Positions 1 through 64,000 of a stretch of 64,000 bases of DNA are shown piece by piece. A program made the translations under genes and the position numbers. Each line of letters starts with the position of its first letter. The stretch's first letter is position 1. The notes under the pieces were generated by a model. That model was given only the letters and a program-made list of their open reading frames with translations. It ran no database searches and had not been told where the DNA came from. The DNA comes from Roseivirga echinicomitans (GTDB lineage: Bacteria > Bacteroidota > Bacteroidia > Cytophagales > Cyclobacteriaceae), in assembly GCF_001592935.1 (NCBI RefSeq), contig NZ_LRDB01000050.1, positions 558,001 to 622,000 of the forward strand, read 5' to 3'.

Positions 1-364
1 AGGGAATATTACTTCCAAGCAATTCAATACGGAGACTAAGCTAATTAAAGTACAAGGTCATTGCCACCAGAAGTCGCTTTCATCTATGGTACCGACAAAG
101 AAAATGCTTTCGCTGCCTAAGAATTTCACGGTACACATGATTGCTTCGGGCTGTTGTGGTATGGCAGGTTCTTTTGGTTATGAAAAGGAGCACTATGAGG
201 TATCTATGAAAATTGGCGAACTGGTACTATTCCCTGCGGTGCGCCAGCAACCCAAAGAAGTGATCATTGCGGCTGCAGGCACTAGTTGTCGTCATCAAAT
301 CAAAGATGGCACGAGCAGAATCGCCAAGCATCCAGTGGAAGTGTTGTGGGAGGCGGTTATTTAA
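1..364 (+). CDS. FAD-linked oxidase / Fe-S protein, C-terminal fragment (5' end outside window)
   Basis: The reading frame is open from base 2, so only the last ~120 residues are present. It contains a CCG-type cysteine-rich segment: GHCHQKSL near the left edge, GCCGMAGSFGYEKEHYEVS, and GTSCRHQI near the end. These are the hallmarks of the second CCG domain at the C-terminus of fused FAD-binding/Fe-S oxidases (D-lactate/glycolate dehydrogenase type, YdiJ-like), where the cysteines bind a cluster or pass electrons to a quinone pool. The exact substrate cannot be judged from the tail. The gene ends 11 bases before the next start, so the two may be co-transcribed. Confidence 0.8.
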   Translation, partial: GNITSKQFNTETKLIKVQGHCHQKSLSSMVPTKKMLSLPKNFTVHMIASGCCGMAGSFGYEKEHYEVSMKIGELVLFPAVRQQPKEVIIAAAGTSCRHQIKDGTSRIAKHPVEVLWEAVI

Positions 365-375
365 ACAATAAAACT

Positions 376-1080
376 ATGATTAAGAAAACACTCTCTCTGA
401 TTGCCTTTTGTTTATTCGCTTTTTCGTGCCAAAATGATTCAGCCAGTAAATCCTTACCGCTTCTAGATATTACAAACCAACAAGCACTAGATTACCTATT
501 AAATAAACAACAAGTCACTGGGTATATTGATTTTGTTAGGGAGCCAATTGAGGCACTGAAAAAAGCACGATCATTAGGACAAGTAGCTATTAGTGATGGC
601 GATTATAAAGAATATAAGAATCAATTGAGCTTGGTTGTAGAACAGATTAGCAAACTAAGCCCTTCCTTAAGCAAGGATTTAACCTTTTTTGATTCAAAAA
701 TTACAGACCCTGAATCATTGTTCGTTAAAGAGAATATACTGATAGCGAAGACGAGCCAAATGTTAATGGATTATTTTTTACTATCAGATATGGCCTTTGC
801 CCAAGTGAATTTTGGTTCTAATAGTCTTCAAAAAGGAAAAGCTACACATGGAAGAGTCTATCTATCCGTAGGATTATCTACCCTAAAGAATCTAGTGGAG
901 TTTGATATTATAAATCAAGACACCAAAGAAATTGAAGAACATATTAATTCAGAGACAAATATTCTATTTGACTACACACCAAAATCTAAAGGCACTAAAA
1001 TAATAAGAGGTATTATAACTACAATGCAAGGTGGAGTAGTTCAAGAGATTCAAATAGAGGACTCCATTGAAGTGAAGTAA
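376..1080 (+). CDS. Putative lipoprotein, unknown function
   Basis: The 234-residue product starts with a typical SPII signal: MIKK, a hydrophobic stretch, and lipobox FAFSC with the lipidated Cys at residue 18. The longer reading frame beginning at 286 would overlap the oxidase gene and lacks a signal, so the ATG at 376 is preferred. The mature part is rich in charged helical segments (for example EALKKARSLG, LVVEQISKLS) with no motif I recognise. It follows the oxidase fragment by only 11 bases but shows no functional link to it. Function unknown. Confidence 0.75.
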   Translation: MIKKTLSLIAFCLFAFSCQNDSASKSLPLLDITNQQALDYLLNKQQVTGYIDFVREPIEALKKARSLGQVAISDGDYKEYKNQLSLVVEQISKLSPSLSKDLTFFDSKITDPESLFVKENILIAKTSQMLMDYFLLSDMAFAQVNFGSNSLQKGKATHGRVYLSVGLSTLKNLVEFDIINQDTKEIEEHINSETNILFDYTPKSKGTKIIRGIITTMQGGVVQEIQIEDSIEVK

Positions 1081-1436
1081 GATAAACACTTTTCTGTTGC
1101 CTTAATGTAGCCACATTACAGAAAATCCGAAGATGTGTTATTAGTTCCTTCGCTTCACTCAGGATGAAAAGGAGCTTTAATCAGTTTTCTGTATTAATAG
1201 AAGCCTTAGCGGATGATAATCGAAGTGTCTAGCGATTTAATCACTGAGTACTGTATTAAAGCATCATATTCTGCTTGCCTCAATTTCTTCGCTGCGCAAA
1301 AGGCCTTGGCCTTGTAATCAACTTTTCATAATATTTTCTTCCTCCTCCAACCTTGCATTTTGATTTTGGGTCTAGGGATCATTGTTAGTTTCTTTTCAAG
1401 GAGTTAGCAGGTCAAAAACTCAAAATTTTAAATCAT
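1081..1436. repeat. 356-base gene-free stretch with decayed dispersed repeats
   Basis: No coding frame is supported here. Positions 1143-1173 and 1199-1225 resemble two parts of a repeat seen again, in inverted or direct orientation, at 46381-46443 (shared words include ATCCTGAGTG in reverse complement, and TTAGCGGATGA followed by CGAAG). The rest looks like ordinary A/T-rich spacer leading to the gene at 1437. The repeat copies are degraded. Confidence 0.5.
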
Positions 1437-2234
1437 ATGTATACACCTAAATGGTCATTTAGGCTGATGCTTTTATTCACATTAGCCATCTCATCGTGCT
1501 CATCAGATGATAGTACGGTCCCTGAAAAACGTCTTTTACCAGAGACATATTCGGAATTGAATTATAGTCGAACACTTTATTTTGATAGCCAGTATAGGTT
1601 GATCAGAATTTACATGGTCTCTAAGTACTCAGACGAAAGTTGGGGCGAATCAACTCAAGTCTACTTCTATGATGACGAAGGCATTTTAATAGAGTCTCAT
1701 GTTGATAACGGATGGAGAATGGTCTATACATACGCTGATGACAAAATCGTAAGAACAGATGAATATGTTTATTCGAGACTCAATCAATTTCATACTTTTG
1801 AATACAATGAACAAGGAAGGCTGTCCAAGTCTGTCACATATCAAGATATTCCAGAAGAGGGCGGAGTGACTCCAGTAAGTGGAGAAAGTTATGATTACGA
1901 TGAAAAGGGTAACATAACCGAGCAGCGCCTATACTATTATACTTCCAACGGAGACGAGGCGAAACTCCTTACTGTTTTCACTTATAGCGGCTATGATGAT
2001 AGGATCAATGGAGACAATATGTTTACGATTAATCCTTTTAATCCGCTTATAAAGTTGAGCGAAAATAACCCAGGGCAAATGCAAATAAAAAACAACAAAG
2101 GTGAAGTATCAAGCACAAACACTTATACATACCAATACCATAAAAAGGGGCATCCCGTCAAGAAGACAACTCATGTGGTATTGTATAATGGGGAAGTAGG
2201 TGATTACGTGAGTACCTATAAGTTTAAAGACTAA
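1437..2234 (+). CDS. Putative lipoprotein with YD/RHS-like repeats
   Basis: The product has 265 residues with a signal ending in lipobox AISSC (Cys21), so it is probably a surface or periplasmic lipoprotein. The mature protein holds repeated short beta-like units such as FEYNEQGRLSKSV and YDYDEKGNITEQ, which resemble the YD repeats of RHS-type proteins and the DUF4595-like lipoproteins of Bacteroidota. That link is by pattern only. A strong terminator follows, shared with the convergent gene at 2318, so the gene is probably monocistronic. No enzymatic motif is visible. Confidence 0.7.
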   Translation: MYTPKWSFRLMLLFTLAISSCSSDDSTVPEKRLLPETYSELNYSRTLYFDSQYRLIRIYMVSKYSDESWGESTQVYFYDDEGILIESHVDNGWRMVYTYADDKIVRTDEYVYSRLNQFHTFEYNEQGRLSKSVTYQDIPEEGGVTPVSGESYDYDEKGNITEQRLYYYTSNGDEAKLLTVFTYSGYDDRINGDNMFTINPFNPLIKLSENNPGQMQIKNNKGEVSSTNTYTYQYHKKGHPVKKTTHVVLYNGEVGDYVSTYKFKD

Positions 2235-2261
2235 ACAATGAGCCAGATTAACATTTAGAAA

Positions 2262-2304
2262 AAAAAAATGCCCTTGCTGACCAAACATCAACAAGGGCAT
2301 TTTT
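2262..2304. terminator. Bidirectional intrinsic terminator
   Basis: The stem AAATGCCCTTG / CAAGGGCATTT is flanked by an A-run on the left and a T-run on the right. It therefore works in both directions between the convergent genes ending at 2234 and 2318. Confidence 0.85.
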
Positions 2305-2317
2305 AGGATGGGGTTAA

Positions 2318-2854
2318 CTATTTTTTCGTTGTAGGGAATTTGGCCATGATGGCTTTTACTCCTTTCTTAATTCTTTCTTCGGCATCCTTTGGCGGCACAT
2401 CATTTAGGGTTTTACTGCCTATGCCCTGCCAAACCAAAAGTTCTTTTTTATTGTCAATCATGTGGATCACAATGCTACCTTGATTGAAAGTATAGGTCTC
2501 CACTTGATAACCTGACCAATACCTAACATCGTAGGGATAATCATTGTGAGTCATGTTATTCACTTTCTGATCGATCACAATATGAAAATCAACTAGTAAA
2601 TCTGGTGCATCGTCAGTCTTTTCAAAACCCAGTACTTTCATCTCCACTTCAACGGCCTCCATGATGCGTTTACGATTCAATTCATTATCAAACATGGGGT
2701 TCGATTTCCCAGGCTTCTCTTGTTCTTCAGCCCAAGCAAAACTCTTGTATTGGGTGAAATCAGTACCTTTTTCTTGGTCAGTGGTAACATACAGCCTTTC
2801 TGAACAACTTAGGGCTAGAAGGCAGAGTAAAAACAGGGGCAAAAGCTTTTTCAT
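2318..2854 (-). CDS. DUF4136 family lipoprotein
   Basis: The 178-residue product begins MKKLLPLFLLCLLALSC, with lipobox LALSC and Cys17. An ATG three codons upstream (2863) is possible, but the inner ATG gives the classical n-region. The body matches the DUF4136 layout: a TDFTQYKSFAW segment after the signal, a middle region ending in DLLVDFHIVIDQK, and a C-terminal region with GSIVIHMIDNKKELLVWQG and a Lys-rich helix. DUF4136 proteins are envelope lipoproteins of unknown role, common in Bacteroidota. It is convergent with the preceding gene and shares its terminator. Confidence 0.88.
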   Translation of the reverse strand: MKKLLPLFLLCLLALSCSERLYVTTDQEKGTDFTQYKSFAWAEEQEKPGKSNPMFDNELNRKRIMEAVEVEMKVLGFEKTDDAPDLLVDFHIVIDQKVNNMTHNDYPYDVRYWSGYQVETYTFNQGSIVIHMIDNKKELLVWQGIGSKTLNDVPPKDAEERIKKGVKAIMAKFPTTKK

Positions 2855-2981
2855 AACTATCATATTTTATGACAAATCTACCTTGTATCTATCGCCCCCC
2901 TAATGACAAGGGTCAATGAATAACCTGACTTAAATCAGGTTGTGGCATGCAATTCCATAAATATTCCCTAGATTAAACCCC

Positions 2982-3548
2982 ATGAAAAAATTTAGCCTCA
3001 TTCTAGTTTGTACTCTGTTCCCTTCTCTACTTTTTGCTCAAATGCCTAAGCATTTAGAGGGTAAAATGACCTATCCTGTTTTTGATTTCAATCCTATGGT
3101 GGGCGTTGTAAAAACCAAAGCCAAAGCACTTAATTATAACAAAGACCTTGAATACAAAATAGCCATAGATGTTACTGATAAGGTTTCCGATTCCACACAG
3201 GTAATGAGTACACTTAATGAAGTGGCCAGAACTTATAATCTAAATATTGCCAACGGAGTTCCGAAAAAGAAGCTAAAGGTGGCGGTAGTGATTCATGGCA
3301 GTGCCATACAAGGGATTTTGAATGATGATGCCTATCAGGCAAAATTTGGAGTACCCAATCCAAACATAGCGGTGATTAAGGAAATGAAAAAAGAAGGCAT
3401 CGAATTTTACGTATGTGCGCAAGTACTGGCTTTCAGACAAGTACCAGAAGAAAACGTAATGAAGGATGTCGACCTCGCTATATCCGCCAAAACAGCCTTG
3501 ATTACCCTAGATCAAATGGGCTACACTTATATGAATGTGAATAATTGA
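2982..3548 (+). CDS. Secreted DsrE-like family protein
   Basis: The 188 residues include an N-terminal signal peptide (MKKFSLILVCTLFPSLLFAQ), so the protein is probably periplasmic. The mature part has the alpha/beta DsrE/DsrF fold pattern: KYKIAIDVTD-like first strand, LKVAVVIHGSAIQGIL, a central helix, and GIEFYVCAQVLAFRQV with a cysteine where sulfur-relay members carry theirs. Cytoplasmic DsrE proteins act in sulfur transfer; secreted Bacteroidota homologues have no established role. Upstream, 2923-2941 forms a small hairpin (AACCTGA / TCAGGTT). Confidence 0.8.
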   Translation: MKKFSLILVCTLFPSLLFAQMPKHLEGKMTYPVFDFNPMVGVVKTKAKALNYNKDLEYKIAIDVTDKVSDSTQVMSTLNEVARTYNLNIANGVPKKKLKVAVVIHGSAIQGILNDDAYQAKFGVPNPNIAVIKEMKKEGIEFYVCAQVLAFRQVPEENVMKDVDLAISAKTALITLDQMGYTYMNVNN

Positions 3549-3774
3549 TTAAAGTTGCACTAGGCTGTTTGTTGATTTTAGACCCTTCGTACCTCAGGGA
3601 AAGAAAACGAGCGTTTTCACTTCGATGATCTTCAACACTTGATCAATTGTACGACATTTTTGCACATTCAACTTCGCGTTCCTCAGCGTCCTTCGCGGTT
3701 TAGTGTTTCGTTCTGTGCTACTGAAAAAGACCTCCGAGGTCTCGGAGCAAGATGACTGAGTTGAGCAATAATCT
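3549..3774. repeat. Intergenic patchwork of dispersed repeats
   Basis: Three repeat types lie side by side. First, 3576-3640 matches 49585-49650 (shared core GACCCTTCGT, CCTCAGGGAAAGAAAA). Second, 3670-3707 is the reverse-complement type of 33112-33145 (CGCGAAGGAC versus CACAAAGGAC). Third, 3729-3747 contains overlapping palindromes GACCTCCGAGGTC and CTCCGAGGTCTCGGAG. No gene is visible. Confidence 0.6.
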
Positions 3775-4698
3775 TTAAGTTTCCAGCGTCAAGTCGCTTA
3801 CCCTTTTATAGCCTTTGATATGGATGGCTTGGTCATCAATTTCTACAATGGCGAAGCTGTTGTTCTCCAAACCTTGGTAATCAACCATACCTAACTGGGT
3901 GATATAATGAATCCCATTGATTTGAGTGTGCTCCTCTGCATGGACATGGCCATGGAATACGGCCAACACTTTACCTGAAGATTCGAACAGTTGTTGAAAT
4001 CTCTGGTAATCATTGACATGAAATTTTGCTCCTTCTTTATTGAATTCATAAAGCGGATGATGACAGAAGACAATAGTTGGTAAGCTGTTCTCTTCTAAAT
4101 CTTGCTGAAGCCAATCAAATTCTACTTCAGGAATATTGGCGTCCTGCCAATCGGCTCCTTCTTTGTAAAACTGGTCTCTCCCATCGGCATGGTAATTAGC
4201 ATCCAACACCACAAAGTGAAAACCCTCTTTGTCAAAAGAATAATAACTCTTCGACTTATCAATGCCAGTATTTTCTATATAATTTAGGAACTGCTCTTTC
4301 CTTATACTGTCCACATCGTGGTTTCCTAAACAGTGATAACGCGGGCCATCAAATTTACCATAAGCGTTCTCCAATGTTTCTAAATAGCGGAGTGTATCAG
4401 CTTCTTCCTGATTCAGATCTTCATCTTTAAAATCACCCAAATGAGCTACAAAATCAACTTTCTCACGGTTCATTACAGAAACAAACTCATTCATTTTTTC
4501 GATGGAATCACGGTAATAGCGAGTGCCAGAATATTCACGGTCAGCATAATGTGAATCGGTAGTGAGGCCAAATCTGATTTTCGAAGCTTTATCAGGTTGA
4601 CAGGAATACAGCGAAAATGGCAGGAAAGTGGATAAGGTAACTAAGCCGCTCTTTTTCAAAAACTGCCTTCTCGAATTATTTGATTCAATGTCTTTCAT
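3775..4698 (-). CDS. Metallophosphoesterase, exported (Tat-like signal)
   Basis: This 307-residue calcineurin-type phosphoesterase carries all five family motifs in order: TTDSHYAD (DxH), HLGDFKDED (GDxxD-like), CLGNHD, FCHHPLYE and FHGHVHAEEH. These ligate a binuclear metal centre. The N-terminus NSRRQFLKKSG followed by a hydrophobic stretch and YSC looks like a twin-arginine signal, possibly also lipidated. Substrate is unknown; similar Bacteroidota proteins are annotated as phosphohydrolases with TAT signals. It stands alone on the minus strand. Confidence 0.88.
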   Translation of the reverse strand: MKDIESNNSRRQFLKKSGLVTLSTFLPFSLYSCQPDKASKIRFGLTTDSHYADREYSGTRYYRDSIEKMNEFVSVMNREKVDFVAHLGDFKDEDLNQEEADTLRYLETLENAYGKFDGPRYHCLGNHDVDSIRKEQFLNYIENTGIDKSKSYYSFDKEGFHFVVLDANYHADGRDQFYKEGADWQDANIPEVEFDWLQQDLEENSLPTIVFCHHPLYEFNKEGAKFHVNDYQRFQQLFESSGKVLAVFHGHVHAEEHTQINGIHYITQLGMVDYQGLENNSFAIVEIDDQAIHIKGYKRVSDLTLET

Positions 4699-5001
4699 AA
4701 CCGTTTAGATTTGGTTGCGCCTTCAAATAAACAAAAGCTATGGCCCAAATGAAATGGTTGAAGGGTTATCTGTTTGTGAATTAATAATTATGGGAGTGCT
4801 ATATTAACGCTCTAGCATAGAAAGCCGTATTAGACAGATTGAGAGCGAAGAACACCAATAAAGGCAAGACACCCTTGCTTTGCTGAAGATTCGCTAAGAC
4901 AATTAGGGCGAATGAAGTGTGTTGAAAAGCACCCTTAAACAAAACCATTTAACCCCTAGTTGAAAGCCCTAACTTGACAATTGAAACCTTAACCACATTA
5001 A
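4699..5001. other. 303-base divergent intergenic region
   Basis: This spacer lies between the minus-strand phosphoesterase and the plus-strand phosphatidyltransferase and must hold both promoters. I see no consensus promoter, palindrome or repeat that I would defend, and no coding frame. Confidence 0.4.
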
Positions 5002-5787
5002 GTGTCCAAATTACCCAAAGCGAATCAATTCATAGATATCTCTGATTACGGCAGGCCTGCAGCCAAAGCGATTGCACACTTACTCAAAAAAACTGCCATT
5101 ACTCCTATCCACGTCACGATTGGGTTCACAGTTTCTGGCCTATTGGCCATTTGGTGCATCATGAATGGCTACGCATGGGCAGCTGCCTTCTTCTTGATAC
5201 TGAAATCCATTTTAGACGCTGCCGATGGTGAATTGGCCAGAGTCAAGGAAACACCTTCTTATACTGGTCGCTATTTGGATTCTGTGGCGGACATTTTACT
5301 GAATGCACTTATTTTCTATATGCTCTGGCGCCTTACCAATGTGAATTTTCTATATACCCTTTTGGCCTTTCTAGGGATGCAGTTGCAGGGCACCATTTAC
5401 AATTACTACTATGTCATTCTTAGGAATAGATTTGATGGGGACACGACCAGCAGAATCTTTGAAAAGCACCCTCCTATGGCAATGGAAAGAGAAAAACAGC
5501 AAAATGTGAACATTCTCTTTTTCCTTTATAAAGGGCTCTATGGTGTATTTGACAAAGCCATTTATTTGTTGGACAGAAGCGCAGTAAAAAGCACATGGTT
5601 TCCAAATTGGTTTATGACCATCGTTTCTCTGCTTGGCCTAGGTTCACAGCTACTGATCATCAGTATTTTCTTGGCATTAGGGTTAATGGAGTTCATTATC
5701 CCTTTCTTTATTTACTACACCTCCATGATTTTCTTGGTCATCTCCATAAGAAAGTTTTTTAGTAAGGCAGATGTTTCGAAGCTTTGA
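5002..5787 (+). CDS. CDP-alcohol phosphatidyltransferase family protein
   Basis: The 261-residue integral membrane enzyme has the full CDP-alcohol phosphatidyltransferase signature at about residues 72-97: DAADGELAR, eight residues, G, then three residues to YLDSVAD, i.e. D-x2-DG-x2-AR-x8-G-x3-D-x3-D. The aspartates bind metal and the CDP diphosphate. About six hydrophobic segments surround it. The polar-head acceptor is not evident from sequence (inositol phosphate, glycerol phosphate and serine families share this motif). Start is GTG at 5002; no in-frame ATG precedes the first membrane segment more suitably. Confidence 0.85.
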   Translation: MSKLPKANQFIDISDYGRPAAKAIAHLLKKTAITPIHVTIGFTVSGLLAIWCIMNGYAWAAAFFLILKSILDAADGELARVKETPSYTGRYLDSVADILLNALIFYMLWRLTNVNFLYTLLAFLGMQLQGTIYNYYYVILRNRFDGDTTSRIFEKHPPMAMEREKQQNVNILFFLYKGLYGVFDKAIYLLDRSAVKSTWFPNWFMTIVSLLGLGSQLLIISIFLALGLMEFIIPFFIYYTSMIFLVISIRKFFSKADVSKL

Positions 5788-5869
5788 CAATTTATCATTC
5801 CGCCCTTGTTGGTGTTCTTTACCAACAAGACATACAAGGTTTACTTTTAGCTACCTCCATTACCCAAAT

Positions 5870-5900
5870 TTGATTCTTTATTAAAATAAGCCTACTCTTG
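5870..5900 (+). promoter_or_regulatory. Candidate Bacteroidota-type promoter for the GH20 gene
   Basis: TTG at 5870-5872, 20 bases, then TACTCTTG at 5893-5900, one mismatch from the TAnnTTTG -7 element. It lies 22 bases before the ATG at 5923. Confidence 0.45.
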
Positions 5901-5922
5901 CCTAACTGATTTCGGATTAAGC

Positions 5923-7830
5923 ATGACCTCTAAGACAATCAAATTCACCTTACTGTTTTTTGGCCTTTTTATAACCAGCGGGGTTTTGGCCAATGATTTT
6001 GATAAATACCTCATTAACCCGCCTCAGGAGCTGATCGTAACAGAAGGTTGTGAGGCTTTTTCTGCAGTACAAATCAGTCAATTCGCTGACTTTATTAAAT
6101 CCATCGAGCTTTCCAATTTAACTGGGGATTTGAGTTTTGATCTGAAGGGAGAAAAGCTAAGCCTTTCCGTTTCCATTGATTCTACCCTGACACATGCACA
6201 GGGCTATACACTAGAATTAAGTCAGGATCACATTCGTATCTCCGCGCAAAACCTTGCTGCAGCCTATTACGCCAAACTCACGCTTTTACAGCTTTTCTCT
6301 TATGCAATGGAAGAAAATGCCACACTGCCCTGCCTCACCATTAAGGATTGGCCCAATTTTGAACGCAGAGGTTATATGCTCGACATCAGCCGAGATAAAG
6401 TGCCCACCATGGAAAGTCTTTATCGACTGATTGACCAATTGGCTTCATGGAAAATTAACGAGCTGCAACTGTACACAGAGCATACCTACGCCTATAAAGA
6501 CCATAAAGTAGTTTGGGAGAACTCAAGCCCCTTAACGGCTGAAGAAATTAGACTGCTAGACAAGTATTGCAAAACTAGATTCATCGATTTGGTGCCCAAT
6601 CAAAACTCATTCGGGCACATGGAAAACTGGCTAAAACACGATGAATACCTCGATTTGGCGGAATGCCCAGACGATTGCGAAACGATTTGGGGCAAAAGTA
6701 AACGGACAAGCTTAGCACCCACCAACCCTGCTTCCTTCGACTTAATGAAGTCTTTATATGAGGAAGCCCTCCCAAACTTTTCTAGCAGTTTCTTCAATAT
6801 TGGAGGTGATGAAACCGTAGAATTATGCGAGGGAAAATCGGAGGCTGAGTGTGAGAAATTAGGCCAAGGGAGGGTTTATTTAGACTACTTGGTAAAACTA
6901 AACAACGAAGCCAATCGCCTAGGCTTTAAAACTCAGTTTTGGGGAGACATTATTTTGAACCATCCAGAATTGATCAGCGAACTGCCCAAAGACATGACGG
7001 CATTGGTTTGGGGTTACAGTGACGACCATGCTTTTGATGAGCAGCTACCGAAGTTTAAAGCAGCGGGTTTAGACTTTTATGTATGCCCCGGCACCTCATC
7101 GTGGCGTTCATTGATCGGGCGTAACCATAATGCATTTTTGAACCTGAAGAATGCTGCCATTTCGGGACAGGAAAACGAAGCCAAAGGCTACCTCAATACC
7201 AATTGGGGCGATTATGGCCACTGGCAACCGCTTTCAGTCGTTTATCCGAGCATGCTTTTGGGCGCCAGTTATGCATGGAATTATCAAGATGAATCTCTCG
7301 ATCACCTTGAGTTTCAGCTCAACCACTATCTCTTTAAGGACAAAACGGGCAACACCGCCAAATCCGTTTTAATGCTGGGCAATACCTATTTGGATACCAA
7401 GATTCCAAAAGGCAATGCCAATGCTTTTCATCTGCTGTTAAGAAGGTATTTATGGACGATGCAAGGTAACTATCAGACAAAAGAATTGACGCAAGAAAAC
7501 CTATGGGCTGCGGACAGCACCATTCAGCGTGGTTTGGACATCTTAAGTTTAGCCGAACCTGAGTCTGAAGATGCACAAATCACCATCGATGAATTGAAGC
7601 AGGCAGCGGCATTAGCCCGCCACGGCATTCATTTGGGCGTAGCCAGATTGAAAGCCGAAAACTACGACACCAAAAGCATTCCGGCCGAAAGAAGAAAAGA
7701 ACTGAGTGAAGAACTAGCACTCCTGATTGCGCAGCACAAAGCACTTTGGCTGGTCAGGAATAGAGAAGGCGGTTTGAAAGATTCTGCGGCCAAACTGGAG
7801 GATATCCTTGAGTTTTATAAAGACAACTAA
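5923..7830 (+). CDS. Glycoside hydrolase family 20, beta-N-acetylhexosaminidase-like
   Basis: The 635-residue secreted protein has a signal peptide (to about residue 23), an N-terminal GH20b-like alpha/beta domain, then the TIM barrel starting at FERRGYMLDISRDKVP (~145). The catalytic Asp-Glu pair is in NIGGDE (D296, E297), as in GH20 enzymes using substrate-assisted catalysis. Further barrel motifs are FWGDIILNHPEL, WGYSDDH and TNWGDYGHW. It probably trims terminal GlcNAc/GalNAc from chitin- or peptidoglycan-derived sugars in the periplasm; the substrate is inferred only from family. A candidate promoter sits just upstream and it appears monocistronic. Confidence 0.85.
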   Translation: MTSKTIKFTLLFFGLFITSGVLANDFDKYLINPPQELIVTEGCEAFSAVQISQFADFIKSIELSNLTGDLSFDLKGEKLSLSVSIDSTLTHAQGYTLELSQDHIRISAQNLAAAYYAKLTLLQLFSYAMEENATLPCLTIKDWPNFERRGYMLDISRDKVPTMESLYRLIDQLASWKINELQLYTEHTYAYKDHKVVWENSSPLTAEEIRLLDKYCKTRFIDLVPNQNSFGHMENWLKHDEYLDLAECPDDCETIWGKSKRTSLAPTNPASFDLMKSLYEEALPNFSSSFFNIGGDETVELCEGKSEAECEKLGQGRVYLDYLVKLNNEANRLGFKTQFWGDIILNHPELISELPKDMTALVWGYSDDHAFDEQLPKFKAAGLDFYVCPGTSSWRSLIGRNHNAFLNLKNAAISGQENEAKGYLNTNWGDYGHWQPLSVVYPSMLLGASYAWNYQDESLDHLEFQLNHYLFKDKTGNTAKSVLMLGNTYLDTKIPKGNANAFHLLLRRYLWTMQGNYQTKELTQENLWAADSTIQRGLDILSLAEPESEDAQITIDELKQAAALARHGIHLGVARLKAENYDTKSIPAERRKELSEELALLIAQHKALWLVRNREGGLKDSAAKLEDILEFYKDN

Positions 7831-7856
7831 GTTTTTGACCCCAGACAAGAAGCGTC

Positions 7857-8165
7857 ATGCAGTCCATAATTCACTACTTTTTGCACTTCGGTTTTCCTTT
7901 GGTGATTGCCTTGGCCTTTTTTAAAAAGGACTGGAAGAAGACTTACTTGATTTTACTGACGACTATGCTGGTAGATTTAGATCACTTTTTCGCCAACCCT
8001 ATTTTCGACCCCGGCCGATGCAGCATCAATTTTCATTTTCTGCACACCTATTATGCCATGGGTTTTTATATAATCCTCCTCTTTCTGAAAAAGCCCTTCA
8101 GAATTATCGGCATCGGTTTACTCTTTCATATGCTTACTGATTATATTGATTGCTTGATGATGTAG
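7857..8165 (+). CDS. DUF6122 family small membrane protein
   Basis: This is a 102-residue protein with three to four hydrophobic segments and conserved polar spots typical of DUF6122: IHYFLHFGFP at the start, LVDLDHFFANP in the middle, and FHFLHTYYAMG and HMLTDYIDCLM near the end. The Asp/His residues lie in or next to membrane segments, reminiscent of metal-dependent integral membrane hydrolases, but no activity is known. It begins 26 bases after the hexosaminidase gene and could be co-transcribed. Confidence 0.75.
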   Translation: MQSIIHYFLHFGFPLVIALAFFKKDWKKTYLILLTTMLVDLDHFFANPIFDPGRCSINFHFLHTYYAMGFYIILLFLKKPFRIIGIGLLFHMLTDYIDCLMM

Positions 8166-8221
8166 TGACGCATCCAAAGTTGACAAATCTAATTTTGCAG
8201 AAACATTAAAACTCAAGACAA

Positions 8222-8758
8222 ATGCGAAAAATATCTCTTTTCATTGCCACAAGTTTAGACGGTTACATTGCAAAGCCCAATGACGACCTTAGTTTCTTAA
8301 AGCTAGTAGAAAAGGAGGGCGAAGACTATGGTTATGAGCAATTTACAGACACCATTGACACGCTGATTATTGGCAGAAAAACCTATGATTATGTGCTCAA
8401 AGAAATCGGGTCATCTCATTATGATAATGGACAAAGAGATGTGTATGTCATTACAAGAACTCAAAGGCCAAGTGCTGGAAGAACAACCTTTTACACTGGA
8501 AGTCTGACCGATTTAGTTAAACAACTAAAATCTGAAAACGGTAAAAATATTTATTGTGATGGTGGTGCAGAGGTAATCAACGAACTTCTAAAAAATGATT
8601 TGATTGATGAGTTTATCATTTCAGTTGTTCCTGTATTGTTAGGAAATGGAACAAGATTATTCAAGGATGGGCGCCCCGAACAACTGCTTGAATTTGTGAC
8701 TGCTAAAACATTTGACACAGGGTTAATTCAGTTGCATTACAAACGAAAAAAAACATAA
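8222..8758 (+). CDS. Dihydrofolate reductase family protein (RibD C-terminal-like)
   Basis: The 178 residues follow the DHFR/RibD-C fold: ISLFIATSLDGYIA at the N-terminus, IGRKTYDYVL, then the NADPH-binding strand-loop NIYCDGGAEVINEL and the C-terminal IDEFIISVVPVLLGNGTRLF. Stand-alone members of this family are common accessory reductases; substrate unknown, and true folate reduction is unlikely given the RibD-type GG(A)EVI motif. A TAATTTTG sequence at 8190-8197 could be a -7 element, without a clear -33 box. Confidence 0.87.
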   Translation: MRKISLFIATSLDGYIAKPNDDLSFLKLVEKEGEDYGYEQFTDTIDTLIIGRKTYDYVLKEIGSSHYDNGQRDVYVITRTQRPSAGRTTFYTGSLTDLVKQLKSENGKNIYCDGGAEVINELLKNDLIDEFIISVVPVLLGNGTRLFKDGRPEQLLEFVTAKTFDTGLIQLHYKRKKT

Positions 8759-8852
8759 TGAACTACTGACATAGGGTTGTCACTGGTCAGGTATAGGTTT
8801 GTGCCAATGAATCTTTAACCCAGGTAAGGCAATAGACCAGAAAGTAAATTAA

Positions 8853-9434
8853 ATGAGTAATAAGGAAACAGAAACATATTGTCCTAAAAGCCGAGCAGAT
8901 TGGCGACAATGGTTAGCAAGAAACCATGCGTCTGAGCAGTCTGTTTGGCTGGTTTATTTTAGGACATCCACAAAAGTTGCTTCAGTGACTTGGAGTGAGG
9001 CTGTGGATGAGGCCCTTTGCTTTGGGTGGATAGACAGCACCAAAAAGACCATTGACGAAGAAAGGTACATGCAGTATTTCAGCAGAAGAAAGCCGAATAG
9101 CATGTGGTCAAGAGTAAACAAAGAAAAGATCGACCAACTCATTCAAAACAACCAAATGACCCAAGCTGGTTTGGTTAGTATAGCAACCGCAAAACAGAAT
9201 GGTTCTTGGACATTCTTGGATGAAATTGAAGCCCTTGTCATTCCAGACGATTTAGCAGCAGCATTGGCCAATCACCAAGGCGCTATGGACTACTTTGATG
9301 GCCTAAGTAAGTCCGCTAAAAAGATTTTGCTGCACTGGGTAATCTCTGCGAAAAGACCAGAAACCAGACAAAAGAGAGTTTTAGAAATCGCAGAAAACGC
9401 CAGTGAAAACTTGAAACCAAAACAGTTTAGGTAA
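8853..9434 (+). CDS. YdeI/OmpD-associated family protein
   Basis: The 193-residue cytoplasmic protein has the family's N-terminal block (RADWRQWLARNHASEQSVWLV), the core EAVDEALCFGWIDSTKK, followed by YMQYFSRRKPNSMWS, and a C-terminal helical domain (LSKSAKKILLHWVISAKRPETRQKR, shown here in parts). Members are described as bacteriocin-protection/YdeI-like, but biochemical function is not established. It stands alone between two short spacers. Confidence 0.85.
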   Translation: MSNKETETYCPKSRADWRQWLARNHASEQSVWLVYFRTSTKVASVTWSEAVDEALCFGWIDSTKKTIDEERYMQYFSRRKPNSMWSRVNKEKIDQLIQNNQMTQAGLVSIATAKQNGSWTFLDEIEALVIPDDLAAALANHQGAMDYFDGLSKSAKKILLHWVISAKRPETRQKRVLEIAENASENLKPKQFR

Positions 9435-9542
9435 AAACCTCATCACTAATATTATTGGTAAGTTGTAAGGAAGTTTTGATAAATTAAGGAAAATATAAAC
9501 GCCATAAATATGGTGTATATATAAAGCTGGCCTTAATTTGAA

Positions 9543-10595
9543 ATGACTGATACTACAACAAAAACGATAATTTCCATTGACGGAAGAATTCTGTTCTTTG
9601 AGTTGAATCATTTTCTTCGAGATATAGTCAAGGGAGATTGCTGTTTTATATGCGGTGCATCACCCAAAGACAAACAATTCAATGACGAACATGTGATTCC
9701 AGACTGGCTTTTAAAGCGATTCAAACTTCATGACAAAAAGATTATACTTCATAATCAGACAAAGATTCAGTATTCCAAGTATAAAGTTCCATGCTGCGTT
9801 GACTGTAACTCTGAATTAGGGAAACAATTTGAAAAGCCAATTCAACAACTTTTTTCAAAGCCATATAATGAAATGGCAAAAGAAATTAAGGAACAACCAG
9901 AGAAAATAGAATTGGTATATAGATGGCTCTGTTTAATTTACTTTAAAACACACCTCAAGGACACGTTACTCAGAGCCTCATTAGACAAAAGAGGGTTGAA
10001 TCAGTTTATTGGAGATGCTTATACATGGGAGGACTTCCATCATGTTCATTGCTTGATCCGAAGTCATTATACAGGTGCGAGATTGGAGCCGGAGGTTTAC
10101 GGTTCAGTTTATGTCAACCGTATTGTTGAGCTCGAAGGAATTGAGAAATTCGACTACATTGATAATCCGTGGACGAAAGGTGTTATGCTGAGAATCGGAG
10201 ATTTCGCAATTGCATGTATGATTGATGATTCCACAGCCTCTGCCTCACTCTATCATCAAGCGCTGAATAAAATAACCGGGGCTTTAACTATTTATCAATT
10301 TTACGAGGTATTCGCTAATTTCAATTTCCTCAAACTTCATCTCAAACAGCATACAATATATCAATCAGAAATAAACAGAAAAGTTGGATATCGGATTATC
10401 GCCAATCGTCCTGAACGCATTGAACTCCTTCCCGCAGAAGAACGAGCCGGAACGCATGGTGATTTTCTACATCTCTACGTGAAAAGAACGCTTCCAAATA
10501 TGGATGACAGAGAAAAAATCCTAAAAGAGATAGAGGAAGGGAAGAGATCATTTCTTTGGAATGAAAATGGGGAATTCAATGAATACAAAGACTAA
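9543..10595 (+). CDS. HNH-endonuclease-like protein, function unknown
   Basis: This 350-residue protein has a zinc-dependent HNH/treble-clef pattern in its first 100 residues: C34-x2-C37 (CFICGA), E49-H50 in NDEHVIPDWLL, and C85-x2-C88-N89 (CCVDCNSELGKQFEKPI). That spacing and the EH-V/I-P-DW-L phrase fit HNH nucleases with two Cys pairs. The remaining ~250 residues are alpha/beta rich with no motif I know; they could be a target- or partner-recognition domain. There is no methyltransferase or helicase neighbour, so a defence role is only a possibility. A terminator follows at 10626. Confidence 0.6.
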   Translation: MTDTTTKTIISIDGRILFFELNHFLRDIVKGDCCFICGASPKDKQFNDEHVIPDWLLKRFKLHDKKIILHNQTKIQYSKYKVPCCVDCNSELGKQFEKPIQQLFSKPYNEMAKEIKEQPEKIELVYRWLCLIYFKTHLKDTLLRASLDKRGLNQFIGDAYTWEDFHHVHCLIRSHYTGARLEPEVYGSVYVNRIVELEGIEKFDYIDNPWTKGVMLRIGDFAIACMIDDSTASASLYHQALNKITGALTIYQFYEVFANFNFLKLHLKQHTIYQSEINRKVGYRIIANRPERIELLPAEERAGTHGDFLHLYVKRTLPNMDDREKILKEIEEGKRSFLWNENGEFNEYKD

Positions 10596-10625
10596 TACCA
10601 AAAATGACTTTAACCGAGATAAAGC

Positions 10626-10654
10626 AAAGAGACCACCTCTCGGTCGTCTCTTTT
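10626..10654 (+). terminator. Intrinsic terminator after the HNH-like gene
   Basis: AAAGAGACCACC pairs with GGTCGTCTCTTT (one mismatch) around a TCTC loop, followed by a short T-run. Confidence 0.7.
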
Positions 10655-10718
10655 GGATTAGACAGCAGTCAAACACATCTGACCCAGTCTCTTTAATAAT
10701 TCTTGAATACTATTCTAA

Positions 10719-11963
10719 CTACTTCTTTTCAATGATGCTCAAGGTTTGCTCTATCCAATCTGTGTTGGCATCTAGCGTAATCTGCGGAGCAATTCCTTGA
10801 TTTTCATACTTAAGAAAAGAAGCTTGTCTCATATCCGTTGGCATATAAGTAAACATCCCCGATGGCGAAGTGTAGGTTCTACCGTAATTAGTACCATAAG
10901 CCAGCGCTCCATAAGTGGTTTGCCCTAAATGAACCGTGTTCTTCAATTTTCTTAAGCGTCCTGTGGTGAGCTCCCCGTTACTGCCTGTGTAGAAGTTGGT
11001 CAGTATATACACCTGCGCTTTGCTCTTCTTTATGGTCTTTATAATCGGCTTAGATATTTTATCAGAGCCGCCCACGTTGTTTCTCAAATCAACAATCAAG
11101 TAAGGTGCGTTCAGTTCGTTTTCGATTTGAGTGATCAATTGATCTCTATTTTTCCTCATCGAGCTTCTATTAAAGCTGTTCATCCAAACGTATTGCACAT
11201 TCTCATTTAAGCGAGTCAGCTTGAAGTTTTCGGCATCACCAGAAATAACATTTACAATGTCGTAGGCCTCATCCTTCGTTTCTTTTCGGGTAGTAGAAAA
11301 CAACTGCCCATTTTCGAAAAGCTGCTCTTCAGCAAAAACTAGGTTCTTATACAACTGACCGTAGAAGACAATATTAAAGCGTGAAGGCGAGTCGGTTTCC
11401 TTGATGTAAGCATAGATCTGACCAGGCTCCCAAATACTGATCTGGGATTCTAACACCACACCCACCAAGCTATCGGCATCGATACGATACACACCTAATT
11501 TCATTCTGCTGCCCGCATTGTAGATGCCTTCAATACTCGCTGCCGGTTTAGATTTCAGCTGGGTTTTCAATTGCGTTAAATCCAGATCCACCTTGGGGTG
11601 TTTTTTGAAGGTATCGCTGGTTCGGTAGCTCTTTATAAATGTAGAATCGAAGATATCGTCCATCGTATAATCTGGTCTCGGCTCGTACACTTCGGCATGC
11701 TTATCATTCACAAAATGCTCTAGCTGATTGAGCTTCCAAAAGCAATCGACCTTGGTCATCTCATTGGCCATTTCGCCACGGAGTTGTTGGTATAAATTCT
11801 CGAATTCAGTTTTCTTATTTCCTTTTACCTGATGCTTAAATGAGTTCATCCCTTTCATCTGCTCATACACAAAATCGAGTTCGGGTTTGCAATCGCAATT
11901 GGCTTGTGCTGAAAGGTTAAAACTTAAAGTAATAAGGATAATTAGGGTCAGTAAATTTTTCAT
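10719..11963 (-). CDS. S41 family peptidase, secreted
   Basis: The 414-residue product starts at the ATG at 11963, which gives a clear signal peptide (MKNLLTLIILITLSFNLSAQ); the frame extends 34 codons further upstream without a signal. The C-terminal ~150 residues have the tail-specific protease core: APYLIVDLRNNVGG, VYILTNFYTGSNGELTT with the probable nucleophilic Ser in GSNGE, and GQTTYGALAYG. The N-terminal half is a helical region rich in Asp/Lys. Function is probably periplasmic proteolysis, or binding if inactive. It follows the LytTR regulator gene on the same strand by about 100 bases. Confidence 0.78.
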   Translation of the reverse strand: MKNLLTLIILITLSFNLSAQANCDCKPELDFVYEQMKGMNSFKHQVKGNKKTEFENLYQQLRGEMANEMTKVDCFWKLNQLEHFVNDKHAEVYEPRPDYTMDDIFDSTFIKSYRTSDTFKKHPKVDLDLTQLKTQLKSKPAASIEGIYNAGSRMKLGVYRIDADSLVGVVLESQISIWEPGQIYAYIKETDSPSRFNIVFYGQLYKNLVFAEEQLFENGQLFSTTRKETKDEAYDIVNVISGDAENFKLTRLNENVQYVWMNSFNRSSMRKNRDQLITQIENELNAPYLIVDLRNNVGGSDKISKPIIKTIKKSKAQVYILTNFYTGSNGELTTGRLRKLKNTVHLGQTTYGALAYGTNYGRTYTSPSGMFTYMPTDMRQASFLKYENQGIAPQITLDANTDWIEQTLSIIEKK

Positions 11964-11978
11964 ATCTGTTTGTTTATG

Positions 11979-11995
11979 CCCCGAAGCTTCGGGGG
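11979..11995. repeat. Perfect palindrome CCCCGAAGCTTCGGGG in 5' leader
   Basis: This 16-base perfect palindrome lies 15 bases upstream of the S41 gene start. It could form an mRNA hairpin or be a remnant of a dispersed repeat. No T-run follows on the minus strand, so it is not a terminator. Confidence 0.5.
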
Positions 11996-12066
11996 ACTGA
12001 TGACCCAAACGTACAAACAGAAATCGGCCTTGAAACCTATTTAATAAGGCTTGTGGCGAAATCACA

Positions 12067-12864
12067 CTATTCTGTGGCGGAATTGATGGCTGTTTCTACG
12101 GCAGCCTGATAAGTTTTTGAAACGGGCACTTCAAGGTCGCCCGTGAGCATCACATTTACCTTACGGTTTCCGGTTTTCCATTGTCTAAAATGATAAGCAT
12201 TGATCAAGAAAGAGCGGTGGGTTCGGATCAATTCTGGACGTTGCTCCTCCACAGCCGTCAGCTTATTTCTGATCAGCTGTGTCTTTAAATTTCCTCCTTC
12301 ATTAAAAGTCACTTCTACGTAATTATCGGACGACTGAATACAAATAAGGTCGTTCAATTGCAGGCGCAAACTCTCGTAGTTTCCAGTGCCTTTGATTTCG
12401 ATTTTATCATTCTCTAAACGCTTCTCTTTGTACTTACCGAAAGACCAACGGCCAATGGCCACAATAGGAAAAACCGTGAGTGCAGCGGGCAAATAAATGG
12501 CGGTAGCAAAATAAGAAATGGTGTAGGCATATGGGTCTGAGTCCACCACCAAAAAATAGTACACCAAACGGGTGGCAACAAAACCGATAATGATGACGAA
12601 AGACATAAAAGTGAGCTCTGCCCAAACAGGCCACTGCCCCACTTTCTTAAACAACCAATGCTGAAAGGGTAAGCAAATGAGGTAACAAATGGAGCCAAAA
12701 AGACCATAGAGCGGCAGATAAGTCAGCTTCTCATTCAAGTAAAGCTGGCCAACATCAAGCGGCTCTGTAAAGAACAGAAACACAAATACCCACACCGCCA
12801 AGCCCAGGGCAATCAGTACATGATGTTTAATGGAAGGGTCGAAAGGGTAATGCTGCTTTAACAT
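12067..12864 (-). CDS. Membrane-anchored LytTR-type transcriptional regulator
   Basis: The 265 residues comprise four hydrophobic segments (about residues 15-35, 48-70, 80-108, 118-140) followed by a C-terminal LytTR DNA-binding domain: LNDLICIQSSDNYVEVTF, LIRNKLTAVEEQ, LIRTHRSFLINAYH and VPVSKTYQAAVE. Such membrane-LytTR fusions sense envelope or intramembrane signals without a receiver domain. It lies upstream of the S41 peptidase on the same strand, which may be its target. Confidence 0.88.
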   Translation of the reverse strand: MLKQHYPFDPSIKHHVLIALGLAVWVFVFLFFTEPLDVGQLYLNEKLTYLPLYGLFGSICYLICLPFQHWLFKKVGQWPVWAELTFMSFVIIIGFVATRLVYYFLVVDSDPYAYTISYFATAIYLPAALTVFPIVAIGRWSFGKYKEKRLENDKIEIKGTGNYESLRLQLNDLICIQSSDNYVEVTFNEGGNLKTQLIRNKLTAVEEQRPELIRTHRSFLINAYHFRQWKTGNRKVNVMLTGDLEVPVSKTYQAAVETAINSATE

Positions 12865-13007
12865 ATCTGATTTGAGCTTACAATGATATTGGAAAAGCCG
12901 CTCTTTTCAAGGTTGAAAACTATAAAGTTTAATCCCCTGAGGTTAATCGGCTAGTGGTATTAGAGCTGATGAAGACTTGTTCAACAGACTATCTTTTCTT
13001 CCAGTCT

Positions 13008-14126
13008 CTATTTCTTTTTGGGGAGGTAATTTGAAGGCAGCATTTCGTATACACCTTGGTTGGCCAAATAACCAAAGGTCATAATGGATAACGGATCTTT
13101 CAGCACACCATTAGGATAAACAATGGCCCTTGTCCCAATCACCTTTAAGTAGCTCAGAGGAGTGGTTTCTAACTCTTCAGTCCCAGGACCTACATAGAAA
13201 ACCTCAATCACGCCATCAAAGCTCAATTCATAGAATTCCTTTTGTTCATTATAAATCAAATGAACATTTGCTGCTGACTTTTCCGTTGCCTCCATTCTGA
13301 TCACATCAGTCTTTCTATCCATTTTCTTGGAGTCGAAAGAAGAAGGATTATAGTTCGTGACATTGGCTAAAAAATTCTCTTCGGCTACTTTATTTTCTAT
13401 TAAACTCAATAGAAAATGTCTTAAAGAACCATAATACGCCTTCTCTCGGTTGGCATCCCATTGCTTTTGTTGCTCATTATTCTCAGGCTCCATTTCAGTA
13501 AATACGGGGTAACCAAAGAAGGATTTGGCCTTGTCGGCCATATAAAAGGAAAAATTGTAGTAATTGATCTCATAGCCTAAATAACGGTTAACGAAATTGA
13601 GGTCATAGTTTGCGCTATAAATTGTGCTTTTAGAAGTCAAATCTTTTAGGTCAATGATTTCGTTATTGGTCACTTCAATATCCTTGTCATCATAGTCATT
13701 GCCTAAAACCATATCCATAAAATCACCTAACTCTCTTCGCCTTTTTCGGGCTACTTTACCTTTGCCCTTGGTATTTATTTCCACTTGGTCTAGCTCAACT
13801 ACTGCTAAATCCAGCTTTATAATTAAAGATTCAGGGAGTCGCTTTGGGTCATAGACCAATATTCTGTTGTCATAAGCAATGTGAGAAACCACAATATTGA
13901 GCGTTTCATTGGGCAAGTTCTTGATCTCAAAAAAACCATCTTTGTCCGTAATACTACCAATGGATGTCCCAACCAAAGCCACAGTACAAAAGCTAATGGG
14001 GTTTCCACTCTCCTTCTCAACGATTCTTCCTTTCAGTACTCCAGATTGACCAAAACCCACTTGTGACCCTAAAGCCAGGCCACTCATCATGAGTATCAAA
14101 TTGAAGAGGGATTTAAATCTTACCAT
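13008..14126 (-). CDS. Carboxypeptidase-regulatory-like domain protein, exported
   Basis: The 372-residue product has a signal peptide (to about residue 26, GFGQ) followed by a CarboxypepD_reg-like beta-sandwich: GVLKGRIVEKESGNPISFC, SIGSITDKDGFFEIKNLP and VSHIAYDN. The remaining ~260 residues form an uncharacterised domain seen in Bacteroidota surface proteins, with FYELSFDGVIEVFYVG and YLKVIGTRAIVYPNG near the end. Its start lies two bases after the end of the MG2-type gene, so the two are translated as a pair and probably work together at the outer membrane. Confidence 0.78.
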   Translation of the reverse strand: MVRFKSLFNLILMMSGLALGSQVGFGQSGVLKGRIVEKESGNPISFCTVALVGTSIGSITDKDGFFEIKNLPNETLNIVVSHIAYDNRILVYDPKRLPESLIIKLDLAVVELDQVEINTKGKGKVARKRRRELGDFMDMVLGNDYDDKDIEVTNNEIIDLKDLTSKSTIYSANYDLNFVNRYLGYEINYYNFSFYMADKAKSFFGYPVFTEMEPENNEQQKQWDANREKAYYGSLRHFLLSLIENKVAEENFLANVTNYNPSSFDSKKMDRKTDVIRMEATEKSAANVHLIYNEQKEFYELSFDGVIEVFYVGPGTEELETTPLSYLKVIGTRAIVYPNGVLKDPLSIMTFGYLANQGVYEMLPSNYLPKKK

Positions 14127-14128
14127 TA

Positions 14129-16585
14129 TTATTTCTTTTCGATTTTATAGCCTTTCACCAAATGAAAGGGTTCACCTGACATTGAAAGTCCTTGAACATC
14201 AATCATCACTTCTGTATCCATATCGCTGTTCCAATAGTCAAATGATATTTCACCGTCTTCAATCAACAACATCGGTTTCCAGAAAAGCACTACCCTACGG
14301 TCTGGTTGGTTATGTATTGGTTCCTTTACATCATATTTGGGTGCATAGAACTCTCTAGGTTGATCATAGCCATTCTTTAGCTTTTTCGTAATTACATTTT
14401 TAGCCCCCTCCTCTTTAGAATAAAAAGCCAATAACCAACCTAACTGCTGACCACCAACTGCAGAATCAGAATAATAAGCTTCTACACGATCAATCATTTT
14501 TGGCGACATGGAAACTATTTGATCATAGGTGATGAGTTTATCATCCAATAAAAGCCGAGGCATACCCTCGTTCCCTTCACCACCTGGGTTTACAATGGTA
14601 ATATAATTAGTCATTCGACCAGCGCCATCGAATGTGGCTAGATTATCCTGACTACCACTATTACCAGCAATATTGGTTCTAAAACCAGGGATTCTGTTTT
14701 CTAAAGCATCAAGCGGATTGATATAGGTCTTTATATTGATATCGTTGAAATTGATTACATGATTGCTCACTCCATAAGTACTAGTAGCCATTCGAGAAAC
14801 AGTTTCCCCTCGCTTTTTCCCCTCCACCGTCACGGAACCAAGGTCTCTGAACATCAGGGAGTCAAACCCATAAGTGACCACATAGGATTTACGGAAGTCA
14901 CTTTTTTCAGAGTAACTTTTAATCTCTTCTGGTTTAATCTCCTGTGTTTCAAAACGTGATTTAAAAGCCTCTGTCAATGATGATGTATTGAAAGTACTGT
15001 CCAACACAATTTTCACATACTTATCGCCCTTACGCCCCGTACCACGCAAAACCACCTCGTCCGTATTTGAATATTTTAGGTTATTAAAACTAAAATATCC
15101 TTCATCATCTGTCTCAGTATCATTGAATAATTCAGCATCACTCGTTTGCCTAAATATGGCAACCTTGCCTTCCGCCTCTGGTTTCTTTCCTGTAGATTTC
15201 ATCAATCTTCCTTTTACAGTAAGTCCTTTCTCCGCTTGGTATTCTGCCTGAGGCAACTCTTGGAGAATTTCATCCCATGAAAAACGAGTCCAGCCATTAG
15301 TCATCATTACTAAATCCAGATGGGATTTTGCTTCTTCATTAGCCCTATCGAAGTAATACATAGGATTATCTACATAGCCCTTAAGGTCCGAAGTGAGGAA
15401 TAAATCAGAGTAAATAGTTTGGCTTGGTGCTCTGTCAAATGTTTGGCCGAGATCTAAAACACTTACAGAAAACAAACCCTCAACAGGCATTCCATTTGAC
15501 TCTTTTACATTGATTTTAGCCGACACTTTACTTCTAGGTGCATAAACTTCCTGATCGGTGCTTACTGTGATTTTTCCTTTGGGATTATCCACAAAAATGA
15601 GTCGTTTCAAAACAACATTTGCCTTGCTATCAAATAAAGTGATATGCGAAATTCCATTTGGAAAGTGGATTTTAGGTAAGGTAATCAGGTTCTCTTTTTC
15701 TGTAAGTTTGGGCTCAAGCGCGTAAATCACCTGCCTTTTGGAATGGACCATTAAAGTATAGGTTTGAGCCCTGTCAGTTTTCTCATTCGACCTCAACACC
15801 ACTTTTAAAAGATTGGTATTGCTATTATCCACTTCAATAATAAAGCCTCTATCTTCCACAGTTTGCAAAGGGAAGCTTACTGAACTGCCTTCAATTTTGG
15901 CACTGTACTTCTTCCCCATTTCTGGTGTGAATGAGAAAACGCCCATTCCGTCATGCTCTGTTTTAAACTCTGCAATTTCGTTACCCGACTCGTCAGTCAC
16001 TTGACCCAAAACTGAAATACCTCTACCAGAAATATCAATGGCTTTAAAAGCAACTCTGCTCTTTACATTATCGACTAAATGTCCACCTTCAGGAAAAAAC
16101 TGCACATCAATCTCGCCACTCTTCACTTCGGTGGGAGCCCATGAGTCACCCATCACCACCAATTTCTTTTCGAACATAAAAGCCTCATCGAAATTCTTCA
16201 TCCAATTGGTGTAAGCCTTCAAAACGTAAACTCCAGGCTTCAGGTCTTTGGGTAAATCAATATTACCATTTCCAAAGCCACCATTCGAATACACTTTTCG
16301 CTGTACTAGAAGTTTGTGTTCCGAATCATACAAATCGATCATAATCACACCACTCATTCCCGAAGGTTCATGACTTTGACCATCTACCAAATAGGCTTGA
16401 AACCATAGCATCTCTCCTGGCGAATAGTATTTCCTATCCGTGTGCACATATACTTTTTCAACTGGAAAAGACTCGTTGTAACCTTCAAGAGATTGGTTAA
16501 CCGCTTCAATCACCGAAACCTCTTGAGCCAAAAGCAAATAGCTCTTGCAGATCAAAAGAAAGAAAAGGGTCAGTTTATATTTCAT
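14129..16585 (-). CDS. MG2/TonB-plug-like outer surface protein
   Basis: The 818-residue secreted protein (signal MKYKLTLFFLLICKSYLLLAQ split around residue 21) begins with an alpha-2-macroglobulin MG2-like domain: VYVHTDRKYYSPGEMLWFQAY. Further beta-sandwich domains follow (VYAPRSKVSAKINV, LTVKGRLMKSTGKKPEA). Residues ~640-740 resemble a TonB-receptor plug (IPGFRTNIAG, PRLLLDDKLITYDQI, MIDRVEAYY), but no beta-barrel follows. Proteins of this architecture are frequent in Bacteroidota and of unknown function. It leads a two-gene unit with the regulatory-domain gene. Confidence 0.75.
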   Translation of the reverse strand: MKYKLTLFFLLICKSYLLLAQEVSVIEAVNQSLEGYNESFPVEKVYVHTDRKYYSPGEMLWFQAYLVDGQSHEPSGMSGVIMIDLYDSEHKLLVQRKVYSNGGFGNGNIDLPKDLKPGVYVLKAYTNWMKNFDEAFMFEKKLVVMGDSWAPTEVKSGEIDVQFFPEGGHLVDNVKSRVAFKAIDISGRGISVLGQVTDESGNEIAEFKTEHDGMGVFSFTPEMGKKYSAKIEGSSVSFPLQTVEDRGFIIEVDNSNTNLLKVVLRSNEKTDRAQTYTLMVHSKRQVIYALEPKLTEKENLITLPKIHFPNGISHITLFDSKANVVLKRLIFVDNPKGKITVSTDQEVYAPRSKVSAKINVKESNGMPVEGLFSVSVLDLGQTFDRAPSQTIYSDLFLTSDLKGYVDNPMYYFDRANEEAKSHLDLVMMTNGWTRFSWDEILQELPQAEYQAEKGLTVKGRLMKSTGKKPEAEGKVAIFRQTSDAELFNDTETDDEGYFSFNNLKYSNTDEVVLRGTGRKGDKYVKIVLDSTFNTSSLTEAFKSRFETQEIKPEEIKSYSEKSDFRKSYVVTYGFDSLMFRDLGSVTVEGKKRGETVSRMATSTYGVSNHVINFNDINIKTYINPLDALENRIPGFRTNIAGNSGSQDNLATFDGAGRMTNYITIVNPGGEGNEGMPRLLLDDKLITYDQIVSMSPKMIDRVEAYYSDSAVGGQQLGWLLAFYSKEEGAKNVITKKLKNGYDQPREFYAPKYDVKEPIHNQPDRRVVLFWKPMLLIEDGEISFDYWNSDMDTEVMIDVQGLSMSGEPFHLVKGYKIEKK

Positions 16586-16618
16586 CAGGTTTAGTAAAGG
16601 TTGAAATCAAGAACTACA

Positions 16619-16651
16619 CAAAAATAAAAAACAACGTAAAAATTAGTTCAA
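16619..16651 (-). promoter_or_regulatory. Candidate promoter for the MG2-type gene pair
   Basis: On the minus strand TTG (16651-16649), 22 bases, then TATTTTTG (16626-16619), a full TAnnTTTG match with slightly long spacing. It lies about 34 bases before the ATG at 16585. Confidence 0.45.
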
Positions 16652-16775
16652 TGTATTGAGTTACAACCTCATTTCAAAACTATAAAACACTTTATAATTC
16701 GAATGACCTTATTAAGATTAAATTTTTTATGCTAAAAATGATTTTTGAAAGAACTCCATACTAATGCTCAAAACC

Positions 16776-16813
16776 TTTCACTCTACTACTTTTTGAAAAG
16801 TAATAGAGTGAAA
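16776..16813. terminator. Long inverted repeat, possible terminator of the permease operon
   Basis: Arms TTTCACTCTACTACTTTT / AAAAGTAATAGAGTGAAA pair with one mismatch. It lies in the 303-base spacer (16586-16888) downstream of the minus-strand permease gene. There is only a weak T-run on that strand, so terminator function is uncertain. Apart from this and the promoter above, the spacer holds nothing I recognise. Confidence 0.5.
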
Positions 16814-16888
16814 AATTCTTCTACATGTATGGGCTACAATTTAAAAAACAGGATTAAGAAGCTCTGAAGGACAAAAATCCATTGACAG

Positions 16889-19510
16889 TTATTCGTTTCT
16901 CAAGTACCTGGAAGGGTTTGTCATCGCTGTCTTTAAGGCTTGATAGCCAATGGTAAGGCATATAATCAATAAAGCGGCCATTGCGGAAAACGCCATGATA
17001 TCTATGCCAACTGAAATTCGATACTCATAATCGTTTAGCCAAGTGGACATGGAATAATAGGCCAAGGGAAGCGCAATTAAAAGTGACAAAGCTCCGATCT
17101 TTAAAAAATCGCTTGAGAGCAACACAATCACGTTGGATACGGAGGCGCCCAATACCTTTCTAATGCCAATCTCCTTCGCCCTGTTCAAAGCCATATAAGA
17201 AATAAGCCCAAACATACCCAAACAGGCGATAATGATGGCGATGGTCGCAAAAGTGAGGAACACCTTTTTGAGTCGTGTTTCAAACTTATACATGTTATTG
17301 AAGCGTGTATCTAAAAACTGATAGTCAAAAGGCAAGGCAGCCGAAAATGCCCTCACTTTTTCTTGAATAAAATCTATGGTTTCGGCCATGTTTTCTGGAC
17401 CAACTTTAATTAAGCCATAGTAGTAAGAGTCAGGATAATAGAGCAACACAAAGGGTTCTATCTTCTGCTGCAAGTTCATAAAATGGAAATTCGCCACTAC
17501 CGCCTGAACAGGTGCCTCCTGCCCTGAAATGGTAATGTTCTGACCTACCGCTTCTTCAGGTGTCCAATTGAACAATGCAATAGCAGCTTCATTCACAATG
17601 TAGGAAGGTTTTGAACCTGTGGTGTCGGTATCGTTATAGGCTATTGCCAACTCCTTAAAATCCTTTCCAGCCAAGATTTTCATCCCCATCAGGTCAATAT
17701 AGTTTTCGTCAACCCCCATAAAATAGATGCGTTCATAGGCATCGCGTCCTTCCCCTTCTCCCGTTTTAATACCGTTGGCTGAGCCTACATTCAAAGGGTT
17801 ATTCGAACCTAAACTCGCATTGATCACCTGTGGGTTTTGTAACAATTCAGCTTCAAAAGCCGCTCTGTTCTTTGAAATATTGCTATCAACTCTAAAAAAC
17901 AAAACCTGTTCCCTGTCATAGCCTAAATCCTTATGTTGAATAAAATTCAATTGTTTGTTGACGACCAGAGTTGCCACCAGCAGAAAAATGGAAATGGTAA
18001 ATTGAAAAACGACCAGCGATTTGCGAAGGGCATTTCCTTTCGAAGAGCTACTGAACTTACCCTTCAATACTGATACAGGTTTAAAGCCTGAGAGCAAGAG
18101 TGCAGGATATATTCCAGCCAATAAACTTACCACAGCAGCAATCCCAATCAACATCAGTATAAAGTCGGTCTGAAAGAAAAAAGATGGATCGATCTTCATA
18201 CCCGACAATTGATCAAAATTGGGCAACAAGGCCAACGCAAGTCCGTAAGAAACCATCAATGACGCAAAAACGAACAGGATGGATTCACTTAAAAATTGAT
18301 TGACCAACTGGCTTTTTTTGGCACCCACCACTTTGCGTACCCCCACTTCTTTGGCCCTTTCTACAGAGCGTGAAGTAGCCAAATTCACATAATTGATGGC
18401 CGCAATGACCAAGATCAAAATCGCTACGGCAAGAAAAATATAGACATATTCCATGCTACTGGTATTGCCAATTTCGTAGCCCATCTTAAAGTCGGATTGC
18501 AGGTAGATGTTTTTAAAAGGTTGAAGGAAAATCCTAGACTCATTGCCTTCACCAAAGGCTTCGGTGATGTTTTTATTCAATGTAGTCTCGGTCTTGGCTT
18601 CAAACTGCTCGGCATCCACAAAGTCCTTTAACATTACAAAGGTATGGTAGCTGCTGTTCGACCAGGTTTCACTTACAGCCCAAGATAAATCGTGCAAAGG
18701 CGCCATAATCTCAAAGTCGAGCATGGAGTTATTCGGTAAATCGGCCAGAATACCTGTAATACTACACGTACGGCCTGCAAGAATTACAGATTCACCCATA
18801 ACATCTTCCTTACCAAAGTACTTCAGTGCTGCTTTTCGAGTTACCACTATGCTGTTTTTAGCAGCCAATGCGGTTTCAGCATTCCCTTCCAAAAAAGGCA
18901 AAGTGAAAATCTGAAAAAAGCCCTGATCGGCAAAAAACACATTGGCCGTAAATGGCTCGGCATTGTAGTTGAAAATCTGGCTTCCCATTATAATGGTACG
19001 GCTAGTTTCGTCAATTTCATCAGGGAATGAGCGTTCCATCAAAGGAGCTACAATGTTGGGTGTTATGGCATTTTCGCCATCCGTAACACGGTAAATTCGG
19101 CTAATATTTTCATGAAAATTATCGAAGCTCAATTGATGCTGCACATAAGCAATGATAAGGATGAAGCTAGTAAGCCCAACCACTAGACCAGAAAGGTTAA
19201 TGGCGGTATACGCCTTGTGTTTCAAGGCATTTCTGAATGCGATTTTGAAGTAATTTTTAAACATAGCGATGTTGTTCTGAACCCCGTTATAGCGAGGTGA
19301 TGACCTTTTTCTTTTTAATGTATGCCAGTTGAAAAACTTGAATACATTAATCCAATATTTCCGCTTGGCAACTGACAGTCCATAGACTTCTTCATGTTCG
19401 TAAAACCTTTCTAGCAGATCTCCCTCAATTTCTTCATGCAAATCCTCATTGCAGTAGAATTTGAAGAATCTCTCGGCCAGTTTTGGTGGTTTAGGTAAAA
19501 ACGGCTCCAT
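16889..19510 (-). CDS. ABC transporter permease, MacB/FtsX-like with N-terminal prefix domain
   Basis: The 873-residue protein has a cytoplasmic prefix helix domain (~10-75, with HEEIEGDLLERFYEHEE), TM1 at ~100-122, a MacB-type periplasmic core domain, an FtsX domain (~370-490, RAKEVGVRKVVGAKKSQL), a second periplasmic domain and a final FtsX domain (~745-870, RAKEIGIRKVLGAS). No ATPase gene is adjacent, so its ATP-binding partner must be encoded elsewhere. I prefer the ATG at 19510, which overlaps the PadR stop (TGATG); a TTG one codon upstream is unlikely. It is the second gene of a PadR operon. Confidence 0.87.
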   Translation of the reverse strand: MEPFLPKPPKLAERFFKFYCNEDLHEEIEGDLLERFYEHEEVYGLSVAKRKYWINVFKFFNWHTLKRKRSSPRYNGVQNNIAMFKNYFKIAFRNALKHKAYTAINLSGLVVGLTSFILIIAYVQHQLSFDNFHENISRIYRVTDGENAITPNIVAPLMERSFPDEIDETSRTIIMGSQIFNYNAEPFTANVFFADQGFFQIFTLPFLEGNAETALAAKNSIVVTRKAALKYFGKEDVMGESVILAGRTCSITGILADLPNNSMLDFEIMAPLHDLSWAVSETWSNSSYHTFVMLKDFVDAEQFEAKTETTLNKNITEAFGEGNESRIFLQPFKNIYLQSDFKMGYEIGNTSSMEYVYIFLAVAILILVIAAINYVNLATSRSVERAKEVGVRKVVGAKKSQLVNQFLSESILFVFASLMVSYGLALALLPNFDQLSGMKIDPSFFFQTDFILMLIGIAAVVSLLAGIYPALLLSGFKPVSVLKGKFSSSSKGNALRKSLVVFQFTISIFLLVATLVVNKQLNFIQHKDLGYDREQVLFFRVDSNISKNRAAFEAELLQNPQVINASLGSNNPLNVGSANGIKTGEGEGRDAYERIYFMGVDENYIDLMGMKILAGKDFKELAIAYNDTDTTGSKPSYIVNEAAIALFNWTPEEAVGQNITISGQEAPVQAVVANFHFMNLQQKIEPFVLLYYPDSYYYGLIKVGPENMAETIDFIQEKVRAFSAALPFDYQFLDTRFNNMYKFETRLKKVFLTFATIAIIIACLGMFGLISYMALNRAKEIGIRKVLGASVSNVIVLLSSDFLKIGALSLLIALPLAYYSMSTWLNDYEYRISVGIDIMAFSAMAALLIICLTIGYQALKTAMTNPSRYLRNE

Positions 19511-19851
19511 CAAGCACCTCCGATTTCAAATAAGTGACCGGGGATTTGGCCCCACAGGTACTGACGGGTTTGTTTGGCTTCTAAAAGCGCTGCTTTGCCC
19601 GTAGCGGTAATAAGGAAAATACGCTTGCGCCTCCCTCCCCTTTTTCCAGTAGCTCCACCCATTTCAGACTTTACATAGCCCTTTTCCTCCAAGCGATATA
19701 AAGCAGTATGTACAGAACTCATGCTGACACTTCGTTTCAGCTCATCTTCAATCACATTGGTAATTGATAATCCATAAGCTTCCCCATGTTGCACCACGAC
19801 CACCAGTAGCACCATTTCCTCAAACTCTCCTAAATAGTATCTTCTTTCCAT
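19510..19851 (-). CDS. PadR family transcriptional regulator
   Basis: The 113-residue winged-helix regulator shows the PadR N-terminal pattern: LGEFEEMVLLVVVV, EAYGLSITNVIEDEL, SSVHTALYRLEEKGYVKSE, and KRGGRRKRIFLITATGK in the wing. It is first in an operon with the permease at 16889-19510 (one-base overlap). PadR proteins usually repress their own operon, and a palindrome 13 bases upstream (19864-19890) is the likely operator. The effector is unknown; the permease prefix domain is a candidate interaction partner. Confidence 0.92.
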   Translation of the reverse strand: MERRYYLGEFEEMVLLVVVVQHGEAYGLSITNVIEDELKRSVSMSSVHTALYRLEEKGYVKSEMGGATGKRGGRRKRIFLITATGKAALLEAKQTRQYLWGQIPGHLFEIGGA

Positions 19852-19863
19852 TGATTTTATTTC

Positions 19864-19890
19864 TTACCCATTAGTAAAACTAATAAGTAA
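19864..19890 (-). promoter_or_regulatory. Candidate PadR operator (palindrome)
   Basis: On the minus strand TTACTTATTAGT and ACTAATGGGTAA form an inverted repeat (10 of 12 positions paired) around TTT, directly upstream of the padR start at 19851. Its position suits autoregulation. Confidence 0.6.
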
Positions 19891-20133
19891 ATCCATATTT
19901 AAAAATATAGTTCCTCTACAAAAACACTTTTGACTACTGAATCGGGATATTAGGAAGACGAATTGGAAAGAATTTCATTACAATGCTGGTGGTTCCAGCT
20001 GACTGCTAATGATTTGCCTACACTCCTTGCAGCCCTAACACTACAATTTATGCTTAATAAATAACATCAGAAATGCTCTCAATTTAAGCCTTTAGGCCTC
20101 ATTTAATTTTCATAAATTCAGAAATTAAGTATT
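19891..20133. other. Remainder of the divergent PadR-PadR intergenic region
   Basis: The 347-base region between two divergently transcribed padR genes (19852-20198) contains the operators described separately. The middle part shows no gene or repeat; it must carry upstream promoter elements for both operons. Confidence 0.4.
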
Positions 20134-20197
20134 ACCTACTAGAAAGTAGAACATATTAAAAAAATCTTCTATATATTTGTTCTACAATCTAGTAGGT
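20134..20197 (+). promoter_or_regulatory. Candidate PadR operator pair flanking a -7 element
   Basis: ACCTACTAGAAAGTAGAAC (20134-20152) and the reverse complement ACCTACTAGATTGTAGAAC (20179-20197) form a 19-base inverted repeat with two mismatches. They bracket a TATATTTG -7 element (20172-20179) and end two bases before the padR ATG. Each arm also contains CTAC and GTAG, a shorter dyad. A bound PadR would cover the promoter. Confidence 0.65.
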
Positions 20198-20198
20198 T

Positions 20199-20543
20199 AT
20201 GAAAGAAACAAAAATTGGAGACTTTGAAGAGACACTTCTGCTCTTGGTTGGCATTTTAGATAAAGAAGCCTATGCTTTTAAAATTGCCGAAGAGTTTGAA
20301 TCGCAAACCAGCAGGGCCGTTTCAATTGGTGCAGTCCATTCTACCCTCAACCGTTTGACGGAGAAAGGTTTTTTGGAATCGGAAATGGGTGAGTCGACTG
20401 CTGAACGCGGTGGACGGAGAAAAAGAATTTACACCATAACGGCTTCTGGTCAGAGAACGCTGCAAGATTCAAGAGACTTTAAAATCGCTTTATGGAATCA
20501 ATTCCCGGCATTTGCTGGCGGTAAACTAAATTTTAATTTTTGA
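20199..20543 (+). CDS. PadR family transcriptional regulator
   Basis: The 114-residue winged-helix protein has GDFEETLLLLVGIL, EAYAFKIAEEFES, GAVHSTLNRLTEKGFLESE and RGGRRKRIYTITASG. It is a paralogue of the regulators at 19510 and 35230. It lies upstream of two tandem permease genes (20702 and 23311), separated by a 158-base spacer containing a palindromic repeat. The 19-base inverted repeat immediately upstream is its probable operator. Confidence 0.92.
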   Translation: MKETKIGDFEETLLLLVGILDKEAYAFKIAEEFESQTSRAVSIGAVHSTLNRLTEKGFLESEMGESTAERGGRRKRIYTITASGQRTLQDSRDFKIALWNQFPAFAGGKLNFNF

Positions 20544-20560
20544 GCTCCATACACTCCAGA

Positions 20561-20695
20561 CCGTCATTGCGAGGAATAAGCGTTGTGCAAACAAAAGCTT
20601 ATGACGAAGCAATCTCTAGTACTACAAGTCAACATTGAGATTGCTTCACGTAAACCTCATCACTTTGAAGATCTGTAGCAGGTTCGCAATGACGA
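20561..20695. repeat. Palindromic dispersed repeat (CGTCATTGCGAG type)
   Basis: The element begins CCGTCATTGCGAGG and ends GGTTCGCAATGACG, with nested GAAGCAATCTC (20605-20617 region) and GAGATTGCTTC inside, so the ~135 bases can fold into one long hairpin. A partial copy lies at 56617-56644. It separates the padR gene from its permease genes. Confidence 0.75.
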
Positions 20696-20701
20696 AACAA
20701 A

Positions 20702-23314
20702 ATGAACAATACTAAAAACCATATCACCCCTCCCCGATTGGCTGAAAAGCTACTGACCTGGTTCATTAAAGATGAACTGGCCGAAGAAGTATTGGGTGAT
20801 TTGGATGAGAAATTCTACGCTACATTAAATCAACACTCTATACGCAAAGCAAAGCGCAACTATTGGTTTCAGGTCATTAACTATATGCGCCCTTTTGCTT
20901 TTAAAAAACACAGGTCTACTCACTTTAACAACACTACTATGTTCAAACACAATATTCTTATTTCATTCCGAAGTTTTAGGAGATACAAAAGCACTTTCCT
21001 TATCAACCTTTTTGGACTAGCCACTGGTTTGGCCAGTGCACTACTCATCTACCTTTGGGTGAATGATGAAATAAACATGAATAAATTCTATGAAAAGGAT
21101 AGTGATCGACACGTTCAGGTAATACACACCTACCCTACCTCAGGAACATATTTTACTGAAATAGATGGGGGAACTCCAAATCCTCTGTTTGAACGGTTGC
21201 CAAAAGACTTACCTGAAATTGAATATGCCTTTCCTGTGTATGCACATAAAAGTTTTAAAGGGGTGCTTTCGTTTGGCGACAACAACGCTAGAGCTAAGTA
21301 TCAGTTCATCGGAAAGGGCTATTTCAACGCATTCCCAGGAGACTTAATTCATGGTAACAAGTATGAGATCTTATCGGACAGGGGTGAGGTTGCCATTTCA
21401 GAAAATCTAGCCATCAGTTTGTTTCAATCTACAGAGAAAGCAGTGGGCGAACTGGTGGACTTCAAGGATGAAGGTTATGGTGGCACCTATCTCGTTACTG
21501 GTGTTTTTAAGCCCACTAAAAACAATTCCAATGACTTCGATATGCTTTTTAGCTATGAGCTGTGCCAAACTGAGGATCATATGCAATGGTACAATAGTGG
21601 GACCCAGGCCCATTTGATTCTAAAAGAGGGAGCTGACCTAGACCAATTAAACACCAAACTGGAAGGATATCTATCTACTATTGCAGAAAACTGGAAAGAC
21701 ATTTTATACGCCCAACCTTATTCCGAACAATACTTATATGGAAAATACGAAATAGGTGTACCGGTATCTGGAAGAATCATTTATGTAAGGCTCTTCTCAC
21801 TAATTGCTATCACCCTATTAGTTATTGCCTGTATCAATTACATGAATTTTTCTACCGCGCAGGCATCGAGAAGGATCAAGGAAATTGGCGTGAAAAAGAC
21901 GATTGGTTCTAGTAGAAAAGCACTTGTTTATCAGTACTTCGGAGAGTCAATTTTTATGGCATTTTTATCCTTACTTGTGGCCATAGGCATCGCGTTCATG
22001 CTACTCCCACAATTCAACGAAATAACAGGCAAAGCATTAACATTCTCGTTCTCTAGCGAGATCATCCTTGCTGTTTTGGCAATTACACTCTTTACTGGGC
22101 TTATTTCAGGAATGTATCCTGCTCTCCTACTTTCAAAATTCAATCCTGTTGTCGCCTTGAAAGGGAAGGTTCAGCCTGGCGGAAGTAGCATCTGGCTGCG
22201 CAAAGGCTTGGTGATTTTTCAGTTTGCCGTATCCGTCATTCTGATTGCCTCGGTAATGGTGATCTACAAACAGGTGGAATTCATCCAAACCACAAACCTT
22301 GGCTATGATAAGGAGCATGTTCTCACTTTTGCAAATGAAGGAAAACTCAAAAAGGATTCTGAACCATTTCTTTCAGAATTAAGAAAGATTCCGAGTGTGG
22401 TAATGGCATCACAAATGAATGGTGAACTCCCAGGAGACATAGGTTACTCACAAGGGTATAAATGGGAGGGCATGAATGAGGAGGATAAGAGTTTGAGGTT
22501 CTACAATATTTCTGGTGGTTATGACCTCATTAACCTACTTGGTGTAAAGTTCAAGGAAGGTCGTACTTTCTCCAAAGACTTCCCTACAGACAAGGATGCC
22601 TATATCTTGAATGAAATTGCAGTTGAGATGATGCAGTTAAAAAATCCAATTGGTCAAAAGATTGGTAACTATAACCCTAGAGTAAGCACAAAAGAGGTTA
22701 TTGGCGTTGTAGAAAATTTCCATTTTCAGTCTATGCAAGAAGAAGTGAAACCCTTCTTTTTTCGTCTGACTGATCAAGGAAATAAATTCATTGTTAAAAT
22801 ACAGGCAGGGACTGAAAGAGAAACAATAACCCGAATTGGAGACCTATATGAAAGTTTAAACGAAGGCTATCCCTTTGAATACAGGTTTCTGGATGATGAT
22901 TACCAGACTTTATATGCTGCGGAAGAGCGCATTACAGTGCTTTCCAAATATTTTGCGGGAATAGCCATTGGTATTTCTTGCTTAGGTCTTTTGGCCTTAA
23001 CTACCTTCAGCACGCAAAGAAGATTTAAGGAAATCGCTATCAGAAAAGTCCTGGGCTCAACTAGCACAGGTATAGCCAGACTGCTTTCAAAGGAGTTTAT
23101 CATTCTAGTTCTGCTTGCCACCGTTATTGCTCTGCCTATCAGTTATTTTCTTATGAGAAATTGGCTTGATCGTTTTGCCTACAGGATAGAACTAGAACCT
23201 CTATACTTCATTGTGGCTGGAATCCTGATGATGATGGTGGCCTGGCTTACTATTATGTCGCAGACGACAAAGTCTGCAACAGTAAATATAACTGAAAGCC
23301 TACGTAGCGAGTGA
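20702..23314 (+). CDS. ABC transporter permease, MacB/FtsX-like with N-terminal prefix domain
   Basis: The 870 residues have the same plan as the other cassettes: prefix domain at ~8-75 (LAEEVLGDLDEKFYATLNQH), TM1 at ~98-120, periplasmic core domain, FtsX core (RRIKEIGVKKTIGSSRKAL, ~395), second periplasmic domain and C-terminal FtsX (RRFKEIAIRKVLGSTSTG, ~780). The first ~230 bases are nearly identical to those of the next gene, then the two diverge strongly. The stop overlaps the GTG start of that gene (GTGA). No ATPase gene is linked. Confidence 0.87.
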   Translation: MNNTKNHITPPRLAEKLLTWFIKDELAEEVLGDLDEKFYATLNQHSIRKAKRNYWFQVINYMRPFAFKKHRSTHFNNTTMFKHNILISFRSFRRYKSTFLINLFGLATGLASALLIYLWVNDEINMNKFYEKDSDRHVQVIHTYPTSGTYFTEIDGGTPNPLFERLPKDLPEIEYAFPVYAHKSFKGVLSFGDNNARAKYQFIGKGYFNAFPGDLIHGNKYEILSDRGEVAISENLAISLFQSTEKAVGELVDFKDEGYGGTYLVTGVFKPTKNNSNDFDMLFSYELCQTEDHMQWYNSGTQAHLILKEGADLDQLNTKLEGYLSTIAENWKDILYAQPYSEQYLYGKYEIGVPVSGRIIYVRLFSLIAITLLVIACINYMNFSTAQASRRIKEIGVKKTIGSSRKALVYQYFGESIFMAFLSLLVAIGIAFMLLPQFNEITGKALTFSFSSEIILAVLAITLFTGLISGMYPALLLSKFNPVVALKGKVQPGGSSIWLRKGLVIFQFAVSVILIASVMVIYKQVEFIQTTNLGYDKEHVLTFANEGKLKKDSEPFLSELRKIPSVVMASQMNGELPGDIGYSQGYKWEGMNEEDKSLRFYNISGGYDLINLLGVKFKEGRTFSKDFPTDKDAYILNEIAVEMMQLKNPIGQKIGNYNPRVSTKEVIGVVENFHFQSMQEEVKPFFFRLTDQGNKFIVKIQAGTERETITRIGDLYESLNEGYPFEYRFLDDDYQTLYAAEERITVLSKYFAGIAIGISCLGLLALTTFSTQRRFKEIAIRKVLGSTSTGIARLLSKEFIILVLLATVIALPISYFLMRNWLDRFAYRIELEPLYFIVAGILMMMVAWLTIMSQTTKSATVNITESLRSE

Positions 23315-25944
23315 GTCCAAACAAAAACCATATCGCCCCTCCCCGCTTGGCTGAAAAGCTACTGACCTGGTTCATCAAAGATGAACTGGCAGAGGAAGTA
23401 TTGGGTGATCTGGATGAGAAATTCTATTCAACATTAAATCAACACTCTATACGCAAAGCCAAACGCAACTATTGGTATCAGGTCATTAACTATTTGCGCC
23501 CTTTTGCTTTTAAATTTTTCAAAAGTAAAAACTTAAACAACAACGCCATGATTAAGCATAATTTCAAAGTCAGTATCAGACATTTACTAAAAGACAAAGG
23601 TTATTCCATTATCAATATTGGAGGGCTCGCTATGGGAATGGTGGTCGCCATGCTTATTGCCTTATGGGTGAATGACGAACTCAGTTTCAATAAAAATCAC
23701 AGTAATTATGAGTGTATCGTGCAGTTAATGCGTCATGATACTAGGGCCGGAGAAACCAATACCAATTCTTTTCTACCCACAGGTGCGGTCACTTTGGTTC
23801 AAGAAAAATTTGGGGATCAAATTGAACAGATCACTATGATGCGGGCCAGAACCCAAAGCAGAGTACTTTCCAATCAAGATAAAAAATTCACAGAGAATGG
23901 ATTTTTCACACAAGCAGCAGCCCCTAAATTACTCGGCTTAGAAATGCTTTATGGAAATCAAGACGCCCTTTCAGAACTAAAGTCTATCATTCTATCTGAA
24001 AGGCTTGCTAAGAAACTGTTTGGAGATGAAAACCCCATAGATCAGTTCGTAAAGCTTGATGGTGGAGTAGATTTATTGGTCAAAGGAGTTTACAAGGATT
24101 TGCCCAGTAACTCTACATTTGCCGAAGCCACTTACATGACTCGCCTTTTACTCCTTTTCGGTGGAGATGAAGCCTCGCTTAATGTTTGGAACAATTACAA
24201 TGTGTATGCTTTTGCTAAAGTAAATCCCAAAAGCGATTTAAAGGCACTATCAGCTTTAGTCAATGAATCGATTCAGCCCAGCCTTCCAAAAAATGCCAAC
24301 GACAGAAGTATGACCTTCTTCCTTCACCCCATGAAAGATTGGCACCTTAGGTCTGAATTCAAAAATGAGCAACCCATCATTAGCCAACAATTGAAATTTG
24401 TTTGGCTCTATGGAATCATTGGTGCCTTTGTGCTTTTATTGGCCTGTATCAATTTTATGAACTTAAGTACAGCACGCTCTGAAAAAAGGTCGAAAGAGGT
24501 TGGAATCAGAAAGGTATTGGGCTCGGTTCGAAAACAATTGATCTTTCAGTTTTACACTGAATCACTCCTCTACAGCCTAAGTGCTTTTGTTCTTTCGTTA
24601 GTTTTGCTTTGGGCACTTTTACCATGGTTTAACAGCACTGCGGGAAAAAACATGCTGGCACCCTGGCAAAACGAAACCTTCTGGCTACTTTCTATAGGCT
24701 TCGTCTGCCTTACCACGCTTCTTGCTGGCTCTTACCCTGCCGCCTACCTATCTTCTTTCAAACCTATAAAAGCATTAAAGGGTGTGTTTGCAGGCAATCA
24801 AAATGCAGCCATCCCACGAAAAATACTTGTCGTACTTCAGTTCACTATTTCCATTGCACTTATTGTCGGTACGATTACCGTCAATAAGCAAATACAAACC
24901 GCTAAGGATCGCCCGATCGGATACACCCCTAAAGGTATGATCTCCTTAAGGCCAGCCTCCCCTAACTTCTACAGTAAAAAGGAACTTTTGAAAGCTGAAT
25001 TAAGAAAATTGAATGCTGTAGAAGCTGTTGGAACCTCCAATTACCCTGTAATTAACAACTTAGGCTGGAATGGCGGTTTTAGCTGGGAAGGCATGGCCAA
25101 TGGTTTCGATGAAGCCTTCAATACCATTAGTATTTCTACGGGCTATGGTGATGCAGTAGGCCTAGAGTTTATTTCTGGAAGAGACTTTTCTGATGACTTG
25201 GCTACCGATAAAAACGCCATCATTATTAATGAGTCAGCCTTAGAAGCAATGGATTTGAGTGACCCGATTGGGAAAATCATCACTTATGACCCCGGCTGGG
25301 CAGAGGCCAAAAACTACACTATTATTGGTGTAGTCAAAGACATGATCAAAAGTTCACCCTTTCAGAAAACAGATCAATCCGTTATGTTTCAAGAGCAAGG
25401 ATGGACCGAATGGCTATATATTCGGCTAAACCCAAATGAAAGTGCAAACACGGCTTTAGCAAGCATAGAGAAGGTGTTTAGCGAAATATTACCCGAAGCT
25501 CCTTTCGATTTCAAATTTGCAGACGATGATTACAATGAAAAGTTCAATGCTGAAATTCGAGTGGCAAGCTTGGCAAGCTTCTTTAGCCTACTGGCCATTT
25601 TCATCAGTTGCTTAGGTTTGTTTGGTTTGGCTTCATACGTAGCCGAAAAAAGAACCAAAGAAATAGGAATTAGGAAAGTAATGGGTGCCAGTATTCTAAG
25701 TATCTGGGGCATGATTTCTAAGGAATTTATGCTTCTCGTACTAATCGCCTGTGTTTTGGCCATTCCATTGGCCTATTATGTTTTAGACGGCTGGTTAGCA
25801 GGTTACGAAGTAAAAACCACCCTGCATTGGTGGTTCTTTTTGGTGGCCAGCGTAATGGCAGGTACAGTAACCTTAGTCACAGTGAGCTTTCAGGCCATTA
25901 AAGCTGGCATAGCAAATCCCGTAAAGAGTTTAAGGTCAGAGTAG
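23311..25944 (+). CDS. ABC transporter permease, MacB/FtsX-like with N-terminal prefix domain
   Basis: The 877-residue paralogue is translationally coupled to the preceding permease gene through GTGA; GTG at 23311 is the only start that preserves the prefix domain. Domain order: prefix (~8-75), TM1 (~100), periplasmic core, FtsX (RSKEVGIRKVLGSVRKQL, ~395), second periplasmic domain, FtsX (RTKEIGIRKVMGASILS, ~790). It has no padR of its own and probably shares the regulator at 20199. The two gene products could form a heterodimer. A strong hairpin follows. Confidence 0.87.
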   Translation: MSPNKNHIAPPRLAEKLLTWFIKDELAEEVLGDLDEKFYSTLNQHSIRKAKRNYWYQVINYLRPFAFKFFKSKNLNNNAMIKHNFKVSIRHLLKDKGYSIINIGGLAMGMVVAMLIALWVNDELSFNKNHSNYECIVQLMRHDTRAGETNTNSFLPTGAVTLVQEKFGDQIEQITMMRARTQSRVLSNQDKKFTENGFFTQAAAPKLLGLEMLYGNQDALSELKSIILSERLAKKLFGDENPIDQFVKLDGGVDLLVKGVYKDLPSNSTFAEATYMTRLLLLFGGDEASLNVWNNYNVYAFAKVNPKSDLKALSALVNESIQPSLPKNANDRSMTFFLHPMKDWHLRSEFKNEQPIISQQLKFVWLYGIIGAFVLLLACINFMNLSTARSEKRSKEVGIRKVLGSVRKQLIFQFYTESLLYSLSAFVLSLVLLWALLPWFNSTAGKNMLAPWQNETFWLLSIGFVCLTTLLAGSYPAAYLSSFKPIKALKGVFAGNQNAAIPRKILVVLQFTISIALIVGTITVNKQIQTAKDRPIGYTPKGMISLRPASPNFYSKKELLKAELRKLNAVEAVGTSNYPVINNLGWNGGFSWEGMANGFDEAFNTISISTGYGDAVGLEFISGRDFSDDLATDKNAIIINESALEAMDLSDPIGKIITYDPGWAEAKNYTIIGVVKDMIKSSPFQKTDQSVMFQEQGWTEWLYIRLNPNESANTALASIEKVFSEILPEAPFDFKFADDDYNEKFNAEIRVASLASFFSLLAIFISCLGLFGLASYVAEKRTKEIGIRKVMGASILSIWGMISKEFMLLVLIACVLAIPLAYYVLDGWLAGYEVKTTLHWWFFLVASVMAGTVTLVTVSFQAIKAGIANPVKSLRSE

Positions 25945-25957
25945 TCTTTATTCCTAT

Positions 25958-25986
25958 TGGTCAGACCACTCAGAGTGGCCTGACCA
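25958..25986 (+). terminator. Hairpin after the tandem permease genes
   Basis: TGGTCAG and CCACTC pair with GAGTGG and CTGACCA, giving a 13-pair stem with small bulges, followed by a T/C-rich stretch. It is terminator-like but has no continuous T-run. Confidence 0.55.
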
Positions 25987-26114
25987 GTAATTTCTCTTCT
26001 GATGGCTGGCTTTATATTTTGCAACCTTTTGCCCTTAGCGCTGTTTAACCATAAGACTAAATATGACCTAAGCATTAATCCACTCATGGCCTAATAATTG
26101 CCCCGAAAACATAT

Positions 26115-26561
26115 ATGTTCAGATTTAAGAAGCGTACATTCCTATTTTTACTGACAGTGGTGTCTTGCTTCTTTCTTACCTCTTGTCGATACGAAGAGCC
26201 CCCAATAACACATATTACAAACCCAGATTTTTTCACTACTTGGGTCTTTTCAGAAGAAAATGCAGTATGCAATCAGGGCAGTGCATACATAGGCAATAGT
26301 CAAGGGCAGAGTATTGAGTTAAAGACATTGAGTAACTTCACCTATGAATACACTATAAATGGTGAACTCGTGCAAAGCGGTAGTTTCATTGCGCTAAGCG
26401 AAAAGATCACATTCACCCCTCCCATTTTTTCTAATAGTATTGATATCAACTCAACTTATGTCCTAACAGGCCCTAACTTGGTCATTACAACTACTGAACT
26501 ACTCAACTCAGGAAGTGCAGAAACCTGTACAGTAAAGCGAGCTTATAACAGAAAACGCTGA
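26115..26561 (+). CDS. Putative lipoprotein, lipocalin-like size
   Basis: The 148 residues begin with an SPII signal, FLTSC lipobox, Cys24. The mature part is beta-rich (IELKTLSNFTYEYTING, FIALSEKITFTPP, TYVLTGPNLVITTTELL) and has two further cysteines (VCNQGS, ETCTV) that could form a disulfide. The size and pattern recall small lipocalin-like lipoproteins of Bacteroidota, but I do not recognise the family. No function can be assigned. Confidence 0.6.
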   Translation: MFRFKKRTFLFLLTVVSCFFLTSCRYEEPPITHITNPDFFTTWVFSEENAVCNQGSAYIGNSQGQSIELKTLSNFTYEYTINGELVQSGSFIALSEKITFTPPIFSNSIDINSTYVLTGPNLVITTTELLNSGSAETCTVKRAYNRKR

Positions 26562-26729
26562 GGGTGGTTTGCCTCTGAAATTCACTTACTGGCCTCAACA
26601 GTGGACTCTGAAACATAAACAGAGTCAAGTCGCAAACCCTCCACCTGCAATAAATTGAACTTGATAAACAGAAGCAAACAATTAACTTGAGGTTCATTCT
26701 GAGGTATCAATTGCTTATAATAACCTTCT

Positions 26730-28097
26730 ATGCGAAATATTAAATCTCTCTTACTGTCCCTATTAGCCTTTATCATCTTCACTGGTTGTTCTCCTGAAAA
26801 AGAAGAAACTCCAAAAACGGTGGTCATCCAAGGTGAGCTTATCAATTTCAATAACGCCACCAAAACCCTAAGCGCCAGAAGCAGTCTAGCAAGTTTAACA
26901 GGCGATCAAAACGTTGAGCTTTCCGTAGATGCCAACAATCATTTCTCTACTTCATTTTGGTTAGAAGAAGAAGGATATTATAGCGTTGGAAGAAACCAAC
27001 TGTACTTAAGCCCCGGTGACAGCCTAGTGGTGAGCCTTGATTATATGGATCCGAACAAGGCCACTTTCGAAGGCATAGGCGCAGAAGTGAACCGCTATTT
27101 AATGGATGTTCCTTTCCCCAAAAGTGGCTCCTACCTTTCTGGCGGAAGAGAAGTTAAATCTCCTGATGTGCAAGACATCGTTAAACTGGCCGAAACAGAA
27201 AACGCAGCCAGATTAACTAAATTGGAAGGCGTAAAAAATGCTTCTGCACAGTTCAAAGAATTTGAGAAACTAAGACTCGATTTAGACTTCATCAATACCC
27301 TTGAAAGCTTCCCGATTTACGCCAGCTTTAAAGATTACTTCGAGTTTAGTGATGAAAATTGGATAAAGGCCATGACGCCAGTTCAGGAGCTCCTGAATGA
27401 GAAAACGACCAATTTAGACCAAAATAAATACATGGAACATCCCAATTTCAGAGATATGCTCGGGGTATTCGGTAACGAGAAATTCAGAAGCAGTGGTTTT
27501 TTCACAGGCTTCACCTTAACTCCTGAAATGAAGGAATTTCAGAAGACAGAGTCGTTTTTGTATACGCTCAAAAATGCTGGTCTAGTGGATAGCATTGTTG
27601 TTCAATCGAAAACCGTAATGGCTGACTTGAGCAACCCAGATTATCAGGACGCCATTGAATACACCCTTTCTTCCTACAATACACTTGATCCGGGACATGC
27701 CGCTTACGATTTTGTAATGAACACCCAAAGCGGTGAAAAGCATCCCCTTTCTCAATACAAAGGTAAAGTCATTTATGTCGATTTTTGGGCAACATGGTGC
27801 GGCCCTTGTATTGCCGAAGAACCAGCTTATGAACAGCTAAAAGAAGACTACAAAGGAAAAGACATCGAGTTCCTTTCTGTTTCTATCGACACGAATGTCA
27901 GGGCCTGGGAAAACTACATTCAGAAGAAAGGCTGGACAGAAAAGACCTATTTGATCAGCCAGGCAGAATTGGCCGATTATAAAATCAATGGCATTCCACG
28001 CTATCTTTTAATTGACGAGAACTTCAACATTGTTACTGCCTTTGCTCCTCGCCCTTCAGAAGAGAAAGTACGCAGCATGATAGACGAACTGCTCTAA
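26730..28097 (+). CDS. TlpA-family thioredoxin-like lipoprotein
   Basis: The 455-residue protein has an SPII signal (IIFTGC, Cys20), an N-terminal beta-rich domain and helical linker, and a C-terminal thioredoxin fold starting ~330 with the redox motif WATWCGPC. The cis-proline loop is GIPRYLLID. It is probably a periplasmic disulfide reductase or oxidase anchored to the outer or inner membrane, as for ResA/TlpA relatives. A second gene of the same family lies at 28909. A terminator follows directly. Confidence 0.85.
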   Translation: MRNIKSLLLSLLAFIIFTGCSPEKEETPKTVVIQGELINFNNATKTLSARSSLASLTGDQNVELSVDANNHFSTSFWLEEEGYYSVGRNQLYLSPGDSLVVSLDYMDPNKATFEGIGAEVNRYLMDVPFPKSGSYLSGGREVKSPDVQDIVKLAETENAARLTKLEGVKNASAQFKEFEKLRLDLDFINTLESFPIYASFKDYFEFSDENWIKAMTPVQELLNEKTTNLDQNKYMEHPNFRDMLGVFGNEKFRSSGFFTGFTLTPEMKEFQKTESFLYTLKNAGLVDSIVVQSKTVMADLSNPDYQDAIEYTLSSYNTLDPGHAAYDFVMNTQSGEKHPLSQYKGKVIYVDFWATWCGPCIAEEPAYEQLKEDYKGKDIEFLSVSIDTNVRAWENYIQKKGWTEKTYLISQAELADYKINGIPRYLLIDENFNIVTAFAPRPSEEKVRSMIDELL

Positions 28098-28118
28098 AAG
28101 ATATTCATCATCACAACC

Positions 28119-28151
28119 AAAAGGGAACTGCTTAGGCGGCTCCCTTTTTTT
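28119..28151 (+). terminator. Intrinsic terminator
   Basis: AAAAGGGA pairs with TCCCTTTT around a GC-containing loop, followed by a T-run. Confidence 0.75.
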
Positions 28152-28198
28152 GATTTGGCCAAAAACTTATAAACCTTGCTAAACTAAAATACAGAGAG

Positions 28199-28798
28199 AT
28201 GAAAATTTTAATTATCGGGGGCAATGGTACCATCGGAAAGAAAGTATCGGCCCATTTTAGAGAAAAGAACGAAGTATTAATTGGAGCAAGAACAAATGGA
28301 GATGTTCAAATTGACATCGCAGATGCAGCATCCATTACATCTGCTTTGGAAGATATCGGAAAGCTAGACGCCATTATTTGTATTGCGGGGGAAGCCAAAT
28401 GGGCCAACTTCAATGAGCTTTCAGAAGATGATTATTACATCGGACTCAGAAGCAAATTGATGGGACAAGTGAACCTGGTTAGAATTGGTCAGAAATACCT
28501 AAACGCGGGAGGTTCGATTACACTTTCAACTGGTATTTTGGCCGATGACCCTGTGATCAAAACTACGAGTGCGGCCATGGTCAATGGTGGAATCCACAGC
28601 TTTGTACAGGCTGTTGATTTAGAAATAGAAAACGGCATTAGGGTAAATGTAGTGTCTCTCGGCATGGTAGAAGATGCTTATGACAAGTACAAAGACTATT
28701 TCCCTGGGCATAATCCCATTACAATGGACAAAGCCATCAACGCCTATGTAAGAAGTGTGGATGGTAGAGGCTGTGGCGAAGTAATCAGAGTATACTAA
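28199..28798 (+). CDS. Short-chain dehydrogenase/reductase, atypical
   Basis: This 199-residue protein has a Rossmann nucleotide-binding start (IIGGNGTIGKKV), the acidic position after strand 2 (IDIADAASI), and an IAG/E turn at ICIAGEAKW. The usual Tyr-x3-Lys catalytic pair is absent: the segment after the STGIL strand reads TTSAAMVNGGIHSFVQA. It belongs to the short (~200 residue) SDR subgroup seen in many bacteria, for which activity is unproven. It stands alone between two thioredoxin-like lipoprotein genes. Confidence 0.8.
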   Translation: MKILIIGGNGTIGKKVSAHFREKNEVLIGARTNGDVQIDIADAASITSALEDIGKLDAIICIAGEAKWANFNELSEDDYYIGLRSKLMGQVNLVRIGQKYLNAGGSITLSTGILADDPVIKTTSAAMVNGGIHSFVQAVDLEIENGIRVNVVSLGMVEDAYDKYKDYFPGHNPITMDKAINAYVRSVDGRGCGEVIRVY

Positions 28799-28908
28799 TT
28801 TGGATTTTATTGCCATCTAAAAAACTCCATTAGCAATTCTCTGTATTCTTCTCTTCATTTAAGATAGCTTAGCACTTACATATTCGACCGTATATATCGA
28901 AAATCACT

Positions 28909-30075
28909 ATGAAAAACCTTTTACAAAAGACCACCTTCTTGCTTTTACTCACCACAGTACTTTTTGCCTGTCAGCCAGAAGTAAAAGTAGCACCCGATAG
29001 CTTTACAGTAACCGGAACTATCAAAGGACTGGACACTAAATACATGTCGAGAAGCTACAAGGATGCGGAAGGAAATAGAGTTTCCGACTCTATTTTCGTG
29101 AAGAATGGAAAGTTTACTTACACCGCAAAAATCAGTGAACCTGAGTTTATGGTGTTTTGGCCGAATGTGGAAAGCACAATCAAGAGAACAGAAAATGGTT
29201 ACTACCCAGCCAAGTCTTCACAGTTTGCCTTTTTAGCCAGCCCTGGAGATTACATTGAGTTTAAAGGAGTAGTTACCGATTTCATAGACGCCTACCCTAC
29301 TGGAACCCAAGCCAATGACGATTTGGCGAGCATCAACAGTAAAATTTTTCCATTGCTAAATCAAGCCGTGAACATGCAATTGGAGCAAAATAAGCTAGAA
29401 GATACCGACCCACGTTTTGATGTGCTTACCGATTCGATGAACCTTTTGAACGGGAAAGTCGATGAAATGAAAAAAGAGTTTGTGGCGTCAAACCCAAAGT
29501 CAAAAGCTGCTGCTTGGTATTTGTCCGATATGATGGTACGAAGTCAAGTATCACAAGACGAGGCCATTAAAACATTTAAGTCTTTTGACAAAAGCTTAGC
29601 TGGCTATACTTACTATGAGGCCGTGGCCCAAAGAGTAGAAGGAATTGAGTCTACTATGGAAGGAAAGATTATCCCGAATTTCACTAGCAATGCTACCCCT
29701 AATGGTGAAACTTTCGAGCTTTACAGCTTAAAAGGAAAATACGTTTTGGTTGATTTCTGGGGCGTTTGGTGTGGCCCTTGTGTTGCCGAAATGCCAACGG
29801 TGAAAGAATACCAAGAGAAATACAAAGATCAATTGACTATTCTGGGCATCAACAGCGGAGACAGCATGGAGAAAATGATGGCCTTTCTTGATGAAAATGG
29901 CTACGATTGGCAGCAGGTATTGGCCCAAAACGAAACCGAAGACCTTGTGCTAAAACTCAACGTGGCAGGCTTTCCTACCAAGTTCATTTTAGACCCAGAA
30001 GGTAAAATCATTAATCGCTTTGTAGGTAGTACCGAAGCAGCTTTTGGTGTGTTAGACGAGTTATTGAAACAGTAA
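28909..30075 (+). CDS. DUF4369/TlpA thioredoxin-like lipoprotein
   Basis: The 388 residues carry an SPII signal (VLFAC, Cys21), a DUF4369-type beta domain (FTVTGTIKGLDTKYM, SIFVKNGKFTYTA), a helical linker, and a C-terminal AhpC/TSA-thioredoxin domain with FWGVWCGPCVAEMP and cis-Pro loop GFPTKFIL. It is the standard Bacteroidota architecture for envelope thiol-disulfide proteins. It is related to, but distinct from, the protein at 26730. The small VOC gene follows within 11 bases. Confidence 0.9.
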   Translation: MKNLLQKTTFLLLLTTVLFACQPEVKVAPDSFTVTGTIKGLDTKYMSRSYKDAEGNRVSDSIFVKNGKFTYTAKISEPEFMVFWPNVESTIKRTENGYYPAKSSQFAFLASPGDYIEFKGVVTDFIDAYPTGTQANDDLASINSKIFPLLNQAVNMQLEQNKLEDTDPRFDVLTDSMNLLNGKVDEMKKEFVASNPKSKAAAWYLSDMMVRSQVSQDEAIKTFKSFDKSLAGYTYYEAVAQRVEGIESTMEGKIIPNFTSNATPNGETFELYSLKGKYVLVDFWGVWCGPCVAEMPTVKEYQEKYKDQLTILGINSGDSMEKMMAFLDENGYDWQQVLAQNETEDLVLKLNVAGFPTKFILDPEGKIINRFVGSTEAAFGVLDELLKQ

Positions 30076-30085
30076 AAATCCGAGC

Positions 30086-30442
30086 ATGATTAAGTCCATA
30101 GTACCCAAACTCCCATTTATTGACAAGCAAAAAACGCTTGACTTTTATGTGAACCATCTGGAATTCACCCTGAGGTCAGATTATGGTGACTATTTGATCA
30201 TGGATTTAGGAGATGTAGAACTTCAATTCTTTTCCTTTCCAACGCTTATCCCGACCAAATCTGACTTTATGATTTACTTGAGGATGGATGAAGGCATTGA
30301 GGCATTATATAATAAATTGTCAAAAAGTAGCCCTTCCATCAAGGTGAGTGTAAAACTGGAATCTAAACCTTGGGGGCAGAAGGAATTCTCGATTATCGAC
30401 CCCAACGGAACTTGCCTGACTATTGGGCAATCATACCCTTAA
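30086..30442 (+). CDS. VOC family (glyoxalase/bleomycin-resistance-like) protein
   Basis: The 118 residues form one VOC unit: PKLPFIDKQKTLDFYVNHL at the N-terminus, DVELQFFSFP, the middle strand MIYLRMDEGIEALYNKL, and the C-terminal KEFSIIDPNGTCLTIGQ, which is the family's closing motif. Homologues close to this (BRP/Ble-like) are often called bleomycin resistance proteins, but most have other or unknown roles. It is transcribed with the thioredoxin-like gene just upstream, ending at a strong terminator. Confidence 0.85.
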   Translation: MIKSIVPKLPFIDKQKTLDFYVNHLEFTLRSDYGDYLIMDLGDVELQFFSFPTLIPTKSDFMIYLRMDEGIEALYNKLSKSSPSIKVSVKLESKPWGQKEFSIIDPNGTCLTIGQSYP

Positions 30443-30464
30443 TTCTTCTCACATTTGAACATAA

Positions 30465-30499
30465 GAAAAGGCCATTCTAACAATTAGAATGGCCTTTTC
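30465..30499. terminator. Bidirectional intrinsic terminator
   Basis: GAAAAGGCCATTCTAA pairs perfectly with TTAGAATGGCCTTTTC around a short CA loop, between convergent genes ending at 30442 and 30547. Confidence 0.88.
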
Positions 30500-30546
30500 A
30501 GCTTCATGAGCCCCTACGGCTTCATTTGTCAATTAAAAGCATAAGC

Positions 30547-31041
30547 TTACTTTAAGGGCACTAAGTGCGCTTTCCAATTAGCAGGGATATCATCAATTCC
30601 ATAAACATTCAACCCAGCTTGAGAAGCACTCGCAGATGACCGAAGAAGTGTTTCGTTAATGAATTCATTTTCGAGTTTATACATGGCCCCAGTGGCAGGA
30701 TCTACTATCAGCATACCTACTACTCCACCTAATAGTAAATTTCCCCAATACCAACCATCTACCTTAAAGGTTATAGGTACAATTTTTTCATCGTAGCCTG
30801 CTTTTGTAAACTTCACTTGGTAAGCCGCTCGTTTGAAGAATCCATCACCCGACTTCAGTACTACAGTCGCGGGTGTATTACCTTTGTAAATTTCCGTGCC
30901 CTTTGTATCCATTACTGATATAGTAGAGGCTGGGTTACTGTTAATGCTGACTGGATAAGTACTCCTACTTAAAATACTGGCACAGCTCGATAAAACCACG
31001 GTCATTACCATGATTGAGAGTAGAGATAATTGTTTTTTCAT
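30547..31041 (-). CDS. PEGA-like lipoprotein
   Basis: The 164-residue protein starts with an SPII signal (VVLSSC, Cys20). The mature N-terminus STYPVSINSNPASTISVMDTKGTEIYKGNTP resembles a PEGA-type surface domain (quoted in overlapping parts: YPVSINSNPAST, GTEIYKGNTPATV). A Gly-rich hydrophobic stretch (WGNLLLGGVVGMLIVDPATGAMY) near residues 98-120 may dip into a membrane. Comparable small lipoproteins are common in Bacteroidota; function unknown. Confidence 0.65.
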   Translation of the reverse strand: MKKQLSLLSIMVMTVVLSSCASILSRSTYPVSINSNPASTISVMDTKGTEIYKGNTPATVVLKSGDGFFKRAAYQVKFTKAGYDEKIVPITFKVDGWYWGNLLLGGVVGMLIVDPATGAMYKLENEFINETLLRSSASASQAGLNVYGIDDIPANWKAHLVPLK

Positions 31042-31292
31042 TGTTTTGTGTTGTTGTGTTAAAAAATTATTGAGTTTTCAGTTTCGAACCAGAAGAATCC
31101 TTTAGAAGGAATCATCCAGTCGACCGATACAAATATAAAAAATAACCAATTGGCTAATTTCATATATGGTTTTTAAAACAAATAATATACCAAAAGCAAC
31201 TCGCGCCATAATAAAAAACACAACCCATTTATTATAAGCACTTTACATAGAGAGTCATCCCCAGAAGTATTACCCACACTATACGGTCGATC
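31042..31292. other. Intergenic region
   Basis: An A/T-rich 251-base spacer between two minus-strand genes, with no coding frame, repeat or clear promoter that I can defend. Confidence 0.35.
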
Positions 31293-32345
31293 TTATTTTA
31301 CTTTGAGCCCAAACAATGGCCGCATGATTTTCATCCTTCTGATGATGAATTCATAGACAGCGAAAGCACCCAAAACAGTAAATAATAGCACCAAAACAAA
31401 CTTTAAAGGCACAGCGATCTCTAGCGGAAATACGATTAATGAACCTAGATAAATGAAGACCATGTGCAGAATGTAAACGGGATAAGCCGCCTGACTCAAA
31501 TAGTTTAAGACCTTGCTTGGTCTGTTTAAATATTTGTAGCTAAACGCGAAAACTGAAAAGATCCATAGGTTAGATTCAATGGCCATCAAATAACCAGGAG
31601 CAACCGATTCAAATTCGATAAAGCGAACCACATAAAGCAGAATGGCTACAAAAACAAACAGCCACCTCCATTTCAAAAGCATCTTCCAGAAGGAAGCCCC
31701 GCTCAGTACAAAGCAAAAACCGAAGAAGAATGCCAGCAGACCCAAAACGAAACCATGCCATGTCATAGCATACAGTTCGAATGGAATCGGATCAATAATG
31801 AGTGCTTCGGCAACAAAGGCAAGAATCACAGGCACCAGGCCCAATGGGCTACTCAATACTTTCTTGATGCCCTTTACTATTCTTCCTTCTTGGTGCTTCT
31901 TGAGGTAAAAGAAAACAGGCGCTAGAAGCACTACATAGGCAGAAATATTACCCAAAAACCAGAGGTGGCTGGGGTTTGCATTATAACTCAAATCCCAGTG
32001 ATAATAGCTTTGCCAGAGGTACACATGAATGGGGACAATAACGAAAACGCCAAAGATGAAGGGCACAAGGATTCTACCTGCTCGCTCTTTCAAAAGCTGC
32101 TTCCAGTTTCTCTTTTGAATGGCGAAATAAACGCCCATTCCGGATACAAAAAACAGCAGCGGTATTCTCCAAATATTGAGCATGGTCATGGGTGTCCATA
32201 ATGCTCCCCAAGGCTCGCTATTGGTAATAAACCCAATCATCCCACCCCAGATTTGGAAACCTATGGCAACATGATAGATCAAAAGCAAACCAATGGCAAT
32301 GACCCTCACCCAATCAATATCGTATCTTCTGCTTATTGCTGACAT
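31293..32345 (-). CDS. Acyltransferase 3 family membrane protein
   Basis: This 350-residue protein has about ten hydrophobic segments and the family's N-terminal signature RRYDIDWVRVIAIGLLLIYH, whose His is the presumed catalytic base. Further conserved features are MLNIWRIPLLFFVSGMG, HLWFLGNISAYVV and YPVYILHMVFIYLG. Members O-acylate glycans, lipids or peptides in the cytoplasmic membrane; the substrate here is not evident. It precedes the ankyrin gene's end by ~30 bases on the same strand and could be second in that unit. Confidence 0.88.
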   Translation of the reverse strand: MSAISRRYDIDWVRVIAIGLLLIYHVAIGFQIWGGMIGFITNSEPWGALWTPMTMLNIWRIPLLFFVSGMGVYFAIQKRNWKQLLKERAGRILVPFIFGVFVIVPIHVYLWQSYYHWDLSYNANPSHLWFLGNISAYVVLLAPVFFYLKKHQEGRIVKGIKKVLSSPLGLVPVILAFVAEALIIDPIPFELYAMTWHGFVLGLLAFFFGFCFVLSGASFWKMLLKWRWLFVFVAILLYVVRFIEFESVAPGYLMAIESNLWIFSVFAFSYKYLNRPSKVLNYLSQAAYPVYILHMVFIYLGSLIVFPLEIAVPLKFVLVLLFTVLGAFAVYEFIIRRMKIMRPLFGLKVK

Positions 32346-32372
32346 CTTTCTTGACTTAAGAACTGACTGAGG

Positions 32373-32963
32373 TTATTTCAACATTTCAGCAATCACAGGC
32401 CTCGTCTTTTCGAGATAGTCATAGTCTACTTTGAGCCCCATAGGCGTAAGCATTTGCTCCATCATTTGGTAAGTACTCTTGATGTCCTTGAAAGGCACAA
32501 TCACAGACTCGTAGGCGGTGCTTTTGTAATTGTTTCTCACCGTTTTGTCGGCTCCTTTGTCTAATAGCATTTGTACAATCTCTGTTCGGCAAAAGAATGC
32601 TGCGGTATGGAGTGCTGTAGAACCTTCATTATTGGTGAAGTTAATGTCAGCACCAGCATCGATCAGTGCTTTAGCCATTTCCGTTTTGCCAAATAAAGCA
32701 GCACTGATCAATGGACTTGAACCTCCCATTGGGTCTTTTTTGTTGATGTCCGAACCTGCAGCAATGTGTTGTTTGAGTGCCTCCTTGTCGCCAGTCACCA
32801 CCGCAGCATGAATATCTATTTTAGGCGCTGAAACCTTATTCTCAGCAGTAGATGCTTCTTGCGTAGCCGACTTTTTGTCACCACAGCTTACCGTGGTGAA
32901 GAAGACTGCAAAAAATACAATTGTGGTAATTGTTTTAAGTGATTGATTGATTTGAGTTTTCAT
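32373..32963 (-). CDS. Ankyrin-repeat lipoprotein
   Basis: The 196-residue protein has an SPII signal (TTVSC, Cys27) and three ankyrin repeats at ~50-150: DIHAAVVTGDKEALKQHIAA, SPLISAALFGKTEMAKALID, STALHTAAFFCRTEIVQMLL, each followed by the G-AD-I/K turn. The C-terminal helix region is uncharacterised. It is probably a periplasmic protein-binding module. It is upstream of the acyltransferase gene on the same strand. Confidence 0.87.
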   Translation of the reverse strand: MKTQINQSLKTITTIVFFAVFFTTVSCGDKKSATQEASTAENKVSAPKIDIHAAVVTGDKEALKQHIAAGSDINKKDPMGGSSPLISAALFGKTEMAKALIDAGADINFTNNEGSTALHTAAFFCRTEIVQMLLDKGADKTVRNNYKSTAYESVIVPFKDIKSTYQMMEQMLTPMGLKVDYDYLEKTRPVIAEMLK

Positions 32964-33585
32964 GATTTTCAGTATTTGAATGGTTTTTATTATTCTGGCT
33001 TTCAGACTTTAGTGCAAAGCGATATTGCCTCGCAGCTCGCTTTATTATTCGCGAGAGCAGGTAAAACATCACAGTTATTAATAATAATATTTTCCTAGGG
33101 AGGGAAAAGGATTCACCACAAAGGACACAGAGAGCCGCAAAGAGGAATACATAATCCGTAGAAATCAGGCTGACTCATGGCAAGCAAAGAGGCTGTTATT
33201 TGCACCCCACTAATCCTCGTTTGCAACGAGGATTTTCTCCACTGTCAGTATTCTTCACCAGCATATCTACTTCACTCGTCCGTTATTCTCACTCTCCTTT
33301 TCACCCTGACCCCGATCGCTTCGTGGGAAGGAATTAAAGCTATCTCGCCCTTACAGGGCTTATTTAATTTTGTGCTAAACTAGGGACGGGCTGCACCCGT
33401 CCCTACAATATCTAGCCCTTACAGGGCTTTCAGTTCAAAATATCTAGCTTCTTAAAAGACATAAAGAGCAAAGGAATACTACCTTTCCCAGCCCTGAAAG
33501 GGCGTTACATCTAAACGAAGGGTGCAACCCTTCGTAAAAAGCACCTCTCCTACTTAAGCCCTGAAGGTGCGTAATAAATCAGTCA
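32964..33585. repeat. Cluster of REP-like palindromes (620-base gene-free stretch)
   Basis: No supported gene. Several palindromes occur in series: AATCCTCGTT-TGC-AACGAGGATT (33212-33234), GCCC-TTACA-GGGC (33347-33359), TAGGGACGGG-CTGCA-CCCGTCCCTA (33381-33405), AGCCC-TTACA-GGGCT (33414-33428), GCCCT-GAA-AGGGC (33491-33503), CGAAGGG-TGCAA-CCCTTCG (33516-33534) and a half copy at 33556-33571. In addition 33112-33145 is a decayed copy of the repeat at 3670-3707. These resemble bacterial REP elements; no transposase is present here. Confidence 0.7.
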
Positions 33586-33609
33586 AAAGTTTCACTTTAG
33601 TGAAACTTT
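33586..33609 (+). promoter_or_regulatory. Candidate operator of the toxin-antitoxin operon
   Basis: AAAGTTTCAC-TTTA-GTGAAACTTT is a perfect 10-base inverted repeat 17 bases before the toxin GTG start. This is the expected position for autorepression by the XRE antitoxin or the complex. Confidence 0.65.
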
Positions 33610-33626
33610 CTTTCTATCTTTGATAG

Positions 33627-33968
33627 GTGACCAAGATACGTACAGTAGTTTTCTACAAGAATTACTTCGAAACCTTCTTTATCAAACAAACTGATAAAGT
33701 CAAAAAGAAGATAGTTTGGACTTTAAACCTAATTGAGGAAGTACAAACCGTTCCAGAAACCTATTTAAAGCACTTAAAGGGAACGCAAGGTTTGTATGAA
33801 GTGAGGGTACAAACTGGAAGTAACATTTACCGTATTTTTTGCTTTTTTGATGAAGGCAAAATCGTAGTGATTATGAATGGCTTTCAGAAGAAAAACCAAA
33901 AGACCCCAAAGGGCGAAATTGAAAAGGCCTTAAAAATCAAGAAGGAATATGAGCAAGAGCAAAAATAA
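33627..33968 (+). CDS. RelE/HigB-type toxin of a type II toxin-antitoxin system
   Basis: The 113-residue protein (GTG start at 33627) has the RelE/ParE-superfamily layout: VVFYKNYFETFF, a Lys-rich helix (KVKKKIVWTLNLIEE), KHLKGTQGLYEVRVQ, NIYRIFCFFDEGKIVVIMNGF, and a C-terminal Lys-rich helix. This matches the HigB-like DUF891/PF05973 group, ribosome-dependent mRNA interferases. The toxin-first order with an XRE antitoxin overlapping by 20 bases is the HigBA arrangement. Confidence 0.9.
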   Translation: MTKIRTVVFYKNYFETFFIKQTDKVKKKIVWTLNLIEEVQTVPETYLKHLKGTQGLYEVRVQTGSNIYRIFCFFDEGKIVVIMNGFQKKNQKTPKGEIEKALKIKKEYEQEQK

Positions 33969-34254
33969 TATTACTAGTCTAGACCAATTCAAAGACAAGC
34001 ATTTTGGAGAGGTAGACACACCCAGCCGCACCGAGTTAGATGATGGTTATGAGAACTTTAAGATTGGTGCTTTAATTCATGAAGCCCGCCTAGAAAAAGG
34101 GCTTACCCAGGCGCAGTTGGCAGAAAAAGTAGGCACTACTAAATCTTACATTTCTAAAATCGAAAATAACATTAAAGAGGTGCGCCTTTCTACTCTCAAA
34201 AAGATTGTGGAACTGGGTTTAGGTGGAAAAATTGAGTTGTCGATAAAGCTTTAA
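33949..34254 (+). CDS. XRE-family antitoxin (HigA-like)
   Basis: The 101-residue protein overlaps the toxin by 20 bases. Residues ~40-95 form a Cro/C1 helix-turn-helix: IGALIHEARLEKGLTQAQLAEKVGTTKSYISKIEN (in parts: LTQAQLAEKVGTTKSYISK). The N-terminal ~38 acidic residues (GEVDTPSRTELDDGYE) are likely the toxin-neutralising segment. It probably represses the operon through the inverted repeat at 33586-33609. Confidence 0.9.
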   Translation: MSKSKNNITSLDQFKDKHFGEVDTPSRTELDDGYENFKIGALIHEARLEKGLTQAQLAEKVGTTKSYISKIENNIKEVRLSTLKKIVELGLGGKIELSIKL

Positions 34255-34469
34255 TTTTAACCGTATAGGACATTGGTTGCAAAGGTATTGTTTAGAAAAA
34301 CCATTTAAAGCAAGTAATCTGGAAAATACTTTCATGATTTAAGAAATTGAGAGTCAGAATAATTTAGATATTATACCTACAAGAGAAACTCTTGTTTTAG
34401 TCGATAATGACCCTAGAAGTATTTTGTCGGTTATCATTATTGCGTGGAAAAAACTTTCTGAAAAGTAAA

Positions 34470-34826
34470 ATGAATAAAATTTTAATATTTTTCGACCTTA
34501 GTAAACCGATTGAATTAATACCTGATTCGGTTAAGCATGAACAAGATAAAATTTTCAGAACCCTTCTTAAGATTCTAGAATTAAGCGTTACTTATTTTGT
34601 AGTCTATTTGATAATCAAGTTTGGTCATTTCATTCTATCATTATTATCTGATGTAGATATGGCTGATATCAATCTCATATATTTTGTTTTACCATTGCTT
34701 TTTTTTATTGAATATGGATTAAGTAAAGCTGAGCCAAAGAACGTAAAATACATTCTTTTATTCCTGATTCGTGCTAGTGTTAAATATCTGTTATTCTATA
34801 GTATTGAGCTTCTATTCAAGCAGTAA
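34470..34826 (+). CDS. Hypothetical membrane protein
   Basis: The 118-residue product has three hydrophobic segments (about residues 32-57, 66-80, 90-115). The ATG at 34470 (MNKILIFFDLS) is chosen; the frame extends upstream to 34407, but that adds a non-conserved-looking tract. No family recognised. It follows the toxin-antitoxin pair by ~215 bases and is lower in GC than most neighbours, so it may be part of an acquired patch. Coding status is only moderately sure. Confidence 0.45.
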   Translation: MNKILIFFDLSKPIELIPDSVKHEQDKIFRTLLKILELSVTYFVVYLIIKFGHFILSLLSDVDMADINLIYFVLPLLFFIEYGLSKAEPKNVKYILLFLIRASVKYLLFYSIELLFKQ

Positions 34827-35182
34827 TGACACCTCTCTGTTACTCCCTTCTCCATAGCGGGGATTGGTGCTTACCTATCTCCTCTCACAGGCTCTCCTAT
34901 TTACCCGCCTTTTAGCCGGAGCAGTGACAGTTATAAATAAGGACACCCTGCCACAAGCTCTCCGAACCTGTGACGATTATAATTCAGGACTCTGCCCGAT
35001 GCCCACTCCATAAAACAGACAGACTGTCGCGTCACAAACTTGAGCTATCGCTCGGTTTATTCCTCACAGTGACGGTTCTGGGCGATCGGTTTCTAAGCTA
35101 ATTCATCCATATCTCTAATATTCCCGATAAACCCAAAGAACATATAAACTACAATACAGGTAAAAATAATTCACAGCTTCTC
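34827..35182. repeat. Intergenic region with decayed dispersed repeat
   Basis: No gene is visible. Position 34949-34975 (CACAAGCTCTCCGAACCTGTGACG) is a worn copy of the hairpin repeat at 46289-46318, sharing TCCGAACCTGTGACG. Several GTGACNGTT/ACTGTCAC-like words nearby suggest further decayed copies. Confidence 0.5.
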
Positions 35183-35218
35183 TTGCTTGCGTTTTTATAT
35201 TAACTACATTTAAGGTAA
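35183..35218 (+). promoter_or_regulatory. Candidate promoter and operator of the third padR cassette
   Basis: TTG (35183-35185), 19 bases, TACATTTA (35205-35212), one mismatch from TAnnTTTG, 17 bases before the ATG. A short dyad TTAACT-N7-AGGTAA (35200-35218) overlaps the -7 box and may be the PadR site; this dyad is weak. Confidence 0.5.
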
Positions 35219-35229
35219 ATAATAAAGCA

Positions 35230-35559
35230 ATGGGTAAACATAACCTTGGTGAATTCGAAGAAATCGTGCTCTTAACCGTAGCCATTTTACATGGTGAGGC
35301 CTACGGAGTGGCGATTATCGATGAAATGGAATCGCGCTTGGAGCGCTCGGTAAGCATTGGTGCTTTGCAAACGGTATTAAGAAGATTGGAGGACAAAGGC
35401 TTTCTCACTTCTGAATTTGGCGAAGCCACAAAAATGCGAGGCGGAAAAAGAAAACGTTTTTTCACGGTCACCAGTTTGGGTAAAACCACCCTTCGCGAAG
35501 CAAAAGAACAGCGCGTAGGCTTGTGGAATGCCATTCCAGAAATAGCACTTAACAATTAA
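35230..35559 (+). CDS. PadR family transcriptional regulator
   Basis: The 109-residue winged-helix protein has LGEFEEIVLLTVAIL, EAYGVAIIDEMESRL, GALQTVLRRLEDKGFLTSEF and RGGKRKRFFTVTSLGK. It is 5 bases upstream of its permease gene (35565), the tightest of the three cassettes. A promoter with 19-base spacing is visible just upstream. Confidence 0.92.
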   Translation: MGKHNLGEFEEIVLLTVAILHGEAYGVAIIDEMESRLERSVSIGALQTVLRRLEDKGFLTSEFGEATKMRGGKRKRFFTVTSLGKTTLREAKEQRVGLWNAIPEIALNN

Positions 35560-35564
35560 TCGTC

Positions 35565-38171
35565 ATGCGGTCACATGACAATATTCAGCCTTCAAAGTTT
35601 TGGCTCAGGTTCTTCAGGTGGTTCTGTAGAGCGGAGTACAAAGAAGACATTGAAGGTGATTTATTAGAACGGTTTGAGGCGAATGCCGAAAATCACGGAG
35701 TACAAAAGGCAAAAAAGGTATTCAAAAAAGACGTGCTGAAGCTGTTCAGGCCCAGCATGATCCGAAAATTAGAAGGAAATCAAAAACTCAATTATTACGG
35801 TATGTTCAAACACAACTTATTAGTCAGCTACAGAAATTTTCTGCGCTACAAAAGCGCATTTCTGATCAATTTAATCGGTCTTTCCAGCGGATTGGCCTGC
35901 ACCCTACTCATCTATCTTTGGGTAACCGATGAACACAGCGTAGACAAATTCCACAAGCTCGATGACCAGCTTTATCAAGTCATGCTTCACCATGAAGAGT
36001 CAGGCACGCTCAATACGCAAGAAGACACACAATCCCTACTGGCCGAAGCCTTGGAGCAAGAAGTGCCAGAAATAGAAATTGGCTTACAGGCCACCCCCTC
36101 CTTTTGGTTCGGGAAAATGCCACTTACGACTTCTGAGAAAACGATTAAAGCTTCGGGCAGATTTGCCGGGAAACGTTATTTCGAGCTTTTTACTTTTCCG
36201 CTGATTTATGGCTCAGCCAGCAGCGCACTAGAAAATAAAGAGTCCATTGCTATTTCTGAAAGTCTGGCCACAAGCCTATTTGGTGACCCAGAAAAAGCCA
36301 TGGGGCAAAACGTAAAATGGCAAGTGCTCGAATTCAGTAGAGAGCTTCAAGTTTCGGGAGTTTTCGAAGATGTACCCGCCAATTCAACAGAAGAATTCGA
36401 CTTTGTTTTACCCTTCGATATCTTTGCTGATATACTGGGGGATGGTAAACAATGGGGCAATTATAATGCGCTTACCTATGTAAAGTTAACCGAGGGTACA
36501 GATATTAGACAACTTAATGAAAAAATAGCGCCTTTTGTAAAGGAAAAATCTTCTAACTCGAATGTCACCCCTTTCGTGCGTAAATATTCAGACAAGTACC
36601 TCTACTCAAAATACGAAAACTGGGTTCAGGCGGGCGGCAGAATAGAATACATCAGGCTTTTCTCAATCGTGTCAGTCTTTATACTGCTCATTGCCTGCAT
36701 CAACTTTATGAACTTGTCAACTGCAAAAGCCTCACGAAGAACCAAAGAAATTGGCGTTAAAAAGGCCATCGGTGCCAGACGTGAAGCCCTAATTTGGCAG
36801 TACTTGGAAGAGGCATTTCTAATGACCTTTATTTCTATTCTAGTGGCCTTGATTTTGGTCGTGCTTATCCTTCCTCAATTCAATGTAATTACGGGCAAGC
36901 AGATCGTTTTTCAACTCAGTTCTAATTTGCTCATTTTGCTTTTCGCCATTCTAGTAATCACTGGATTAATAGCAGGAAGTTATCCTGCGCTTTACTTGTC
37001 GGGATTCAAAGTAACTACCATTCTAAAAGGGAAAATCAAGAATTCATTGGGTGAACTTTGGGTCAGAAAAGGCTTGGTTGTGTTTCAATTTACTTTATCC
37101 GTAGTACTTATTGCTGCCGTACTGGTGGTTTCAAAACAGATTGAATTCGTTCAGAATAAGAACATAGGATACAATAAGGAAAATCTGATTCTCTTTGCCA
37201 ACGAAGGTAAAGTGACAGAAAACTTAGACACATTTATCGATCAAATTAAAAACACGCCTGGAGTAATCAATGCGGGCGGCACGCAACACACCATTATTAG
37301 TGGAGGAAGTTACACTACGGATGTCCACTGGCCAGAAAAAAACGAGGAGGTGCAAACCCGATTCGGTAATATGACGGTTACCAATGATTTTATAGAAACC
37401 CTTGGGGTAGACATAGTAGAAGGGAGAAGTTTTTCTAGAGACTTCACCACAGACATTTCTAAACTCATCATAAACCAAGAAGCAGTTAAGGTAATGGGGT
37501 TGACCAATCCAATAGGCCAGACCGTAAGACTTTGGGGCAAAGACATGCAGATTATTGGGGTGGTGAAAGACTTTAATTTCAGTTCTTTACATGAGCCAAT
37601 TACCCCGATGTTCTTCAAGTTAGAAGATAAGATGATGATCAATCTCTTGGTTCGAATTGAGCCCGGACAAGAACGAAGCACCATTGATAGAATCTCCGAG
37701 CTATACAAACAATACAACACTGACTTCGATTTCAATTACACCTTTTTGGACCAAGATTACGCGATTCAATACGCTTCGGAAGGACGTGTTGCTACGCTCT
37801 CAAAATACTTCGGTAGCATTGCCATTATTATTTCCTGCTTAGGCATTTTTGGATTGGCTGCCTTTACGGCAGAAAGACGCTCTAAAGAAATTGGCGTAAG
37901 AAAAGCGATGGGCGCCAGTAGTTCTAGCATCGTTAGATTACTCTCTGTCGACTTCAACCAAATGATTGGGTTGGCCATTCTGATTGCGCTTCCTTTAAGC
38001 TATTTCTTACTGAAATCATGGTTGGATGAATTCGCCTATCATATCGATCTTGAAATCTGGTATTTCTTATTGGCTGGCCTTGCTGCGCTAATCATTGCAT
38101 GGCTTACCGTAGGCTTACAAACCTTTAAGGCCGCCAGAGCAAACCCTGTCAAGAGCTTAAGAAGCGAATAA
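35565..38171 (+). CDS. ABC transporter permease, MacB/FtsX-like with N-terminal prefix domain
   Basis: The 868 residues begin with the prefix domain (~10-75, YKEDIEGDLLERFEANAENH), TM1 ~98-120, periplasmic core domain, FtsX (RRTKEIGVKKAIGARREAL, ~395), second periplasmic domain, and C-terminal FtsX (RRSKEIGVRKAMGASSSS, ~775). The central and C-terminal parts most resemble the permease at 20702. No ATPase gene is adjacent. It is the second and last gene of its PadR operon and ends at a terminator. Confidence 0.87.
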   Translation: MRSHDNIQPSKFWLRFFRWFCRAEYKEDIEGDLLERFEANAENHGVQKAKKVFKKDVLKLFRPSMIRKLEGNQKLNYYGMFKHNLLVSYRNFLRYKSAFLINLIGLSSGLACTLLIYLWVTDEHSVDKFHKLDDQLYQVMLHHEESGTLNTQEDTQSLLAEALEQEVPEIEIGLQATPSFWFGKMPLTTSEKTIKASGRFAGKRYFELFTFPLIYGSASSALENKESIAISESLATSLFGDPEKAMGQNVKWQVLEFSRELQVSGVFEDVPANSTEEFDFVLPFDIFADILGDGKQWGNYNALTYVKLTEGTDIRQLNEKIAPFVKEKSSNSNVTPFVRKYSDKYLYSKYENWVQAGGRIEYIRLFSIVSVFILLIACINFMNLSTAKASRRTKEIGVKKAIGARREALIWQYLEEAFLMTFISILVALILVVLILPQFNVITGKQIVFQLSSNLLILLFAILVITGLIAGSYPALYLSGFKVTTILKGKIKNSLGELWVRKGLVVFQFTLSVVLIAAVLVVSKQIEFVQNKNIGYNKENLILFANEGKVTENLDTFIDQIKNTPGVINAGGTQHTIISGGSYTTDVHWPEKNEEVQTRFGNMTVTNDFIETLGVDIVEGRSFSRDFTTDISKLIINQEAVKVMGLTNPIGQTVRLWGKDMQIIGVVKDFNFSSLHEPITPMFFKLEDKMMINLLVRIEPGQERSTIDRISELYKQYNTDFDFNYTFLDQDYAIQYASEGRVATLSKYFGSIAIIISCLGIFGLAAFTAERRSKEIGVRKAMGASSSSIVRLLSVDFNQMIGLAILIALPLSYFLLKSWLDEFAYHIDLEIWYFLLAGLAALIIAWLTVGLQTFKAARANPVKSLRSE

Positions 38172-38188
38172 AAATAGAAAGCCTCTAT

Positions 38189-38232
38189 AAAAGCCCTCCA
38201 GAGTTGATCTTTCAAATTCGGAGGGCTTTTTA
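38189..38232 (+). terminator. Intrinsic terminator after third permease cassette
   Basis: AAAAGCCCTCC pairs with GGAGGGCTTTT, followed by TATTTTTC. Confidence 0.82.
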
Positions 38233-38324
38233 TTTTTCTCACAAAAATTCATTACCTCTCTTAGAGATATCTCCTAACAGATAACGCACCTCAAGGTTAT
38301 GCAGCATAAATGATACTACGAACA

Positions 38325-38357
38325 CTCCTCCTTGGAGAAGGAGGTTGGGAGGATTGG
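38325..38357. repeat. Decayed dispersed repeat with CTCCTT/AAGGAG dyad
   Basis: CTCCTCCTTGGAGAAGGAG followed by GTTGGGAGGATTGG; resembles a widespread intergenic element. Only this copy was seen in the window. Confidence 0.35.
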
Positions 38358-38432
38358 TATATGGCAAAACTCTCTATCCTATGGATGGAAATCAACGCTT
38401 ATAACCTTACTTTTGCGGGCTAAGTAATAAAC

Positions 38433-39980
38433 ATGTCGAAAGAAGAGTCCTCCAAATTAAGTCCAGAACAGATTCGCCAGTGTATTGCGGTATTGGAGAC
38501 TTTGAATAATAATACCAACCAAATCTTCGATATTCCAAAAGAAGAACGACTGGCGTTGATTATAGCGGCAGGCACTTTTTCTCGTCCGAGCAAAGAAGAA
38601 CTTTTGAAGCGCAAAAGAGGGGCTAAAAAAGTAATCAAGAAGAAAATAGCAGCTAAAGACAAGGACGCGAGAAACGCCACAGGCATTAGAAGTGCACGGG
38701 AAGCCTCCATCTTCATTGCTCCCACCATGATTGACCTTACGGGCAAGGAACATGAAAAGGAAGTCGAGCTGGAATCTCCACGAGAGTGCTACGTGTGTAA
38801 AACCACTTTCAATAAACTTCACCATTTCTACGACACCATGTGCAAGGAATGTGGTGACTTCAATTATGCCAAACGTTTTCAAACCGCAGACCTCACCGGC
38901 CAAGTAGCCTTGGTCACAGGTTCTAGGTTGAAGATCGGTTATCACATTACTTTAATGATGCTGAGGGCTGGCGCTACCGTAATTGCCACTACCCGCTTCC
39001 CTATCGATTCGGCTTTGCGCTTTTCTAAAGAAGCCGATTTCAAAGAATGGGGACATCGCTTGAACATTCACGGCTTAGATTTAAGGCATATTCCGAGCGT
39101 AGAAATCTTCTGCAATTTCATAGAACAGCAATACGACAGGCTCGATATATTGATCAACAATGCGGCACAAACCGTAAGGCGACCTTCTGGTTTTTACTCG
39201 CATTTAATGCCCAATGAAAGACTCAAGTTTGAAGAATTAACACCCTTCGCCCAAGACCTTTTGGCAGATCACAATGACTGCATTCAGGAATTAAGAACTT
39301 TAAGTGCTGGCTTTGCCGAAGGCGAAAACAAGAATTTACCTGTAAGCTGGCATGGAAAGCAATTGGGTATCGGACTAAGCGCTTCGGCTCAGCTCTCTCA
39401 AATCCCATACAGCATCGACAATTCACTTACCGCCAAAGAGGTCTTCCCTGAAGGGAAACTAGATGCAGATTTACAGCAGGTGGATTTAAGAAAAACGAAC
39501 AGTTGGCGATTGAAACTAGGTGAAGTACACACCAACGAAATGTTGGAAGTGCAATTGGTCAATTCTGTTGCCCCTTTTGTATTGTGCAACCGTCTGGTGA
39601 ATCTGATGAAAAAGGAGAACACTGGCATTAAGCACATTATTAATGTGTCGGCCATGGAAGGTAAATTCCACCAATTCCATAAAGAACCGCGCCATCCGCA
39701 CACGAACATGGCCAAAGCCGCCTTGAACATGATGACGCTTACTTCGGCATCGGACTTGGCTAAATTTGGGATTTACACCAATGCGGTAGATACGGGTTGG
39801 GTGACAGACGAAGACCCTGCGGAATTGGCCAGAAGAAAAGAAGAACTGCATGATTTTCAGCCGCCTTTAGACATTGTAGATGGCGCTGCTAGAGTGATGG
39901 ATCCTTTGTTTGACGGGATTAATACGGGGAAACATTGGTGTGGAAAATTCTTGAAAGACTATAAACCAACTTCTTGGTAA
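38433..39980 (+). CDS. Zinc-finger / short-chain dehydrogenase fusion, catalytic Tyr missing
   Basis: The 515-residue protein has three parts: a helical, Lys-rich N-terminal region (1-~115), a four-cysteine finger (CYVCKTTFN ... MCKECGDFN, ~122-150), and an SDR domain from ~155 ([43 protein letters not shown]). The SDR serine is kept in IINVSAMEG, but the Tyr of Y-x3-K is replaced ([14 protein letters not shown], Thr at that place). A ~100-residue insertion follows the NNAAQ motif. I know similar SDR proteins in eukaryotic and bacterial genomes without a defined substrate. It is monocistronic. Confidence 0.75.
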
Positions 39981-39985
39981 GTTGA

Positions 39986-40420
39986 TTATTCGGCCTCGTT
40001 TACCCTTTTCCAAAATACCGATTTACCAAACATGGGCATATTTATATAACCCCTCACCTCCAGTTGGTCACCATCGAGTTTGAGAATACAATCGTATGAT
40101 TTTCCCTTTTCAGGGTCATACACTTTTCCTTCCACCCACTTTGAATCTTTGAAGGTAAAACCTTCGATCAAATCAATACCAATGAGGGGCCTTTCCTTCA
40201 ACCTTTCTATCTCATTCTTTGAATCTCGGATAATGCGATCATCGTCCGCACTTGCTTTCAGCCAAATAATTTCACCAGCATAGCGGCCTGCTTCCTTGTA
40301 AATTTTCACTTTCGCCTTCTTCCCTTCCGTCCACCAAACACCCAAAATGGTATCTGCAGTATCGGATGGTGCTTTAAAAACAGACATCGTTAAAAAAAAT
40401 ACGGTGACAATTAATTTCAT
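39986..40420 (-). CDS. DUF2147 family exported protein
   Basis: The 144-residue protein has a short signal peptide and the DUF2147 pattern: DTILGVWWTEGKKAKVKIYK, GRYAGEIIWLKA, LIGIDLIEGFTFKDSKWVEGKVYDPEKGKSY (quoted in parts: GIDLIEGFTF, WVEGKVYDPEKGKSYDC), and the final FGKSVFWKRV. The fold is a small lipocalin-like barrel with unknown ligand. It is convergent with the SDR gene, five bases apart. Confidence 0.9.
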   Translation of the reverse strand: MKLIVTVFFLTMSVFKAPSDTADTILGVWWTEGKKAKVKIYKEAGRYAGEIIWLKASADDDRIIRDSKNEIERLKERPLIGIDLIEGFTFKDSKWVEGKVYDPEKGKSYDCILKLDGDQLEVRGYINMPMFGKSVFWKRVNEAE

Positions 40421-40707
40421 AGGTAATAACTCTGTTTCAACCTCATCAAGTGATCTATTGTTCTAAAAGACGAAGGCTTTGATCAAAGATTGTGTGTATT
40501 CAAAAAATCTGCCAAGGCTTTCAATCATTCGCGAAATAATCGCTTATCTATAGAGCGCAAAATTATCGGATACATTTTTCATATGACCGCATTATAAATT
40601 CAACTGTACCTCCGCTCGTCAATTCTATCTCACATTAAATAATATTAACTGGAATAGACAGTTCTCTGAATGAATAAATTACTATTTTTGAACGAGTTTA
40701 AGCGATC
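40421..40707 (+). promoter_or_regulatory. Divergent intergenic region with candidate ftsX -7 element
   Basis: A TATTTTTG sequence at 40683-40690 matches TAnnTTTG, 17 bases before the GTG of ftsX. No TTG lies at the right distance upstream, so the promoter is tentative. Nothing else is recognisable in this 287-base spacer. Confidence 0.4.
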
Positions 40708-41607
40708 GTGAATAAACAAGAAAAGAAAGTCAGAAGGAAGAAAAAGGTTGGTTCATACCAATACGGGAGTGTCATTTTCAGTGTGGCCCTGGCCTTATTT
40801 GTGGTGGGCCTTTTCGGAATGCTCCTATTGCATACCAACCGTCTCACTTCGGTGATTCAGGAGAACATCGAGATTCAGGTGTACCTCAACAAAAACACTT
40901 CAGAAAACCAGCGTAATCGCATTCAGCGTGAGATTTCCACAAGTCCTTACGTACTCAAAAAAGAAGAAAAGCCTCAAATCGTTTTCATTTCGAAAGAGGA
41001 AGCTGCCAAGCAATTCGTGAAAGATACAGGCGAAGATTTTTCAGAATTCTTAGGTGATAACCCACTGCGCGATGCCTTGGTGGTGAACATTGCTCCTGAG
41101 TTTCAAACCAATGCTAAACTAGACAGCATCGGCAATAAAATTGAAGCCATTAGTGGCGTGTTTGAAGTCACTTTTGTAGAAAGCCTCGTAGATTCCATCA
41201 ATAAAAACCTTAGAAACATCGGATTGATTCTGATGGGCTTTGCCACTATTCTTCTGATTGTAGTGGTCATGCTGATCAACAATACCATTAAGCTGGCACT
41301 TTTCTCTCAGCGATTTTTAATTCGCAGTATGCAGTTGGTGGGTGCCACCAGTGGTTTTATTAAAAAACCATTTCTGAAAAGGGCCCTTTTCCACGGAGCC
41401 ATAGCGGGAGTCATTTCTGCTCTATTGCTTTATGGGCTTCTTCAATTTGCCAACACCAAAATTGAAAGGTTAGTAGAACTTCAGCAAGAGGTTTTCATTA
41501 TGGCGCTTTACGGCTTGCTCATTATTCTGGGAAGCTTTATTGCCTTTATCAGCACTTATAGGGCCATGAACAAATATTTAAAAATGTCACTAGACGAACT
41601 ATACTGA
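40708..41607 (+). CDS. ftsX: Cell division permease FtsX
   Basis: The 299-residue protein has the FtsX plan: cytoplasmic basic N-terminus (KKVRRKKKVGSYQYGS), TM1 (~22-45), an extracytoplasmic domain (IQENIEIQVYLNKNTSE, VFISKEEAAKQF), and three C-terminal TM segments (~165-195, ~225-245, ~260-280). It pairs with FtsE to activate peptidoglycan hydrolases at the septum; ftsE is not in this window. Start is GTG at 40708. It leads the ftsX-DUF3098-uppP-truB-ribF run typical of Bacteroidota. Confidence 0.92.
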   Translation: MNKQEKKVRRKKKVGSYQYGSVIFSVALALFVVGLFGMLLLHTNRLTSVIQENIEIQVYLNKNTSENQRNRIQREISTSPYVLKKEEKPQIVFISKEEAAKQFVKDTGEDFSEFLGDNPLRDALVVNIAPEFQTNAKLDSIGNKIEAISGVFEVTFVESLVDSINKNLRNIGLILMGFATILLIVVVMLINNTIKLALFSQRFLIRSMQLVGATSGFIKKPFLKRALFHGAIAGVISALLLYGLLQFANTKIERLVELQQEVFIMALYGLLIILGSFIAFISTYRAMNKYLKMSLDELY

Positions 41608-41608
41608 T

Positions 41609-41824
41609 ATGTCTGAAAACAAAAATAATTTCGCCTTCGGGAAAGAAAACTATAAGTGGATGCTCATTGGATTAGGCGTTTTGCTCTTAGGCTTTATCGT
41701 CATGTCTTTGGAAAGCAACCCTCAAGGCCAAGGTTTTCTTGGGCTTACTTTAGGACCGATCATCATCCTTGCTGGCTTTATCATTGAGTTTTTTGCTATT
41801 TTTAAGAAAGCTAAGAACGATTAA
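41609..41824 (+). CDS. DUF3098 family protein
   Basis: The 71-residue protein has two membrane segments (YKWMLIGLGVLLLGFIVM and GPIIILAGFIIEFFAIF) with a short SLESNPQGQGF loop, matching DUF3098. It sits one base after ftsX and its TAA overlaps the uppP ATG by one base. The conserved position between ftsX and uppP suggests an envelope or division role, not demonstrated. Confidence 0.92.
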   Translation: MSENKNNFAFGKENYKWMLIGLGVLLLGFIVMSLESNPQGQGFLGLTLGPIIILAGFIIEFFAIFKKAKND

Positions 41825-42615
41825 TGACCATTTTTGAAGCCATTATTCTTGGCATCGTTCAAGGATTAACAGAGTTTTTACCAGTAAGCAGCAGTGGTCA
41901 TTTAGAAATCGTTAAAGCTATTCTAGGTGACACTAGTGTTCCCGAGGAAAGTTTATTGATGACAGTAGTGCTCCACGCAGCCACTGCCCTAAGTACCATC
42001 GTTATTTTTAGAAAAGAAATCACCGAATTGGTTACTGGCCTTTTCCTGTTCAAGAATAACGACCAGTTCAAGTACTCCCTAAAAATAGTAGTCTCCATGA
42101 TTCCCGCAGCCGTTATTGGCGTGCTGTTCGATGAAGAAATCGAATCGCTATTTGGCGGACAACTACTACTAGTCGGCTGTATGTTAATATTAACCGCTGG
42201 TCTTCTATTCTTGGCCGACAAAGCCAAAAGAACCGACAAAGCGGTTTCTATGCCCAACGCAATCACCATTGGTATTGCTCAAGCCATTGCTATTCTACCA
42301 GGCATTTCACGCTCTGGCGCTACCATTTCTACTGCAGTGCTTTTGGGTATTGACAGAGAAAAAGCCGCTCGTTTCTCCTTCTTAATGGTTGTACCGTTAA
42401 TCTTAGGGAAAGTAGCTAAAGACATCCTTAGTGGCGACATCGCCTCAAGTCAAATTGAAAGTTCTTCGCTTATCGTTGGCTTTTTAGCCGCTTTTGTTGC
42501 CGGCCTTTTTGCCTGTAAATGGATGATCGCCTTGGTGAAGAAAAGTCAATTGAAATATTTCTCATACTATTGTTTTGCCGTAGGTTTAGGTGCAATAATC
42601 TACACCTTTATATAA
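41824..42615 (+). CDS. uppP: Undecaprenyl-diphosphate phosphatase
   Basis: The 263-residue BacA/UppP enzyme recycles undecaprenyl diphosphate to the monophosphate carrier for peptidoglycan synthesis. Motif 1 is QGLTEFLPVSSSGHLE and motif 2 is PGISRSGATIS, which together form the catalytic site (Glu, Ser, Arg). About eight membrane segments. Start overlaps DUF3098 and the stop overlaps the truB start (TAATG), so translation is coupled. Confidence 0.96.
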   Translation: MTIFEAIILGIVQGLTEFLPVSSSGHLEIVKAILGDTSVPEESLLMTVVLHAATALSTIVIFRKEITELVTGLFLFKNNDQFKYSLKIVVSMIPAAVIGVLFDEEIESLFGGQLLLVGCMLILTAGLLFLADKAKRTDKAVSMPNAITIGIAQAIAILPGISRSGATISTAVLLGIDREKAARFSFLMVVPLILGKVAKDILSGDIASSQIESSSLIVGFLAAFVAGLFACKWMIALVKKSQLKYFSYYCFAVGLGAIIYTFI

Positions 42616-43325
42616 TGTCGAAATCCTTAGAAATAGATCCATCCCTCAGCAAAGAAGAAAATTTCAAAAACGGTCAGGTCATTCTAATCGACAAGCCTTT
42701 AGAATGGACATCTTTTGGGGTTGTTAAGAAAATCAGATACAACATCGGAATTAAGAAAATAGGCCATGCAGGCACTTTAGACCCTTTAGCTACTGGACTT
42801 TTGATTCTTTGCACGGGGAAAAAGACAAAGACGATTGAAAGCTATATGGCCGATGTGAAAGAATACACAGGCAGCTTTACTTTGGGAAGTACCACCGCAA
42901 GTTATGACTTGGAATCCGAACCGACACCCGCTGTTGATATTTCACATTTAACAGCAGAAGAAATTCACCAAAACACCAAAAATTTCATTGGTGAAATTGC
43001 CCAAACCCCTCCCATTTTCTCGGCCATTAAAGTAGATGGAAAACGTGCTTATGATTTAGCACGAGCTGGTAAAGACGTTGAATTGAAGTCAAGACTAATA
43101 ACAATTTCGGAATTTGAAATAGTAAGTTTAGATTTACCTAAAGTCAACTTTAGGGTAGTTTGCTCAAAAGGCACTTATATTCGTACGCTGGCCAATGACT
43201 TTGGAGAAAAATTGGGGGTTGGTGCACATTTAAGTGCTTTAAGGCGAACTAAAATTGGTGAACATTCGGTTGATGAAGCCTGGCAACTTGAAGACTTTAT
43301 AAACTACGTGAAAACGATAGAATGA
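42615..43325 (+). CDS. truB: tRNA pseudouridine(55) synthase TruB
   Basis: The 236-residue enzyme makes pseudouridine 55 in the T-loop of tRNA. The catalytic Asp is in HAGTLDPLATGLL, with the KP box at IDKPLEWTSFGVV and the KG-T-YIRTLA motif near the C-terminus (CSKGTYIRTLANDFG). The frame extends upstream to 42519, but the ATG at 42615 overlapping the uppP stop is the natural start. It shares ATGA with ribF. Confidence 0.96.
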   Translation: MSKSLEIDPSLSKEENFKNGQVILIDKPLEWTSFGVVKKIRYNIGIKKIGHAGTLDPLATGLLILCTGKKTKTIESYMADVKEYTGSFTLGSTTASYDLESEPTPAVDISHLTAEEIHQNTKNFIGEIAQTPPIFSAIKVDGKRAYDLARAGKDVELKSRLITISEFEIVSLDLPKVNFRVVCSKGTYIRTLANDFGEKLGVGAHLSALRRTKIGEHSVDEAWQLEDFINYVKTIE

Positions 43326-44275
43326 AAATTCATCTCGGAACAAACGACATTACAGAACTACGCAATGCAGTAGTCACCAGCGGTACTTTTGATGGCGTAC
43401 ACGTAGGCCACCAGAAAATACTCGCCCGCTTGCGCGAAGAAGCCGATAAAATTGGTGGAGAAACAGTGTTAATCACCTACTGGCCACATCCCCGCCAAGT
43501 ACTTAAACCTTGGGATAATTCCTTGAGACTGCTGACCACTTTTCCAGAAAAGGCCACAGTTTTAGAAAAGTACGGCATCGACCATTTGGTCAAAATCCCT
43601 TTCACCCAAGAGTTTGCCCAAATGAACAGCGAAGAATACATTCGCATCATTTTGAGTGAGCGTGTCCACACCAAAAAGCTAATCATAGGCTACGATCACC
43701 GCTTTGGAAAAAACAGGGATGGTGGATTGAAAGAACTTCAAGAATTCGCACCAAAATACGGTTACGAAGTGGAAGAGATTCCTAGACAAGACATTGAAGA
43801 AATTGGGGTATCTTCTACCAAGATCAGAAGATCTTTAGAGACTGGAGATGTAAAAACTGCCAACGAATACCTTGGCCGTCCGTACTCAGTAGCAGGAATG
43901 GTGGTGCACGGACAGAAAATTGGAAGAACCATTGGTTATCCTACTGCCAATATTCACGTGAAGGAAAGTTATAAGCTTATTCCAGCGGATGGCATTTATG
44001 CCGTTCAAGTATGCAATAAGTACGAGAAAAGAGACGGGATGCTCAACATAGGCAACCGCCCGACCATTGGTGGCGATGATAAAACCATCGAAGTACATAT
44101 TTTTGATTTCGATGAAGACATCTACGATTCTGAAATTAGCGTAGAGTTTATAGATTTGATTCGGAGAGAAGAAAAATTCAGTTCCGTGGAAGCGCTTAAA
44201 GAACAACTGAAGAAAGATGAAATCGCTGTAAAGGCTTGTTTGTCAAATTATAAAGCAAAAAATCATGATCAATAA
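43322..44275 (+). CDS. ribF: Bifunctional riboflavin kinase / FAD synthetase
   Basis: The 317-residue protein converts riboflavin to FMN and then FAD. The N-terminal FAD synthetase domain has [14 protein letters not shown] (HxGH-like), [11 protein letters not shown] and [10 protein letters not shown]; the C-terminal kinase domain has [21 protein letters not shown] and [10 protein letters not shown]. It overlaps truB (ATGA) and its end overlaps the start of the CoA transferase A gene by 11 bases. Confidence 0.96.
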
Positions 44276-44963
44276 GGTAGTTGCTAATGCTGATGAAGCT
44301 GTAAAAGACATTCCTAATAATGCAGTATTGATGTTAGGTGGTTTTGGGCTTTGTGGTATTCCTGAAAACTGTATTTCTGCCCTGCTCAAAACGGGTGTAA
44401 ATGGTTTGACCTGCATTTCAAACAACGCAGGTGTGGATGATTTCGGGATTGGCTTAATGCTTCAAACCCGTCAGGTAAAGAAAATGATTTCCTCTTATGT
44501 AGGAGAGAATGCTGAATTCGAAAGGCAATTACTTTCTGGTGAACTGGAAGTAGACCTTATTCCACAAGGTACTTTAGCAGAACGTATTAGGGCCGGTGGA
44601 GCTGGAATTCCTGCTTTTTACACACCAGCAGGTTACGGTACCGAAGTGGCCGAAGGCAAAGAAACCAGAGAATACGATGGCAAAATGTATTTGCTCGAAA
44701 ATTGGCTTAAGGCTGATTTCGCTTTAGTAAAAGCTTGGAAAGGCGATACTTCAGGCAACTTGATCTTTAAAGGAACCGCCAGAAACTTTAACCCAATGAT
44801 GGCTATGGCAGGTAAAATTACCATAGTCGAGGTAGAAGAACTGGTAGAGCCGGGCGAGTTAGATCCTAATCACATTCATACTCCCGGAATTTATGTGCAG
44901 CGCATTTTTCAAGGGAAGGGTTATGAAAAACGGATCGAACAAAGAACCACTAGGTTAAAATGA
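44265..44963 (+). CDS. scoA: 3-oxoacid CoA-transferase subunit A
   Basis: The 232-residue subunit has the family I CoA-transferase alpha pattern: [59 protein letters not shown] (in parts), and [16 protein letters not shown]. With the B subunit it moves CoA between succinyl-CoA and acetoacetate or a similar ketoacid. Subunits A and B are normally adjacent; here a four-helix-bundle gene with flanking repeats separates them. The TGA stop lies within the left repeat. Confidence 0.92.
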
Positions 44964-45541
44964 TTTGAAAATTAGCCGATTTGATGATTTGAAAATTAAA
45001 GGTAACGAAAATGAGGAGTGATAAACCAAACTTGATTGTGGATTTGACCTTAGCATTTTCAGTTAAAATCATCGAATTCACTGAGCTTCTAGAAAGCAAA
45101 GGGAAAAGAGTAATCGCCAATCAGCTACTAAAGTCAGGCACCAGTATTGGAGCAAATACTTACGAAGCACAGAACAGCGAAAGCAAAAGAGACTTTATTC
45201 ATAAATTCAAAATTGCCGCAAAAGAAGCGGACGAAACAATGTACTGGTTAAAACTTTGTGAAATGGCTCCTAGTTACCCTTTTGATGAAACAATCAAAAC
45301 AGACCTAGTTTCTATCTCGAAGATCATCTCAAAAATAATATCCAGCAGTAAAGATCCGTGATTTGATGATTGGGTAATTTGATGATTTCAAAATAATGCA
45401 TAAAACTGATTCAGTGAATAATTATCAAATTAACACATCATCAAATTTTCAAATTATCTTATCTTCAAATCAACACATCCTCAAATTTTCAAATTATCTT
45501 ATCTTCAAATCAACACATCCTCAAATTTTCAAATTAACACC
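44961..45541 (+). mobile_element. Candidate repeat-bounded element carrying a four-helix-bundle gene, inserted between scoA and scoB
   Basis: The left end (44961-44998) contains TGATTTGAAAATT and TTTGATGATTTGAAAATTA. After the gene, 45359-45394 repeats TGATTTGATGATT in direct order, and 45424-45539 carries the inverse form CATCATCAAATTTTCAAATT. The right side includes an exact 40-base tandem duplication (45441-45480 = 45481-45520) and a third partial unit. The stop codons of scoA and of the internal gene both lie in the TGATTTG word. No transposase is present; the element status is inferred from layout. Confidence 0.55.
45011..45361 (+). CDS. Four-helix-bundle protein (23S rRNA intervening-sequence type)
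   Basis: The 116-residue protein matches the TIGR02436/S23-like four-helix-bundle family: helix 1 (DLTLAFSVKIIEFTELLES), the signature QLLKSGTSIGANTYEAQ, helix 3 (DFIHKFKIAAKEADETMYW), and helix 4 (TDLVSISKIISKIISS). The family was first seen in intervening sequences of rRNA genes; its function is unknown, and relatives include the Avd accessory proteins of diversity-generating retroelements. It splits the CoA transferase operon. Its TGA stop is made of the flanking repeat word. A second paralogue lies at 59976. Confidence 0.9.
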   Translation: MRSDKPNLIVDLTLAFSVKIIEFTELLESKGKRVIANQLLKSGTSIGANTYEAQNSESKRDFIHKFKIAAKEADETMYWLKLCEMAPSYPFDETIKTDLVSISKIISKIISSSKDP

Positions 45542-46201
45542 ATGGCACTCGATAAAATAGGCATTGCGAAAAGAATAGCACAGGAAGTTCAAGATGGTAC
45601 TTATATCAATTTGGGAATTGGCATTCCTACCCTTGTGGCCAATTTTATTCCTGAAAACATTAGTGTGGTGCTTCAGTCTGAGAATGGATTATTGGGCATT
45701 GGCCCTTTTCCAGAAGAAGATGAGGTAGATGCAGATTTAATCAATGCAGGGAAGCAGACGGTAACCACTACCAAAGGCTCTGCACTTTTCAGCTCTTCTC
45801 AGAGCTTCGAGATGATTAGAGGCGGCCATGTTGACCTTACCATTTTGGGAGCCATGGAAGTGTCTGAAAATGGAGACATCGCCAACTGGAAAATCCCAGG
45901 CAAAATGGTGAAAGGCATGGGTGGTGCCATGGACCTTGTAGCTTCTGCTGACAATATTATCGTGGCTATGCAGCATTGTAGCCGCAGTGGAGACTCCAAA
46001 CTTTTGAGCAAATGTAGTTTACCCATCACGGGTTTGCGTTGCGTTAAGAAAGTCGTAACCGATTTAGCTGTTTTGGATGTCCTTCCCGAAGGTGGTTTTA
46101 GACTTTTAGAAAGGGCACCTGGCGTAACTGTAGAAGAAATCAAAGCCGCCACTGCAGGCAAGCTAATCATCGAAGGTGATATTCCTGAGATGAAGATTTG
46201 A
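45542..46201 (+). CDS. scoB: 3-oxoacid CoA-transferase subunit B
   Basis: The 219-residue beta subunit carries the catalytic Glu in VLQSENGLLGIG, preceded by the INLGIGIPTLVANF motif, and has GGHVDLTILGAMEV and NIIVAMQHCSRSGD. It completes the enzyme begun by scoA 580 bases upstream. Its ATG follows the right-hand repeat array by one base, so expression must read through the inserted region or use a promoter within it. Confidence 0.93.
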   Translation: MALDKIGIAKRIAQEVQDGTYINLGIGIPTLVANFIPENISVVLQSENGLLGIGPFPEEDEVDADLINAGKQTVTTTKGSALFSSSQSFEMIRGGHVDLTILGAMEVSENGDIANWKIPGKMVKGMGGAMDLVASADNIIVAMQHCSRSGDSKLLSKCSLPITGLRCVKKVVTDLAVLDVLPEGGFRLLERAPGVTVEEIKAATAGKLIIEGDIPEMKI

Positions 46202-46471
46202 TTTTTAGTTCTTTGGGTTAAAATATTGAATTGTAAGTCATTCCGTAGGTTCCGAGACTTCGGAATTTCACGTACCACAAGTCAACCACCTGTCGCAGGT
46301 TCTCCGAACCTGTGACGTCATATTAATCAGGAACTCCAGTCCCTTTCTCTCTTACCCTTTTTGTGACTTATTTGCACACACCTTTTCATCCTGAGTGGTA
46401 CCGCGTTCGCAGAAGCTTTAGCGGATGAGAAGCGAAGGAACTATATAAACGAAGCCATCGACAAAAAATAA
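46202..46471. repeat. Intergenic region with several dispersed repeat copies
   Basis: No gene. 46289-46318 is a hairpin repeat GTCGCAGGTTC-TCC-GAACCTGTGAC, seen worn at 34949-34975. 46381-46443 (CCTTTTCATCCTGAGTGG, then TTAGCGGATGAGAAGCGAAGG) matches the repeat parts at 1143-1225. A further imperfect dyad (CCGTAGGTTCCGAGACTTCGG) lies at 46244-46265. Confidence 0.6.
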
Positions 46472-46519
46472 CATACCCAAGTTTCTTATGCATAAGAAAA
46501 TTATGTATACTTGTGTATG
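46472..46519 (+). promoter_or_regulatory. Nested palindrome operator of the fourth padR gene
   Basis: Outer arms CATACCCAAGT (46472-46482) and ACTTGTGTATG (46509-46519) pair with one mismatch around a perfect 18-base palindrome TTTCTTATGCATAAGAAA (46482-46499). The right arm includes the start codon ATG at 46517. A bound PadR would block both the promoter region (TATACTTG at 46506-46513 is a possible -7 element) and ribosome access. Confidence 0.65.
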
Positions 46520-46855
46520 TCATCGAGTAAACTATTAAAAGGAAGTCTAGCCACCATTATTCTCAAGCTGCTGAAAGAGAACGAAAAAATGTACGGTTAC
46601 GAAATCACACAACGTGTAAAGGAAATTACCGCAGGTGAATTCAAAATCACGGAAGGTGCCTTATACCCTACCCTTCATAAATTAGAGGCCGAGGGAATGC
46701 TCTCTACCGAAACACAAAAGGTAGATAATCGCATCCGAAAATACTACTCCCTTACCAAAGAAGGTAATGCAGAAGCCCAAACCAAAGTGGCCGAACTCGA
46801 AGAGTTTCTGTTGAATTTACAAAAGTTATTGAACCCTAAATTAGGCATGGGATGA
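46517..46855 (+). CDS. PadR family transcriptional regulator
   Basis: The 112-residue protein shows a different PadR subtype from the permease-linked ones: SSSKLLKGSLATIILKLLKE, YGYEITQRVKEITAGEFKITEGALYPTLHKLEAEG (in parts), and DNRIRKYYSLTKEG. The ATG at 46517 is preferred over a TTG two codons upstream. It overlaps the next gene (ATGA) and heads a five-gene operon with four small membrane proteins. A nested palindrome covers its start. Confidence 0.92.
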   Translation: MSSSKLLKGSLATIILKLLKENEKMYGYEITQRVKEITAGEFKITEGALYPTLHKLEAEGMLSTETQKVDNRIRKYYSLTKEGNAEAQTKVAELEEFLLNLQKLLNPKLGMG

Positions 46856-47538
46856 GTCTAACCACCACACAGCACAACATATTGGTGAAGTACCTCAAGG
46901 ATGTGGGCATTGGACATCAAGAGCCTTTCGAGGAGTTTTACGATCATATTGCTACGGCAATTGAAAAGGACAAACCAGAAGATGTAAAAAAATACTTCAG
47001 AGAAGTTATTCAACCCTCTTTTGGTGGAGTTCAAGGCATGCTAGATGTTGTGAATGAACAGAGTAAAATCAGGAGAATTGCAATTTTGAAACGGGCAAAA
47101 GAGATTTTCCTTAGCCTGTTTGGCTGGCCAGCCATAGGCTTTGTTATGGTATCTTTTATCTTACTACAAACCTTATCAAATCGATTTGACGAAAAATATG
47201 TGCTCATATACGCAGCAATTTTAGGTCTTTTTATTCCAGCCTCAGTCATGATGTATGGTGTATTTTCATTTTATAAGGATTGTAAAAAGCAGCAACTACC
47301 TTATAGAGCTAATGACCTGAATTATTCAATTCTTTTACTTATGGTGATCCCATTTAATGCCTTGAGCATTGTAGGAAACCTCCTGATTCCAATATTTATA
47401 GGCAGAGATAACTTCGGTCAGTTTCTAACAGCTTACCCAGCAATAACCGTATGTTTTTCTACACTAGTCTTGTTGTTTGGCTTTACCTGTCTTAAGCTTT
47501 TTAAAGAGAATTTCACCTTTAAACTAGAGATGATATGA
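46852..47538 (+). CDS. Membrane protein with N-terminal HAAS-like helical domain (paralogue 1 of 4)
   Basis: The 228 residues comprise a cytoplasmic N-terminal helical domain (1-~85) with LVKYLKDVGI, EEFYDHIATAIEKD (D31-H32) and IQPSFGGVQGML, then four membrane segments from about residue 100 (IGFVMVSFILLQTL, YAAILGLFIPASVMMYG, LLLMVIPFNALSIVG, VCFSTLVLLFGFTC). The domain resembles the HAAS/DUF1700-type domains that go with PadR regulators. It is translationally coupled to padR and to the next paralogue. Confidence 0.7.
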   Translation: MSLTTTQHNILVKYLKDVGIGHQEPFEEFYDHIATAIEKDKPEDVKKYFREVIQPSFGGVQGMLDVVNEQSKIRRIAILKRAKEIFLSLFGWPAIGFVMVSFILLQTLSNRFDEKYVLIYAAILGLFIPASVMMYGVFSFYKDCKKQQLPYRANDLNYSILLLMVIPFNALSIVGNLLIPIFIGRDNFGQFLTAYPAITVCFSTLVLLFGFTCLKLFKENFTFKLEMI

Positions 47539-48248
47539 CAGCACTAGAAGCAAAAGCCATACAGCTGTACCTTGCAGACTTGGATGTTGATGAGGTAGAG
47601 TTCTACAACGAACTGTATGACCACATTACAACAGCCTATATTGAAAGAACAGATCGATCATTATGCATTAAGGAGTTCTTAAAAGATGTTATAATCCCAA
47701 GTTTCGGAGGGGAGAAAGCATTACGTGCTGAAATAGATAAACAAAAGAAAATTGTCAGAAAAGGGATCTACAAAGAGGCGCTCCTACTTTACCTTTCCTT
47801 TTTTTCAACTCCAAAAGGTTTATTCAAGAGTACTCTAGTGTTGTGTATGATTCTAGTATTCAACGAGGTGTCGACAACAAGAACATTATTCTCTGCACTT
47901 GTAATTCTAGCCATTTGCTTGCCCTTTTGGCTAATCAACATCATTCAATGGCGCTTTAAGTCGAAATGCAGAAAACGAAAGCTCCCGTTTTACACGAGTC
48001 ACACCAATCGAATTGTGCTATTGATCGCAACACTCCTTGTTGCAGTTCTACAGGGTTTACCTGATATCACAAGTCGAATTTTATATGGCGAGCGTTTTAG
48101 TTTATTAAGAGTTTTAGAGGCTAATGCGACAATCCATTCCATAAGTGCTTTTTTGTTTATTATTTATGGTTGGGTTTGCCTTGAAATGATTTGGCGAAAA
48201 ACCACCATTAATAAAAAGATCACTTCTAAATTTCTTGCCCAACCTTAA
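47535..48248 (+). CDS. Membrane protein with N-terminal HAAS-like helical domain (paralogue 2 of 4)
   Basis: The 237-residue protein has the same plan: N-terminal helical domain with IQLYLADLDVDE, FYNELYDHITTAY (D29-H30), VIIPSFGGEKALR; then about four membrane segments. The FGG block aligns with paralogue 1. It starts within the stop of paralogue 1 (ATGA) and is 12 bases from paralogue 3. Function unknown. Confidence 0.7.
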   Translation: MTALEAKAIQLYLADLDVDEVEFYNELYDHITTAYIERTDRSLCIKEFLKDVIIPSFGGEKALRAEIDKQKKIVRKGIYKEALLLYLSFFSTPKGLFKSTLVLCMILVFNEVSTTRTLFSALVILAICLPFWLINIIQWRFKSKCRKRKLPFYTSHTNRIVLLIATLLVAVLQGLPDITSRILYGERFSLLRVLEANATIHSISAFLFIIYGWVCLEMIWRKTTINKKITSKFLAQP

Positions 48249-48260
48249 ACTAGAACTGAT

Positions 48261-48905
48261 ATGAAACTAGCGCACTATCAAATTGAGCATATTACAGCCT
48301 ATGTAAAGGACCAAAATATTTGGTATTATGATGTTCAACATGAACTGGTAGATCACATTGCATCGTCTGTAGAAGACGGTATGAGCAAAGAAAACTTGAC
48401 CTTCACGAAAGCATTTACCCAAAGCATCGAAGCTATTAATTGCAAAACTATACAGCGCAAGAGAATGCGAGCTTCTACTTCTGCCGTACACCGTGAACTG
48501 CTAAAAGAATTGGTGGCCACAGCAACAAGCATTCGAATACTGGCGCTAGGCGCTATCTTTCTAGCTTGCTATCTCATGTTCTACAGTGCATTACCAACAG
48601 AAAGCTTGGTGAAATCCTTAAAGACCTTAAGCATTAGTGCTGTTATAATTCCATTGTTACTTTCACTCTTCGATCGGAAAAATAGGCCTTACAACTACAC
48701 AACGTTTATCAGCATCTTCAACGGTTTATTCTTTTATGTCATCATACTCAATGGCATAGAAATGCATGGCGCCATTGACAGCATCAAACCTCAATCCCTA
48801 TTCTACCCAGTTTTCTTTACTATTCTTTTCACCTGTATTTACCTGAGCTATTCGATTGCTTTTAAACAGTACCAAAAAATAAAGAAACATGTCGCTTACC
48901 GTTGA
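48261..48905 (+). CDS. Membrane protein with N-terminal HAAS-like helical domain (paralogue 3 of 4)
   Basis: The 214-residue protein keeps the domain core (ITAYVKDQNI, QHELVDHIASSVED with D31-H32) but lacks the FGG block of paralogues 1 and 2. About four or five membrane segments follow from residue ~90. It overlaps the start of paralogue 4 by 17 bases. It is the shortest and most divergent of the four. Confidence 0.68.
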   Translation: MKLAHYQIEHITAYVKDQNIWYYDVQHELVDHIASSVEDGMSKENLTFTKAFTQSIEAINCKTIQRKRMRASTSAVHRELLKELVATATSIRILALGAIFLACYLMFYSALPTESLVKSLKTLSISAVIIPLLLSLFDRKNRPYNYTTFISIFNGLFFYVIILNGIEMHGAIDSIKPQSLFYPVFFTILFTCIYLSYSIAFKQYQKIKKHVAYR

Positions 48906-49584
48906 GCAAATAACAGCAATCAAGGCGTTTATCAATAAGCGAGGCTTCAATACTATTGAAGTGGAAATGGAAGCGCTTGACCACATGGCGAGTAAAGTAG
49001 AGGAATTGCTCGAAGAAAAACCCAACATGAACTTTGACTTGGCCATAACGAAAGCACATTCCTCCTTCGGGATTTACGGCTTATCTACTTTGGCAGAATC
49101 AATTGAAGATGGTTTGCTTCAGCGATTTAAAACACAATTCTTCAAGGAGCTCCTATCCTATTTCAACAGTTCCAAAATACTTATACCCATTGGATTGGCT
49201 ATAATAGGCTACTTTCTTCTAAGCCAATACCCACAAAACGATAAAGGAATGTTTCTCCACTCGGGCTTCCTGATCTACGGATTCCTTTTAGCAGTAATTC
49301 CTTATTCCATATTTAGAAAGCAAATGAAGCGATGGGAAAAACGATCGAGCATTGTTAAAATGAGTACCCTCGGCATTTACCTTACTCAAGGTGTATTTGG
49401 CCAAGGCTTTGGCTTAACTACGAAGATGCTCTATGAACAAGGGGCTGATGCTTTTCCTTATGTATTTATAGCTGGCTTTGTGCTAACCTCGCTTACCGTT
49501 TTCATTAATTATGATTTAATGAAATGGGGCATTGCCACGGTCAACGAAAAATGGGCGAAGTATATGCCTGAGGTGGCAGTGTAG
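48889..49584 (+). CDS. Membrane protein with N-terminal HAAS-like helical domain (paralogue 4 of 4)
   Basis: The 231-residue protein has IKAFINKRGF, MEALDHMASKVEE (D31-H32), and a SSFGIYG block at ~67 that aligns with the FGG position of paralogues 1-2. Four membrane segments follow (ILIPIGLAIIGYFLL, HSGFLIYGFLLAVIPY, STLGIYLTQGVFGQGFG, FPYVFIAGFVLTSLTVF). It ends the operon; a dispersed repeat begins right at its stop codon. Confidence 0.7.
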   Translation: MSLTVEQITAIKAFINKRGFNTIEVEMEALDHMASKVEELLEEKPNMNFDLAITKAHSSFGIYGLSTLAESIEDGLLQRFKTQFFKELLSYFNSSKILIPIGLAIIGYFLLSQYPQNDKGMFLHSGFLIYGFLLAVIPYSIFRKQMKRWEKRSSIVKMSTLGIYLTQGVFGQGFGLTTKMLYEQGADAFPYVFIAGFVLTSLTVFINYDLMKWGIATVNEKWAKYMPEVAV

Positions 49585-49650
49585 TTTTTAGACCCTTCGT
49601 AACCTCAGGGAAAGAAAAGAAGCGGTTCTACTTCCTTAAACTTCAGCAGG
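49585..49650. repeat. Dispersed repeat, second copy
   Basis: TTTTTAGACCCTTCGTAACC and the following TCAGGGAAAGAAAA match 3576-3613, and the next ~35 bases are similar in part (ACTTC, CTTCA). The copy starts one base after the stop codon at 49584. Confidence 0.7.
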
Positions 49651-49703
49651 TAAGTTATTTTCTACTATCATTAAGCTTCTCGTTAAAAATCATCAACAGT
49701 TAA

Positions 49704-50285
49704 ATGCTTTACATCAAATTCAATATTCAGGACAGTTCAAAGTATCAAGATTTTGAAACACTGTATGAACACATGGTTAAGGTAAGACAACCAGGTTTTA
49801 AGTTTGAAGATGAGGAAGGCCCTGAGTTTGATTGGGATGGCATGACGCAAGCCGAAGTAGATAAGGCGGTAGCAAAACTATCTGATTTTTTAGATCAAGC
49901 GCCAGAAGAGCGCAGGTACATAGCGCTTATACCAGCCTACGTAAATGAGTTTCTACAAAGCTATCTACAAAAGGATAATGAGAAATTGGGTGCGCTTGGC
50001 ATTCAAGAAGTGCTGTCCATCTTCAATTATCTAGAATTCGACTTTGAGGTGGATATGGATAAGCTTGAAAGAATCAATGAACATTCCGGCATCGTTGAAT
50101 GCTCTACAGGCAACTACCCTTTTGGTGGACTAGAGCGCTTTCTAATTACATTAAGAGCTTATAGTCTCACTCCCACCGAATGCTTCGATGGCTTTAACAT
50201 CTGTGAAATTGAATGGACCTCAAATTTTGAATACAACACCACTGAATTGCCTGAAAGAACAAAAACATATTTAAATAGAGGTTGA
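49704..50285 (+). CDS. Hypothetical acidic protein
   Basis: The 193 residues are strongly acidic (FEDEEGPEFDWDGM, EFDFEVDMDKLER) with no signal or membrane segment, so probably cytoplasmic. No domain is recognised. The N-terminus MLYIKFNIQDSSKYQDFETL and the ordered alternation of charged helices argue for a real gene. It stands alone after a repeat-containing spacer. Confidence 0.6.
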   Translation: MLYIKFNIQDSSKYQDFETLYEHMVKVRQPGFKFEDEEGPEFDWDGMTQAEVDKAVAKLSDFLDQAPEERRYIALIPAYVNEFLQSYLQKDNEKLGALGIQEVLSIFNYLEFDFEVDMDKLERINEHSGIVECSTGNYPFGGLERFLITLRAYSLTPTECFDGFNICEIEWTSNFEYNTTELPERTKTYLNRG

Positions 50286-50439
50286 AATAGGGCCTTTGTA
50301 CTGTATGCCATAGAGTACTTCTAGATATGAACGTCATGTACCGGAACATATTCACTCTTGGACGCAAGCCTTTAGCATAAAAAAACTCCAACCAAATTAA
50401 ATGTTAAAGTGTCTAATCTAGTTGTATAACCATTGACCG

Positions 50440-50787
50440 ATGAGAAAACTTGCCTTACTAATATTGACAGCTTTATGCATTTCGTGCGACAAGAATGAAG
50501 AAGATATTGCTTCTGACACTTATGAAGTCACCACCGCTGGAACTAGTGTTGACTGTAAACTTATACTCATTGATTTTAAAGAAAGCGACTTACACAGAAT
50601 TGAGAAAATAACTAATTCAAATGGATTAAGGTATAAGGCATACAATTTGAATAATCAGAATTTCAGTGCAGAGGGACAAGTTTTAACTGTTAGGCTGAGA
50701 AAAACACTTGACTCTGAGGTTTTTGCCTGCACAACATTAGGGGTCGGTTACCCATGGGTGACGGTATTAGAAGCAAAGTTAAAATAA
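50440..50787 (+). CDS. Small putative lipoprotein
   Basis: The 115-residue protein starts with an SPII signal (LCISC, Cys16). The mature part is beta-rich and contains two further cysteines (SVDCKLIL, VFACTTLG), suggesting a disulfide and a small sandwich fold. No family recognised; typical of orphan lipoproteins in this group. It is convergent with the helicase gene. Confidence 0.6.
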   Translation: MRKLALLILTALCISCDKNEEDIASDTYEVTTAGTSVDCKLILIDFKESDLHRIEKITNSNGLRYKAYNLNNQNFSAEGQVLTVRLRKTLDSEVFACTTLGVGYPWVTVLEAKLK

Positions 50788-50872
50788 AGGAAGTCTGATC
50801 AACAATAAAGATTTGACACTTGTCCCTATTCTTCATTAATAAACTTCAGATAACCCTCTCAGCTTATATCTC

Positions 50873-50906
50873 ACAAAAAAAGTCTGCTGAAATAAATCAG
50901 CAGACC
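50873..50906 (-). terminator. Intrinsic terminator of the DEAD-box helicase gene
   Basis: On the minus strand GTCTGCTGA-TTTATT-TCAGCAGAC is followed by an uninterrupted T-run of seven. Confidence 0.88.
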
Positions 50907-50935
50907 TTATATTTTACTTGATCAAGGGTTTAGCC

Positions 50936-52399
50936 TTAATCTCTATTTCCTTTATTCGGTCTTGAATTTCCGCTGCGTTGACCACCAGAATTACCTCTTG
51001 GAGCCCCACCGCCTGAACGCGGACTGCTAGAGTTTCCTCTTGATCCTTCGCCACCTGAGTTGCCTCTTGGGCTACCGCCTCCGCCAGAACGTTGTCCGCC
51101 AGTACCACCAGATTTACGCTGGCCTCCGTCTCGTCCATCAGTTCTTCTTTGGCCGCCTTGACCGCCACTACGTTGGCCCTGACCTCCACCTGAACCTCCT
51201 TTACGGAAGTCTGGCTTTCTGCCTCCACCCGATCTTCTTGGCTCATCTTTCGGTGCGGGAGGCGCAGCGCTTGGCTCGTAACCTTCCATAATTTCGATCT
51301 GAAGCTTTTGCCTCAAAAGCTTCTCAATGCCATGCACTAAATCATGCTCATCGTGGCTCACCAAAGAAATGGCTTCACCACTTGCTCCTGCCCTACCCGT
51401 ACGGCCAATTCTATGCACGTAATCTTCGGACACGTTCGGCAACTCAAAGTTGATTACATGAGGAAGTAAAGGAATATCCAACCCCCTAGCTGCAATATCA
51501 GTTGCAACCAAAACGCGTGTAGTTCCATTCTTAAAACCTTCCAAAGCCTTGGTTCTAGCACCTTGACTTTTGTTACCATGAATCGCTAAAGAAGCAATTC
51601 CGTTTTTAGTCAGTTTTTCGCTTAGCTTGTTAGCCGCGTGTTTCGTTCTTGTGAAAATCAACACCTGACTCCAGTTGCCTTGAGAAATCAACTTGGTGAC
51701 CAAAGAGGTTTTCTTGACCTTATCTACATGATATACCTTTTGAATTACCAATTCAGCTGCGGTGTTCTTTGGTGTAGCTTCCACCAAAATGGGGTCAGTC
51801 ATAAAGCTGCCTGCCAAATGCTTAATTTCTGTAGAAAAAGTAGCAGAGAACAATAAGTTCTGTCGCTTTGCTGGCATTAAGGCCAATATTTTCTTGATGT
51901 CGCGTAAAAAGCCCATATCGAGCATTCTATCGGCTTCATCCAATACTAAAATTTCTACCTGACTTAAAGACAGCATCCTTTGGTTGTACAAATCGAGTAA
52001 ACGACCTGGTGTGGCAACCAAAATATCCACTCCGTTACGCAAAGCACGTACCTGAGGGTTTTGGTTTACTCCACCAAAAATCACAGTAGACTCGATACTT
52101 AGGAATTCACTGTATTCTTTTACGTTTTCATATATCTGAGCAGCAAGTTCACGTGTTGGCGTTAAGATCAAAGCCCTCACTGGTCTTCTCTTTGCTTGTT
52201 TGGATTCAGATAGAATCTGAAGCATAGGCAGAACAAAGCCTGCCGTTTTTCCTGTTCCTGTTTGAGCTGACGCTAAAATGTCTTTTCGCTCTAAAATGGG
52301 TGGAATTGCTTTTGTTTGGATGGGAGATGGCTCAGTATAACCCTTTTTTGTGATCGCATGTAAAAGCGAATCAGAAAGCCCTAATGACTTAAATGACAT
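50936..52399 (-). CDS. DEAD-box ATP-dependent RNA helicase, RhlE-like
   Basis: The 487 residues carry all helicase motifs: Q motif ([14 protein letters not shown]), motif I ([11 protein letters not shown]), Ia ([10 protein letters not shown]), II ([13 protein letters not shown]), III (LLFSATF), and in the second RecA domain ARGLDIP and [10 protein letters not shown]. From residue ~375 there is a Gly/Arg/Ser-rich tail (RSGGGRK, GGQRSGG units) that probably binds RNA. It likely works in ribosome assembly or RNA turnover. The tail's low-complexity DNA creates an open antisense-frame shadow that is not a gene. Confidence 0.95.
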
Positions 52400-52780
52400 A
52401 TAAATTAATTACGAAACAAGTGAACGAGAGCGCCCACAAAACGGTGAGGCTTGTCACTTGGTGATTTGACTATGTTAAAATATTAAGCAGAAGAAATGTC
52501 TGGTCAATTTCACAAGCCATTTCGAAGTGCGAGGCAAAGGTACACCGAATTTTTACCATTGTTGGCTTTTCTCGACAGTTTCGGAAAAACATCTGGTTAT
52601 CAAAGATTATATCTATTAAAATAAAAAGTAACTTTCGCCCTTCGAAAAAAGTGGATATTATGTATATTATAATTCAGAAGATCAAACTCCATTTTTTATA
52701 ATCAGTTTAAAGAATTTGAAAGACTTCACAATAGACGTAAAAATGAATGGACAGACATAATAAACCTATTCAATTACAAA
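52400..52780. other. Divergent spacer with decayed sequence
   Basis: The part near 52400 is the 5' region of the helicase gene. From ~52640 the sequence is A/T-rich and leads in frame to the kinase remnant; it probably contains more of that decayed gene but no reading frame is intact. No consensus promoter or terminator was found. Confidence 0.4.
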
Positions 52781-52870
52781 AAGATTGTAGAATTATACGT
52801 TGGGAACATTTGAGTTGATTCTGTGTTAGGTGAAGGAAGTACTTTTAATTTTACCATTGCCAAAACTTAA
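52781..52870 (+). pseudogene. Histidine kinase C-terminal remnant (HATPase G2 box)
   Basis: In one frame it reads KIVELYVGNI, stop, VDSVLGEGSTFNFTIAKT, stop. This is the end of a HATPase domain: intact kinases have KIVE-HGGNIWV-S--GEGSTF-F-I. The in-frame TGA stands exactly where the conserved Trp (TGG) is expected, a one-base nonsense change. Upstream, the same frame has further stops. The remnant ends five bases before the response regulator gene. Confidence 0.8.
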
Positions 52871-52875
52871 AATTT

Positions 52876-53301
52876 GTGAATAAGAAGTTAAACTGCATAC
52901 TGCTGATCGATGATGATGATGCTACCAACTTCATTCACCAATTGATTATAAAAAAGGCCGAGTTGGCGGAGGAGGTAATCACTACATTAGATGGAAAACA
53001 AGCCCTTGAATATTTAACCAACAGTGGTCAATACGCCAATACAGAAAACGCGCTTCCCTCTTTAATCTTCCTTGATATCAATATGCCTGTAATGGGGGGA
53101 TGGGGGTTTATAGAAGCCTATCAGGAACTAGACGAGAGCATAAAAAAGCAGATCGTCATTGTGATGCTCACGACATCGTACGACCCTGACGACAAAGACA
53201 AGGCACAGCAAATCCCTGAAATTGCAGAGTTTGACAAAAAACCGCTCACCTTTGAAATGCTAGATAAAATTGCTGAAAAGTATTTTTCTGAAAATATCTA
53301 G
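52876..53301 (+). CDS. Single-domain response regulator
   Basis: The 141-residue protein is a receiver domain only: acidic triad at LLIDDDDATNFIHQ, phospho-acceptor Asp in IFLDINMPVMGGWGF, conserved Thr in VMLTTSYDPDD and Lys in FDKKPLTFEML. It starts at GTG 52876. Receivers of this type are usually the output of a PAS/HATPase kinase encoded next door; here that kinase is decayed to its last ~30 codons, so the protein is probably an orphan or served by another kinase. Confidence 0.92.
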   Translation: MNKKLNCILLIDDDDATNFIHQLIIKKAELAEEVITTLDGKQALEYLTNSGQYANTENALPSLIFLDINMPVMGGWGFIEAYQELDESIKKQIVIVMLTTSYDPDDKDKAQQIPEIAEFDKKPLTFEMLDKIAEKYFSENI

Positions 53302-53333
53302 TCAACTAAGAGTTTCATAATTGACTTTTAAAT

Positions 53334-53368
53334 AAAAACCTGTCAGTCTAGATGACCAACAGGTTTAA
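53334..53368 (-). terminator. Intrinsic terminator of the trp operon
   Basis: On the minus strand AAACCTGT ... ACAGGTTT is followed by TTTTTATTT, just after the last gene of the operon (stop at 53389). Confidence 0.8.
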
Positions 53369-53388
53369 AATTATAGGCCTCTCTCAAC

Positions 53389-54399
53389 TCAAAAACTCTC
53401 TCTCAGCTCAAAGGTCTTGCGCATTCGGTTGATCATTTTTGTCGATTCTTCGAAGTTTAGCGTTTGCTGGCCATCAGAATAAGCTTCTTCTGGTTTTTCA
53501 TGCGTTTCGAAGATTACGCCATCGGCACCTGCCATAATACTGGCCAAAGCGATAGGTTCTACAAAATCACGAATACCTATTCCATGCGAAGGATCTGAAA
53601 TCACTGGCAAATGCGTTTTCTCCTTTAGTACAGCAATCGCATTCAAGTCCATTGTGTTTCTTGTGGCGCTTTCATAAGTACGGATACCTCTTTCGCAAAG
53701 CAAAAGCCTTTCATTTCCTCCACTGAAAACATATTCCGCAGAAGAAAGCAGTTCGTCAATGGTGCCAGAGATACCACGCTTGATCATTACTGGCTTATCC
53801 ACTTTACCCAATTCATCCAGAAGATTGAAATTTTGGGTGTTTCTTGCGCCTACCTGATAAATATCGGTGTATGGGTACATTTCGGCTATTTGAGAAACCT
53901 GCATTACCTCAGTAATGATTTTAATACCCGCTTCTTTGGCCAATTGATACCACAGTTGTAGGCCTTCAATACCCAAGCCACGGAAGGAATAAGGCGAGCT
54001 TCGAGGCTTGTATACGCCTCCACGCATAATAGAAATGCCGTTTTCTTTCAAATGCCCAATCACCTTTCTGATCTGGTCTTCACTTTCGATAGAGCACGGC
54101 CCAGCCATAATCTGGAAACCGCCTTCTTCAATGACAACGCCATCGCCAAGATCGATAATGGTAGGTTTTACTTTCCACTTTTTCGATACCAGTTTATAGT
54201 CGTCCGATACGATATGAATATCGCTGATGCCTTCCATATGGCCGATTTCACGGATATCGAAATCCTTCTTACCGGTACCAATCAGGTATTCTCCCTTTTG
54301 GGTAATCACGGTGGTCGGCTTATATTTCAAGCCCTTTACTCTATTGACAATGGCCTCTTTTTGGGCCGAATTAATGTCTTTTTCGAATTGTATAATCAT
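53389..54399 (-). CDS. aroF: 3-deoxy-7-phosphoheptulonate (DAHP) synthase, type I-beta with N-terminal ACT-like domain
   Basis: The 336-residue enzyme makes DAHP from phosphoenolpyruvate and erythrose-4-phosphate, the first step of the shikimate pathway. An N-terminal ferredoxin-like regulatory domain (1-~70) precedes the barrel: FQIMAGPCSIES, RGGVYKPRSSPYSFRGLG, MIKRGISGTIDELL, LPVISDPSHGIGIRD, VIFETHEKPEEAYSDGQQ. This architecture is that of the Thermotoga-type enzyme, where the added domain gives feedback control. It is the last gene of the trp operon, so Trp-controlled supply of DAHP is plausible. Confidence 0.92.
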   Translation of the reverse strand: MIIQFEKDINSAQKEAIVNRVKGLKYKPTTVITQKGEYLIGTGKKDFDIREIGHMEGISDIHIVSDDYKLVSKKWKVKPTIIDLGDGVVIEEGGFQIMAGPCSIESEDQIRKVIGHLKENGISIMRGGVYKPRSSPYSFRGLGIEGLQLWYQLAKEAGIKIITEVMQVSQIAEMYPYTDIYQVGARNTQNFNLLDELGKVDKPVMIKRGISGTIDELLSSAEYVFSGGNERLLLCERGIRTYESATRNTMDLNAIAVLKEKTHLPVISDPSHGIGIRDFVEPIALASIMAGADGVIFETHEKPEEAYSDGQQTLNFEESTKMINRMRKTFELRESF

Positions 54400-54404
54400 G
54401 ATTT

Positions 54405-54513
54405 AGTCATTGGTCAATAGTCATTGGTCGATGGTGAACAGTAACTACGAATTCTAATTTCTTTAAATATTTTTGGTGTCTCTAATCACTGTTTTCTGAT
54501 TCACTGATCTACT
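54405..54513 (-). repeat. trpA-aroF junction repeats
   Basis: AGTCATTGGTC occurs twice with a 14-base period (54405-54429). At 54482-54513 lies a copy of the trp-type repeat (minus strand CAGTAGATCAGTGAATCAG), and the trpA TAG stop is part of it. This repeat also flanks the four-helix-bundle gene at 59976-60353. Confidence 0.65.
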
Positions 54514-55282
54514 GCTTCACAGATTTAACAAAACCAGAGATCTTCTCTTCCAAATTCCCTTCTTCCGAAATGGCTTTAATAAAAGCACTACCGATGATGG
54601 CTCCGTTGGCATTTTCGCAGGCTTTGTCAAAGGTTTCAGCATTGGAGATTCCAAATCCAATGAGGGTTGGGTTTTTCAAGTTCATATTTTTTACGCGAGC
54701 GAAATAGTCGGATTGATCTAGAGAAATGCTGGTCTTTGCCCCAGTGGTACTCGCTGACGATACCATGTAGATAAAGCCGTTTGAGTTCTCGTCAACCTGC
54801 TTGATTCTGGCGTCAGAAGTCTGCGGAGTGATTAAGAAGATATTGTACAGCCCATGTTTTTCGAACATTGGTTTATACATCTCTAAATACTCAAACATCG
54901 GTAAGTCAGGTAGAATTACTGCGTCCACCCCTACTTCCTCGCACTTGGCGCAAAAGTTCTCCATGCCAAATTGCACAATTGGGTTTACATAACCCATCAG
55001 CACAATCGGCACCGAAACCTTGTCTCTAATGTCTTTCAATTGGCTAAACAGCACTTTCAAACTCATACCGTTTTCCAAAGCCACCCCATTGCTTTCTTGA
55101 ATGGTCGGGCCATCGGCAATGGGATCGGAATATGGAATTCCAATTTCAATTAAGTCGGCACCCGAAGTTTCAAGCGCTTCTAAAATTGTCGTGGTATCGT
55201 TCAGCTGAGGATAACCCGCAGTAAAGTACACGTTCAATACGCGCTCCTTTTTGTCCTGAAATAATTTATCTATTCTGTTCAT
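54509..55282 (-). CDS. trpA: Tryptophan synthase alpha subunit
   Basis: The 257-residue TIM barrel splits indole-3-glycerol phosphate. Catalytic Glu is in ADLIEIGIPYSDPIADG (E48 region) and Asp in the following SDP loop; the phosphate-binding site is GFGISNAETF and NGAIIGSAFIKAI. It forms the alpha2-beta2 complex with TrpB encoded next to it. The TAG stop is inside a dispersed repeat. Confidence 0.96.
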   Translation of the reverse strand: MNRIDKLFQDKKERVLNVYFTAGYPQLNDTTTILEALETSGADLIEIGIPYSDPIADGPTIQESNGVALENGMSLKVLFSQLKDIRDKVSVPIVLMGYVNPIVQFGMENFCAKCEEVGVDAVILPDLPMFEYLEMYKPMFEKHGLYNIFLITPQTSDARIKQVDENSNGFIYMVSSASTTGAKTSISLDQSDYFARVKNMNLKNPTLIGFGISNAETFDKACENANGAIIGSAFIKAISEEGNLEEKISGFVKSVKQ

Positions 55283-55362
55283 TGTTTTTAGTGCTTAGTA
55301 ACTCGTGCACGGTGCTCAGGGATTTTAAAACTGAGCACTGAGCACTGTAGACTATCAACCCA
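55283..55362 (-). repeat. trpB-trpA junction inverted repeat
   Basis: GTGCTCAG (55312-55319) and CTGAGCAC (55331-55338), the latter followed by a second GAGCACTG unit, form an inverted repeat with short tandem units. The array lies entirely between the trpB stop and the trpA start. Confidence 0.6.
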
Positions 55363-56544
55363 TTAATATTTCCCCCATTTAATGTAGGTCTCTAAATCCT
55401 TATCGCCACGGCCAGAAAGGTTAATGACCACCACATCGGAAGGATTAAATGTCATTTGATTGAGCGCGGCAAAGGCATGCGCACTTTCCACCGCAGGGAT
55501 AATTCCTTCTGTTCGGCTCAATAGAATTCCAGCTTTCATGGCTTCTTCATCCGTTACGCTGTAGAATTTAGCTCTACCGGTTTCAAACAAATGAGCATGC
55601 ACTGGGCCAATACCAGGGTAATCCAAACCAGCCGAAATTGAATAGGGCTCTATGACTTGGCCGTCTTCCGTCTGCATTAAAAGTGTTTTGCTGCCATGAA
55701 GAACACCCGGTTTCCCTAAAACGGTGGTCGCTGCCGAATGTCCTGTTTGATTTCCTAAACCAGCGGCTTCAACAGCTATCAGTCTCACATCTTCTTCATT
55801 ATAATAATGATAGAACGCACCAGCCGCATTACTTCCACCACCCACGCAGGCAATCACGTAGTCTGGATTTTGCTTACCTTTCTTTTCTAACAGTTGGGCT
55901 TTAATTTCTTTGCTTATGACCGACTGAAAACGAGCCACCATTTCAGGATATGGGTGAGGTCCTACTACCGAACCGATAATGTAGTGCGTGTCGGTTGGGT
56001 TATTGATCCAGTGACGCATGGCCTCGTTGGTGGCATCTTTTAGGGTTTTGCTACCACTTTTAGCCGGGCGGACTTCAGCGCCTAAAATACGCATCCGCTC
56101 TACGTTTGGTTTTTGCCGCGCCATGTCCACTTTGCCCATGTACACAATGCATTCAATACCCATTAGAGCGCAAACCGTAGCGGTTGCTACCCCATGTTGA
56201 CCTGCGCCAGTTTCTGCGATGATCTTCTGTTTGCCTAGCTTTTGCGCCAGTAGAATCTGACCTACCGTATTGTTCACCTTATGCGCTCCTGTATGGCAAA
56301 GGTCTTCTCTTTTAAGGTAGATTTCCGCTCCATACTTCTCAGACAAACGCTCGGCTAAATATAGGGGAGTTGGGCGACCGACAAAATCACGAAGCAAGTG
56401 ATTGAATTGCTTTTGAAAATCAGGCGCCTGAACAATCTGTTCGTAGTTCTCTCGTAGTTCTTCAATATTTGGGTAAAGCATTTCAGGAATGAATGCTCCA
56501 CCAAAATTTCCATAATACCCTCTTTCGTCTACTTGTACTTTCAT
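55363..56544 (-). CDS. trpB: Tryptophan synthase beta subunit
   Basis: The 393-residue PLP enzyme joins indole and serine. The PLP lysine is K89 in HTGAHKVNN, with the phosphate loop [10 protein letters not shown] and the substrate-binding [10 protein letters not shown]. Family member of the TrpB1 type (partner of TrpA). Length is normal. The stop is followed directly by the junction repeat. Confidence 0.97.
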
Positions 56545-56616
56545 TTCTTTATTTTCTAAACTTTACTCTACTTCTTGTTTCCTCATCGAAACTCCCACGC
56601 ACACTACCTACTTGAA

Positions 56617-56644
56617 CCGTCATTGCGAGGCACGAAGCAATCTC
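56617..56644 (-). repeat. CGTCATTGCGAG-type repeat supplying the trpF stop
   Basis: CCGTCATTGCGAGGCACGAA and the next GCAATCTC match the start of the element at 20561-20617. On the minus strand it encodes the last eight trpF codons (VRLLRASQ) and the TGA stop. Confidence 0.75.
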
Positions 56645-57249
56645 ACTTTCAACTCCTTCAACCTCTCCACATCCTTCAACCCAGGCTCAATCTCAAACTT
56701 TGAGTTGACATCAATTGCATAAGGTTGAACTTTCAAATCGCTTAACGATTCAATGTTTTCTAAGTCAATTCCTCCACTCAAGAAGTAAGGAATCCCCCCA
56801 TCGTATTCATTCAGTAACTCCCAGTTAAACAGCTCTCCATTCCCCCCTCTTTCTTTTCCTTTGGTATCAAAAAGGAAGAAATCGACATTAGGCTTATACG
56901 CTTCCAACTCACCGAAATCAAAGCTTTCTCCTACTGAAAACACTTTCATTACCTTAACACCACTCGCATTTAGGTCAGCACAATATTCAGGAGCTTCGTC
57001 ACCGTGTAGCTGGACTAAATCTAATCCAAACTGAATTACTTTCTCTTTCACAAAATCAAGTGCTGCGTTTACAAACACACCTACCTTTTCTGTACTGGAA
57101 GGAAAAGCATTTAACAACTGAGCATCCAAACCATCTGCTACATCACGCTTCGACTTTCCGTAGAAAATAAAGCCCATATAGTCAGGCTGTAGCTTTAACA
57201 GCTCGCTGATATTGGTGCTTTCTCGCATGCCGCAGACTTTTAGTTTCAT
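56620..57249 (-). CDS. trpF: Phosphoribosylanthranilate isomerase
   Basis: The 209-residue TIM-barrel enzyme has the catalytic Cys in LKVCGMRES at the start, the barrel Asp near the end (YAIDVNSKFEIEPGLKDVERL), and the QLHGDEAPEYC and FLSGGIDLENI motifs. The normal protein ends after the VERLKEL helix; the last residues (VRLLRASQ) come from a dispersed repeat. The lost or replaced tail is unlikely to matter for the active site. Confidence 0.93.
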   Translation of the reverse strand: MKLKVCGMRESTNISELLKLQPDYMGFIFYGKSKRDVADGLDAQLLNAFPSSTEKVGVFVNAALDFVKEKVIQFGLDLVQLHGDEAPEYCADLNASGVKVMKVFSVGESFDFGELEAYKPNVDFFLFDTKGKERGGNGELFNWELLNEYDGGIPYFLSGGIDLENIESLSDLKVQPYAIDVNSKFEIEPGLKDVERLKELKVRLLRASQ

Positions 57250-57355
57250 CGTTAGTAGTTAGTAGTTAGTAGTTAGTAGTTAGAGAGAACTTTCAATGAG
57301 AATATAGGTTCCCCGATTTCCTGTTTTCTGATTAACTGATCAACTTTTTTCCTTT
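57250..57355 (-). repeat. trpC-trpF junction repeats
   Basis: 57251-57283 is a 7-base tandem array (GTTAGTA, nearly five copies). 57320-57346 carries a copy of the trp-type repeat (plus strand CTGTTTTCTGATTAACTGAT) next to the trpC stop. Confidence 0.65.
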
Positions 57356-58156
57356 TTACACTGAAAGCTGTTTCTGAACTGCCTCGATAAATTCCGCAGC
57401 TGCACGCTCTGGCCGTCCCGTTTTCATAAAGGTTTCTCCAATTAAAAAGCCTTGGAAGCCTACCTTTTTCAACTCAACAATCGTAGCAGGGTCGCTAATA
57501 CCGCTTTCTGAAATCTTCACAAATTCGTTCGGGATTTTGTCCACCAACATTTTTGAAGTTTCAATACTGGTTTCGAAAGTCTTGAGGTTGCGGTTGTTTA
57601 CTCCTACCACGTCCAAATCTGGCGAGAGATAAGGATGCAACTCTTCCTCATTATGAATTTCCATCAGCACTTCTAAATGAAGCGTTTTGGCAAATGCAGC
57701 TAATTCCTTCAATCGTTCTGGAGTCAAAGCGGCTGCAATCAGCAAAATAGCATCAGCCCCTATTGACTTGGCTTCAATGATCTGATATTCATCAATGATA
57801 AAGTCCTTTCTAAGTACTGGGCAGAAGTTGAATTTTCTGGCTGTAGAAAGGTCTTCGTTCTTTCCTCCGAAAAACTCAGAATCCGTCAATACAGAAAGTG
57901 CCGAAGCGCCTGCCTGCATGTAACCAATAGTAGTGCGTTCTACCTTCGCATGCGCATTAATCATTCCTTTCGAAGGCGATTTACGCTTGAACTCAGCTAT
58001 TATTCCAGATTTATCTTCACGCAGCAAATACTTTTTCAACGAAACGGTTTTGCTCTCGAAGTATATGCTCTGCTCTAATAACTTAGGAGGAAAAAGCCCT
58101 TTCCGTTCGGCTACTTCCTTCTCTTTGTGTGCGATTATTTTTTGTAGTATGTCCAT
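57356..58156 (-). CDS. trpC: Indole-3-glycerol phosphate synthase
   Basis: The 266-residue barrel converts CdRP to indole-3-glycerol phosphate. Catalytic and binding motifs: IIAEFKRKSPSKG, VLRKDFIIDEYQI, EVLMEIHNEEEL, VGVNNRNLKTFE, KISESGISDPA. It is separate from trpF, as usual in Bacteroidota. It lies in operon order between trpD and trpF. Confidence 0.96.
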   Translation of the reverse strand: MDILQKIIAHKEKEVAERKGLFPPKLLEQSIYFESKTVSLKKYLLREDKSGIIAEFKRKSPSKGMINAHAKVERTTIGYMQAGASALSVLTDSEFFGGKNEDLSTARKFNFCPVLRKDFIIDEYQIIEAKSIGADAILLIAAALTPERLKELAAFAKTLHLEVLMEIHNEEELHPYLSPDLDVVGVNNRNLKTFETSIETSKMLVDKIPNEFVKISESGISDPATIVELKKVGFQGFLIGETFMKTGRPERAAAEFIEAVQKQLSV

Positions 58157-58285
58157 TCTGTGTTAGTTATTGGTTATTAGTTATTGGTTATTAAGTCACT
58201 GAGGTAGTTCAATCTTTTCTGCTGAATTCGAAATCAAAAAGAAGGATTCCCTTTTCCTCATAACTCATTTCTCATACACTAATAA
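58157..58285 (-). repeat. trpD-trpC junction repeats
   Basis: TTAGTTATTGGTTA is repeated exactly at 58163-58176 and 58177-58190 (14-base period). Near the trpD stop, 58259-58286 reads as an inverted partner (plus strand ATAACTCATTTCTCATACAC, then TAATAACTA); the stop TAG is part of it. Confidence 0.65.
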
Positions 58286-59272
58286 CTACAAGTCAAGTAT
58301 CTTTTTAAATGCCTTCAATGCCTTCCCCGATTCGAGTGATTCCCGTGCGTGGCCAACGGCTTCTTCAGTGCTATAGCCTTTACCGCACTGTAAAGCCATG
58401 GCCGAGTTCGCAATCACCACTTCGTTTTGAGCTTTTGTGCCTTCGCCTTTTAATATCTTCTCGAAAATCTTAGCCGATTCTTCTACCGTTTCACCACCAA
58501 AAATAGCTTCGGGCTGAATTCGAGTTAATCCTAAATCTTCAGGTTGAACAATTTCTTCTTGTAAATGCGTGATTTTCTTAAAGCCTCCTGTCAATGAAAT
58601 TTCATCATAGCCATCCAGCGCATGTAAAATCACAAACTGCTTATCGGTTTTTTGGTAAAGGTAGCCGTATAATCTGGCCAACTCTAGACTAAACACACCC
58701 ACCAATTGTTTTTTCGGGAACGAAGGATTCACCATTGGCCCCAACATATTGAAGAAGGTTTTTACGCCTAAGTCTCTTCGAATGGGTGCTACGTTTTTCA
58801 TGGCTGGGTGAAAAAGTGGTGCATGCAAAAAGGCAATTCCGCTTTCATCCAAACTCCTTTTCAGCTTACCAATATCGTTGGTGAATTCGTAACCGAAATG
58901 CGCCATCAGGTTAGAAGAACCAGAAACAGAGGACACGCCATTATTTCCGTGCTTGGCTACATTCTGCCCTGCACCAGCCACAATAAAGGAGCTTAGTGTG
59001 GAAATGTTAAAGGTGTTCTTTCCGTCTCCGCCAGTACCGCAAAGATCGATGGCATCGTATTCTGGAATATCTACCGGCACGCAAAGTTCCAGCATCGCAT
59101 CCCGAAAACCTTCGAGTTCTTCTACCGTGATGCTTCGCATTAAGTACACGGTAAGAAATGCCGCCACTTGACTTTGATTGTATTTCCCCAGTGTGAGGTT
59201 CATCAAAATCTCCTTTGCTGTGGTTTTATCCAGCGATTTATATTCTATAAGTTGGTTTAATATGTCTTTCAT
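58286..59272 (-). CDS. trpD: Anthranilate phosphoribosyltransferase
   Basis: The 328-residue enzyme adds phosphoribose to anthranilate. The PRPP-binding motif is DLCGTGGDGKNTFNIST with the following KHGNNGVSSVSGSSNL block; the metal region DGYDEISLTG is near 220. It is not fused to trpG. Normal length. Confidence 0.96.
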   Translation of the reverse strand: MKDILNQLIEYKSLDKTTAKEILMNLTLGKYNQSQVAAFLTVYLMRSITVEELEGFRDAMLELCVPVDIPEYDAIDLCGTGGDGKNTFNISTLSSFIVAGAGQNVAKHGNNGVSSVSGSSNLMAHFGYEFTNDIGKLKRSLDESGIAFLHAPLFHPAMKNVAPIRRDLGVKTFFNMLGPMVNPSFPKKQLVGVFSLELARLYGYLYQKTDKQFVILHALDGYDEISLTGGFKKITHLQEEIVQPEDLGLTRIQPEAIFGGETVEESAKIFEKILKGEGTKAQNEVVIANSAMALQCGKGYSTEEAVGHARESLESGKALKAFKKILDL

Positions 59273-59281
59273 CTTGTCTTG

Positions 59282-59377
59282 TTAGTTATCAGGAATCAGA
59301 AAATCAGTGGATCAGGGTTTAGTCAGTGAAGTGAATTCCTGTTTTCTGATCACCGTTTCACTGTTTACTGAATCATT
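59282..59377 (-). repeat. Solo inverted repeat at the trpG-trpD junction (extends trpG)
   Basis: Outer words TCAGGAATCAGAAAATCAGT and, on the other side, CTGTTTTCTGATCACCGTTT form an inverted repeat of the same kind as the borders of the four-helix-bundle gene at 59976-60353, but with no gene inside. It encodes the last ~21 residues of trpG. Confidence 0.7.
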
Positions 59378-59941
59378 GAGCCAATTCTCAAGCAATTTAT
59401 GCCCATACTCTGTCATGATGGATTCTGGGTGAAACTGTACGCCCTTTACATCATACTCCTTATGACTGATCGCCATGATTTCACCGAGTTCGTCATAGGC
59501 GGTGACTTCAAGTTCACTTCCTAAATCCTCCTTACTTACATTCCAGCTGTGGTAATGGCAAATTTCATATTCGCTTGGAATCCCATTGAATAGTCTGTCG
59601 TCAGGCTTCACCACTTTAATTTTGCTTGAAACGCCATGCAGCACTTCAGCCATATTATAAAGTGAGGCTCCATAGGCTTCGGCAATGGCTTGATGCCCCA
59701 AGCAAACTCCCAAAATGCTTTTGGTTGCACCGTAACGCTTGATCAATTCAGGCATAATTCCCGCTTCTTCTGGAATTCCTGGCCCAGGCGAAAGCAAAAT
59801 CTTATCGTAAGCCTCCACTTCGTCTAGTGTAATTTGATCGTTTCGTGCCACGGTCATTTCGGCTCCCTCTGCCAACTCACGCAGGTAATGCACCAAGTTG
59901 TAGGTGAATGAATCGTAGTTATCTAGTATTAGTATCTTCAT
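59312..59941 (-). CDS. trpG: Anthranilate synthase glutamine amidotransferase subunit
   Basis: The 209-residue class I amidotransferase has LILDNYDSFTYN, the oxyanion strand LLSPGPGIPEEAG, nucleophile C80 in GVCLGHQAIAEAYG and His/Glu in VQFHPESIMTEYG (~170). The usual end is LLENWL at ~188; the remaining tail NDSVNSETVIRKQEFTSLTK is encoded by a repeat. With TrpE it supplies ammonia to chorismate. The gene for a four-helix-bundle protein separates it from trpE. Confidence 0.95.
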   Translation of the reverse strand: MKILILDNYDSFTYNLVHYLRELAEGAEMTVARNDQITLDEVEAYDKILLSPGPGIPEEAGIMPELIKRYGATKSILGVCLGHQAIAEAYGASLYNMAEVLHGVSSKIKVVKPDDRLFNGIPSEYEICHYHSWNVSKEDLGSELEVTAYDELGEIMAISHKEYDVKGVQFHPESIMTEYGHKLLENWLNDSVNSETVIRKQEFTSLTKP

Positions 59942-59947
59942 TTTGTT

Positions 59948-60417
59948 CAGTTATCAGTTATCAGTGAATCAGAAATCAGGAGTTCGGGTTTGTTCCCTTC
60001 GATTTTATTAAATAGTTAATGTAACCATTGATTATCCTAATGCATTCTTCCACTTGTTCATCGTACTTCTTTGCTAGTTCCTCATTAATGTATCCTTCAT
60101 CATAAGCAACAGTTATGTGGTCTTGTATTTCAGTCAAAGAACCTCTTGAGACCCTACAAAACTGGATGTTCTCCTGATAATGAAACCTTCCGTAGCCTTC
60201 AGCTAAATTTGCAGTAACAGATCGTGAAGCCCTGATCAGTTGATCAACAAGTTTGAATTTCTCCTCGACAGGAAAAGTCTTTGTCAAAGCCGATATATCG
60301 ACCCTTAGGACACGCCCCTTTTTCCAAGCTTCTAAATCCTTAAAACTCTTCATCTGATTATATTTTTCTTCGTTTCTAATTCCTGATCCACTGATTTCTG
60401 ATCCACTGATTCACTGC
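59948..60417 (-). mobile_element. Candidate repeat-bounded element carrying a four-helix-bundle gene, inserted between trpE and trpG
   Basis: In gene direction the left border (60417-60376) has a tandem CAGTGGATCAGAAAT and CAGTGGATCAGGAAT (15-base period). The right border (59980-59948) is the inverse, with ATTCACTGATAACTGATAAC. The border begins directly after the trpE TAG, and the internal gene's TGA lies in it. The whole unit is ~470 bases and contains only this gene. No transposase is visible; mobility is inferred. Confidence 0.6.
59976..60353 (-). CDS. Four-helix-bundle protein (23S rRNA intervening-sequence type)
   Basis: The 125-residue protein has the TIGR02436-type start SFKDLEAWKKGRVLRVDI, the central QLIRASRSVTANLAEGYGRF (family signature), and two further helices (CRVSRGSLTEIQDHITVA, ELAKKYDEQVEECIRIIN). 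It belongs to a different branch of the family from the gene at 45011. It sits in the trp operon, where it has no metabolic reason to be. Its TGA stop is supplied by the border repeat. Function of the family is unknown. Confidence 0.92.
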   Translation of the reverse strand: MKSFKDLEAWKKGRVLRVDISALTKTFPVEEKFKLVDQLIRASRSVTANLAEGYGRFHYQENIQFCRVSRGSLTEIQDHITVAYDEGYINEELAKKYDEQVEECIRIINGYINYLIKSKGTNPNS

Positions 60418-61827
60418 CTACCTAATATCCTCAGCCATTTCAATCGCCTTCCTCAACGCTCCTAGTTTATTGTTTACTTCTTGCAACTCAGAAGCCTTAT
60501 CTGATTTAGCGACTACACCAGCGCCTGCTTGAAAGTGTAGATTGCTGTTTTTGCTCAGGAAAGAACGGATCATAATGGCATGGTTGAAATTGCCATCGAA
60601 ACCCATGAAGCCGATAGCGCCACCGTAATAGCCACGTCTGGTTTTTTCGTATTCGTTGATCAGCTGCATGGCACGTACTTTCGGTGCTCCAGAAAGTGTT
60701 CCAGCTGGAAAAGTACCAGTTACCATATCAGTTGAAAGCACATCAGGATTAAGTGTTCCCGTCACCTTCGATACCAAGTGAATGACATGCGAGTAGTATT
60801 GAATTTCTTTGTAGGTACCCACTTTCACATTCGATCCAGCGCGGCTTAGGTCATTACGGGCCAAGTCTACCAACATGACGTGTTCTGAATTTTCCTTTGG
60901 GTCGTTGTGTAGTGCTTTTGCTAATTCCGCATCGGCTTCATCATTTCCGGTACGTTTGAAAGTACCTGCAATGGGGTGGATAGTGGCTTCACCATCTTTA
61001 ATCACCAATTGTGCTTCGGGCGAAGAACCGAATATCTTGAAGCTGCCATAGTCAAAGTAGAAAAGGTAAGGCGAAGGATTCACTGACCTTAAGGCACGAT
61101 ATACGTTGAATTCATCTCCCTTAAAGCCCTTCTGAAATCTTCTCGAAAGCACAATCTGGAATACATCTCCTCTGTGACAGTGGTCAATTCCCTTTTGAAT
61201 GATGTTCAAAAATTCGTCATCCGTATAGTTAGAACTTTCTTCGGCTACCGTTTTGAATTCATAAGAAGGGTAGTTCTTATTGTTCACCAAATTGATAATA
61301 GGCTCCAAACCCTTGGGCGCAGTTCCTTCTGGTGAATGCTCAAAAACATAGAGTTCGTTTTTGAAATGATCGATGGCGATGACATAGCGATACACATGGT
61401 AAAGCACATCAGGAATCCCATATTGATCTTCCTTCTTTTCGTTCACAGGAATGTTCTCAAAATACTTGACAGCATCGTAACCAATGTAACCGAAAAGGCC
61501 ATTATTGATGAATTTATAAGGGTTATCATCGGATTCGAAGCTTTTTGAAAAAGCACTCAGTTCATCGCCTACTTTACTATTCTCGACATGATATTGTGTT
61601 TCAGCTTGACCGGGCAACTGCTTTGTCAACAGACCATCCTTCAACCTAAAACTGGCCAGCGGTTCGCAACAGATATAAGAAAAGCTATTGTCATTTCCAT
61701 GATAATCAGAGCTTTCCAATAAAATTGGGTTCTCGTATTTGTCGCGCAACTTCAAGTAAATACTCACCGGAGTGACCGTATCTGCCAATAGTTTTTGCGA
61801 GGTAGTATTTAATTTAATCTTGTTCAT
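60418..61827 (-). CDS. trpE: Anthranilate synthase component I
   Basis: The 469-residue chorismate-utilising enzyme has the N-terminal Trp-binding region with LLESSDY (feedback site), and the catalytic domain with HCHRGDVFQIVLSRRF, GSSPEAQLVI, PIAGTFKRTG, EHVMLVDLARNDL, and AGTLSGAPKVRAMQLI. The ATG at 61827 is preferred to a TTG five codons upstream. A Trp leader peptide and attenuator precede it. Confidence 0.96.
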   Translation of the reverse strand: MNKIKLNTTSQKLLADTVTPVSIYLKLRDKYENPILLESSDYHGNDNSFSYICCEPLASFRLKDGLLTKQLPGQAETQYHVENSKVGDELSAFSKSFESDDNPYKFINNGLFGYIGYDAVKYFENIPVNEKKEDQYGIPDVLYHVYRYVIAIDHFKNELYVFEHSPEGTAPKGLEPIINLVNNKNYPSYEFKTVAEESSNYTDDEFLNIIQKGIDHCHRGDVFQIVLSRRFQKGFKGDEFNVYRALRSVNPSPYLFYFDYGSFKIFGSSPEAQLVIKDGEATIHPIAGTFKRTGNDEADAELAKALHNDPKENSEHVMLVDLARNDLSRAGSNVKVGTYKEIQYYSHVIHLVSKVTGTLNPDVLSTDMVTGTFPAGTLSGAPKVRAMQLINEYEKTRRGYYGGAIGFMGFDGNFNHAIMIRSFLSKNSNLHFQAGAGVVAKSDKASELQEVNNKLGALRKAIEMAEDIR

Positions 61828-61853
61828 TTTTCGGTTCTTCAATGGCCTAAAAC

Positions 61854-61880
61854 AAAAAAAGCCTGCGTGAAGCAGGCTTT
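61854..61880 (-). promoter_or_regulatory. trp attenuator (intrinsic terminator in the leader)
   Basis: On the minus strand AAAAGCCTGC-TTCAC-GCAGGCTTTT is followed by TTTGTTTT, a classical intrinsic terminator, 27 bases before the trpE ATG and 37 bases after the leader peptide stop. A terminator in this place has no gene end to serve, which fits transcription attenuation. Upstream, CATAGCGCATG within the peptide gene can pair with CATGCTATATG after it. Confidence 0.82.
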
Positions 61881-61916
61881 TGAGTATCGTTAGATTACAT
61901 ATAGCATGAGTTCACA

Positions 61917-61973
61917 TCAACTGAGTTCAGTTAAATGCCACCACCATGCGCTATGTAAATTTGTGTTTCTCAT
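61917..61973 (-). CDS. trpL: trp operon leader peptide
   Basis: The 18-codon frame reads MRNTNLHSAWWWHLTELS, with three consecutive TGG codons at positions 10-12, then TGA. It lies between a consensus promoter and an attenuator hairpin, so ribosome stalling at the Trp codons during Trp shortage would change the folding downstream. Leader motifs of this sort have been described in Bacteroidota (from memory, the Bacteroid-trp motif). The ATG is only eight bases after the -7 element, so the message may be nearly leaderless. Confidence 0.85.
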   Translation of the reverse strand: MRNTNLHSAWWWHLTELS

Positions 61974-61980
61974 TATGCCC

Positions 61981-62010
61981 CAAATCTAGGAAAGGATTTT
62001 TCCAAAGCAA
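61981..62010 (-). promoter_or_regulatory. trp operon promoter, Bacteroidota consensus
   Basis: On the minus strand TTG (62010-62008), exactly 19 bases, then TAGATTTG (61988-61981), a full match to TTG-N19-TAnnTTTG. It is upstream of the leader peptide and is the best promoter in the window. Confidence 0.8.
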
Positions 62011-62142
62011 ACAGAAAATTAGAATTTTCCATTTGAGGCTACTTTTCTATCCAGAAACTGAAGTGAAAAGCCATTCAACCGACATTCTTGTTTTTATCAT
62101 TGAGGAATACCTTAAATTGTGAGCTCAAAAAAAGCTTAAGCC

Positions 62143-63000
62143 ATGACCCGTAAATTGAATTTTATAGTTGCTGCAATTCTTCTCCTTTCTTTCAATTCAA
62201 TGGCCTTTCAAGGGCAAAAACTTGCAGAGCAAGTAGACTTAACCTCTAAGCTTACTGGGCACATGGAAATCAAAGGCAATACAAAACTAAAAGACCGTCA
62301 TGCACAAGAATCACGTGAAATGGTGGCAGAGTTTCTAAAAACAGAACTCTCAAAATTTATCGATCAAGTTGAAATTGAGAACTACAGCGCGACAGGAAAT
62401 AATGTGGTAGGAACCATTATGGCCACCACAAAAACCGATGAATGGGTAGTTTTGGGTGCTCATTATGATTCTGTAAAAGATTGCCCTGGGGCGAATGATA
62501 ATGCTTCGGGCACTGCTTTGGTCTATTCCGTAGCCAAGCATATTGCAGGTTTGAATTTACGTAAGTACAATGTGAAGATTGTTTTCTTCGATGAAGAAGA
62601 GCGTGGCTTAATTGGTAGTAAGGCTTACGCGAAAAAATTAAAGGATGAGAACTTCAATATTGTTTCGGTACACACCATTGACCAAATGGGTTGGGACAAT
62701 GATGGCGATCGTGGTTTTGAGTTAGAAATGCCTACAGAAACACTAAAAGGTCATTACTTAAAAGTGGCGAAAGATTATGGTTATGAGTTCCCGATTCATA
62801 TGTCTACTGTAACTTCTACCGATCACCGCTCTTTCAGAAACGCAGGTTTTAATGCCATTGGTTTAACCGAAGAATACGTAAACAAAGACACTACTCCGCA
62901 TTACCACAAACCAACCGACACTTTTGAAACTATCAACTTTGAATACTTAGGGACAATCACTGTGTATGTTCAGAAGGTGTTTGAGGAATTGTTGAAGTAA
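62143..63000 (+). CDS. M28 family metallopeptidase, secreted
   Basis: The 285-residue protein has a signal peptide (to ~22, SMAFQ) and the M28 di-zinc core: His/Asp in VLGAHYDSVKD, bridging Asp in CPGANDNASGTAL, catalytic Glu pair in VFFDEEERGLIGS, Asp in HTIDQMGWDNDGD and final His in TTPHYHKPTDT. It is probably a periplasmic or secreted aminopeptidase. Divergent from the trp operon. Confidence 0.92.
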   Translation: MTRKLNFIVAAILLLSFNSMAFQGQKLAEQVDLTSKLTGHMEIKGNTKLKDRHAQESREMVAEFLKTELSKFIDQVEIENYSATGNNVVGTIMATTKTDEWVVLGAHYDSVKDCPGANDNASGTALVYSVAKHIAGLNLRKYNVKIVFFDEEERGLIGSKAYAKKLKDENFNIVSVHTIDQMGWDNDGDRGFELEMPTETLKGHYLKVAKDYGYEFPIHMSTVTSTDHRSFRNAGFNAIGLTEEYVNKDTTPHYHKPTDTFETINFEYLGTITVYVQKVFEELLK

Positions 63001-63100
63001 ACCTTCTCAATCCTCCGTATTAATGTGATAAAACCGCTTCATAATTATTAATCCATGAGGCTTAAGTCTATTTTTGCACTTCTTAAAAAATCAAATTGAT

Positions 63101-63682
63101 ATGCTCGGTTTAAAACTTGCCACCGATCCACGTTGGGCACATTTAGCAGAAACTAACATTGAAGAAATTCTAACTGATCATGCCTGGTGTGAACAAAAGG
63201 CAGCCACAAATGCGATTACCATTATTGCTGGCAACCCCGAACATACTGAACTAGTGACGGAATTACTCCTATTGGCCCAAGAAGAACTGGATCACTTTAG
63301 AATGGTGCACGATATTATTAAAAAACGCGGCTACACTTTAGGCCGAGAACGAAAAGACAGTTATGTCAATGAACTGTTCAAAGCGCGGATCAAAGGAGGG
63401 AATCGGCAGCAAAGTTTGGTCAATCGACTACTATTTTCTGCCATGATTGAGGCCCGCAGTTGCGAGCGCTTTAAAGTACTTTCTGAAAACATCAAGGACG
63501 AGGAGCTATCTAAATTCTATTACCAGTTAATGGTAAGTGAGGCTGGCCACTACACCACATTTCTCGGTTTTGCCAGAAAGTATGGTGAAGGTTTAGATGT
63601 TGACAAACAATGGAAAGAACTGATTGAAATCGAAGGCGAGATCATACAACGCTACGGTAAATCAGAATCTATTCACGGTTGA
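63101..63682 (+). CDS. miaE: tRNA 2-methylthio-N6-isopentenyladenosine-37 hydroxylase (MiaE-like)
   Basis: The 193-residue diiron helical protein has the MiaE ligand pattern: EILTDHAWCEQKAA, AQEELDHFRMVHD, EARSCERFKVLS and SEAGHYTTFLGFA. It hydroxylates ms2i6A37 in tRNA anticodon loops. The ATG at 63101 is chosen over a TTG nine codons upstream. It precedes a bidirectional terminator. Confidence 0.93.
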   Translation: MLGLKLATDPRWAHLAETNIEEILTDHAWCEQKAATNAITIIAGNPEHTELVTELLLLAQEELDHFRMVHDIIKKRGYTLGRERKDSYVNELFKARIKGGNRQQSLVNRLLFSAMIEARSCERFKVLSENIKDEELSKFYYQLMVSEAGHYTTFLGFARKYGEGLDVDKQWKELIEIEGEIIQRYGKSESIHG

Positions 63683-63728
63683 GTTGATCAAGCTGTAGCT
63701 TAAAGCATCTTACAAAGGCTATAAAACA

Positions 63729-63768
63729 AAATCGCCCTTCCAAGGAACTCTTGGAAGGGCGATTTCTC
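63729..63768. terminator. Bidirectional intrinsic terminator
   Basis: ATCGCCCTTCCAA and TTGGAAGGGCGAT form a perfect 13-base stem, flanked by A-run and T-rich sequence, between the convergent genes ending at 63682 and 63783. Confidence 0.85.
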
Positions 63769-63782
63769 TAAAGGTATTGGTT

Positions 63783-64000
63783 CTAATTATTATTCAATCG
63801 AATCATTACAGGCCTGTGGTCGGAAACTTGAGAACCAAATGTAGTTTGGCAGTTATCTAATGTCAAAACCAAGGTTTCAGTTGCCTTACTAAATAACTCA
63901 TTGGTTATTAGTATTTGATCGATTTGGCTTGGCCAAGAAGGGTAAGACCATCCACTTGAAGCACCTTGAGCAATCGGCATGGTAGTGAACTTGTAGTTCG
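63783..64000 (-). CDS. Endonuclease/exonuclease/phosphatase family protein, C-terminal fragment
   Basis: The frame is open to the right edge, so only the last ~72 residues are present. It has SQIDQILITNELF and the terminal SDHRPVMIRL, the conserved Asp and the SDH motif of the EEP superfamily (DNase I/exonuclease III fold). The rest, including the metal-binding N-terminus, lies beyond the window, so the substrate cannot be judged. Confidence 0.82.
   Translation of the reverse strand, partial: NYKFTTMPIAQGASSGWSYPSWPSQIDQILITNELFSKATETLVLTLDNCQTTFGSQVSDHRPVMIRLNNN

Follow-up and report, generated by a model that had tools for sequence, protein, structure and literature searches.

S23 four-helix-bundle genes framed by private inverted heptamer arrays: probable mobile elements at operon junctions of Roseivirga echinicomitans

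Two S23 genes and their host operons

Within the window, the whole 64,000-nucleotide stretch of Roseivirga echinicomitans DNA that was analysed, two genes of the S23/four-helix-bundle family lie between operon genes, one separating scoA from scoB and the other trpE from trpG. The features of the two loci are as follows.

44265..44963, + strand: scoA, CoA transferase subunit A, the upstream host; its stop codon TGA doubles as the opening unit of the left arm
44961..45002, + strand: sco left arm, word TGATTTGA/AAATT, units of 7-8 nt
45011..45361, + strand: sco S23/four-helix-bundle gene, 116 aa, PF05635 and TIGR02436
45359..45390, + strand: left-type arm repeated 3' of the sco S23 gene, opening with the stop codon of that gene and forming the left portion of a gene-less unit
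45419..45541, + strand: sco right arm, about 120 nt long and inverted relative to the left one, reaching the scoB start
45542..46201, + strand: scoB, the downstream host
60418..61842, - strand: trpE, the upstream host; its stop codon TAG adjoins the left arm
60376..60417, - strand: trp left arm, word ATCAGTGG/ATCAGAA
59976..60353, - strand: trp S23/four-helix-bundle gene, 125 aa, PF05635 and TIGR02436
59945..59979, - strand: trp right arm, TAACTGA-type units on the sense strand, stopping short of the trpG start
59312..59941, - strand: trpG, the downstream host

PF05635 is the sole Pfam match of each S23 protein (sco, E 1.5e-16, 61.0 bits; trp, E 1.5e-32, 112.4 bits; curated cut-off 33.8), and both also match TIGR02436 (78.4 and 105.2 bits, respectively; curated cut-off 24). 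By Pfam, the neighbours are two CoA-transferase subunits at the sco locus and TrpE and TrpG at the trp locus. Coordinates and profile matches agree with the first-pass annotation, which had placed two members of this family between operon genes, and its description of inverted border repeats with a sequence of their own at each site is borne out by complementary arms at both loci: at sco, 79% of the 43 nt in 44956-44998 complement 45419-45461, and at trp 83% of the 29 nt in 59960-59988 complement 60382-60410. The arm scores are 44 for the sco element and 33 for the trp element, and the period is 7 nt, partly 8. The border had further been said to start at, or one base after, the upstream stop codon and to provide that of the S23 gene; the scoA stop codon indeed opens the left arm (TGA TTTGA...), and the S23 stop codon likewise comes from the arm. 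Behind the sco S23 gene, 45359-45541 reads by eye as a left-type arm (81% identity to 44961-44996), a core some 30 nt in length and the long right arm, and on this inspection constitutes a second, gene-less unit. Pfam revealed no transposase directly next to either of the two window S23 genes, in keeping with the earlier claim. A defence role was considered and set aside, the two window proteins having no PADLOC match.

Six S23 genes were found in this genome, each behind an upstream stop codon within a gene pair, and their arm words differ from locus to locus; one copy is frameshifted, and that at the fad locus has weak arms (score 17). When 464 kb of the genome was scanned, 3/369 genes had an arm score of at least 28, namely the two window S23 genes and a third gene whose repeat is of another kind.

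Empty, occupied and scarred junctions in relatives

Relatives show empty, scarred and truncated S23 sites. Where the trpE/trpG junction is empty the genes share a 4-nt ATGA overlap (G016, G011, G015, G014), and where scoA/scoB is empty there is an overlap or a spacer of 1-2 nt (G005, G009, G013, G006, G003). The trpE/trpG element splits the 4-nt overlap and brings a new stop. With sites classed by eye, the upstream trp gene ends in TAG at 8/9 occupied or relic sites versus 0/8 empty ones (p=4e-4; the count lacks G009, where the trpE end falls outside the locus, and G008, which has no trpG match), and the upstream sco gene ends in TGA at 10/11 versus 1/8 empty sites (p=1.2e-3, likewise classed by eye). 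At the two sites tested, the upstream gene receives its new stop codon from the element. Occupied and empty junctions compared by eye differ in this stop codon and display no clear target-site duplication. Retention of the genes by all relatives, with no border repeats, would have spoken against the first-pass proposal, but not all relatives keep them; the empty sites that the first-pass annotation proposed to look for occur at both loci, and the precise insertion that it had asserted is supported.

Arm anatomy across the family

Arms were scored against a threshold of at least 28, with swapped arm pairs as the control. Own arms reach this score in 47/76 loci across many phyla (four of 80 loci lay too close to a contig end) and in 14/30 loci of the phylum, versus 1.1% of swapped pairs in either case. 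In the genus, for which 127/133 S23 matches were fetched, the own-pair median is 23 versus 16 when swapped, and 38/127 matches reach 28 versus 1.2%; weak arms are frequent, with a score below 24 in 69/127. A score of at least 28 was attained by 45/74 S23 genes versus 4/264 other genes, and by 0/168 of the genes neighbouring the genus loci. The repeats are thereby tied to the S23 family and are not strewn at random with respect to it, the alternative that the first-pass annotation had named as damaging to its proposal.

Each arm is a tandem array of units roughly 7 nt long; the two arms of a gene are inverted relative to each other, and the word is particular to the locus. Identity at lag 7 is 0.446/0.422 versus 0.306 expected, with further peaks at 14, 21 and 28 (114 loci; seven genus matches were left out from this analysis onward, and 114 of the remaining 120 had long enough spacers). 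The core is AGT-NNNN, at frequencies of A.71, G.75 and T.55 in the genus and A.73, G.75 and T.47 across phyla, where it carries 1.90 bits versus 1.39+-0.03 in column-permuted controls. A first test of register shuffled blocks over 110 nt and was flawed because the array itself was also broken up; the restricted version yields a smaller effect (own 25.8 versus 23.6; 46/71 periodic right arms, p=2.6e-5). In one Nostoc genome, where 12/14 S23 matches were examined, 6/12 genes have separate, near-perfect words with scores of 49-120, and the arms of 5/12 score 13-27. GxxExxY genes (21/25 genus matches plus 29 phylum matches having loci) possess analogous arms that lack the period of 7 nt: there is no peak at lag 7 (0.270), and a weak broad one lies at 9-12 (0.323 at 9).

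In most cases an S23 gene is placed behind the stop codon of one gene and ahead of the start of the following one, and is read in the sense direction. Orientations (+,+) and (-,-) to the neighbours are in the ratio 122:0 in the genus (122/127 matches co-directional with both neighbours), 22:2 in the phylum and 55:3 across phyla. This bias is not universal, since the Nostoc genome gives 5:3 among 12 loci, with 3/12 copies antisense to both neighbours.

Gene-less units and orphan heptamers

The window also holds four gene-less spacers.

58157..58285, - strand: armed spacer trpD/trpC, word GTTATTAG/GTTATTGG, inverted (by eye)
57250..57355, - strand: spacer trpC/trpF, heptamer arrays of two words, left ATCAGTT and right AGTTAGT
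55283..55362, - strand: spacer trpB/trpA, inverted GTGCTCA hairpin (by eye)
54400..54508, - strand: spacer with two unlike heptamer words

Arms without an S23 gene had not been foreseen by the first-pass annotation. The trpC/trpF junction is occupied by S23 in G016 and G018 and by (TAACTGA)n in G004 and G009, and in G005 and G010 a third gene lies inside its arms, with no Pfam match over the cut-off. Among the matches listed, of which 13/17 supplied the contexts, a gene-less armed unit with a common core occurs in five gene contexts of four close genomes; the shared orientation of these units is based on few independent contexts.

TAACTGA is present in the right arm of the window trp element. 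PF05635 proteins occur in 90/118 Bacteroidota genomes drawn, and across these 118 genomes a TAACTGA doublet is not associated with S23 presence (S23 in 10/12 doublet genomes versus 90/118 overall); the reversed control word occurs too. In 400 kb of contig C1, arrays at lag 7/8 occupy 4/173 gaps, one of the four at S23, and other single lags occur in 1-3 gaps each, at about the same frequency. To some degree, gene-less arms may be independent of S23.

Phylogeny, age and selection

The genus tree contains 15 site groups connected by 14 changes, the minimum, and same-junction copies nearly always cluster. One trp clade (11 rows, SH-aLRT 96) nevertheless spans trpE/G, trpC/F and trpG/next; within it, the CAG-type words map onto a supported subclade of six. 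S23 pairs from different sites that are at least 50% identical have words in common (73 pairs, p=0.007), and the co-variation of border and protein branch that had been put forward for checking is thus seen in the pair test as well as by eye. The median dN/dS of S23 is 0.067 (17 pairs), which denotes purifying selection. Near-perfect clustering by junction, together with this selection, implies that gains are rare or return to the same junction, and speaks against a gene that simply jumps.

Compared with the genes on either side, some S23 copies are much younger; most are not. Synonymous divergence is 0.154 in S23 versus 1.03/1.28 in the neighbours for G010/G017, 0.091 versus 0.65/0.49 at the sco site of G000/G004, and 0.475 versus 1.71/1.44 for G006/G013. 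The similarity of S23 exceeds that of both neighbours in only 14/244 same-site pairs, and its median identity in same-site pairs is 9.5 points below theirs. Downstream co-conversion in the younger copies appeared suggestive in 3/5 outlier pairs, but the signal was set aside because the gene start is highly conserved in a control pair too.

A probable mobile element

It is concluded that the unit is probably a mobile, selfish element composed of one gene and two private inverted 7-nt arrays, a relative, housed in protein operons, of the 23S rRNA intervening sequence (IVS). A Xanthomonas S23 member is reported to be a toroidal homopentamer (PMC4990558). Such a ring might bind successive heptamers of its own arms and so mark the ends of the element, whereupon a host or trans-acting enzyme would copy it, mostly back into the same junction in a homing-like manner and now and then into a new one. 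Slippage would lengthen and shorten the arms, and upon loss of the gene the arms would remain as orphan heptamer arrays. Several points count against this account: no insertion event was observed in the genomes compared, junctions inspected by eye give no clear target-site duplication, copies cluster almost perfectly by junction, S23 seldom exceeds both neighbours in similarity, many loci have weak arms, the sense bias does not hold in Nostoc, gene-less arms may be partly independent of the gene, and purifying selection also fits a host function.

That host function could be exerted by a resident operon gene, the S23 ring binding its own AGT-repeat leader and tuning operon translation, with mobility of minor importance. 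AG-containing repeats and a toroidal oligomer recall TRAP. Heptamer repeats directly 5' of start codons are already described (PMC4679880), and the low dN/dS, the 15 site groups in 14 changes and the co-direction of 122/127 genus matches would all be expected of a resident. We nevertheless judge it rather unlikely, given the empty and decayed sites in close relatives, the frameshifted copy in this genome, the functionally unrelated host operons, the gene-less unit in five contexts among the matches listed and, in some pairs, an S23 gene younger than its neighbours; moreover, both arms are retained though just one would be an AG repeat in the RNA.

Alternatively, the arms could pair in the transcript, with RNase III cutting the stem and the insert leaving the mRNA. 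IVSs provide the precedent, with complementary borders and RNase III cutting (PMC4990558), and the sense bias fits. In predicted folds, the own right arm is the pairing partner of 34% of left-arm bases, a foreign one of 12% (52 loci, every second; 43 controls), and by site 41/50 are paired at sco and 29/67 at trp; in same-site comparisons overall, leaving out five split or fragment matches, own complementarity exceeds cross by 2.5 (54/84, p=7e-4). Arm mismatches, however, show no G-U preference (55 wobble-type versus 50 anti-wobble, 74 aligned arms), complementarity within a genome is not consistently tighter than between close relatives (13 pairs), and the Nostoc orientations are mixed, which makes RNA intervening sequences an unlikely account. 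Direct RNA-duplex selection on the arms was rejected for want of a wobble excess, as was lineage-specific compensation, absent in the 13 close pairs.

Returning to the mobile element, sense-directed movement into stop/start junctions would suggest an RNA intermediate, with S23, as kin of the retroelement accessory protein Avd, guiding a reverse transcriptase in trans. Each protein family would then set its repeat length (7 nt for the S23 ring, about 9-12 nt for GxxExxY), copies retaining that length and the AGT core while the word drifts, and 23S rRNA IVSs and the orphan heptamers of cyanobacteria, Xanthomonas and Beggiatoaceae would be variants and fossils. This extension is a speculative one that we regard as doubtful, the more so since 3/12 of the Nostoc copies examined run antisense to the genes on both sides.

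It is improbable that S23 is a passive hitch-hiker that tolerates or prefers arrays generated by generic slippage in operon spacers. Bacterial heptamer over-representation has been ascribed to polymerase slippage (PMC4692102) and gene-less arrays are present here; yet control genes lack such arms (0/168 and 4/264), the same word stands inverted on both sides, GxxExxY arms have no lag-7 peak, and the samples point to inverted heptamer pairs being far commoner at S23 than at other genes. Nor is cargo of an unrelated transposon, moved in trans by a resident transposase, at all likely: two Nostoc S23 genes follow what appears by eye to be the C-terminal end of an IS transposase, and MITE-like gene-less units exist, but the loci have their own arms and no common terminal inverted repeat, junctions inspected by eye give no clear target duplication, and a strong sense bias is unexpected for a DNA transposon.

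For a mobile element so constituted, the recurrent anatomy gives S23 a probable ligand, its own heptamer arms; we know of no function for PF05635 proteins. It links rRNA IVSs with a wider class of elements in operons, and explains for annotation the short four-helix-bundle and GxxExxY genes that interrupt biosynthetic operons. It also raises the question of how unit length is kept while the word differs in every copy.

Relationship to known systems

DNA transposons and MITEs likewise leave empty sites in relatives and dispersed copies, but S23 elements have no terminal inverted repeat conserved between copies, only the period and the AGT core being common. The REPtron (REP/RAYT) architecture is a gene flanked by inverted short repeats, with gene-less copies elsewhere in the genome, and in this the S23 elements resemble it. 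They differ in that the window proteins, with PF05635 as their sole match, are not Y1 (HUH) transposases, and in that their arms are tandem heptamers of a private word, whereas REP sequences form one palindrome family. Avd, the accessory protein of diversity-generating retroelements, is homologous to PF05635 (4DWL versus 2GSC; PMC10053308); unlike in Avd systems, Pfam revealed no reverse transcriptase directly next to either of the two window S23 genes.

The TAACTGA direct repeats of Beggiatoaceae, Cyanobacteria and Bacteroidetes are the same heptamer in the same position before start codons; the available main text of PMC4679880 mentions neither S23 nor four-helix proteins and draws no link to paired arms. 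The Xanthomonas and Nostoc heptamers GGGAATC and GGGGA(C/T)T (PMC4692102) are intergenic and often form inverted pairs (70 cases in Xcc), and the Nostoc word equals the arms of Nostoc S23 gene L399. That paper treats them as repeats that form quadruplexes and have no known role, and its main text does not mention S23. S23 elements are one possible cause of the heptamer repeats left unexplained in both papers.

The 23S rRNA IVSs of Leptospira and Coxiella with an S23p open reading frame encode the same protein family, for which PMC4990558 gives no known function; the same paper describes a single open reading frame, complementary borders, inclusion in the transcript, patchy presence and the label "selfish". 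The elements described here differ in occupying the scoA/scoB and trpE/trpG stop/start junctions instead of a 23S rRNA helix, and in being present as several operon copies in one genome, every copy bearing an array word of its own. The S23 reading frame and the complementary borders, as in the 23S rRNA IVS, are present at both loci of the window.

S23 genes and their arms

The window has two S23 four-helix-bundle genes (PF05635/TIGR02436), each bracketed by short-period arms in inverted order:

45011-45361, + strand: S23 gene between scoA and scoB (sco junction)
59976-60353, - strand: S23 gene between trpE and trpG (trp junction)

The first-pass annotation had these genes splitting two operons between inverted repeats that differ from site to site, and family matching and arm comparison bear out both points. 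The window's genome (G000) holds seven S23 matches amounting to six genes, one frameshifted, and all six lie behind one gene's stop and ahead of the next gene's start, at fadB/fadA, sufB/sufC, metH/metF, lepA/folD, scoA/scoB and trpE/trpG (for fad, suf, met, lepA and folD the naming is presumptive, from translated neighbours). Every arm pair has its own word, an array sequence private to the locus. The fad arms are weak (score 17), and the frameshifted lepA/folD copy (L005/L007, G000:C50:82223-82536) has GTGCT-type arms still visible by eye.

Arms were scored by alignment of the 160 nt upstream of the gene to the reverse-complemented 160 nt downstream of it, arms from different loci being paired as the control. 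The family is present in all 19 genomes of the genus; of 133 matches listed, 127 were analysed, and 122 of these are co-directional with the two same-strand genes around them. The median score is 23 for own pairs vs 16 for different-locus pairs; 38 of the 127 reach at least 28, vs 1.2% of different-locus pairs, while arms are weak or absent at part of the loci (69 of 127 score below 24). Neighbouring genes in the genus have no such arms (0/168). At the same threshold, 14 of 30 best-matching loci in the phylum have arms (control 1.1%), as do 47 S23 loci among the 76 of 80 examined across phyla (control 1.1%), drawn by scanning species genomes that span Chloroflexota, Acidobacteriota, Planctomycetota, Cyanobacteria, CPR, Clostridia, an archaeon and others; a profile-based recount of the latter gives 45/74 S23 genes vs 4/264 other genes. 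The armed S23 architecture is real and general, and arms are a rule of the family, though not every locus shows them.

Heptamer units

In the genus, lag-7 identity is 0.446 in left and 0.422 in right arms vs 0.306 expected, with further peaks at lags 14, 21 and 28; lags 8, 16 and 24 give weaker peaks. Lag 7 is prominent also in the phylum and across-phyla sets. Among arms of sufficient periodicity (134/240 genus, 89/148 across phyla), the phase-aligned heptamer has a common A-G-T core and four freer positions, reading towards the gene from both sides, with core information of 1.91 bits in the genus (column-permuted controls 1.57+-0.09) and 1.90 bits across phyla (1.39+-0.03). Of 14 S23 matches in a Nostoc genome (G136), 12 were examined: at six of them the arms on either side are almost perfect arrays of a word distinct from the others, scoring 49-120 (such as GGGGACT/GGGGATT, GGAGTTA, TAATTCG, CAATTCG and GGAAGTC; in one of these genes the unit is closer to 9 nt), another gene scores 42, and the remaining five range from 13 to 27, some arrayed on one side only. 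Strong-armed S23 genes at L399, L402 and L405 of this genome are antisense to both neighbours, unlike in the window's genus. At L384 and L388, S23 stands behind similar gene ends that by eye resemble an IS transposase C-terminus, and may be an IS passenger.

Genes of the GxxExxY family (PF13366; loci L326-L350, L351-L379) are likewise found mainly within co-directional gene pairs (36/50, with one of the 50 antisense to both neighbours), and 17/50 have inverted private arms at 28 or more vs 2.3% of swapped pairs. Their arms lack a 7-nt peak (lag-7 identity 0.270) and have a weak, broad one at 9-12 nt (0.323 at 9), so that the 7-nt period is tied to the S23 family rather than to site type or genome. 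A 148-aa gene at G000:C1:465314-465760 (-) lies between long inverted copies of a CACTCAT.CTCGTTTGTAACGAG-type repeat unrelated to the heptamers.

Gain and loss at operon junctions

Some relatives of the window's genome (numbered within G001-G018) have the empty sites that the first-pass annotation proposed as a check; empty, occupied and relic sites were found at both junctions. Empty trpE/trpG is a 4-nt ATGA overlap (G016, G011, G015, G014), whereas at occupied sites the element follows the last sense codon, precedes the trpG ATG and supplies a new stop. The trp stop is TAG at 8/9 occupied or relic vs 0/8 empty sites (p=4e-4; 17 of 19 genomes, sites classed by eye), and the sco stop is TGA at 10/11 vs 1/8 (p=1.2e-3). 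Relics, in which arms are kept around a lost or truncated S23 gene, occur at sco in G001, G016, G017 and G018 and at trp in G003, G017 and G018. At trpC/trpF, G016 and G018 carry S23, several genomes, G000 included, have arrays without it, and G012, G014 and G015 have almost nothing. G005 (L208) and G010 (L213) have there a different small gene of about 120 aa in similar heptamer-like arms, with no Pfam match above cut-off, possibly a third cargo type. Gain and loss of the S23 element at operon junctions is well supported.

Signs of movement and age of copies

On a tree of 120 genus S23 proteins, built on 122 columns and unresolved at many forks, the minimum of 14 changes accounts for the 15 larger site groups, vs a shuffled mean of 65.3; copies therefore stay at a junction or return there. 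Exceptions to this clustering point to movement. One trp clade (11 rows, SH-aLRT 96) covers three trp-operon junctions, and two separate S23 branches with different words occupy site (3,4), the starred branches being compatible with one origin. Border words, which the first-pass annotation proposed to compare with protein branch, do go with it: different-site pairs at least 50% identical have more common 6-mers than after within-genome permutation of arms (73 pairs, p=0.007), and by eye the words of the trp clade split along a supported subclade, six CAG-type and five GTTAAT-type.

S23 exceeds both neighbours in similarity in only 14/244 same-junction pairs, with a median 9.5 points below. In some of the 14 the difference is striking: synonymous distance is 0.154 for S23 vs 1.03 and 1.28 for its neighbours in G010/G017, 0.091 vs 0.65 and 0.49 for the window's sco copy against G004, and 0.475 vs 1.71 and 1.44 in G006/G013; copies of this kind are younger than the genes around them. 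Purifying selection acts on the S23 genes (median dN/dS 0.067, 17 pairs). Arms change fast: between G000 and G004 the sco gene is 97.7% identical and its arms are at 66% and 72%. Across the two arms of a locus, unit variants partly keep their order (25.8 vs 23.6 after within-array permutation, 46/71), which hints that one arm is at times copied from the other.

Gene-less units

Arrays of 7/8 nt occupy 7 of 46 window gaps, three at S23 genes and four gene-less, the latter falling at 54400-58285 within or next to the trp operon; none at other lags was found in these gaps. In contig C1 (400 kb) the count is 4/173, one at S23, near that of single other lags (1-3 each). The first-pass annotation proposed a search for border words with and without the gene, and (TAACTGA)n arrays are present at several G000 places away from S23 genes. 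Such arrays lie within the first 90 bases of contigs C14, C20 and C51, and so probably break assembly and are undercounted. G000 also has 25 occurrences of the reversed control word (AGTCAAT doublet), another abundant heptamer.

A recurrent gene-less unit, in which a core of about 30 nt separates a left from a right arm, is found in the close relatives G000 (4 matches), G001 (3), G004 (6, two being pieces of one unit) and G009 (2), and G015 and G018 give one weak match each; the right-arm word varies between copies of common core. Thirteen inspected units occupy five gene contexts, one of permease paralogues, several being orthologous among the four genomes and hence fewer independent cases. 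The upstream gene always has the same sense, as does the downstream gene in 6/7 where seen; since the units carry no gene, the need to express S23 does not explain this orientation, unless each arose from a gene-bearing copy by deletion. Window positions 45359-45541, downstream of the S23 gene at sco, read as a full gene-less unit with a left-type arm, a roughly 30-nt core and a long right arm, and a similar stretch is present in G004.

Proposed mechanism

The family's proteins assemble into pentameric rings: PMC4990558 describes a toroidal homopentamer for the Xanthomonas structure, and two PDB relatives have five chains each. The ring would read successive heptamers of its own arms. The bias of (+,+) over (-,-) contexts, 122:0 in the genus, 22:2 in the phylum and 55:3 across phyla, though 5:3 in the Nostoc genome, points to a link with transcription, through selection or mechanism. 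The proposal of a mobile system stands as to gain and loss at junctions; as to the rest, we infer arm binding, element copying and a moving enzyme.

Relation to known systems

The window's S23 elements resemble 23S rRNA intervening sequences in combining a gene with bordering repeats and differ from them in location. As in those sequences, transcript arms could pair: 34% of left-arm bases are predicted to pair with the own right arm vs 12% with foreign arms. Arm mismatches show no G-U preference (55 vs 50), so RNA pairing is seemingly not what keeps the arms alike.

Titles and abstract openings, from few subscription journals, yielded no description of the armed architecture. The TAACTGA heptamer described in PMC4679880 matches the right arm of the trp-type units, and a Nostoc heptamer word described in PMC4692102 matches the arms of one Nostoc S23 gene; the main texts of both papers, searched by term, make no mention of S23. 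A simple test of one heptamer word gave no association with S23, and an S23 origin of all heptamer repeats does not follow from the word matches. These matches do make the heptamer repeats and the S23 proteins testable together.
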